This document shows, piece after piece, positions 1 to 38,665 of a stretch of 38,665 bases of DNA. This DNA is from Spirogloea muscicola. Lineage: Eukaryota > Streptophyta > Zygnematophyceae > Spirogloeales > Spirogloeaceae. Position 1 is the stretch's first letter, and every line of letters begins with the position of its first letter. The notes beneath the pieces were generated by a model. The model was not told where the DNA came from. It was given only the letters and a program-made list of their open reading frames with translations, and searched no databases. The position numbers were made by a program, and so were the translations under genes. The DNA lies in contig WELB01000203.1 of NCBI GenBank assembly GCA_009602725.1, positions 170,197-208,861 on the forward strand, in the 5' to 3' direction.

Positions 1-158
1 TCCGCCGCCGCAGCGGCAGCGGCGAAGAAGGCGAATGTGGGCGATGCCAGCGGCGGCGGCAGCGACGGCCACGTCGCCGCCGCCGGGCCCCACTGCGGCA
101 GGTGGCCCTCCAGCCCCCGCGCCGCGCAGGACAGCTCTGTCAGCAGCGCGCCCGCCAT
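1..158 (-). CDS. possible 5' part of an unidentified protein, cut by window edge
   Basis: On the minus strand an ATG at 158 opens a frame that stays open to the window edge. It reads MAGALLTELSCAARGLEGHL, then Pro-rich sequence, then a Phe/Ala-rich stretch that could start a membrane segment. The plus strand is also open here and has a plausible donor (GAG|gtgagg) near 211-217, so a plus-strand exon is equally possible. The GC-rich sequence keeps all frames open. I do not recognise the protein, and the strand is a weak preference. Confidence 0.2.
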   Translation of the reverse strand, partial: MAGALLTELSCAARGLEGHLPQWGPAAATWPSLPPPLASPTFAFFAAAAAAA

Positions 159-356
159 GCCCGCCGCACACTGCGGCGCGGGAGGCGCCGGCGGCCTCGC
201 CAAGACGGAGGTGAGGCTCTGGTCTGAGCCAGTCACTGAGCTGAAGCTGGCCAAGGACACCAATGCTTCGTCATGAACACCTGTATGCATCTGGCTGGCA
301 TTTCACAGCCGATTCTTTCATATCAGCAGCCGCTTTCTTCTTTTTTTTAATGCTTC
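159..356. other. unassigned stretch with T-rich tract
   Basis: No gene is recognised. A T-rich tract at 336-348 lies just before the first LINE tail. AATGCTTC at 349-356 is the left copy of that tail's target duplication. Confidence 0.4.
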
Positions 357-396
357 GCCTTTCCCAGCCACCAGTCAATCTGGCCGCGCTTTCTTC
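357..396 (+). mobile_element. 40-bp LINE-C 3' tail with 8-bp target duplication
   Basis: The sequence starts inside the LINE-C terminal hairpin and runs to the LINE-C 3' end (CCAGTCAATCTGGCCGCGCT, then TTCTTC). It is flanked by AATGCTTC at 349-356 and again at 397-404. That is the pattern of an extremely 5'-truncated retrotransposition event. The same tail recurs at 21610, 26157, 26775, 30895 and 38562. Confidence 0.65.
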
Positions 397-459
397 AATG
401 CTTCTGTCTACCGCTTGGGCATTGACTGGGGTTGTTTGTTGTGCGGGAGCCCAAGAATG

Positions 460-530
460 AAGAAGAAAGTGCTCGCCCATTGAGGATAGGGGCTGGAAAA
501 GCCAGCCCAAAAAATAGTGAACAGAGTACG
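460..530 (-). mobile_element. LINE-B 3' tail fragment
   Basis: Read on the minus strand this is the LINE-B 3' UTR: GTACTCTGTTCA, a hairpin GGGCTGG..CCAGCCC, then AATGGGCGAGCAC at the 3' end. AGAATG lies on both sides (454-459 and 531-536), a likely 6-bp target duplication. It faces a plus-strand copy at 600-715, forming an inverted pair. Confidence 0.6.
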
Positions 531-599
531 AGAATGGGATGCATTATTCGGTGCTCAGTGTGGCCCTCAATTACCATCTCAATGGCTCGGCAATTCACA

Positions 600-715
600 G
601 ATTTGTTCCGATACTGCCTCCTTTTCCTTGCCCCCTTCTCGTACTCTGTTCATTCTTTTGTGGGCTGGCTTTTCCAGCCCCTATTCTCACTGGGCGAGCA
701 CTTGCTTCTTTTCCT
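600..715 (+). mobile_element. LINE-B 3' tail fragment
   Basis: A plus-strand LINE-B 3' UTR: CCCCCTTCTCGTACTCTGTT, then the GGGCTGG..CCAGCCC hairpin near 660-680, then GGGCGAGCAC. No coding part remains. Together with the minus copy at 460-530 it could fold back on itself in a transcript. Confidence 0.6.
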
Positions 716-924
716 GGAGTCCCTGCGTCCTCGTTTTACATGGCCTGCTTGTACGTGCAATCAAGTGCTCTGCAAATCCCTGCTGGAGTTGACCTCAAGC
801 TGACTCATAAGCTGACTCATAATTGTCGCCTAGCAAACAGACTGACTGGAAGGCCGTGAAGCACTACAATAGATTCTGGAGAGGGTGAAGAGCTACAGTG
901 TGAAGGAAACAGATCGTGTGTTAG
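716..924. other. no gene recognised
   Basis: Short unassigned sequence between LINE fragments. The phrase AGCTGACTCATAA is nearly repeated in tandem around 798-822. Nothing else is supported. Confidence 0.4.
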
Positions 925-1125
925 AAAGAAATGTAGGCCAAATGGCCAGGTACAAAGGCAAGCACATTTAAAAATCTACAAAACTTACAGCAGATTGACC
1001 CGCTCAATAACCACGGGTCAAAACATAAAGGTCAATACTCGATGCATGAATACTAGTTGCCAGGAACGGAGCCCTTCTGCCAACTACTAGAGCTCGCCCA
1101 GCTTTCTGGTGCAAGGCACTAGCCT
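925..1125 (-). mobile_element. LINE-A 3' tail with C-terminal codons
   Basis: The minus strand encodes LHQKAGRAL followed by DLYVLTRGY and a stop, closely matching the last residues of the full LINE-A ORF at 17527-21294. Its 3' UTR carries the LINE-A hairpin (GGCCA-AA-TGGCC at 936-947) and the shared TGCTTGCCTTTGTACCTGGC. The upstream ORF is missing. Confidence 0.7.
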
Positions 1126-1334
1126 GTGAAGGTCCTGCTGACTATTTTTCACCACTCGCTGCCCATCTGGGCCCATCAGTACGGAGGCTGGAGGAAGGAC
1201 AAGACTATGAAATACTTTGTTGATTTCACAAAGACGAGGCCGGCACCAGCTTGTGAATTACTTGGTGTGAGCGGCCAACTGATCAGAGCAAGGAAACCCC
1301 CACGAAAATTTCCCGCGAGCTCTAGTTGATGGCA

Positions 1335-1500
1335 AAACTTGGAAAGTGCCATCTGGTTTTCAGGCATCGATTAGCGGCCTTTATGTGCTGACTGACCCGA
1401 GGTTACTGAGCGGGTCAATCTGCAGTGGGTAATGTAGGTCATCATATGTGGTTGCCTTTGCACTTGGCCACTTCGGCCTTGGTTTATCACAAGCACACGA
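1335..1500 (+). mobile_element. LINE-A 3' tail, plus strand
   Basis: The plus strand reads approximately PSGF, then LYVLT, then a disturbed RGY end. After GAGCGGGTCA comes a 3' UTR with TTGCCTTTGCACTTGGCC and a GGCC-ACTTC-GGCC hairpin at 1466-1478. It is inverted relative to the copy at 925-1125, with the two 3' ends pointing outward. The 5' boundary is approximate. Confidence 0.6.
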
Positions 1501-1974
1501 AAGTATCCCAGCGGCACCGCAGCCCGCACTTGCTGCTAATGCCACCACTGTGGGTGGACTGATCCGTCATGGCTTGCCGGGCCCATCAAGAAAGTTGGTG
1601 TCCCACAGGCACAGCTTTTATGCCAAGAGCTGTCGTGCAGCTGCCCATAGTGGCACTCTCTGCAGCTGGTCACAGGCCGCCTTGGCTTGGCCTGCCACCA
1701 GACTGCTGGCAACTGCTGGCAGACCAATCCGAAAGGGCCGCCTGCGGCATGTCTGCCCGCTACCTGATGGAGAAGTCACAACATGAACACCAATGCACGC
1801 CCTGTGACATGGACCTGGTCAAGTCTCCACAACTACCTGCACGAAGGCTCTTGAGTGTCCACAGCAAATATGGTCAGCCAAAGGCAGTTGGCGATGAGTC
1901 AATGCGGCAGCAAGTGAGTAGCAGTGTCTCTGCAGATGAAGGGGGTCGGGCCATTGCTGGATGCCGCACAGAAA
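1501..1974. other. downstream region of UTP25, no gene recognised
   Basis: This stretch lies just past the UTP25 stop codon and probably contains its 3' UTR. Several short frames are open but none resembles a protein I know. Confidence 0.4.
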
Positions 1975-4900
1975 TCAGCAGAACATGAACGTCCGATTTT
2001 CTGAATGCAGGAGCCGCGACGCCCGCGTGCTGCCGACAATGCGCTCAACCTGTTGTGGCAAGAGACGAGGAGGAGGGCGTCAAACAGGTGCCAGGCACGG
2101 CTCTGAGCCAGTTGCGCCAAGTCGTGTCTGGCTATCTCTTTGCAACCACGTTCAATCTCAGAGAATTTCATATATTAGCCGCCAGAAGGTCATGAGATTA
2201 CCATAGAATGGCGACACATCTGCCGCATTCACAGTAACCTTGATGGGAAGCTTGTTGCATTGCAAGAAAGGAGCAGAGCCTGCTGCAAGCTTGCCCAAGC
2301 AGATAAGCAGATGATTTGAGGTCCGTTTGGGAGGGCACCTGGAGCTTGTCGAATTTGGTGAAGAGGACTGTGCACCTAGGGTTGGCTGCGCCCTCCAGCA
2401 GATTCAGGAGCTGTCGACGAAGGGCACCAAGAGAAAAGAGCCAGATCAAGACATAAGCACTCAGCAGGTTTACAGGAGAGCAGTGACAAGAGAAGCACGT
2501 CCTTGCAAGCCGCGCCGAACAATGATGGAGGTCTCTTACCTCTGCATAAAAGTGGGCATTGTCAGGGAGCGAGTAGAAGATGAGCTCCTGGATGCCTCTC
2601 AGCTGCTCCACAGCCAGTTGCCACAAGTGGCAGAAATTAATGAAAGGAAAACCGCACTCAAGCGAGCTTAGCGAGCTGGCACATAAATTGGGCGATTGGA
2701 CAAGAAATGCTTTTCACTTGCACGGTATGCAAGTCCTCACCCTGTACCGGTGATAGAAGTGTGCTCGCTCTGTGTACAGCATTATGCTCCGCTTGCTGTG
2801 GAAGAACCAGGACCGCGACCTGGAAATGTCACTTTGCTTTGTGTATCTGCGAGTGAACCAGTAGTAATGATGTCCTCAGAAACTTACAATATTCATACAT
2901 CGGCAGGTGCATTGTCAAAGTGCAAAATTCACATGCTGGTCTGGATCCTGAAAATCCACAAGGTTTGGCCCATGTTCTTATTGAACTATCTGGGGTCTCT
3001 TGGAGCACTGGACATGGGGTGACAGCAACACAACAATGACAACAATGTGGAGATGCTGCACGTACTCGCTCAAGAGGCAGAATGATGCATTTTGAGCTTT
3101 GAGGAAGTTCCTCAACCGCACGAAGTCAAAGTACGACCTGACAAAAATGAGCGTTCCCACCTGGTAAGAGGAACACCCTGGTGAGTGCAAGAGCTCCAAT
3201 CAGAATATTGGAGAAACTTGCACACCTCCACTGTTGCCTTCATTGAATTACTCATGCTTGTGATACTTGAGCAAAGTGCAACACTGATATGACCCCACGT
3301 AACTTATTTTAGGTAGAAAATGAGGCACAGAGACAAAGTAACCTAGAGTATGAAATTACCTGCAATGAATCTCGAACACGAGGATAAACCTGCGGGCAAA
3401 ATGGGGCGTGAAGCCTGATTAGAAGAGACTGCTGCCAATAAGCAAGGCCTGTCCACTGATTCCGCCTCATATCTGTTCTTTCCAGCCAAGAGTTATTAAC
3501 AAGCTGGTATGCTTGCTCAGAATCTGTTAACATGCTTTAGGTCCATGATGCTCCAGGTGGGATTTGGGCATGCCTTATTCTTTGACTTCATGTGATCTTA
3601 CAAGATCTGTCAACTTGTACTCAAGAGTCAAGCACACAAGCATCTGATTGCACCTGCAAACAGGTTAAGGGTTCAGAGTTTTTGGGGTACAGGGTTTAGG
3701 ATGTAGGGTTTGGGGTTTAGGGTTTAGGTTTACAATCTTAGCCTCTCACAGAACGCGTCACCTGCTTAGCAAAGTGCTCAAGCCTTGCATCATCCACAGA
3801 GGCAAGAGACTTGGAATCCAGCCTCTCGTAGACCTGTTGCACTTGGGGGACTACCTTGGACAGGAGCCCCGCATGCTCAGTGTGAAGCTTCACCTGCAAT
3901 GTTTGCAGTGCGAAGACTTTGATTGCGATTTGACCAATGATTGTGCAGATGCACAAAGCCAGCTGGTCAAGCCAATAAAACAATACCTCAAACCACACAA
4001 GAGCAAGCCTAAGGCACATACTACATGGACTGACGACAATGATGCTGTAAAGAGGTTCTTAAGAAATGCTTTGAAGATCAGTCCATGCACTTGCATACAA
4101 GACCATGGAGGCAAGACATCTGAGTACATCCATGATATATCCACTGCATGAGGAACCTTAGCACTGTACATGCCCTCCGGGCACTAATGGTTGCACGTAC
4201 GTACTTTGCCGGCGTGATTCATGCAGGTCCTTTGGAACAGAGCATTGAGACCTGCGAAACAGCATCAGTAGTCACAGACTGATGAAATGAGCAAGTAGAT
4301 TGAAGCATGCAAAGTGCATCAAATTAATAGAATACGTATGCTAAGCAAACCCACCATCTCCAGGGTGACAGGAGGGGCCTCCAAGGTGTGACAGGAGGGG
4401 CTTGACTCAATGAAATAGCATTTCACAAATTCAAAATGGTCTAAGGTAATGATGAGAAGTAGCATTCTCCATGTGGCCACTATCAATTCTAAAAAACACA
4501 ATCTTACCAGCATCAGCATAGGCAGAATGGACAATTGTTTGACGATAATGCTTGGCCCACCCGTTCAAGTATCTGATTGTGGTGCAGAGTACTAATGATC
4601 AGGTAGACCTTGGAAGGTCAATTACCTCGTTGACAAGCTCATGAAGCACTTGAAGCCATTGCCAAATCACAAGTGATTACCAAGCAGCCATTTGACACAG
4701 AGGACGTAAAGGTGGATTACTTAGATACAAGGGAGACTGACCAATTTGCAAATCTCAATCACCGATGTCCTGCGGCAGGCTGCCTGATTATTGGTACTCA
4801 CCATTCCCGTACTCGCATGAGATCAGTGCCGTGCTGCCGCTGCGGAAGCTGATTGAGGCTCTCTACAACAGCAACCACATGTGACCAATTCTGTGCACAG

Positions 4901-7900
4901 AAGTATGGCAATGAGGCAATGAGCATTTGTGCCACGCTCTGCAGAGCGTGGCACAAATACTGACAGAGCTTTCCTTAAGTGGCTCCAGAGCTCAACTGAA
5001 GTCAGTACAGCCCTTCAGTATTTACACATCTTTTGCAGTCAAAGTTACAACCTATCAGGATAATTGCTGCTATTCACATTGAGGCAGTATGTCTAACATT
5101 GAAGGAATTAGTCTGACCTGCATAAGAATGACGTCTGCATAGCCAACAACCAAAATCTGTCACATTTGAGAGGAACAATCATACGATGTTGGTGCCAGCT
5201 TGACTGTCATGCATCACATACAGACACAACATCCATTTTGCCATGATACCTATTCTTGGTAAATACGTAGCCAAATTGGTCTCTTGATTGTTACTATAGT
5301 GTGCTTTTCCTGCTCTTATGCAACCAAGACGTGCATGCTGCACCTTAGCTGTATGAGGAAGTTGTGAGAACTACCTCAATGGAGGACAGGAAGTCAACAT
5401 CCTTGTCCTTCTCGGAGGAGGCCTCCCCAATCCTCTGGAAGTGGCACAGACAGTCAGTATGACTTTGTGCCATGCGCATCAAATAAGTGTGATGGTGTTG
5501 ACTGGCTCAGACTCTTTTTCCTTGCCTTGGCTCTGATTGGCTTTCCGCAGTCACAAATGGCTTACAGTGATCAGGCCGATGGGGGAAGCCACGATGATGT
5601 CTGAAATATAGAAGTCCGTATACAACTTGATGCTTCTCCTGACGAAATCCAGGAGATAATTAGCAACGAGTATGTGACGTACATATTGAGCATGACTTCA
5701 TTCTTCACTTACAGGGGCCTGCGGGCGATCACACACCTGGTGAGCTTGATCCCAATACGAAAGTGATCATCGTTGTTGCCTTTAAATAGTGCGGTATGGT
5801 CGAGGGGCTTCTTCCTGCCAAGCATGAGGGACGCTGCTCCATCTTCGTCCCCTCTGTCATGATCTGCAGCCAATTCGCTTGGCAATGCTTTCTCACCCAC
5901 AGCCTCACCTTCGACCTCTTCCACTCCAAAATCATCAAAGAAGCGATCCTTCTCCTCCACAGTTGTCTGCAATAACCCAGAGCACAATTACCATACCCTG
6001 CATCACTAATGCTGCTGGGTGATCTGAACAAAGGCCGGGAGGATTCTGTATGATTGAAAGACCACCAAAGAATACCAATGCATAGCATTGGTATTCTTGA
6101 TTTATCAACGCACTTCTGAGCACAGTGAGTGGTTCATGCTCAGAAGTACTGACACAGTGCTTACTAGATGAAAATGGATCTTTCATTGTGTGCTGACCTT
6201 TTGAGATGGGGGGGCAATCTCCACAAAGCGCTCAATGAGCTTCAGGGCCAAGCTCCGGAAGGGTAAGAGAATGAGAACCTGTGAACGCAGAGGATCATCT
6301 TCATCCTCTTGATCCTTCATCGCTTGAGAGGACGAGATAACCCAGGCATGACAGGCTAGCATAGAGGGACATGCAATTCTGTTGCCATTTTTCCACAGAA
6401 GCGCAGCATGAAGGTACATGCCATACGCTCTTGCACCCTGCCTATGGGGTTCAATTAGAGCGTTGTTACCGAGCTTGACTTGTCTGTCACCTTTGGTCGT
6501 GTGAAACCTTGATCCTGTGTGCCCTCTTCCTCCAGCAACTTCTTCTCGTTGTTCTTCGTGACCTCGTCTCGTGTCTTCAGAAGGTGATTCATCTGTGGAG
6601 GGCAAGATCATGTGAGAAGGAGAACCTGGTCGTCAAACCCCATGCCAACATGCTGATTTACATGGACAGCTCCATGTCTTGAACTGCACTGCAAACTCTT
6701 GCACTGAGAGACCTGCAACACAGATGTCGTCATTGTGGCAAGGCCTTACAATGTGGAGGAGGTATGCATCTACAAGTTGTGCATCTGCCCCCAACTTTGG
6801 CCAAGCTGTGTGGAGAATGTCCCTGTACGAGTTGCCTGTGGGCAGGTCCCACAGCACGAGTAAGAAAAGCACCAGCTGTCAAGATCAGAAATAGCATAGC
6901 GGTAATCACCTTCAACACTTGTCCTGCTAGCAACTACCGTGTATGAGGACTTCCTTAGGCTCCTCCATATGTTCACCGCAGCTAAATCTAGCCTATCACC
7001 CTTCTCATATGTATATCATCAGAGTACAGGAGCCAAACAAGGCAAAAATCACGAACTAGAGACTGCTGAAACTGCTCACAAAGAGAGAAGAATTGATGCT
7101 GTTCGGCGGACACAAAATCCGACAGCTGGGCCCCAGGGTGGGAGCTCGCCCAGTGCTTTATCAACCGTTGCTTCAATCCGCAGCCCGAAAGCGGGCACTC
7201 CTGCTGCGACGAGCCCAGCTACTGGACCTCAGCTAGTCAGGACAAAACCAACTGCTTCATGCGCATCTCAGCTGTTGATTGCACTTTAACTGTTGCTCCC
7301 AAAGCACGCAGCTGTGACTGCTTATATTTACAGGCATGGACAATACAGGCTCAGGTGTTCAGGGGTATGTGTGAAGGGTTGTAAGGGCCAGGAGGAGAAG
7401 GACCCCTAGCTGGACACAGACATGCAACAACCCGGATGCTCCATCCATGAGAATAACCAGCAGCAGACTAAGCTTTGACAAGTCAATATGATGTACTAGC
7501 GGTCAGACGCTGAGTACTAGAATAGGGATACAAGTTTCAATTCTGACTGCACAGATAAATTCGTCAACTTACCTCCGGCAAAGAGCTCTGATTGGTGACC
7601 CACTTGCCCCTGGGGATGCCTGCTGCTGGCATTGCCATCGCATATCTGGTGCGGCTGGCCGCCAAAGCCAGCAAGTCGTCCTCCTCAAGAATGCGGCCCC
7701 TGTGCTCATGGAAAGGGCTGGCAGGAGAACGACAGGCAGACCCGGAAAAATGTCAGACGCTGCTGCTTGCCCTGCTACCTATACACGCACTCATATCTGG
7801 CGCCGTCGAGTACCAATGAGCTATGAAGTGGACACCGACTTGGCAGGCCCTGCAGCGCCGTGGCTGCTCCGCCGCTCGCGCTGCGCGTTGCCCTCCTCGT

Positions 7901-8943
7901 CACTCTCGCTGCCTGCCGCCTCGCCTAGCAGCTGCGGCCCCACAGCCCCCTTCACGCCCTTTGGCCGCTTTGTGGGCGGCTCGGCAGCGGCTGCCTTGGC
8001 CCTCTTCCTCGTCGCTCTGCCGGCCCCCTGCTTCGCCTCTTCCTCTTCTGCAGCACCTCCTTCCTCCTCCTCCTCCTCACCCCCCTCCTCCTCGCCCTCC
8101 TCCTCCCCCTCCTTCTCCCCCTCCTCCTCCTCCTCCTCCTCCTCCTCCTCCTCTGGTGACCGTGCAATGCCCTCGCTCTCCTCTGCGTCTTCGTCCTCAT
8201 AGCCTTCCTCAGCTGCGTCTCTTCCACTCTCGTTGATGGTTTCGCTGGCTGACTTCTCATCAACTCGGACGCTTCTGCCTCTCCTGGCCCTGGCTTCCCT
8301 GGGGCCGCCCTCTTCAGACCTTGGCTCCACTGCACATAGGGTGAGACACAACTTAAGTGAGCAACTCAACACTTCTGCGATGATGGGGTGGGGCCCAACT
8401 GAGGCATGGAGACTGCTCCCCCGGATCCCACTGTAGCCAGTAGCAGATGGTTGCTGGCACCACTGGGAGTGCAGCGAATTTGCAAACTTGGGCTTACACA
8501 GATTCTGCGCCTGGTTGCTCACAGGGCAGGCCTCCGAGTCCTTCCTTGATTGTGAAGGAAGCGGAGAGGCAGGCAAGCGCCATGACATACCTGTGCGAGC
8601 GCTCGCGTGATCTGCATCTGGCGACTCCACGTCGCTGTCGTGCTCCGAAGCTGCGTACGGCCCACCACAGTCAGGCCCAGAACCGAGCGGGCTCTGGTGC
8701 GTTGACGGACGGCGCAGGCGGGCATGGAGCTGCACGACATGTGCGCAACCTGCTGCCCAGGCGCGGCAAGACCTCGGCGCCGGCACAAACAGCGGCGTGC
8801 TCGCCTGGCCAGGGCTCGTCGCCGCCGCCGGGCTCGACGCCAGAGCTCGAGTCGGAGCTCGAGCTCGAGCTGCCGGAGGCGCTGCCGCCCTCGCCGCCGC
8901 CGTCAGAGCCGTGCAGCAAGCGGTAGTTGCGCCGCTTGATCAT
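1975..8943 (-). CDS. UTP25: UTP25 / DEF-like U3 snoRNP-associated protein (SSU processome), about 22 exons
   Basis: UTP25 is a helicase-like nucleolar protein of the small-subunit processome that acts in 18S pre-rRNA processing. Exons read by phase and GT-AG: 8943-8773 and 8693-8591 (tentative), 8329-7840, 7717-7573, 7200-7080, 6835-6750, 6592-6491, 6278-6198, 5966-5737, 5638-5566, 5434-5375, 5156-5118, 4890-4802, 4572-4508, 4251-4205, 3893-3762, 3389-3360, 3160-3066, 2846-2741, 2602-2540, 2410-2339, 2049-1975. They sum to 2475 nt (about 824 aa). Diagnostic family blocks include PFHEH, FFSLCNSYRDIL, VLILLPFRSLAL, DDHFRIGIKLTR, YISDIIVASPIGL, HGTDLMRVREW, WAKHYRQTIV, YFDFVRLRNFLK, TKQSDISRSRSWFF, MLYTERAHFYHRYRLRGI and VERIVGSTRA. 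The N-terminal exon is a Glu-rich acidic tract, as expected in this family. One defect: joining 4802 to 4572 makes the codon TGA where the family has Trp. The first two exons are the least certain. Confidence 0.92.
3660..3735 (+). repeat. degenerate TTTAGGG array inside a UTP25 intron
   Basis: Variants of GGGTTTAGG and GGGTTCAGAG are repeated, ending in GGGTTTGGGGTTTAGGGTTT. They lie in the intron between the exons ending at 3762 and starting at 3389. This is plant/green-algal type telomeric sequence in an internal position. Confidence 0.75.
4925..4958. repeat. perfect 34-bp palindrome in a UTP25 intron
   Basis: A 17-bp arm (ATTTGTGCCACGCTCTG) is followed directly by its exact reverse complement, centred on CTGCAG. 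It sits in the intron between the exons ending at 5118 and starting at 4890, 34 bp upstream of the latter on the minus strand. It would form a loopless hairpin. Confidence 0.85.
6068..6098. repeat. 14-bp stem, 3-nt loop hairpin in a UTP25 intron
   Basis: AAGAATACCAATGC, loop ATA, then the exact complement. It lies in the intron between the exons ending at 6198 and starting at 5966. A second, looser inverted match (CTTCTGAGCA / TGCTCAGAAG) follows at about 6112-6147. Confidence 0.8.
8056..8153. repeat. TCC/GGA trinucleotide run in UTP25 acidic exon
   Basis: Interrupted (TCC)n on the plus strand, read on the minus strand as GAG/GAA codons. It makes the Glu/Gly-rich acidic tract of UTP25. Length variation here would stay in frame. 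Confidence 0.8.
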
Positions 8944-9070
8944 GGTGCTTCCAGGTCCGGCTGCTCAGGCCACGCCGCAAGGACCGCCGTCCAGAGTCCA
9001 GAGTCTCGGCTTCTCCGCGGCCTCGGCAGCCACTCCCACGCCCACCACGCACGCGGACGCTGTCAAGGAA

Positions 9071-9145
9071 GCAGGGTTCAGGGTCTAGGGTATAGGGTTT
9101 GACTTAGGGTTCAGGGTTGAGGGTTTAGGGCTTAGGGCTTAGCCC
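9071..9145 (+). repeat. degenerate TTTAGGG array
   Basis: Repeats of GGGTTCAGGG, GGGTCTAGGG, GGGTATAGGG, GGGTTTAGGG and GGGCTTAGGG in the UTP25-MRPL11 divergent region. Confidence 0.75.
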
Positions 9146-9309
9146 GAGAAGCGTCGCAGTGTGCTGAGGTCGCTCCGCCTTGCCTATAGGACCGGAGCCA
9201 CTTGTTGGGCTTGGCGAAGTGCAGCCGTGAGCGCCGCAGGCGGCTCTAGCCTGCCGTTGTCAGGATGCACTGCAAGCCACTGATAGACCGGGTGGCGACC
9301 TTCGCGCTC

Positions 9310-9449
9310 TGAGAGGGAGAGGGCGTCGTCGTGTGTCAGCCATGTTCGCAGCGAGCTCAGGCTCCTGCGTTGCACCAGAAAGCTGGTCGAGCTTCAGCTG
9401 GTGACACAACGGCTCGTCAAATTGCCGTCTGGTATTCAGGCATCAGTTG
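9310..9449 (+). mobile_element. LINE-A C-terminal coding fragment
   Basis: The plus strand encodes QRAQAPALHQKAGRASAG and continues to WYSGIS. This matches the LINE-A C-terminus (QRAQAYALHQKAGRALAAG ... SGIRAS) and is cut by the single N at 9450. The expected RGY-stop and 3' UTR hairpin are absent, so either the copy is truncated or the assembly is joined wrongly here. Confidence 0.65.
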
Positions 9450-9518
9450 NCGCGACGGCGGCGGCGGCGGCTGCTCGGCGGCGGCGGCGGTAAGGGAGGC
9501 GAGCTCCAAGCGGCGCCG

Positions 9519-10443
9519 ATGGCGCAGCAGCCGGCACGGCAGGTGGCGACGGTGATCCGGCTGGTCATCGCCGCAGGCGGCGCCAAGCCGGCTCCGCCGG
9601 TGGGTCCGGCGCTGGGCCAGCACGGCCTCAACCTCATGGCCTTCTGCAAGGACTTCAACGCGCGCACCGCCCACCTCAAGCCCGACGTCCCCGTCCCCGT
9701 CCAGCTCACCGCCTACAAGGTTTGTCGCCGCCGCCGTTGCCACTGCCGAGCACCTGTTACACAAACACCCTCAGGCCTCTGATTTGGTGTACAGGGTTTA
9801 GGTTTTAGCTTTAGCGTTTAGGGTTCAGGGTTTGGTTTAGGATTTAGCTGCAGCTTCCGTCCATTACGAGAGCGGCGACTGCCTCACCGTCCTGCCTAGC
9901 TGACGGCTCTTGCCTCGTGTCCGTCACTTGACAGTCCCGTCCTCCTCAGTGCATTGCCGGTATGAGTCGCGCAACTGGTGTCGTGAAATGCGCCCAAGAG
10001 GATGTACAACCCTCTTCTTGAGCGGCTCGTCGGTGTTCAAGTCTCGGAGGTGGAGCCATTCAGGCGGCCCGTGGCTAGTGCTGCGGTCAAGAGCCTCTGA
10101 CACACGTGCAAAGCATGAGTGGGCTCAGTGTGACGGGACTGCCGATGGAATGGAGTGGACTCATTGAACGCACTGGCGTTGCTTGCAGGACCGCTCGTTC
10201 GAGTTCACCATTCGCTCGCCGACAGTGAGCTACTTCCTGAAGAAGGCCGCGGGAGTCCAAGCTGGCAGCGGCGTCGCTGGGCATGAGCCGGCGGGCGTTG
10301 TCACACTCAAGCATGTATACGAGATTGCACGCATCAAGCAGCAGGACCCTGACTGCCAGTACATGTCGCTCGAGGGCATCTGCCACAGCGTCATTGGCAC
10401 TGCCCGCTCAATGGGTATCGCCGTCAGGAGGAGCCTGGACTGA
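9519..10443 (+). CDS. MRPL11: mitochondrial large-subunit ribosomal protein L11 (uL11m)
   Basis: uL11 forms the ribosomal stalk base on the large subunit and binds the GTPase-centre rRNA. Exon 1 is 9519-9719 (67 codons) and exon 2 is 10189-10443, joined AAG|gtttgt...ttgcag|GAC, giving 151 aa. Exon 1 holds the hallmark [20 protein letters not shown] and FNART. Exon 2 has [40 protein letters not shown] and GTARSMGI. The wording (FEFT.KSPTVS, CQYM.LE, no long presequence) matches plant mitochondrial L11 better than plastid L11. The start is the first ATG before the conserved block. No lesion is seen. The intron contains a telomere-like array. Confidence 0.93.
9795..9848 (+). repeat. degenerate TTTAGGG array in MRPL11 intron
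   Basis: AGGGTTTAGGTTTTAGC, GTTTAGGGTTCAGGGTTTGG and TTTAGGATTTAG lie inside the single intron of the L11 gene. Confidence 0.7.
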
Positions 10444-11491
10444 AGCTGACTAATCTGATCACATCACATGCTCATCAGACAGCCTTGAAATTTTGGCGCC
10501 AGGTCATTGCCCGGCCCTGTGAAAGTAAGACACTTAGGGTTGACTCCAGAGGAAAGGACACAACGAAAGAACACAGTTTCACTATGTGCAGCTTTCCAGG
10601 CAATAGGGTCTTATATTCAGATTTACTTAGTGATGTACGTCTTAGCATAGAGATGCTGTGAACACCCGCAGTTTGTGCTGCCATAGCAGCTTCAGATGAC
10701 AGTTTCTCCGAGTGTGCAAAACTTGATGCCTGTAGATTATTCAGGACATATGCAGTCCATACCTGTCCATCAGCACTATCACGACAAGCAATGAGAATTT
10801 GAAACCTTAGACTACGCAGGAAGCAAAGAGCAGATGTAGTGATTGGCAATGGCAAGCTGCACCTATACCTCCCATTTATGACTAGACTGTCCATCGCTTA
10901 TCATGCCGTGCACTCACACAAAACTCTTGGGACACATAATAATAACCTTGCAAGAGGTAAGAGCGACAGAGCTGTACAAAGGTAGCTTTCCAGGGATAGT
11001 AAGCGTACAACAAAAGATGTACCCCTAAACCAGGTCAGAAAAGCTCGCACCACATTGGCAGCTTCTATGGGAGAACCTATAGCTGGCAAGCAGTCACACT
11101 GGTCCAAAAAGCCAAGCTACAATTGGCAGTAGTGGGTCGAAAAAAGAGAGATCTCGGAAGTGAAGGGATGTTGCAGACAGTATAAGACACTAATCAAAAG
11201 TGCTCTGCCTCACTCAACCATTGCCTCTGTACCAGCTTGCAATGTGTTGGTGGGCTGCAGAGTCAGGCCTCGGGCACCTGTGCAAGGGTGCCTCCACGCA
11301 TCAGAAAGTACATTGATATTTGTCTATTTACGTAATGAGCTGCACTCCCTCAAAACTCATCACACTTGATGATTTAGGCAATGGGCATTGCCCATGTAAA
11401 AGCTAAGGCCATTATTGTTGAAAAGACGTCATGGCAAGAACAAGCACACATTCATCAGTGCAGTGGTATAAATTTAGAAGGACCGGATTGA
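10444..11491. other. intergenic between two converging genes, no gene recognised
   Basis: This lies between the L11 stop (+) and the stop of the small basic protein gene (-), so it probably holds both 3' UTRs. Several 60-140 codon frames are open but none resembles a known protein, and no LINE tail is seen. Confidence 0.45.
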
Positions 11492-12359
11492 TTACAACAC
11501 ACAACAATGCCAGTGACGGATTTGCTGATAGCTGAGAGGAAATTGACCTTGTGAGACAAGGCGCTTTCTGACAAGCCGAAGCCTGGCCTTCTTCCCAAAC
11601 TTCACGCCCTTGACCTTCTTGTCTGCGGCGTTGCTTGTCTGCGCAGATGCAACCCCGTTCTTATCTGCGCCAAACCCCTCCCAGAGCGACACAAAAACTC
11701 AGAAGGTCACCAACAAGCTCCTATCTACGAGCCGGAAAAGAGCTGAGATGAATATACTCCTGCCTGACACCGTCACTGTGGTTGACTTTATCGGACTGAG
11801 ACAATCCTTGGAGGAGCAATGAGGGCAGCATACTCTCAATATAGTCTAAGCAGCAGACTGTCAGACTTCCAGCAGCCATGAGCAAGTGGTAACCTAAACC
11901 CTAAAGCGGTTGTGCTCATGACGGCTTCACAAGCAGCCCGCACCTTGCACCTTTGCATCCATCATCTTGACATCTTTCACGGTCATGAGAGCGCCGGAGA
12001 CGGCAGCCTCTCTCTGGGCCTGCGCGCAAGCGCGGGCGTGGTAATTGGCGGAAGTCAGGTGGCAGAACTGAGGCATGAAGGGGCGAGCCAACCGCAATGG
12101 CAGCCAGACTTCAGCTGAGGAGCGTAACGACCAGCAGCAGCACCAGCTACATGCATGCATGGCAGGCTGAGATCCCCACGTCAGGCCCTAGCACACCGGG
12201 CGAAGCCCGTGAGGGCGGCGGCCTCCGCACCTTGCGCTTGGCGCGCTCGAGGTGCCGCCGCGCCTTGCCGCTGCGCGGGCCGGCGACAGCGGCGGCTCGC
12301 CGCTTGGCCTTCCGCCCGTCCAGCCTAGAGCCCCGGGCCGCCTTGTTGAACTTGTTCAT
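11492..12359 (-). CDS. small very basic protein, family not recognised (3 exons)
   Basis: Exons are 12359-12231, 12019-11951 and 11638-11492, all joining in phase 0 at GT-AG sites, for about 110 aa. Exon 1 reads MNKFNKAARGSRLDGRKAKR, then Ala/Arg-rich sequence ending HLERAKRK. Exon 2 is AQREAAVSGAL then TVKDVKMMDAK. Exon 3 begins with TSNAADKKVKGVKFGKKAR and LRLVRKRL. Dense Lys/Arg patches with a short acidic/Met hinge suggest a nuclear or nucleolar protein, possibly RNA-associated. That is inference from composition only. The next gene upstream is divergent and starts beyond the GGC repeat. Clean splicing across three exons makes a real gene likely. Confidence 0.65.
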
Positions 12360-12444
12360 CCTCGCTCGTTTCCCGCCGCCGGGGATGAAGCTCGCTGGAG
12401 ATCCACCGCCCGCGCTGCCGCAAGCCTCAGCAGCCGCGTCGAGC

Positions 12445-12448
12445 GAAA

Positions 12449-12485
<37 letters not shown>

Positions 12486-12555
12486 AGGCGGCGGCGGCGG
12501 CGGCTGGGGATGAGGAGGGTTTAGGGTTTGCCTCGGGGGGGGGGGGGGGGTGTGT
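12445..12555. repeat. GGC repeat and G homopolymer with telomere-like motif
   Basis: About 20 interrupted GGC units (12451-12505), then GGGTTTAGGGTTTG near 12518, then a run of about 16 G at 12535-12550. It lies just upstream of the basic-protein start on the minus strand, so probably in its promoter or 5' UTR. Such sequence is hard to assemble correctly. Confidence 0.7.
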
Positions 12556-12933
12556 GAGTCTTTAGGGCGTGTGCGACAGACTTGCACTGGCGACGATTCC
12601 ATCAAATCGTATGCGTCGCAGGGCTACCACGTGCACGGCCTTCAGCGCCGCCGCGTGGCAGGGCATGGGGACGGGCCGGGCCGGCTATGGCGGAGCGCGC
12701 CGGTGAACGGTCCCCCCGCCCTCCCTCCTCCGGCCTCCTCAGCTCCTCCCTCCCCGGAGTGCAATCGATGCTCTGTCCTCGCCCCTCGCTCAAACGGCCC
12801 AGCCTCTCTCCTCCCCCTCTCCCTGCCAGCAGGCAAGGCAAGGCTGGAAGGCACAGCAGCCTGCAGCAGCGGCGGCGGCGTCGGCGGCGGCGGCGGCGGC
12901 GTTGTCGTCGGCTTTAGCGGCGGCGGCGACGGC

Positions 12934-13052
12934 NNNNNNNNNNNNNNNNNNNNNNNNNNNNNNNNNNNNNNNNNNNNNNNNNNNNNNNNNNNNNNNNNNN
13001 NNNNNNNNNNNNNNNNNNNNNNNNNNNNNNNNNNNNNNNNNNNNNNNNNNNN
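12934..13052. other. assembly gap (119 N)
   Basis: A run of Ns between two GGC-rich stretches. It hides the 5' part of the downstream plus-strand gene. Confidence 1.
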
Positions 13053-15278
13053 CCGCACCGCGGAGCTGGCAGGCGGCAGCGGCGGCGGCAGCGCCACAGG
13101 CAGCGACAGCGGCGGCGGCGATGCGCACGACTGGGCAGCGGCGACCGTCGCCGCCAACGGCAACGGCCATGCCGGCGACGGCGACGTGATGGATGTCGTG
13201 CGGAGCGCGCTGGGCACGGAGGCGCAGCCGCACCGGCGCGAGATCCTGGACCGCATTGGCAGCGCTCTGGCAGACGGCGGCGGCGCCACGCTGCGTGACT
13301 TTGCTGGCCATGTCCTCGAGTACCGGCCGGAGGACGGGGATGACGTTGGCAGCTCAGCTGAGACGGAGGAAGAGGAGGCCGCCGCTGAGGAGGCCATGGA
13401 GGCAGGCGTGGAAGGCAGCGCCAGTCTGCGGCGGCAGCGGCGGCGGCAGGCCCAGTGGGCGGACGCGCAGTGGCGCGAGCTGCGGGGCCGGCGCATGGAG
13501 ACGGAGCAGCGGTGGAAGGAGGAGCGCGCCGCGATGCTGGCGGAGGTCGCTGGCATGCGCCGCGAGGTGGAGTCGCTGCAGGTGAGGAGTGCAGCCGTGT
13601 GCAGTCTCCCCAGCGCTCCTTGTCTGGCTGAACCTCGGCACTGGCCCGCTGCCCAAATGGCCGTCGGCGGGACTGAGAGCCGGTGTCGAGTCGCCTCCAT
13701 GGCGGCCTCGCGCGGCGCAGATGATGCTGTGCTCGCTTGAGGTCGAGGCGGCAGAGGCAGCCATTGCCACAGACGCCGGCGTGGCTGAAGCCGCAGCCAG
13801 AGACAACGTAACGCCTCCCTCCTCGCCTGCAGCTTTGCCCTCCCTCCCCCTTTCCTGCCTTGCCGAGTGGGGCCGCCGTCACAGCAGTGTGATGCGGTCA
13901 AGTAGACAGTGCTACTGCCATTCACGTGGCATCCTGCACGTTGACTGTCCGCAGGTCTCGGCGATCACCGCGGCAACGCCAGCGGTGCCGCTGGCCGCAC
14001 TCACGTACCCCGGCAGCACACCCGGTGGGCTGCAACCGCTGCAGCTTGGGCTCAGCGCAACGCCGCCGCCGCTCCGCCGCACAGACTCTGCCCTGCTCCC
14101 GGCCCTCCCGTCGCTCAAGCCATCATTGCAGCCGTCTCAGGCCGATCACGCCACCAACGCTTGCAGCGAGGCAGGTGCCTGGCGAGCACCGGCAAGCCCA
14201 TCGAAGCAAGGCAGCTGGGCAGCGCCAGCAGCAGCCGAAGATGGCGACTTCGGGCTGGCAGCGACTCTGAGGCAGAGGCAGCCAAGGCGGCAGGGGCCAC
14301 CGGGCTTGAGCCGCTTCGCCGATCCGCAAGGACCTCTGTGGGGCCACAGCGGCTTGGCAGCTGGCGCCCTGGTCCTGGTTGCAACCATTGCCGCTGCAAC
14401 ACTGAATGTTGGCGGCCGCCGCGGCGCACCAGCCCGCTTGCCCTCGACATTGGTAGCAGCTCCAGCATCCGATGGCGCCTACGTGCCGCAGCTCTTGTGA
14501 GATAGACTCTTCCTTGCTGCTCTTCTTCAGCGCAAGCCCTCGCTCTAGTGGCACTCATTGGGAGCTTTTGTAAGCCAATGGCTGCTCCTGCGGAGCTTGT
14601 GCAGGCGTGAGGCGCGGCCTGGCGTCATGGAGCTCCACCCAGCAAACTTCTATGAGATGCTGCGCTTGAGGTCAGACTTGTTAATAAGGAGCTGCGGTGT
14701 GTCAGTGATACAGCTGTGCATGTTGCTGGCCTACCTTCGTCGCTGCGGCGTCCGCAGGCGCACTCCTGAAGGGCCGGCATGACCCTTATCCTTGGGCTTT
14801 CGTGTCTCTGTCTCGCCATCTGTATCCTCAGGCCGACGTTTGTGATGTTCTACGCGCCGTGGTGCCCATACTGTCAACGCCTGGAGGGCACGTGGCAGGA
14901 GCTTGCACGGCAGCTCCCTCGCCAGGGCATGGATGTCCAGGTCTCTGTCCCCCCAACCCTCTTGCCGCCCCCCCTGCCACCATCCCTAAGCAAGAGCTCA
15001 GCTTCAAGGAGCAGCCACGAGCATCGCAGGCTCACATGGGGGTCTTCCTGACGGCAGCCAAGAGTCACGGGTCCGAGAAGCTGACTTGAACCCGTGCTGC
15101 CCCATGTTGCGCAGCTGGCGCAGCTGGACGCTTCAAGTACCCACGCATGGCAGACGCATACGAGGTCCCAGGCTTCCCAACACTCATGCTCTTTCGGCGC
15201 TTGCAGCCAGTTGCCTCCCACCTGGGGCCCCGAGATCTTGATTCCCTCCTCGCTTTCCTGGAGCTTGAACTTGCTTAA
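13053..15278 (+). CDS. membrane-anchored protein with coiled coil and C-terminal thioredoxin domain (WCPYC); 5' end in gap
   Basis: Probable thiol-disulfide oxidoreductase tethered to a membrane. Exons: ?-13581, 13955-14496, 14605-14670, 14832-14940 and 15115-15278. The first visible exon holds MDVVRSALG, an acidic EEEEAAAEE run, then a charged heptad-like region from about 13430 suggesting a coiled coil. The second is low-complexity and ends in one membrane span (SGLAAGALVLVATIAAATL). Splicing before the apparent stop at 14498 (CTCTT|gtgaga) keeps the frame into VMELHPANFYEML, then RPTFVMFYAPWCPYCQRLEG and LAQLDAS, then YEVPGFPTLMLF with the cis-Pro. LAQLDAS and KYPRMADAYEV are in different frames, a 1-nt deletion near 15131-15137. 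If that is not an error, the domain is broken after its active site. The start codon is unknown; 13189 is one candidate. It could instead be two separate genes. Confidence 0.65.
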
Positions 15279-16133
15279 CTTGGTGTGGCTTGAGTGTTGT
15301 GGCCTAGTGTACATAATCTGCGGCTTAGGACGAAATCCACTTGTGGCTAGTAATGCAAGAGCTGGCTACAGGTCTACTGCCTGTCGCATGCCCATCACGG
15401 CTGCAATAAGGATTTACCGAGGACCTCGCACCAGGCCCACTTGAGTCATCCTCGTCTGAAACCCCACACAATAATACCAGGCGGTTTCGTTGCAAGGGAA
15501 CATTCATTGCCCGCGTTTCTCACTTCTGTGACACCACTGGCGTATGTATGATGGTGGCATGCCATTCAGAAAAAAACAAGAAAGATCTTATAAGATGGAA
15601 TGAGTGATGCATAGGCGTACTGCTGTGCACGAATACTACATGTGACACCAACGAAACGTGCAACCCGCTGCTACTGCAAGAGCACTGCCTTTAATGATGA
15701 GTTGGTGAGGATGCCGTTTTTGTGATCAATGTCGACACGGTGGAGCAGGCCAAAGCAGAGCAAATCGGTAAACACAATTAAGTTCAGTTCTGTCCCTTTT
15801 GCTTATCGAATCAAGTCCGACAGTGAGCAACTCGCTTGGTAAACTGGGTATACACGGCAGACGCAAAGTCTTCTCCTTCTGGTTTCGTTCGAAGTCCGAT
15901 AGCGAGTACAGGTGAGTATGAATTAGTTGGTCAAAATGTCACATAAAGGATTTGAAACACGGTTCAAACCCGTACTCGCCAACATCGCCAACATCCTCTC
16001 TAAGTGCTTAAAAGAAAGACGAGAGGCATTTGAGAAGAAGTATAGCAGACTGCTCTTCTTCTCATTCTCTGCATTCAATTAAGTCTTCTGCCCGTAGATT
16101 TAGAGCAGGAATCAAAATTGCAGCCAAGGGCAT
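15279..16133. other. intergenic between converging genes, no gene recognised
   Basis: This holds the 3' flanks of the thioredoxin gene (+) and the lumen-protein gene (-). At about 15902-15985 GCGAGTAC pairs with GTACTCGC around a TTTGAA/TTCAAA hairpin containing GGTTCAAACCC, faintly tRNA-like. No acceptable cloverleaf could be drawn. Confidence 0.4.
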
Positions 16134-16923
16134 TCAGGAAGAGCCGCCGATGGCCGAGGCTACAGCAGCCTTGGCGTCGCCAATGGCCTCGCTAGCTGCC
16201 GAGACTGGGCCCGAGCCCTGCGCGCGCTTGGCAGCCACGCTCTCCTTCATCGCCTCTCGCCGCTTCATCTTGGCGAGCAGCTTGGCCTCGTAAGCCGACA
16301 GGCCCTCCGTGTCCTCCTTCTCCTTCTTCGGCGGCGGCGGCTTCCGCCTGCCCGCCGCCTGCGCCACCTCCACGTCCGCTGCCAAGGCCAGGAGCACGGC
16401 TGTGAAAGCCACCCTGCGGAGAAACCATGCAGCGTGGCAGTCAGGCCGGACTCGTGGCCAATGCAGTCCTGCCCAGGCGCCAGCCATGAAATCCCAGACA
16501 GTCACTCAGGGCTACGGTCACGCAAAAGCTTTGCTGCCGCGAATCTTGGGCCGTCGTTCAGGTACCTTGCGCCGGCCAGGCCGGAGAGCCTTGTGGTCAA
16601 TGGTCATCTGGCTTCATGCTGGGACAATGAAGCCTTTATTTTGTTACAGCCTCGCTTGGGTCAAGCCCAGGCAAAGCCGAGGGTGCAAGGCGTACAGCGA
16701 GCACTACTCACAGCGTGGAGGACCTGCGCGTCGTCGTCCCACTGAGCGGCGCCGCGCCTTTCGCAGACGTCTCGGCCGACTCGTCGGCGGCGCAGGCGGC
16801 ACGGCACTCGCCCGCTGGACGGGGAAGGCGGGCTAGGGTCGCCCTCCGGGGCTCCTTCGCTGGCGCGGCGGCGGCGGCTGAGAGGAGGCCCGCCGGGGCC
16901 GCCACCAGGCGGAGGCCCGCCAT
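16134..16923 (-). CDS. small chloroplast protein with bipartite thylakoid-lumen signal
   Basis: Two exons, 16923-16712 and 16413-16134, joined CT|gtgagt...ccgcag|G, for 163 aa. The first about 65 residues are Ala/Arg/Ser-rich with few acidic residues, like a stroma-targeting peptide. Then comes a twin Arg (TTTRRSS), the hydrophobic stretch LVAFTAVLLALAADVEVAQA and an AQA/A cleavage-type motif, a layout used for lumen delivery by the Tat route. The predicted mature part (about 70 residues) begins AGRRKPPPPKKEKEDTEGLS and contains YEAKLLAKMKRREAMKESVA, ending Ala/Ser-rich. It loosely resembles a short conserved plant plastid protein sometimes labelled photosystem I subunit N-like. I could not confirm that and give no symbol. 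The hydrophobic part could instead remain as an anchor. Confidence 0.7.
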
Positions 16924-17199
16924 GGCTGCCGCTCGAGGAGCCCCGCTGAACAGCGGCGGCGGCGGCGGGCAGTGGATGGTCGATATGTGCAAGCTCGCCA
17001 CGTATGTCGAGACGGCGGTGTGCCCACCGGTTTCCGGCTGGTGGAGTGTGCTTTGCATTAGCCCACCGTTCGCAGGAGATGCGTGGGGCTGTGGCGGCCT
17101 TCGAAGCTGGGGAACGTGCAACATCATGTGGATAAGGGCTTGTGATGCCCCCCCCGCACGGACAGGATCAAGAAGAAGTGGCGCTCCTAACAAGGGCAA

Positions 17200-17290
17200 G
17201 GGCTCTGAAAAGCCAGCCCGAAAAGAATTGACAAAGGTTCGAAGGGGCCAAAAAACGCTTAGCAGCTACGAAGGGGCCTGAAGAAGCTAC
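17200..17290 (-). mobile_element. diverged LINE-B 3' tail
   Basis: CTCTGAAAAGCCAGCCCGAA followed by GGGGCC and CGCTTAGCAGCTACG corresponds to the LINE-B 3' UTR read on the minus strand, with several changes and only half of the hairpin. Boundaries are approximate. Confidence 0.45.
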
Positions 17291-17349
17291 GTCAGAAACG
17301 GGGGGAGGATGGACAGGATCACCGTCAGACGGTAGCTAATAGAAAGAAA

Positions 17350-20300
17350 GTGGCTCTCCCAACGAAAGTACCCAATGGGGGAAAGCGAAGAGAGAGAGAG
17401 AGCGAGAGACGCTTTCAGTAGGAAAATGCGTGTATTAAGAGATGGGGAGGCCATGTGTGGCCAAGTACAAAGGCAAGCACATTGGACAAATGTACGTCAC
17501 CTGCTGCTGCTGCTAAGCTGACCCGCTCAGTAACCACGAGTCAGCACATAGAGGTCGCTAGCTGACGCTCGAATACCGGACGGCAATTGACTAGCTCTTG
17601 TGCCAGCAGCTAAGGCTCGACCAGCTTTCTGATGCAGAGCATACGCCTGAGCTCGTTGCAGACAGGTTGACACTCGACGTCGCAGAAATGACAGATAGGC
17701 TGCCGGCATACCCATCTGGGCTGGGAGCATATCCTCGCGTCGTGCATATTCCAGACTCGCTATGTTCTCGAGTAGGGTATGGAAGCGAGGACCCAAGCAG
17801 CCGAAAGTGTCGATTGCGGCCGGGAGGAGGTGGTCACTGCGGGGGTAGTCTGAGTAGTGTCGGAGCTTTTTCTGCTCAGCACCTCCCACTGCGTGGCCAG
17901 CAATGTGTGTGGAAGCGGAACTCTTGTATGCCTCAGTCACCACCACATCAACCAAAGCTCGTGGGCCTCCGCCAGGTTGTACACCCACAATGTCCAGGGT
18001 GCGACGGTGATGGCCTCCCTGGGAATCCGTGGTGATGGGCATTACATTGCTCACTTCAACGATGGCGCGGTAGCCGGCGTCGCGCATCAAGCCCGCCAGG
18101 GCGTCCCGTAGGAGATTGTGGACGCCCACCACCTCAGGGCCTGTGGGACACCGCAGCATGTGGGTGGCTAGGTCTCCGCCCTCCGTACGGAAGCCACACT
18201 CACACTGAGTTACTCCAATCAGGCAGGTCGGGGGCAGGCCCAGGAACAGCTGGAGAAGCGTCCGGAATGCTTCAGGGCTGATTTTGAAAGCGTTGTGGAT
18301 TGCGTGTGTGGTGAGCCAATCCGTTGCCCCAGGCGTTGCGAGCGATGTGAGACGTGCCAGACTCCTTGGATTGGTCTTGATATCCGGCATCGTCCTCAAC
18401 GCCTTGCGACGCTCGTCCTCAACTGCCGCAACGAGTCTGGCCTGTGCCGCTTTGTCTGGTGCTTGAGCAAGCGCTGAGAAGGGGGTGAGGAGGGGTTGTA
18501 GGGACGGGAAGGAGCCGAGTGCTGACTCCCGGATGCTCCTCAGTTGTACTTGGAATGCCAAGGAGCCTTCCTCCACCTCGGCTGCAGGGCCGGCCAGGCA
18601 AGGGAAGCGCAAGGGAAGAAGGGAGGCAACCTGGTGCCAGCAACCGAGAAAGGCTGCCTGCGCCGTCTGTTCAAGTGACCGGCAGCCCAGGCCGCCCATT
18701 CGTGTGGGAAGGGATGCCTGCAGGGAGGATGAAGGTGAGGGGAAGGATGGGTGTTGAATCAGGGAAGCCAGGGTTTGCCGGAGGGAGGTGTCGAACTCCT
18801 TGTACAGCTCGCCCACCATGTCCGTTGGGGCGACTGTCCGCTGCAGGTAGCCAGCTCGTTGACCGATGCAGCGAGTAAGGATGGCCAGCGCCAGCTGCGG
18901 ATCTCCGAGGAGGGGAAGGGAGGGAAGGGGGGCAAGGTGTTGCTGCAGGCGTTCACGCAAGTCCTCCGCAATGTGGGATGGTGTGCCAAGGGGAACTTTG
19001 AGAACAGCCAGCCCATTGGCAGGGGTCTGGCAGCCTGGTGGGAGCTGGAGGTTGGTGGGGAGGGGGCGTGGTGACCATGCCACGTTCTTGGTGGGGCAGA
19101 CCCGCAGGCCCATTGTGCTCAGTTCGTGTACGAGCAAGGGATAAGCCGCCATGACTTCTGACGGTGGGCCGACGATATGTGTGTCGTCTGCATAGGAGGG
19201 GAAGAGGAGGTTCGGGTGCAGGCTTTGGGTGCGCCGTAGTGCTCGGGAATGTGCCAAGGCGAAAAGTATGGGGCTGAGGGGATCTCCCTGGCGTGTGCCA
19301 GTTGTGGACCATAAGGTCGTCCAAGACTCCTCCGAACGCCACAGCAGCCGCCCTGGCCGGCCATAGGCCATGAGGAAATAGGGGATTAAGGAGGGGAAGT
19401 GATCACGCAGCTCCTCCATGATGGCGTTGCGCTCCACAGTGTTGAATGCATTGGCTATGTCCAATCCAAGGACCATGTGTGATGGGTTGACATCCAGCGC
19501 TGCGCGGATCCCGTGGACGAGGGCCTCTGCCCCGCAGGACATGCCAGCACCAAATTGGTGGGGTGCAAAATGGGTGGACAGCTGGGACTTTAGCTCGCCG
19601 CACAAAGCCTTGGTCACCAGCCGCATTATTACTTCTGTCATGGCGATGGGCCTGACACCACCTGACGGCTTGGCCAGGGCCAGCAGGTGGCTGGAGTTGA
19701 GAGCGTCGGCGATGCGGGGGGGGATGGTGGCTCTGGTGATGTGCCGGCAGGTGGAGAGGAGCAGAGAGAAGCTTCTTTCGTCTCCATTTTGGAAGATGTC
19801 CCGTAGGTGCTCGAAGAGCCATCCAGAAGGGCCTCCAGACACCATTCGGGGGGCTTTGGTGAGGGCCGTGCGGAGCGCATCTGCTGAAAGTTCAAGAGGA
19901 GTGGGGAGCTCGCCAACCCAGGGCTCAAGAGGGTGCTGAGGAGGAGGATGCAGCTGGCGCAAGGTGGCTTCAGTGGCCTCATTGTTTGCTGCCAAGGGGT
20001 CGGGGCAGAGGGCCTGAGCGGCTCGAGAGAGCTCTCCTGCTCTGCCAAAGCGTCTTGCACGCGCTAGGTTGCCAATCATGGACTGTTGAGAGGGCTGGTT
20101 GCGGGTGCCTCCACGTGCACGTCGTTCTGAGAGCGCGACCCGAGCGGCTGCTGCACGCTGCTGAGCCAGCTCCTCCCACTTGCCGCTGGCGAAGCGAGCC
20201 AATCTGTCCTGAAGGCATTTGCGGCCACCAACGCCAAAGGAGGGAAGAGGGCCAAGCACGAGCTTGGGGAAGAGCAGGTACAGCGCCCAGGCCGCCTCGT

Positions 20301-21400
20301 CCAGAGGGTCAGCTTCCACGCGTGAGAGGATGGGCGTCAGCACCTTGCAGCACCCACGTCGTGCCCACTTGGGAATGTGGCGGAGGTTGTGGAGCCCGTC
20401 GGGGATGAGGAGGGGAAGGAGGTCCACTGTTGCTGCCCAGTGCCAGCTCTCGGGAGAGGGAGGTGGTGGAGGACGGGCTGAGCCCGGCAGGTGCGACGTT
20501 GCTGCCTGCTCTTCGCGGTTTCGTTGGTTCTGGCATGAACGAGCATGGACTGGCAATCCTCTTGGGCGGTAACGGCGCTGGCAGCCCGGACAGGGGACCC
20601 GCGTGGCTGGGGCTTCTCCGAGGCCAGTGCGGGCTGGGCGCTGTTGAGAAGAGCGGCCCTGCCGACGGCGACCGGGTCCAGGGCGGCTTCCGGCTTGATG
20701 ACAGCTTTCCACAACCCGCGCAGGCGGCGGCGGAGGTAGAGGTAACAGAGGAGGTAGAGGGAGCAACGGTGGCGGCTCCGGAGCGGGCACTGGGGGATGA
20801 ACTGGAGAGTGCAAGGGTGGAGCTGGGGGGGGAGAGGGACGGAGCAGAGCCAACAAACTCAAAGGCCGCCAGGTGGGGGAATCACTTGATCGTGGTGGGC
20901 TGACGACAATGCCAACTCGCGGGTCCATGTTCGGAGTTTCGGAGTCTGCATCCGAGGTGGCCGAGCTTGGATGTGCAAGCAGCTGGGCTTGCTCGACAGG
21001 CGCAGACACTCCGACGCCAAGGAACTCGGGCTCCGGTGTCGACGTTGATGTCGTGGTCGCCACAGGCGTGCGCACAATCTGAGGGCTGCGACCCTCGCTC
21101 GCGGCGGCCTCCGCACCCGCTGGAGCAGGGGGAGGGAGAGGAGCTGGAGGGGCCGCTGGGAGGATGGGCAGGGTGGCCCCTGACGCAGTGGCGGCCCTCG
21201 ACGCAGCAGTCGTGCTGCGGGTGCCGTAAGAGCGAGCGGCGCGCCGAAGCGAAGAGCTGCGCGAGCCGCCTCGGCTCTTAGCAGCCCCCAGCATGGCGTC
21301 GGGGCCGGCGGGGGCGCTGGCGCACGCGAGTCAGCGGGCAGCGGACGGCGGCGGCGGCGGCGGCGGCCGCGGACGGCGGCGGGGTGGGTGGGGAGCCGTT
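17350..21400 (-). mobile_element. full-length LINE-A non-LTR retrotransposon (RLE type)
   Basis: A complete single-ORF element with a GGC-rich 5' leader (21295 to about 21400). Its 3' UTR contains TGCTTGCCTTTGTACTTGGC and the hairpin GGCCA..TGGCC (17449-17462), and ends near a CT-rich tract (about 17390-17410). The same 3' end occurs at 925-1125 and 1335-1500, and part of its ORF at 9310-9449. I could not identify a target duplication, so the outer limits are approximate. Confidence 0.85.
17527..21294 (-). CDS. LINE ORF: zinc finger, reverse transcriptase, restriction-like endonuclease (1255 aa)
   Basis: This single protein would carry out target-primed reverse transcription. An N-terminal Pro/Ala/Ser-rich region leads to a CCHC-type finger (C235, C238, H250, C254, in CPGCQRRYRPRGLPVHARSC). 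Reverse-transcriptase blocks follow: GGVRPIAMTEVI (about 545-556), LGLDIANAFNTV (609-620), TRQGDPLSP (667-675) and FPSYADDTHIVG (698-709), with the catalytic Asp pair at 703-704. The C-terminal part has CxC-x11-H-x3-C (1031-1049), then a PD-(D/E)xK-like nuclease: LDIVG (D1101), ALVDVVVTEAY (D1116, E1121) and a later Lys near 1142. It ends DLYVLTRGY. No apurinic-type endonuclease is seen, so the order is that of early-branching RLE LINEs (R2/NeSL-like). The frame is intact for 3.7 kb and all catalytic motifs are present. Confidence 0.93.
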   Translation of the reverse strand: MLGAAKSRGGSRSSSLRRAARSYGTRSTTAASRAATASGATLPILPAAPPAPLPPPAPAGAEAAASEGRSPQIVRTPVATTTSTSTPEPEFLGVGVSAPVEQAQLLAHPSSATSDADSETPNMDPRVGIVVSPPRSSDSPTWRPLSLLALLRPSPPPAPPLHSPVHPPVPAPEPPPLLPLPPLLPLPPPPPARVVESCHQAGSRPGPGRRRQGRSSQQRPARTGLGEAPATRVPCPGCQRRYRPRGLPVHARSCQNQRNREEQAATSHLPGSARPPPPPSPESWHWAATVDLLPLLIPDGLHNLRHIPKWARRGCCKVLTPILSRVEADPLDEAAWALYLLFPKLVLGPLPSFGVGGRKCLQDRLARFASGKWEELAQQRAAAARVALSERRARGGTRNQPSQQSMIGNLARARRFGRAGELSRAAQALCPDPLAANNEATEATLRQLHPPPQHPLEPWVGELPTPLELSADALRTALTKAPRMVSGGPSGWLFEHLRDIFQNGDERSFSLLLSTCRHITRATIPPRIADALNSSHLLALAKPSGGVRPIAMTEVIMRLVTKALCGELKSQLSTHFAPHQFGAGMSCGAEALVHGIRAALDVNPSHMVLGLDIANAFNTVERNAIMEELRDHFPSLIPYFLMAYGRPGRLLWRSEESWTTLWSTTGTRQGDPLSPILFALAHSRALRRTQSLHPNLLFPSYADDTHIVGPPSEVMAAYPLLVHELSTMGLRVCPTKNVAWSPRPLPTNLQLPPGCQTPANGLAVLKVPLGTPSHIAEDLRERLQQHLAPLPSLPLLGDPQLALAILTRCIGQRAGYLQRTVAPTDMVGELYKEFDTSLRQTLASLIQHPSFPSPSSSLQASLPTRMGGLGCRSLEQTAQAAFLGCWHQVASLLPLRFPCLAGPAAEVEEGSLAFQVQLRSIRESALGSFPSLQPLLTPFSALAQAPDKAAQARLVAAVEDERRKALRTMPDIKTNPRSLARLTSLATPGATDWLTTHAIHNAFKISPEAFRTLLQLFLGLPPTCLIGVTQCECGFRTEGGDLATHMLRCPTGPEVVGVHNLLRDALAGLMRDAGYRAIVEVSNVMPITTDSQGGHHRRTLDIVGVQPGGGPRALVDVVVTEAYKSSASTHIAGHAVGGAEQKKLRHYSDYPRSDHLLPAAIDTFGCLGPRFHTLLENIASLEYARREDMLPAQMGMPAAYLSFLRRRVSTCLQRAQAYALHQKAGRALAAGTRASQLPSGIRASASDLYVLTRGY

Positions 21401-21418
21401 CAATAAGTAGGGGGCGAT

Positions 21419-21512
21419 GAGTGATTCTCCTGTAGCTCTTTGAATTTTGTCCATTCTTTTGTGGCTGGCTTCTGCCAGCCCCTCTCTTCTATGGGCGAGC
21501 TCATTCTCTTTC
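21419..21512 (+). mobile_element. 94-bp LINE-B-like 3' tail with 13-bp target duplication
   Basis: It is flanked by AGTAGGGGGCGAT at 21406-21418 and 21513-21525. Inside are TTTGTCCATTCTTTTG, the hairpin GGCTGGC-TTCT-GCCAGCC and ATGGGCGAGC, the LINE-B 3' UTR pattern. The exact flanks fix both ends of the inserted unit. Confidence 0.8.
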
Positions 21513-21609
21513 AGTAGGGGGCGATAGCTGTGATTGGGAAAAGGAATGAAGAGAAGGTCGAAGGCGCCAGGAAAGCCCTAAAGCACCTTTCTTTTCCGCC
21601 GCACTCAGG

Positions 21610-21677
21610 CTCCCTCAGACTCTGTCCATTCTTTTGGGCTGGCCTTTCCCAGCCACCAGTCAATCTGGCCGCGCTTC
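21610..21677 (+). mobile_element. LINE-C 3' tail
   Basis: CCCTCAGACTCTGTCCATTC, the hairpin GGGCTGG..CCAGCC and CCAGTCAATCTGGCCGCGCT: a truncated LINE-C 3' UTR on the plus strand, next to an older LINE-B tail that starts at about 21678. Confidence 0.65.
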
Positions 21678-22012
21678 CTTGTCTTTTTGGGTTGGCTTTG
21701 CCAGCAGAAGAAGAAAGTGCTCGCCCATTGAGAAAAGGGGCTGGAACAACCAGCCCGAAAAAGAATGAACAGAGTACGAGAAGGGGGCCAGGGGAAGCGC
21801 TAAGTAACAGAAACAAAGCTGCTACGAGACACTCAGTAACCCCTGCTAAGCAGCCGCAGATCAGAGATGCTGGGCTCCTGGAAGTGGGTCCCCTGGCCAG
21901 AGCCAGAGGCAGCAGCGAGGGCTCTGCCGGCACGAAGGTGCAGCGCCCGGGCCATGGACCTCTGCCAGCCTTTGCCAGCCCCTCTTCTCAATGGGCGGGC
22001 ACTTTCATCTAA
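21678..22012 (+). mobile_element. old LINE-B tail split by a nested insertion
   Basis: The halves 21678-21705 and 21971-22012 join into a LINE-B-type tail: TTGTCTTTTTG, hairpin GGTTGGC-TTT-GCCAGCC, then CAATGGGCGGGCACTTTCAT. TTTGCCAGC is present at both break ends (21697-21705 and 21971-21979), so the intervening copy inserted at the hairpin loop. Confidence 0.7.
21706..21970 (-). mobile_element. LINE-B 3' end nested in an older tail, 9-bp target duplication
   Basis: The minus strand carries LINE-B C-terminal codons (related to the VHLRAGRALAAASGSGQG region), a stop, and the 3' UTR with GGGCTGGTTGTTCCAGCCC. It is flanked by TTTGCCAGC. It is nearly identical to the copy at 31383-31586 over about 200 bp, so both are probably recent. 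Confidence 0.75.
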
Positions 22013-22516
22013 AGCACAGCGCGACTGAAGTGGCTAACCGGAAACTGCACACAGCAACCCAAGTGGCCACTGGGTGCTCAATGTCATCTAGCCAGACAAG
22101 AAACGTGAACTTGAACTATGGTGATAGCTGACTAATGGCCAATCGCTGTTCTGGCCGACGGGTAATGTCTTGGGGGGGGGACATTCGGCTCCGCTTCCGG
22201 AATGGCCATGCGGGTCATCCCGCCACGGCGGACGAGCGGTCCGACGTGGAGTCCTTTAGCGGGCATCTCCTGCCACGGTGGAGGGGAGCACCTGCCACGC
22301 TGGCGGCTGGCAACGGTTAGCTGGATGAATAGACGTGGCGCCCGGGCATTCGTCGAGGCCGCCTGCCCGGCAGCTTCCTAATAAATGTGTATCTGCCCCT
22401 CAATATGCTTACCTCCGTACTTTAGCCATTCATGCCCTCCATTCATCACTTAATACACACTCCATTCTCAGCGCCGCCACTGGCAGCCATCGGCCTCGGC
22501 GGCAGACGCGGCGGCA

Positions 22517-22552
<36 letters not shown>

Positions 22553-23246
22553 TCACTGCGCAAGCTCGTACTCGCCCCGCCGTCAGCCGGGAGCCACCTC
22601 ATCGGCCGGGGAGCGAGACGGTGCTGGCTGAGGGGCCTGGCAGAAGCGGCAGCGGCAGCAGCGGCAGCCCGTGGCCGAGCCTCAAGCTGCGGGGCGCCAG
22701 TTGCTGGCTTAGACGGAGCCGCTGTTGTGGCATCAAGCGGTGCGGCGACGCGGCTCGACCTCTCACGACAACCGCTGCCAGTGTCCTTGGAAGCTGAATT
22801 GGACGTGCAAACCAGGGACACACGCTAGTCCGTGCCAGCCCGGGGGATCCGGGCAGCCGAGGGTTTCACGGAGCAGCCGCCTTCTTCTGCTTTCACCACA
22901 GCAGACACTCTGCGTGAAGCTGCTCATCGGTAATGCCCCTTTGCTCGCAGGATTGGTTCAAATCCCTGTGAGTGGCTGCTGGTCAACTGCTAGTCAGATA
23001 CTTGAGAGGCTAAGGATGTCAAATCGTTGCTGGCCGCTGGCGGCCTGCGGCATGCTCATGGCAGGCTTCTCTTTCACATACAGCTGCACTCGTCCTCTTG
23101 CATCTGCGATAAGGCCTGAAAAGGCATGCAAATACTCATTTTCTTATCAATCTTAGGCCTTCTCCTTTCTCAGGTGGCGTTGCTTGTCTTGCTCAGGGAG
23201 GAAATGAGCGTGCAGTGTCCGGCCCCGTGACAAAGTCGCGCCGCCC
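22013..23246. other. upstream region of the PLAC8-type gene with CGG repeat
   Basis: No gene is recognised. A CGG/GGC repeat at about 22498-22550 and further GC-rich low-complexity sequence to 22800 keep many frames open without protein-like content. It may contain the promoter and 5' UTR of the gene starting at 23247. Confidence 0.4.
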
Positions 23247-25508
23247 ATGGCGGATCGTGCACAAGCGCACTCGCTCGACAGCGGGGAGCTGAGCCCAGGG
23301 CTGATGGGCGCGGCTGCCGCCGGGCCTGCCTCAGAGCCGGGGACGTCAAATGTAGCACCCTTTGATAAGGAGCCCATATTTAGCGCCAATTCGCTGTCTA
23401 GGAGCTCGTCCGTGCGCGTTCAAGACCTTCTTCTGCGGCCGTCCACTACCATAAAGGTCAGCTCCTGCAGCAACATTGGCCTAGCCTTGCTCCTATCTAG
23501 CTCAGTCAGTGCTTCCAACTTGGTCTTGACTTTCAGCTAAGAAGAGCCAGGCGGTCATGGCTCAGCATCCTCCCTGCTTTGGTCTCTATGCAGATCCTGG
23601 CCGAGAAGCGGGAGGAGGTGTCGGCCCAGGTGCCCTCAGAGCGTTTACCGCTCAGCGAAGGCATCCACCTCCCTGCCGTTGGCGACGTGCTGTGGGCAGA
23701 CCTTCGGCGGGACTGCTGGGCATGGATTCAGCATCCCAAGAACATGCTGCTCTTTCTATGGATCGTGGCCGTTGCTGTCTCCGGCGGCATCCTCTTCCTT
23801 GTGATGACTGGCATCCTCAACTCGCAGATCCCTCGCAAGAGCGACCGCAATGCGTGGTTTGAGACATGCAACCAGGTCAGCAGTGCCCTTTTCCCACCTC
23901 CTGTGGCCTCCTGTCAAGGATCGCCCAAAATCTCAGCCCTCCAGAAGGAGCTGACTCTGTATGAACTTCTTGTGACTATGTATACTTACCTTGGAGGTCA
24001 AGGTGATCTGTCTGAAATTGACTTGGTGACATACGGAAAGTGCTGTGCCTGCCATGCTACAGTGTGCGACCCCGTTGCTTACTGCGCTCATGTTTCTTGG
24101 GAGACGCAGATCCTCAATGGACTGTTTACGCTGCTGTGCGTGGTGCTCCACCCAGGACGGGTGCAGCACGCCATCTGGCTGCACAATTGGCAACCCAAGG
24201 ACGTGCAGAAAATGCGCAAGATCTACTGCAAGCACTGCACACGGAAGCCCAATGAGTGGTATCACATGCTAGTTGTCGTTTTCCTCCTCAATCTCAATTG
24301 TGTCTCACAGGTGAGTGCGTGATTCCTCTATGAGGCTCTGTGTTAGCTGTTTACACGCCATTTTCGTGCTGGGCATGCCTTTGCATCACTGTTCACTTGA
24401 AGGACAATGTACATGATTTATCTTGCCTCTCTTGGTTTGCTTGCTGAGCTTCTTCTTTTAGAGGTCAACGCGGTGGTCCTCCCCTTAAATCTTGTCAACT
24501 CATATAAGGAAGGGATGGGAGCCCTTGTTGTGTCCACGACTCTTGAGCAACTCTTCAGCTAGACAATGCAACAATCACTGCGCAGAAGCTGACGCAGAAT
24601 GTTTGCTCGTCACTGCTTTCTCAGTATTGCCTAGCTGGGCTGAACTGGAGCTACCCGCGCCACACACGGCCAGCAATTGGCGTTGCTCTGTGCCTGTCTG
24701 CCGCCATCGGGTCCGCCGCAGCAGCAGGGTTGTACAACATCCTTAGCCCGCTGGGCAGAGAGTACGAATTCGACGGCAATGCGAGCGAGCGAAGCATGAG
24801 CCCCTGGCTAGAGCGCCAGGCGACAATGTCAGATCACGGCAAGATCGTGGACAAACCTGAGTGGCGCGGCGAGGCTGTGCCAGCAACTGGCGCGTCACCC
24901 TGCTTTCCTCCCTCTGCCTTGTCTGCGTGTTTGGCATTAATGCGGAGCGGCTGGGCTGGGGTAACAAGTTCCTCCACATGGTCACCTTCGTGCTCTTTCT
25001 CTCCGCGCCCTTTCTCATCTTCAACCTCGCCGCTATAAACCTGGATGGGAATGCCAGAACTGCGCTGGGCGTGACAGGTATCATCCTGTCGCTCTTTGGA
25101 GTGCTTTATGGCGGCTACTGGCGCATCAAGACGCGGGTGCGATACCGGCTGCCAGCGTACACGTGGTGCTGTCGTAGTGCCAACGCCAGCGATTGCACGC
25201 TCTGGCTGTTCTGCAGCTGCTGCGCACTGAGTCAGGAGGTACGGACTGCGGAGTACTACGAGGTTGGCGACCACAAGCTCTTTGTCAAGCAAGCCAAACC
25301 AGTGGGAGAGATACCTTTAGGGCAGCAACCTAGCAGCGACAATGGGCCCATGCCTTACAAGGAGGACACTAGAAAAGCGTCAAAGCATCCGCCGCTGTTC
25401 ACAATACCATCAGCTGACCCAGCACTCCTCGAGGCCTATGCGCGAGACCAGCACCTGGAAGCTGGCCAGATCGAAGCGCCGCTTCGCATGCAGCCGCTAC
25501 ACCGCTAG
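23247..25508 (+). CDS. DUF2985 / PLAC8-domain membrane protein
   Basis: A multi-span membrane protein of the plant-type DUF2985-PLAC8 family, whose biochemical role is not established. Exons: 23247-23456, 23594-23875, 24110-24310 and 24625-25508, all joined in phase 0. Exon 2 has ILFLVMTGILNS. Exon 3 has HPGRVQHAIWLHNWQPKDV, KHCTRKPNEWYHML and LLNLNCVSQ. Exon 4 has RPAIGVALCLSAAIGSAAAA, GLYNILSPLGREYEFDG, FGINAERLGWGN, APFLIFNLAAINLDG, FGVLYGGYWRIKTR and the PLAC8 segment DCTLWLFCSC then ALSQEVRTAEYYEV. In exon 4, PEWRGE and the following ASNWRVTLL lie in different frames. One nucleotide is missing near 24871-24876, so the gene is frameshifted or the assembly is wrong there. The start ATG has a good context (GCCGCCCATGG). 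TGTAA motifs follow the stop at 25530 and 25562. Confidence 0.88.
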
Positions 25509-25529
25509 AGAAGTGTCTGGGGCTAGTTT

Positions 25530-25566
25530 TGTAAGCATACCCTGTACAGCAGTAGGTTGTCTGTAA
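25530..25566 (+). terminator. candidate TGTAA polyadenylation signals
   Basis: TGTAA occurs at 25530-25534 and 25562-25566, 22 and 54 bp past the stop codon at 25508. TGTAA is the usual polyadenylation motif in green algae. The spacing suits a short 3' UTR. Confidence 0.5.
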
Positions 25567-26156
25567 GGTCCAGTAGGAGTACTTGGGTGTCTACTTCATG
25601 GTACCTGACTTGTAGTGTAGGCACTCACTATTGTCCGGTATTTGTGTCTCGGCTCAAACATTGAGCACTCAAGTTACTAACCTGAGATGCACATATGCTA
25701 GGCTGTGCACCTCGCTTGTGTGCCAGCCAGTGCCCATGGAAGGCGATATACAATTGCCAAGTCAACTTCAAAAGGGCTCTAGAGGCTAATTTATTGCCAT
25801 ATGCCATGTCTCATTATCGTCATGCCTCGAGATTGCTACGAGTTGCTGAGCTTTACTTCTGGTGCTTGCTAGCTAAGACACAGGCACGAGCACAATGCCG
25901 TCATACTATTGTGCTTCTACCTACTCCATCTGCAAATGAATGCAAACCGTTGCAAGCTAACTTCCACAATTACCGAATTTCCAAGAAGAAAAGGAGAGGA
26001 AGCTATGCCAAGCAGTAGCTTCGGAAAAAGAGAACGGCTGTTCCCTAGAAGCGTCGTTCTCCGTTGGGGCGAGGGCTGTGAAAAGCGCAGCCCAGCTCGG
26101 TAGTCTCGATGCCGGCGGCCTTGCTCGCACCTGAACATCCCCGAGCTCCCGTGCTC
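25567..26156. other. no gene recognised
   Basis: 3' flank of the PLAC8-type gene grading into repeat-derived sequence. At about 26085 GAGGGCTGTGAAAAGCGCAG recalls other LINE-type hairpin remnants, but I cannot delimit an element. Confidence 0.35.
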
Positions 26157-26470
26157 GAGAAGAGAAAGCGTGGCCAGATTGACTGGTGGCTGGGAAAGGC
26201 CAGCCCAAAAGAATGGACAAGGTCTGAGGGAGCTTGAGTGCGAACGACTAGGACTAAGACATCAGCCAGGGAACGCTCAGTAACCTCTAGACAGGAAATG
26301 CAGATCCGAGTAGCTAGCTGGTGGAAAGACGTCGCCCTGACGGAAGCCGGAGGCCGCCGCCAAATCTCGGCCTGCGCGCAAGTGAACCGCGAAGGCGAGG
26401 GACCGCTGCATCGAGACGGCCAAACGCACACGGAACACCTGAGCGAGGGACCCGGCTACGTTGAAGCAAA
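26157..26470 (-). mobile_element. LINE-C 3' end with C-terminal coding sequence
   Basis: The minus strand encodes GSLAQVFRVRLAVSMQRSLA, then VHLRAGRDLAAASG and SYSDLHFLSRGY-stop. This parallels the LINE-A C-terminus (RVSTCLQRAQAYALHQKAGR ... DLYVLTRGY). The 3' UTR has GCGTTCCCTGGCTGATGTC, CCTTGTCCATTCTTTTGGGC and the CCAGCC hairpin. The upstream part is missing. A hairpin (AGCTCACTGCT / AGCAGTGAGCT, 26471-26496) abuts the truncated end. Confidence 0.75.
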
Positions 26471-26500
26471 AGCTCACTGCTCGAGAGCAGTGAGCTCTTC

Positions 26501-26611
26501 AGAAGAAAGTGCTCGCCCATTGAGAATAGGGGCTGGAACAACCAGCCCGAAAAAGAATGAACAGAGTACGAGAAGGGGGCCAGGGGAAGCGCTAAGAAAC
26601 AGAAACAAAGC
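26501..26611 (-). mobile_element. 111-bp LINE-B 3' UTR copy with 8-bp target duplication
   Basis: It is flanked by AGCTCTTC at 26493-26500 and 26612-26619. It contains only the 3' UTR from the GTTTCTTAGCGCTT region through the hairpin to GGGCGAGCACTTTC. It is inverted relative to the copy at 26656-26769. Confidence 0.8.
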
Positions 26612-26619
26612 AGCTCTTC

Positions 26620-26815
26620 CCTCAGACCTTGTCCATTCTTTTGGGCTGGCCTTTCTCGTAGCAGCTTTGTTTCTGTTACTTAGCGCTTCCCCTGGCCCCC
26701 TTCTCGTACTCTGTTCATTCTTTTTCGGGCTGGTTGTTCCAGCCCCTATTCTCAATGGGCGAGCACTTTCTTTCCCAGCCACCAGTCAGTCTGGCCGCGC
26801 TTCCTCCTTCGCACA
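26620..26815 (+). mobile_element. LINE-C tail interrupted at its hairpin
   Basis: The halves 26620-26655 (CCTTGTCCATTCTTTTGGGC, TGGCCTTTC) and 26775-26815 (CCAGCCACCAGTCAGTCTGG) make one LINE-C tail. It is split between the two arms of its hairpin by the LINE-B copy at 26656-26769, with CTTTC duplicated at the break. Confidence 0.75.
26656..26769 (+). mobile_element. LINE-B 3' UTR inserted in the LINE-C hairpin loop
   Basis: A 114-bp plus-strand LINE-B 3' UTR between CTTTC at 26651-26655 and CTTTC at 26770-26774. With the minus copy at 26501-26611 it forms an almost perfect inverted pair of about 105-bp arms around a 44-bp spacer. Confidence 0.75.
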
Positions 26816-27420
26816 ACAGCTTATCCAAGTTATGGCACTGGCTGTTTTCTTAAGCAGCTATTCCAAAGGGGGCGGGCATTCCCTTCGGGCTGGCCTCTCA
26901 CAGCGACTGCTCTCATTGTGGACGCGCTTCTCTTTTGTGTGGTAAGCCAGCCCCGAACGAATGAACAAGGTCTAGAGGGGCTCGAGAGAAGCTCTGAAGT
27001 GGGGACCCGAGCCATCACACTCTATGCGCAGCATCGGCGGCCGCCCTTGGGTGTCCCACAGACGAGGCCCAGTTGTATCCGGCAAGGCCGGCGCTCGGCG
27101 CTCCTGGGGTGACCGTCGCCGGATCTCGCCACGCCCTCCGCAGCGCGGCGCAGACCTCGGAGAGCTCGTCGAGGAGCCTGCGCAGACCCTAAACCTGAAT
27201 CCAGAACCCTAGACCCGAAACCCGAAACCCCGATGCGGCAGGCGTGCGGCGGCGGTGCCGCTCGCTGCCGAGCCAGGTGGGCGCCCACTACGGCGCTGGT
27301 GCAAGTCTTGGCGTTGCTTTGATCGTTTCAATTGCCATCAGTTTGCGGCACTTGGCAATGGCTCGCCACTGGGGCTCGTGGAGCTGAGCGGCGCTCTGCT
27401 GCTCGGCCGCCTCAGCCACT
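26816..27420. promoter_or_regulatory. upstream region of the presenilin gene
   Basis: It contains another hairpin-like remnant (TTCGGGCTGGCCTCTCACAG, near 26886-26905), a CCCTAAA-type array (about 27185-27232) and GC-rich sequence up to the ATG. The presenilin promoter should lie here, but no core element is clear. Confidence 0.4.
27185..27232 (-). repeat. degenerate CCCTAAA array
   Basis: ACCCTAAACC, GAACCCTAGACCC, GAAACCCGAAACCCC: telomere-type repeats on the minus strand, about 190 bp upstream of the presenilin start. Confidence 0.65.
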
Positions 27421-29659
27421 ATGAGGCGAGACGAGCGGGACGACGAGGCCGCGCCTGCGATGGCGGCAGAGCCCTCAGAGGCAGCGGCGGCGGCGACGGA
27501 CCTGGAGGATGCGGCGCCGCCCGGCGGCAGCGTGCTGGACGGCCTCGGGGGGCAGCTGACGGCCATCATAGCGCCGGTGTCACTGTGCATGGTGCTAGTC
27601 GTGGCGCTGGTCTGCGTGCTCCTGCCCGGAGGCACGCCCGAGGCGGGGCCCGCCATCGCCACGCTGGTGTACCAGGAGCGCGCGTCGGACCCGCCGGGGG
27701 CCAAGCTCGTGGGCGCGCTCCTCAACGCGCTCGTCTTCGTGGGCGCCATTGCCGTCGTCACCTTTGCGCTCGTTGGCCTCTTCTACCTCCGCTGCACGCG
27801 CCTTATCTGGGCCTACATGGCCTTCTCCGGCTTCACCATCCTCGCCTGGATGGGCGGCTCCGTCGCCGTGCAGCTCGTCCAGGCGCTGTCGCTGCCCGTC
27901 GACGCCATTACCTTCGCCATCCTGCTCTACAACTTTGCCGTCGTCGGCGTCCTCGCCGTCTTCTCCCCCGTGCTGCCGCTGCTCCTCACGCAGGCGTACC
28001 TCGTCGCCATCGGAGCTGTCGTAGCCTTCTGGTTCACCCAGCTGCCCGAGTGGACCACCTGGCTCCTCCTTGCCGCCATGGCCGTCTATGACCTCGTCGC
28101 CGTTCTCGTCCCAGGTACTCCGCCTACAAATAGTTCCCACCTTTATTGATAGGCATCAACAAGCACCATATGTGCTCCATAACGCGTACTGAGTCAAGTT
28201 GGGTTCAGAGTTCTGCCTGTTGTTGTGTTCAATTTAGGCTTTCGGGCTTAGGCCTTCTCGCTGAGGGTCAGGGTGTGAGGCAAATCGTATGTGAAGCAGC
28301 CTGTTGCCTCTTAAGTTCCTAGCCCCAGCAGCAATGGAATTGGTCTTAATTGCTCAAGTATCTTATCGTTGACACCCTTGGCCTGAACATACTATCAAAA
28401 TAGGAGGACCCCTGAAGATGCTGGTAGAGATGGCCATGGAGCGAAATGAGGACATTCCTGCTCTCGTCTACGAGGCGCGCTCTTCCGTCGTGCGGCGAGT
28501 TCCGCCTGCGGGCGAGTCCAGAGACCCCGAGCGCAGCGAGTCCTCCCCATCCCTGCACACAGGCCGTAGGGAGCGCATGCAGGCGGCCCGGGTGACTCTT
28601 CGTCCCACCAGAGAAGGTGGAGAGTTGGTCTTGAGAAGCAATGGTGACGTGCAGCATGAGGGTGAGCCGCTGGCTTTGGCAGGTTTGCAGGGTAAGGCGG
28701 AAGTTCCTAGTGAAGCTTCTAGCTCAACTCCGACCTATGAAGGTACTCTAACTGCAAGAGCACGAGTGGGTCTTGTCGCCTGCGAAATCTATTGCCATGC
28801 CGCAAAAAATTCGATGCATTTGTGAAAGCAGCCATTCTGTGGATTGGGGCTGAATAGCAAGCATGACTACTGCATGCACAGGCAGAGCCAGTGGAACAAG
28901 GACCGTGTCGTCGTCCTCGGTGCTTTCAAGCGACTTGAAGGGCACGCCAGCTGAGGAGGAGCTGCGGCCTCTCATACTTGAGCAGCTGCCGCCAACCGCA
29001 ACCACAACTGAGTCGACGATGGGCCCGGGGCGTGTGCACCCAATGGCGCCACCTGTTGCCTCAGGTGCTGACCTTGTTCAGCGGCGCATACCTGTGCTGG
29101 GGCCGGATCAGAGCGACGGTGATGGCGTGGGCGAATTTGAGCTCAGAGATGCCATCAAGGTATATGTCATAATTACCCGTGATATCAATAGCCTACCTTC
29201 TGCTGTGTCCGCTGGGCGTAGCTTGCGAATCAAGTGGTCACTGTCACTCTATCTCCTCACAATATTATGCTGCACACTGTAAAATCGTTAACGCTAAGTC
29301 AAATTTTGTCAGCAAGCCCAAATACACATCAAGTCCAAGCTTGTTGGTCTAGGCTACATGAGCAAGTCTGAGCCCAGCGCTTTGCCATATATGAGTGCAG
29401 CTGGGCCTGGGAGACTGACTTTATCTTCTACAGCGTGCTTGTCGGACGCGCGGCCATGTATGACCTCATGACCGTGTATGCATGCTACCTGGCCGTGGTT
29501 GCTGGCCTCGGTGTGACACTCATCCTCCTGGCGCTGCACAAGAAGGCACTGCCGGCACTGCCCATCTCTATTGCGCTTGGCATCACCTTCTACATCCTCA
29601 CTCGCCTCCTGGTTGAGCCATTCGCCGTCAGCCTTTCAAGCAATCTCCTTTTCCTATGA
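27421..29659 (+). CDS. PSN: presenilin (intramembrane aspartyl protease) with a 4-bp duplication at the GxGD motif
   Basis: Presenilin is the catalytic subunit of gamma-secretase-type complexes in endomembranes. Exons: 27421-28114, 28404-28742, 28882-29159 and 29401-29659; phases agree. Exon 1 carries six likely spans, including [34 protein letters not shown] and [19 protein letters not shown], with the first catalytic Asp in YD. Exon 2 begins [20 protein letters not shown], followed by the variable hydrophilic loop, which continues in exon 3. Exon 4 opens with LGLGD and further on has [17 protein letters not shown] and the [15 protein letters not shown] (PALP) motif. After GAC of LGLGD the sequence is GACTGACT (29413-29420) where one GACT would keep FIFYS in frame. 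This places TGA directly after the second catalytic Asp. Without the extra 4 bp the protein would be about 521 aa. It could be an assembly error, a null allele or a pseudogene. Confidence 0.9.
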
Positions 29660-30693
29660 TGTCTTGAGAGTTGCTGGTATCCTACCACCTATGTCAAAGC
29701 AAAGTCACATTGCAACCATGCTCAGCTGATTGAAGTACGGCCCTCAGCCATTGCCAATAGCTGCGATGGCTACACTGGGCAATACACATTGTGTGTGATG
29801 CGGAAGGCACACAGCCTTCAGCTGTCTCATTAGCAGGCAGGTGTGCTCTTGCAGCTCATCCAGCATATAACATGAATACATGATGAGTAGTTGTGTGGGA
29901 TGGGATTGAGCACAGACCACAGTCTGAGTTGAATCTGCTTCAAGGCTTCAGCAAATCAGACCCACGAGTTGTGATACCTGCTGTGTATGCTGCAGAGCCT
30001 CTCATCAACTTGCTGACCAGTGATGGTGGATACAGCATAGACCCAGGGATATAGTTACCATTGTAGGGAGGGCGAGGTTCAACCAGCAGCTGCTGCGTGA
30101 GTAGGCTGTGAATGAAGTAGATCAATGTCCATGCTGAGTCCACAACAAGAGACACCGCAAAGTTTAGCCGTAGTAAGGGTTCTTAAGCACCATATTCTCA
30201 GCTCCTGCAAGAAGGGTCAAGCTTTTGGGGTTGTCTGGGTTCTTTAGGATTCACCGACGGGGAGGAAGGGCTGGCATCTGCCACGAACAACACGCAAGGC
30301 AGCAGGACTTCTCTAGAACTGCTGAAGCCGCTTTTTCCTCAAAGCCCAGGGCAATTTTGACTCGCCACTGTTAGCGAGCCGCCCCACAAGGCCCAGCAAG
30401 GTGCCTCTCATCGAACTCAGCTGACCCTGCCATTCACGAGGCCCAAACTTTGCTCTACGTTTTCCAACTATATTCGACAACTTTGGACCTTGTCCATCCT
30501 TCTGTGGGCTGGGAAGTGAGCTCTTCCAAAGGGGGCGGGATCTGGCTATAGACAGGGGTACAGTTACCCGGAGACTAGTTTCTCTGACCTGCGCTGCTCG
30601 ACAGGGAATGTTGAGCACCAAGTAGCCACTTGAGTCGCAGTGAGCTTCAGCACCTTCTGCCCTTCGAAACCTGTCCATTCTCTTTCTCGACTC
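29660..30693. other. 3' flank of presenilin, no gene recognised
   Basis: A minus-strand frame at 29940-30155 has Pro/Tyr-containing sequence (EPRPPYNGNYIPGSMLYPP) but no partner exons or recognisable family. A LINE-like phrase (GTCCATCCTTCTGTGGGCTG) is at about 30490-30510. Confidence 0.35.
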
Positions 30694-30888
30694 TGCCTGA
30701 ACAATGTATTGGCTTGAATTGGCCTCCCTTTCAATTCATGCGCCCCGCGCGCCTTCTCTCTCTTTCTCTGGGCTGGCCACTCACAGCCATCGCCATCTTC
30801 TGAAAGAGTCTTTGTAGTGCTGAGAGAAGGCGCGCGGGGCGCATGAAATTAAAAGGAGGCCAACTCAAGCCGACACATTGTTCAGGCT
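30694..30888. repeat. inverted repeat, about 67-bp arms and 61-bp spacer
   Basis: The left arm 30694-30760 (starting GCCTGAACAATGTATTGGCT) is matched by its diverged complement at 30822-30888. The spacer includes GGGCTGGCCACTCACAGCC, another LINE-type hairpin. A third copy of the arm (right-arm orientation) is at about 37935-38002, next to a LINE remnant, so the arm is probably LINE-derived. Confidence 0.7.
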
Positions 30889-30894
30889 GAGAGA

Positions 30895-30965
30895 AAGCGC
30901 GGCCAGATTGACTGGTGGCTGGGAAAGGCCAGCCCAAAAGAATGGACAAGGTCTGAGGGAGGTTG
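30895..30965 (-). mobile_element. 71-bp LINE-C 3' tail with 11-bp target duplication
   Basis: It is flanked by AGGCTGAGAGA at 30884-30894 and 30966-30976. The minus strand reads CCTTGTCCATTCTTTTGGGC, the hairpin and CCAGTCAATCTGGCCGCGCT. Confidence 0.8.
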
Positions 30966-31382
30966 AGGCTGAGAGAGGTCAGCCCCGCCCCAGAGATAAC
31001 CGTGTCGAAAAGAAGAAAGGCAACTATCCTTGTGGACGCCGGGCACGAAGCCCGAGGGCACGGCAGCCGCCGGATGCCCATCGGACGGCACACAGCGACG
31101 CGGCACCGGCCCCACGTGGTGCTTGACCATCTCGCACGGCCGAGCGTTCCCCTCAGGGCCTGTTTACACTGGGTCACCGGGTCGCGTCGACGGGTACGTG
31201 CCGCGCGGTGTATGGACCGGCCGGCTTTACAGTCTTGCGGGCCGGGTCATGGTCACTCGCCACGGAGGCGCCACATCGGACGCTGACGAGGACTCATTTC
31301 GGGCTGCGTTAAGGAGAAAACGCGCGCGTTTGCCACGAGGGCGGCCGGAACTGTGCCCTCCTCCCGAGGAGGGCCCAGTTTT

Positions 31383-31586
31383 GAAGAAGAAAGTGCTCGC
31401 CCATTGAGAATAGGGGCTGGAACAACCAGCCCGAAAAAGAATGAACAGAGTACGAGAAGGGGGCCAGGGGAAGCGCTAAGTAACAGAAACAAAGCTGCTA
31501 CGAGACACTCAGTAACCCCTGCTAAGCAGCCGCAGATCAGAGATGCTGGGCTCCTGGAAGTGGGTCCCCTGGCCAGAGCCAGAGGA
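31383..31586 (-). mobile_element. LINE-B 3' end inside the Harbinger element
   Basis: Nearly identical to the copy at 21706-21910 in both the 3' UTR and the last codons. Only the 5' truncation point differs, which suggests two recent independent insertions. Confidence 0.75.
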
Positions 31587-31589
31587 CAA

Positions 31590-31650
31590 TAATGTAACGA
31601 CCTTTATGTTCTGACCCGTGGTCACTCATCTTGACAGCAGGTGACGAAGC
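31590..31650 (+). mobile_element. short LINE-A 3' fragment
   Basis: The plus strand reads NDLYVLTRGH, followed by GACAGCAGGTGACG, resembling the LINE-A stop-codon region and the start of its 3' UTR. The hairpin is missing. Confidence 0.5.
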
Positions 31651-31704
31651 AGGACCACTTGGTGCCGTAGCGAGACGAACATCGTCCAGAATGGGGCGAT
31701 GGCT

Positions 31705-31937
31705 GTGAAAGAGGAGAAAGGGCTCGCCCATTGAGGATAGGGGCTGGACAAGCCAGCCCAAAAAAGAATGAACAAAGAACGAGAAGGGGGCCAGAGGAAG
31801 CCAGAGGAAGCGCTAAGAAACCCAAGCACACAAAGAAAGAAAGCAGCTACAAATTACTCAGTAACCCCTGCTAAGCAGCCGCAAATCAGAGAGGCTAGGG
31901 TCCTGGAAGTGGGTCCCCTGGAAGTGGGTCCCCTGGA
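31705..31937 (-). mobile_element. diverged LINE-B 3' end inside the Harbinger element
   Basis: The minus strand has the LINE-B 3' UTR with hairpin GGGCTGGCTTGTCCAGCCC and internal small duplications (GGAAGCCAGA twice; GGAAGTGGGTCCCCT twice). It sits where the C-terminal part of the transposase would be expected. Confidence 0.65.
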
Positions 31938-33317
31938 CCCCCCCCGTCCACCCCCCCCTTGGACCCCAAGGACGCTGCCCGGCCTGCCCGAATTGAGACA
32001 GCTGGCACCCCCTTCCCTCCAAAATACACAGATTTTCTAATAGAAGGTTCCCCGACCCTGCTCCCCTCCCGCCCCCCTCCGGCAGCTCTGGCCTGCAGCG
32101 CTGTCATAGCGCCATCGCGATCGCCAAGGCCGCGCAGTCCCAGGGCAACTGCAGCTGGTGGTCGCCATGGCAGCAGCTGACATACCGCCTGTAGTCTGCA
32201 ACAACGGCAACATTGCGGAGGATAGGCTGCATCCCCGAGCAGACAGTAGTCTCCAAGTCTCCCGCACCGCTGGCCGACCCTGCTCTGGTTGAAAGTCGTG
32301 CAGTCGTGTACGCTGCCGCACCGGCCGACGTCGAAGGCCCAGATCTTCCGGTTCGCGTCAGCGACCACCTGCAGGACCACAGAGTGGTGGTTCTTTCTAT
32401 TATAGTACTTGGGACGATCACTTGGAGCTATGATGGGGATGTGCGAGCCGTCGACTGCGCCGACGACGTACGGGATGCCTGCCAGCTCCTCAAATCTGGC
32501 GGCCATGCCGAGCATCTCCCTGTGCGTCGGCCAGTTGACCTGCTCCAGCAGCAGGTTGTCTTTGATGGCCTCCAGCACCTCCCTAATGATAATGCTCGCC
32601 GTGCACTCCGCTATCCCGAAAAAGATCGGATGTGGCCCTAATGTAGCTTCCGGTTGCCAGGCGGTGCAGCGTGATCGCAACCATCGCTTCCACCGGCACA
32701 GCTGCTCTGAAATCCGTGTCCCGCTTCTCGATCGTGCCGCCGAGAGCCCGGACCAACTTGTCATAGACTCTGCGCGACACTCTCACGCTCTTCCAGAAGT
32801 CCTGCTCGGTGAAGTCGACCTGCAGCTGCCGGAGCCAGCCGGTCGTCTGGGTGGAGTTCCACAGGAGGCGCGGTGCTCTCTCCTTCTTCCCCTGCAGCAT
32901 CATCAAGGCCACGGCACCCTTGAAGTCGAACTGCGGCAGCAGTTCGCCTCCGCCTCCGCCTGAGCCTCCACCTCCGCCTCCACCTCCGCCTCCACCTCCG
33001 CCTCCGCCTCCGTCTCCGCCTCCACCTTCGCCGGGCACAGCTGCCAGCGGTCCAGGACGGCTATCGTGATGCAGCAGATCCGCCTCCGCTCGGGGCCCAT
33101 GCCTGCAGGCGTGGTCGGCAACGGGAGGGGAGAGCGTGCGCCTGCGGGGGCGCTCGACCAGGCGGCGGGAGGCGGCACTGCTGCCGGGGTTTGAAGCTGC
33201 TGCCCTAGCGCGCCGGGCAGCCGTCCGACCTGGCGGGGCTTGGGAGGTGATACCGCACGTGCAGGTGGCCTCGGCCTCCGTGGCGGTGACCAAACCCTTT
33301 GATCCCGCGGTCAGCAC
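31938..33317 (-). pseudogene. broken PIF/Harbinger transposase (DDE_Tnp_4 / HARBI1-like)
   Basis: Harbinger transposases cut and paste DNA with a DDE catalytic triad. An upstream frame holds a poly-Gly stretch, then DFWKSVRVSRRVYDKLVRAL and AITLHRLATGSYIRATSDLF. The catalytic part in the next frame begins FGIAECTASIIIREVLEAI and has YVVGAVDGSHIPII (first Asp), YYNRKNHHSVVLQVVAD, FDVGRCGSVHDCTTF (second Asp) and YCLLGDAAYP. The frames are offset by one extra base in an A5/T5 run at 32619-32623. After DAAYP the normal region with the third acidic residue is not recognisable; repeats and LINE insertions follow. Both breaks mean this copy cannot encode a working enzyme. Confidence 0.85.
32945..33035. 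repeat. CCTCCG/CCTCCA short tandem repeat
   Basis: About 15 units alternating CCTCCG and CCTCCA, within the 5' part of the transposase frame, where one minus-strand frame reads it as poly-Gly. Confidence 0.8.
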
Positions 33318-33399
33318 GTGCGTGACCGCGCGACCCAGTGTAAATAGGCCCTCATTGTCAATGGCTTAAGCGACCCTGCCGCTGCCCTCGAGCATATGC

Positions 33400-34549
<1,150 letters not shown>

Positions 34550-34690
34550 TCTTTGTATACGAGTGTAGCTGCTTTGTTTCTTCTTGTGCTTGTTCTTCTT
34601 AGCGCTTCCCCTGGCCCCCTTCACGTACTTTGTTCATTCTTTTTTGGGCTGGCTTTTCCAGCCCATATCCTCAATGGGCGAGCCCTTGCT
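34550..34690 (+). mobile_element. LINE-B 3' UTR copy
   Basis: GTAGCTGCTTTGTTTCTTCT, CTTAGCGCTTCCCCTGGCCC, GTTCATTCTTTTTTGGGCTG, the CCAGCCC hairpin and CAATGGGCGAGCCC on the plus strand. It is truncated just 5' of the stop-codon region. Confidence 0.7.
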
Positions 34691-35269
34691 TCCATCTTCG
34701 CTGCCGCAACCCCGGCGTACGACCTCTGCGGCTCTATTCCCTTTAATCGCCAGGCTCTGCACCGTTGGCCAGTTACTCAGCGAGCTCCCTGCCCGCCATT
34801 GCTTGCCCTTGCGTCGCCCCGCTGGAGCTCACAGCCGTCCTCTGCTCGTTCGCCACCTCTCACGCCATTGCAGCAGGTGTTCTCTCCGAGGGCTTGCACC
34901 ATTGATCTTTGCTTTAGCATAGTCGGCTCTGAGGTCCCCAGTCTGCAGTGCGTCTGGCGGCATGCCATTGGAGTTTTGTAGTCACGAATCACTCCCGTGT
35001 CAGCTTCAGCGTACACGCCAGTCAGGTTGAATAGTCTGGGTATGCGAAGCTGATGGGCTGATGGCCACGGCCTGATGCTGCACATCACATTGTAGGGATG
35101 TTATCGTCTGCACATCTTTGTCACTGTTGCTTACCAAAGGCTCCACTCATCGTTTTGAATTGTAACTGTAATGAATGTAGGGGCTGCGCATTCACAACCA
35201 CGTCGGTTGCTGGGAGAAGATATAAGCAGAGACTGCAAGCCAAGCTTTCTCTACAGCAGAGCTTCGGGA
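34691..35269. other. no gene recognised
   Basis: Between a LINE-B tail and a weak ORF. It could hold upstream exons of that ORF, but none is convincing. Confidence 0.35.
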
Positions 35270-35619
35270 TGACAGCATGGCATTTGTGGAACACTACTAC
35301 TACACCACTGAAGATACCTCCAATAGCAGTAGTTGCTCTGGTTGCACGGCCAGAATCATCACTTGGGTTTTTGTGGCAGTTGGTTGTCTTGCTGCAATTA
35401 TCAAAATTCATTTTCCTACGGAGATGTGCGCTAAGAAGGGCCAGGGAGAAGGACGCACAAGTTGCTGCTGTATTGGCTGCTCAGAACCCAGACATGTTCC
35501 CAAAGGCACCAGTTACATATCCTCCAGCAGCAGGATATCCAGTTCCTCCTCAGCCTGCTTACGGCCCCACTTATCCACCTAAGTACGGGTTAACCATGAC
35601 AGATGCATCATCCAGTTGA
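35270..35619 (+). CDS. hypothetical exon: hydrophobic segment plus Pro/Tyr-rich tail
   Basis: A plus-strand frame ending at 35619 reads a hydrophobic region (VVALVA, LGFLWQLVVLLQLSKFIFL), then LRRAREKDAQVAAVLAAQNP, then a Pro/Tyr-rich tail (TYPPAAGYPVPPQPAYGPTY). The tail looks like real protein, as in PY-rich membrane-associated proteins. Another frame over the same bases also looks plausible (FVEHYYYTTEDTSNSSSC, then a TM-like stretch at about 35350-35420), so a hidden intron or frame change is possible. No family is recognised and the 5' end is unknown. Confidence 0.35.
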
Positions 35620-37804
35620 CTACGCTGCTAATTTTCCACCCTCAGGAGCACCCCCAAGCTAGACCCCACAGCTGTCAGCTTCCTGAGGCAGGCCTTTTCA
35701 AGGCACCTGACACAAGAGAGGCAAAGGTATATATTCAAGCAAAATAATGGTTGCTGGTATATGAGCTTGCTAATTGATTTAAGACGGATCAACGCATGGA
35801 TACGGTTTAGCAGTTCACAAGACTACGTAAATAAGCAGCGAAGAGACACTTGCTTTGAATGGTCATGTCAACGCCCTCATTGAATTTGACCAGCTTCAGA
35901 CATGGTCACTTTGCAGAAAAGGCTTGGAAACCCTTTCACAACATGCTCCTTGCATTATCTCAACCCTTATCTTCACTGTTGTGGGCCAACTCACGGTCGA
36001 TGGGCATTGACAGGCTTACATTCAGAGATGTGGGCCATTGGCTATCTACTTCGCCAAAAACCTCAAGGCACGAGTGTTGTGTGCATCAAGGGGCCTTGCT
36101 TGCAGCTTAGTTGCTTGCAGTTTCTTGTCAAGCCTGCCTGCACTCTGCAGCAGTGATACTGGGCTACATTGTCACGCATGCAGAGGATGATGACGAGCCA
36201 CGTGTATGGCATCTGTTGTTCTAGGCCATAAGCTCGAAGCCCGTCCTGCTTAAACAATCAATCTTCTAACCAATGTTTGGTTAGCGAAAGGGCTGTACTT
36301 TAAATTACACATTGTCAATCAGAGGCGCCCAAGGGCCATACTGTGCAGGAAGAGTGCTTCGACTAGGATTCCTATGCAAAGCCAGTAGGGATGGCGCATG
36401 CGCCTACAATGGGTTGAGAGAAGTGAGCTAGAAGCCTCAACTAGGGTTTCAGGCGCGAGCCTTCACTTGTTCCCCAACTCCGACTACAAACAGCCCAAGC
36501 CTCTGACAGTCTTGCACTTACTCTGAAGACTGATAAGCCCCTCCCCAACTGCCTGACAGGGTGTTGGCCGCCAATCCCAGCTGCGTCCTTCTAGAAACAG
36601 AAGCGCGTATAAGGCAGCCCTGCTCTCGTGAAGTCCTGCTGCCCGACAGGAAATGTTCGTCAGTAGCTACACTGTGGCAATACATAAGCAACGGCATTGT
36701 TAAGCTCCTCCACAGAAGTCATATTCGCGTCCAGACCCAGCCAAGTCCCTTCACCGAGACCAAGGCGACCAGGGCTTGCTTATACCTACTTCTCGAAGTA
36801 CAACCGTGCGCTAATCTCAGTGACAGAACAATCGCGAAGACGCGGCCTTTAATAAAGCCCGTGCACGGCCAACGCATGTCTTAGCGGCTCACTTCAGAGG
36901 GCTTAGCGCTGCGAGGGTCCAACAGTTGGACGCTTGGACCCGAGGCACAATGATGTAGAAAGCAATTTGACTTAGAAAGACTTTGCAACGGGAGTGGAAT
37001 TCCAGATGCAGAGCACGCGGGCGGAGGCCCTCACTCCCTAGGTGAGTGGCGGCCCCGCTTAAAAGCCCAGACTTTGGTTGCATTGACAGCTGCGAGGCGA
37101 CGGCGAGGCAGTTATTTTGCCGCTAGCCAGGCCCCCTTTCAAGCGAGGTTACAAGGACAAAGCTCCTCCTTCCAGCAACAGCGGTCTCCTTACAGTTTCG
37201 TAAAAGTTTGTCTGGGGTCATGCAGCAACGGCAGCAAGGAATCTTGGTGCAACGCAAGCTCATCTTAACAAGCCACGTCAAAGTTGCAGAAGGCGAATGC
37301 TAAGCTTGGAGGCGAAGGCATGGCAAAGCAAAGAGTGGCCAATGTGTCCCCAGGTGTGCTCCTGTCGCGCCTGGCCGTGGCGTCTAACGGTGGCCCAGAT
37401 GCAGTCTGCAAACATGAGTCATGGAAGGGGCTTGTTGCAGCACATAGAGGCTTGTACAGGTGCCCAAGGGCACACCAAGGGTACAAATCGCGATAGGCCA
37501 GAGATGCGATGGAGGGACACTGCCAATCAGACGCCCCACATTGCTTCTCCATTTCTAGCAACTGGATTACACTAAGACGATCCGACCACCTTAGTAGACG
37601 TACGCGAGATGAGCCTTTTCCTTCAGCTACACAGAATGACGAACAGGCAGCCGAGCCCGCGACTGGGCGGCGTTTACTTCAATGCCTCTGTGTTTTGTGT
37701 ACAAAGTAATGGGCTGTGGCTGCTGAGAAGCCAGCCCAGAAACATGCAAGGTCTGAATGGGCCGAAAAGCGCTGAAACACATGAGCAAGCAAGTACCATG
37801 GAGG
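35620..37804. other. about 2.2 kb with no gene recognised
   Basis: Short frames only, none resembling a known protein, with mixed GC content. Near 37705-37735 GGGCTGTGGCTGCTGAGAAG and CCAGCCC look like the edge of a diverged LINE tail whose coding remnant follows. Confidence 0.4.
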
Positions 37805-38002
37805 ATGATCACTTAGTAACCTCTACTTGGCAGCCGCAAGTCAGGAAGACTAGCCGCCGGAAAGTAGTCCCCCTTGACGAAACCCAGAGGCTACAGCTAG
37901 AGCACGGCCAGCACGCAGGTGCAAGGCGTGGGGCGAGAGAAGGCGCGCAGTGCACATGAAATTGAAGCGAGGCCAATTCAGGCCAATACATTGTTTAGGC
38001 AG
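37805..38002 (-). mobile_element. diverged LINE C-terminal fragment
   Basis: The minus strand encodes LRAGRALAVASGFRQGG, then DLRLPSRGY and TAA, parallel to LINE-B/C ends. Just 5' of it lies GCGCGCCTTCTCTC and the arm sequence also found in the 30694-30888 inverted repeat. Confidence 0.6.
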
Positions 38003-38070
38003 AAAATGCAAAAAGTGCAAAGAATGCAGCGCAAAAGAATCTGGCTACATGAAATGACGCCCTATACTAG

Positions 38071-38415
38071 GAGGGCCAGAGGTGCCACAGAGCGTGGGGA
38101 GCCGTGCTGACGGGGGCCATGTCGACTCGACCTGTACCGCTTGTGGAGCTGCTAGAGGCGGGGAAGGAAGCAGCAATGGCAGGGGGGAGGGCGGGTGAAG
38201 GAAAGGAGGGCCAGAGGTGCCACAACGTGGGGGGAACCGTGCTGACGGGAGCCATGTCGACTCGATCTGTACCGCTTGTGGAGCTGCTAGAGGAGGTTGA
38301 GGAAGCAGCAATGGCAGGAGGGAGGGCGGGTGGAGGGAAGGAGGGCTGGAGGTGCCACAGACCGGGAGGAGCCGTGCTGACGGGGCCATGACGACTCGAC
38401 CGTACCGCTTGTGGG
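38071..38415. repeat. minisatellite, 135-bp unit, about 2.5 copies
   Basis: Units start at 38071 (GAGGGCCAGAGGTGCCACAG), 38206 and 38341, exactly 135 bp apart. The third stops near 38415. Units differ by a few substitutions and small indels. The 135-bp period is a multiple of 3, so several frames stay open, but the encoded sequence looks non-natural. Confidence 0.9.
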
Positions 38416-38421
38416 CGACGT

Positions 38422-38585
38422 CTTTCCGCCGGCTAGCTACTCAGACTTGCATCTCCTGACTAGAGGTTACTGAGCGTTCCCTGGCTGATGTCTTAGTCCT
38501 ACTCCTTCGTACTCCGGCTCCTTCAGACCTTGTCCATTCCTTTGGGCTAGCCTTTCCCAGCCACCAGTCAATCTGGCCGCGCTTT
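38422..38585 (+). mobile_element. LINE-C 3' end, first of a tandem pair
   Basis: Encodes DVFPPASYSDLHLLTRGY-stop, then GCGTTCCCTGGCTGATGTC, CCTTGTCCATTCCTTTGGGC, the CCAGCC hairpin and CCAGTCAATCTGGCCGCGCT. It is closely related to the minus copy at 26157-26470. Confidence 0.75.
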
Positions 38586-38665
38586 CTTTCCGCCGGCTAG
38601 CTACTCAGACTTGCATCTCCTGACTAGAGGTTACTGAGCATTCCCTGGCTGATGTCTTAGTCCTA
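38586..38665 (+). mobile_element. second tandem LINE-C copy, cut by window edge
   Basis: It restarts at the same codon region (TTTCCGCCGGCTAGCTACTC) 162 bp after the first copy and is nearly identical up to the edge. The shared start point suggests tandem duplication or head-to-tail joining rather than two random truncations. Confidence 0.7.

What the first reader, a model, noticed from the sequence alone, without database searches (positions are those of the whole stretch)
17449..38561. Three LINE subfamilies share a short 3'-UTR hairpin at a fixed distance, with different stem sequences
In LINE-A copies (17449-17462, 936-947, 1466-1478) the stem is GGCC(A)/(T)GGCC. In LINE-B (33431, 31423, 26727, 660, 34650) and LINE-C (26190, 21635, 38543) it is GGGCTGG / CCAGCC(C), with variants such as GGTTGGC-TTT-GCCAGCC that keep pairing. 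Where the stop is preserved, the hairpin lies about 65-85 nt after it. Stem identity changes while pairing is kept, as expected of an RNA structure recognised by the element's own reverse transcriptase. Stringent LINEs are known to use 3' stem-loops. The specific structure and its spread over these algal RLE elements is, as far as I know, undescribed.
Basis: partly seen in the sequence, partly recalled or inferred. Interest (0 to 1): 0.7.

Follow-up and report, generated by a model that had tools for sequence, protein, structure and literature searches.

The report
Conserved hairpin in LINE 3' tails
Related families of jumping genes in this alga-like genome end in much the same short RNA hairpin, probably the tag their own copying enzyme grips, as is known for other such elements; the claimed evidence that the stem changes sequence while keeping its pairing does not hold up here.

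Summary
The hairpins are real in LINE-B and LINE-C: GGGCTGG-N5-CCAGCCC in nine B tails, GGCTGG-CCTTTC-CCAGCC in C; rarely matched by shuffles in four of five B/C tails tested. They are LINE tails: LINE-A has an uninterrupted 1267-aa RT ORF, the C-termini of A, B and C are related, and 10 of 18 copies examined show 5-11 nt direct repeats like target-site duplications. B and C share the hairpin core (79% identity) but not the UTR before it (52%, shuffles 49%); within B the stem is invariant while loop and flanks vary. A conserved tail signal, most likely bound by the element's own RT.

The central inference fails. On 18 hairpin entries x 7 pairs, 18 pairs depart from consensus: 16 broken, one one-sided wobble, one two-sided wobble; shuffles do as well (356/500). 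LINE-A's GGCC hairpin is not clearly better than shuffles (97/300, 29/300) and the motif is barely commoner than chance (10 vs 7.6). Stop-to-stem distance is 56-98 nt. The variant GGTTGGC-TTT-GCCAGCC is an older tail split by a nested LINE-B copy. Ordinary stringent-LINE-like tail; new member of a known kind.

The parts
17527..21330 (-). LINE-A open reading frame, 1267 aa, reverse transcriptase; ends ...SDLYVLTRGY-stop
   Evidence: PF00078 RVT_1 E 9.9e-19; translation; RT region hits group II intron RTs (best E 2.9e-4) and R2 protein (E 7e-4) in PDB
17449..17462 (-). LINE-A copy A1 3' hairpin GGCCA-CACA-TGGCC, 64 nt after stop
   Evidence: 97/300 shuffles as stable
936..947 (-). LINE-A copy A2 3' hairpin GGCC-ATTT-GGCC, 56 nt after stop; copy about 907-1124 between repeats TGTGAAGG
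   Evidence: 29/300 shuffles
1466..1478 (+). LINE-A copy A3 3' hairpin GGCC-ACTTC-GGCC, 56 nt after stop; copy about 1308-1495 between repeats CACGAAA
   Evidence: not tested against shuffles
17518..17544 (-). second LINE-A hairpin, spanning the stop codon: CTGACTCG-TGGTTACTGAG-CGGGTCAG (A1)
   Evidence: 8/300 shuffles for A1, 1/300 A2, 40/300 A3; outer pair C-G in A1, U-A in A2, broken in A3
33396..34093 (-). LINE-B copy B1: degraded C-terminal coding (33528-34093, two frames) and 3' tail; hairpin 33430-33447
   Evidence: tblastn to the LINE-A ORF E 1.9e-18
31382..31586 (-). LINE-B copy B2; hairpin 31415-31432
31712..31921 (-). LINE-B copy B3; hairpin 31742-31759
21706..21969 (-). LINE-B copy B4; hairpin 21739-21756; nested in the hairpin of an older B-type tail, direct repeat CTTTGCCAGC at 21696-21705 and 21970-21979
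26501..26611 (-). LINE-B copy B5; hairpin 26531-26548; direct repeat AGCTCTTC
26656..26769 (+). LINE-B copy B6; hairpin 26727-26744; nested in the hairpin loop of C5, direct repeat CTTTC
34564..34692 (+). LINE-B copy B7; hairpin 34646-34663
457..538 (-). LINE-B copy B8; hairpin 491-508
629..707 (+). LINE-B copy B9; hairpin 662-679; direct repeat CTTTTCCT
21440..21513 (+). diverged B-type tail B10; hairpin about 21462-21481
17183..17241 (-). diverged B-type tail B11; two stem pairs broken
21683..21705 (+). 5' half of the older B-type tail (BE) split by B4; other half 21970-22014
26160..26477 (-). LINE-C copy C1 with coding end (...SDLHFLSRGY-stop); hairpin 26188-26206; direct repeat CTCGAGCA
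   Evidence: tblastn E 1.3e-5
38413..38588 (+). LINE-C copy C2; hairpin 38544-38562 with one inner pair broken
30895..30965 (-). LINE-C copy C3; hairpin 30917-30935; direct repeat of 11 nt
21600..21682 (+). LINE-C copy C4; hairpin 21636-21654
26611..26806 (+). LINE-C copy C5 (approximate ends), interrupted by B6 in its hairpin loop
357..396 (+). LINE-C copy C6, stub of about 40 nt truncated in the hairpin loop; direct repeat AATGCTTC
37690..37880 (-). fourth tail type (D4) with related C-terminus and TAA stop; hairpin GGCTG-N9-CAGCC from about 37737

Best explanation
The hairpin is the conserved core of the 3' tail of a group of related non-LTR retrotransposon families (B, C and a looser D group). 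The tail runs CATTCTTTT, then the hairpin, then about 20 variable nt, then a pyrimidine end close to GCxCTTTCTTC. The element's own RT most likely binds this tail on its mRNA and starts target-primed reverse transcription from the pyrimidine end. Shown: the tails, the kinship of the families, 5'-truncated copies with direct repeats at their ends, and conservation of the core. Inferred: binding by the RT, and that pairing rather than sequence alone matters. LINE-A probably carries its own, different tail signal.
For: B1 vs C1: last 120 coding bases 67% identical (shuffles 49%), UTR before the core 52% (shuffle mean 49%, sd 3.7), core 79% (51%, sd 5.8). The core's limits were set by the shared motif itself, so this contrast is partly circular; but the unguided self-comparison also found B-C matches at the core (643-679 with 21619-21654; 21447-21480 with 26188-26220 and 30917-30949; each E 7e-4) besides the coding end. 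Within B, 14 of 14 stem columns invariant against 40 of 58 flank and 2 of 5 loop columns, Fisher p about 0.01; with near-identical copies collapsed to six, 14/14 vs 42/59, p 0.016 (no tree correction). B1-B3 and C1 hairpins beat shuffles. Direct repeats at 10 of 18 copies examined. Terminal GCxCTTTCTTC-like end: 16 of 24 window matches within two mismatches lie at the ends of B, C and D1 tails, 8 elsewhere. A 3' stem-loop is required for retrotransposition, and bound by the ORF2 protein, in zebrafish ZfL2-1/ZfL2-2 (PMC4176376, abstract and passages).
Against: No covariation. In C the outer pair is lost, in D one to three of the seven pairs. LINE-A does not show it convincingly. All copies lie in one 38.7-kb window; no further genomic copies could be collected.
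Confidence: 0.58

Rival explanations
1. The core is conserved as a linear sequence motif (CATTCTTTT plus GGGCTGG...CCAGCCC as a protein-binding or RNA 3'-processing signal); the fold itself is incidental.
For: Conservation is by sequence, extends into the CATTCTTTT stretch, and 16 of 18 departures break pairs.
Against: The loop varies while both arms stay fixed in B; shuffles rarely give so stable a hairpin for B1-B3 and C1.
Confidence: 0.26
2. The hairpin is shared only by recent common descent or by exchange of tails between families, without function.
For: The nine B copies are 85-100% identical to each other; no covariation.
Against: B and C have diverged until the UTR before the core is no more alike than shuffles, yet the core is 79% identical (core limits set by the motif).
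Confidence: 0.13
3. The repeats are foldback or MITE-like DNA transposons, because several copies face each other (457-538 / 629-707; 26501-26611 / 26656-26769).
For: Inverted pairs in the self-comparison.
Against: B1 and C1 continue into coding sequence related to the LINE-A ORF; copies share a 3' end, have variable 5' ends, and B5, B6 and B9 have their own direct repeats.
Confidence: 0.03

Closest known systems
Stringent-type LINE tails of the L2 clade (UnaL2, ZfL2-1, ZfL2-2)
   Same: Hairpin near the RNA 3' end followed by a short terminal repeat; related families with their own tails (PMC4176376 abstract and passages; UnaL2 TGTAA repeats in PMC3747384 section 4.4).
   Different: Those are fish elements with experimental proof; here a different LINE group (clade not determined), no assay, and a CTT-like end.
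Monocot L1/SINE 3' hairpin (LINE1-1_ZM, ZmSINE2)
   Same: Short 3' hairpin conserved between families (PMC3747384 passages).
   Different: There compensatory mutations were reported and the stem varied while loop and flank nucleotides were kept; here the stem is fixed and the loop varies.
R2 3' UTR RNA structure
   Same: R2 proteins are among the RT-region hits in PDB; [quoted passage not shown]
   Different: R2 inserts in 28S rDNA (listing) and has a larger structured UTR (recalled); here targets are scattered and the structure is one small stem.
Green-algal RandI/Dualen LINEs and their SINEX partners
   Same: Green-algal LINE families with non-poly(A) 3' repeats (tables in PMC3747384).
   Different: No apurinic endonuclease domain was found by Pfam in the LINE-A ORF; species unknown; sequences not compared.

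Membership tests
Non-LTR retrotransposon (LINE) | Reverse transcriptase ORF | tested here: met
   RVT_1 E 9.9e-19 in 17530-21330(-)
Non-LTR retrotransposon (LINE) | 5'-truncated copies with constant 3' end and TSDs | tested here: met
   10 of 18 copies examined have 5-11 nt direct repeats at their ends; 8 (B2, B3, B7, B8, B10, B12, C2, C4) have no clear one; no chance control was run and the 5-nt one of B6 could be chance on its own
RLE-type LINE (R2/NeSL/CRE group) | C-terminal restriction-like endonuclease | tested here: inconclusive
   CxC...H...C and D...D motifs read by eye (recalled pattern); no Pfam hit there, only unrelated PDB hits at E 0.49 or worse, model pLDDT 41
Stringent-type LINE tail | Conserved 3' stem-loop | tested here: met
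   LINE-B and C yes; LINE-A near chance level
Stringent-type LINE tail | Pairing maintained by compensatory change (supporting feature reported for monocot L1 tails) | tested here: not met
   few sequences and an almost invariant stem, so low power
Stringent-type LINE tail | RT binds and needs the stem-loop | not testable with these tools
   needs biochemistry

The most novel reading that the evidence does not exclude
The tail hairpin has two roles: as RNA it is the RT's recognition tag shared by several families, and as DNA its pyrimidine loop and 3' arm are a preferred landing site for the same enzymes, so that new copies nest in the hairpins of old ones (B4 in an older B tail, B6 in C5).
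Probability: 0.08. Interest if true: 0.55.

Novelty: new member of a known kind. Interest (0 to 1): 0.3.

Why it matters
If the tail is an RT recognition signal, it extends stringent 3'-tail recognition to a further group of probably algal LINEs, gives a motif (CATTCTTTT-hairpin-CTTTCTTC) with which to find their truncated copies and possible SINE partners, and defines an RNA short enough for binding and RT assays. It does not open a new kind of mechanism.

Tried and rejected
Covariation of the stem across B, C, D: no support in this data set. An outer helix in LINE-B (columns 79-92 with 127-139): predicted, but no pair changed on both sides and some cells broken. Hairpin-shaped DNA as a general insertion target: ten sites, individual P 0.026, 0.046, 0.10, 0.11, 0.32, 0.36 and four of 0.98-0.99; two below 0.05, no combined test run, not convincing. 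Insertions into tail hairpins specifically: 2 of 10 sites, binomial P 0.005 (0.014 if 17 insertions are counted, a number I assumed in the script); the test was chosen after seeing the cases, so a lead only. B3 next to a 14-nt match to a D-type tail was not counted. Relatives elsewhere: none in viral contigs for the LINE-A ORF, by six short peptide patterns that reach close relatives only; the spaced tail pattern found 0 in viral contigs and, one base shorter, 10 bacterial contigs; a pattern with the 5' arm only gave 4 viral contigs. I take these 14 for chance pattern hits: the covariance model gives their best match 26 bits, below the B and C tails that built it (40-55 bits) but equal to the weakest D tails (25-29). 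So membership of D1, D2, D4 and D5 rests on context, not on score. In one search, 30 matches had E up to 5 and 22 had E below 0.001; 21 of these are the sequences that built the model and the other is the left part of C5. RLE fold: the model was too poor to search (mean pLDDT 41). No Rfam family at gathering score and no tRNA in the window.

Full report
What is there. The window is 38,665 bases with 57% GC; no genome is held for it. A 1267-aa ORF on the minus strand (17527-21330) has an RT domain (RVT_1, E 9.9e-19). Among solved structures its RT stretch hits group II intron and retron-type RTs first (best E 2.9e-4) and R2 proteins next (E 7e-4). The C-terminus has a CECG...H...C stretch and a D...D stretch that I recognise from memory as those of restriction-like endonucleases; no tool confirmed this. 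tblastn finds degraded C-terminal coding of LINE-B (33528-34093), LINE-C (26280-26435), another LINE-A copy (1007-1129) and a weaker stop-ridden stretch at 9181-9444. The ORF and the first three end in DL..L(S/T)RGY followed by a stop, and the DNA motif GGTTACTGAG, or one mismatch from it, marks that stop in A, B and C; a fourth type has GGTTACTAAG at 37812-37821.

The copies are LINE copies. B and C tails share a 3' end and have variable 5' ends. Of 18 copies examined, ten are flanked by direct repeats of 5-11 nt: B4, B5, B6, B9, C1, C3, C6, D1, A2, A3; eight showed no clear one: B2, B3, B7, B8, B10, B12, C2, C4. I ran no chance control for these repeats; that of B6 (5 nt) would be weak alone but is backed by its empty site. 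Within two mismatches, GCGCTTTCTTC occurs 24 times in the window: 16 times at the ends of B, C and D1 tails and 8 times elsewhere.

The hairpins. Nine B tails have exactly GGGCTGG-N5-CCAGCCC. C tails have GGCTGG-CCTTTC-CCAGCC with the outer G facing A. D tails keep 4-6 pairs around GGCTG...CAGCC. LINE-A copies have GGCC-N4-6-GGCC. Against 300 dinucleotide shuffles of each UTR, 22-nt windows as stable occurred 1, 0, 4 times for B1, B2, B3; 7 for C1; 115 for C2; 97 for A1; 29 for A2; 40 for D4; no other copies were tested. In the whole window GGCC-N3-6-GGCC occurs 10 times against a shuffle mean of 7.6. So the B and C hairpins are real; that of A is not clearly above chance by these tests, although GGCC arms are present in three diverged copies.

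Distance. Stop to first stem base: A1 64, A2 56, A3 56, B1 77, B2 76, B3 98, B4 76, C1 70, C2 70, D4 75. B3 has extra sequence in its UTR. The distance is similar but not fixed.

Conservation. For B1 against C1 the last 120 coding bases are 67% identical (shuffle mean 49%), the UTR up to the core 52% (49%), the core 79% (51%), the part after it 51% (45%). B1-D4 and C1-D4 cores are 71% and 73% with upstream UTRs at 52%. The core's limits were set by the shared motif, so the contrast is partly circular. The unguided self-comparison, however, found the same segment between B and C copies (three matches at E 7e-4: 643-679 with 21619-21654, and 21447-21480 with two C copies), besides the coding end. 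Within B, 14 of 14 stem columns are invariant, 40 of 58 flank columns and 2 of 5 loop columns; with near-identical copies collapsed to six, 14/14, 42/59, 2/5, p 0.016 for stem against flanks. These tests ignore the tree.

Covariation. RNAalifold on nine B tails: 0 of 19 pairs changed on both sides; the seven stem pairs never vary. On 21 tails (18 distinct: B1-B11, C1-C4, D1-D5 and BE's left half): one cell changed on both sides, a figure reached by 356 of 500 shuffles. On a hand-curated set of 18 entries standing for 22 tails, with BE and C5 read without their inserts: 1 two-sided (a T-G wobble in D1), 1 one-sided (BE), 16 broken. The statement that stem identity changes while pairing is kept is therefore not supported. 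The sequences are few and the stem hardly varies, so this is absence of support, not proof against structure.

GGTTGGC-TTT-GCCAGCC does not occur contiguously in the window. At 21689-21705 the sequence reads GGGTTGGCTTTGCCAGC and then runs into the 3' end of copy B4. The direct repeat CTTTGCCAGC recurs at 21970-21979 beyond B4; joined, the empty site is a B-type tail that aligns with B2 over 63 columns. So a LINE-B copy sits in the hairpin of an older tail. B6 likewise sits in the loop of C5, whose joined sequence matches C1 with three mismatches over 69 bases. These two of ten repeat-flanked sites lie in tail hairpins; the expected number is about 0.1, but the test was made after the fact, and hairpin-shaped targets in general are not convincingly enriched.

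A second LINE-A hairpin. In A1-A3 a 7-8 bp stem spans the stop codon: CTGACTCG-TGGTTACTGAG-CGGGTCAG in A1, TTGACCCG...CGGGTCAA in A2, a 7-bp version in A3. As stable a 29-nt window appears in 8, 1 and 40 of 300 shuffles; the outer pair is C-G in A1, U-A in A2 and broken in A3. A fourth, diverged LINE-A fragment at about 31590-31650 seems by eye to lack its 3' arm.

Mechanism. The most likely reading is a stringent-type 3' tail bound by the element's own RT. In zebrafish L2 elements the stem-loop is required and the ORF2 protein binds it (PMC4176376, abstract and passages). In monocot L1 elements and SINEs a hairpin with compensatory changes was reported, and green-algal LINE/SINE pairs with shared tails are listed (PMC3747384, passages and section 4.4). 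Chlamydomonas relatives are reported to hold L1 and Dualen LINEs (PMC8226300, passages).

Novelty. Searches in print: over open-licence full texts only. No listed title or abstract start described this tail; most listed papers were not opened, and Repbase and subscription papers could not be searched. The kind of thing is known; the particular tail may be undescribed.

Noticed in passing
17518-17544 (-), 995-1021 (-), 1393-1417 (+): Hairpin spanning the LINE-A stop codon; its outer pair is changed on both sides between two copies and broken in the third.
   Followed up: partly
21683-22014 and 26611-26806: LINE-B copies nested inside the 3' hairpins of an older B-type tail and of a LINE-C tail, with direct repeats CTTTGCCAGC and CTTTC.
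   Followed up: yes
357-396: A LINE-C stub of about 40 nt with an 8-nt direct repeat, truncated in the hairpin loop, as if reverse transcription stopped at the 5' arm.
   Followed up: no
9181-9446 (+): Another degraded LINE-A-like fragment.
   Followed up: no
31895-32782 (-): DDE_Tnp_4 transposase fragment (Pfam PF13359, E 8e-14) between LINE-B copies.
   Followed up: no
30682-30897 and 37935-38003: Inverted repeat with arms of about 70 bp and a third copy of the arm elsewhere.
   Followed up: no
38069-38414 and 38421-38665: Tandem duplications, one with a period of about 135 bp and one of 164 bp made of LINE-C tail sequence.
   Followed up: no
23501-24322 (+): ORF with DUF2985 (PF11204, E 4e-23), a probable host gene.
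   Followed up: no
4922-4961: 40-bp inverted repeat, 95%.
   Followed up: no
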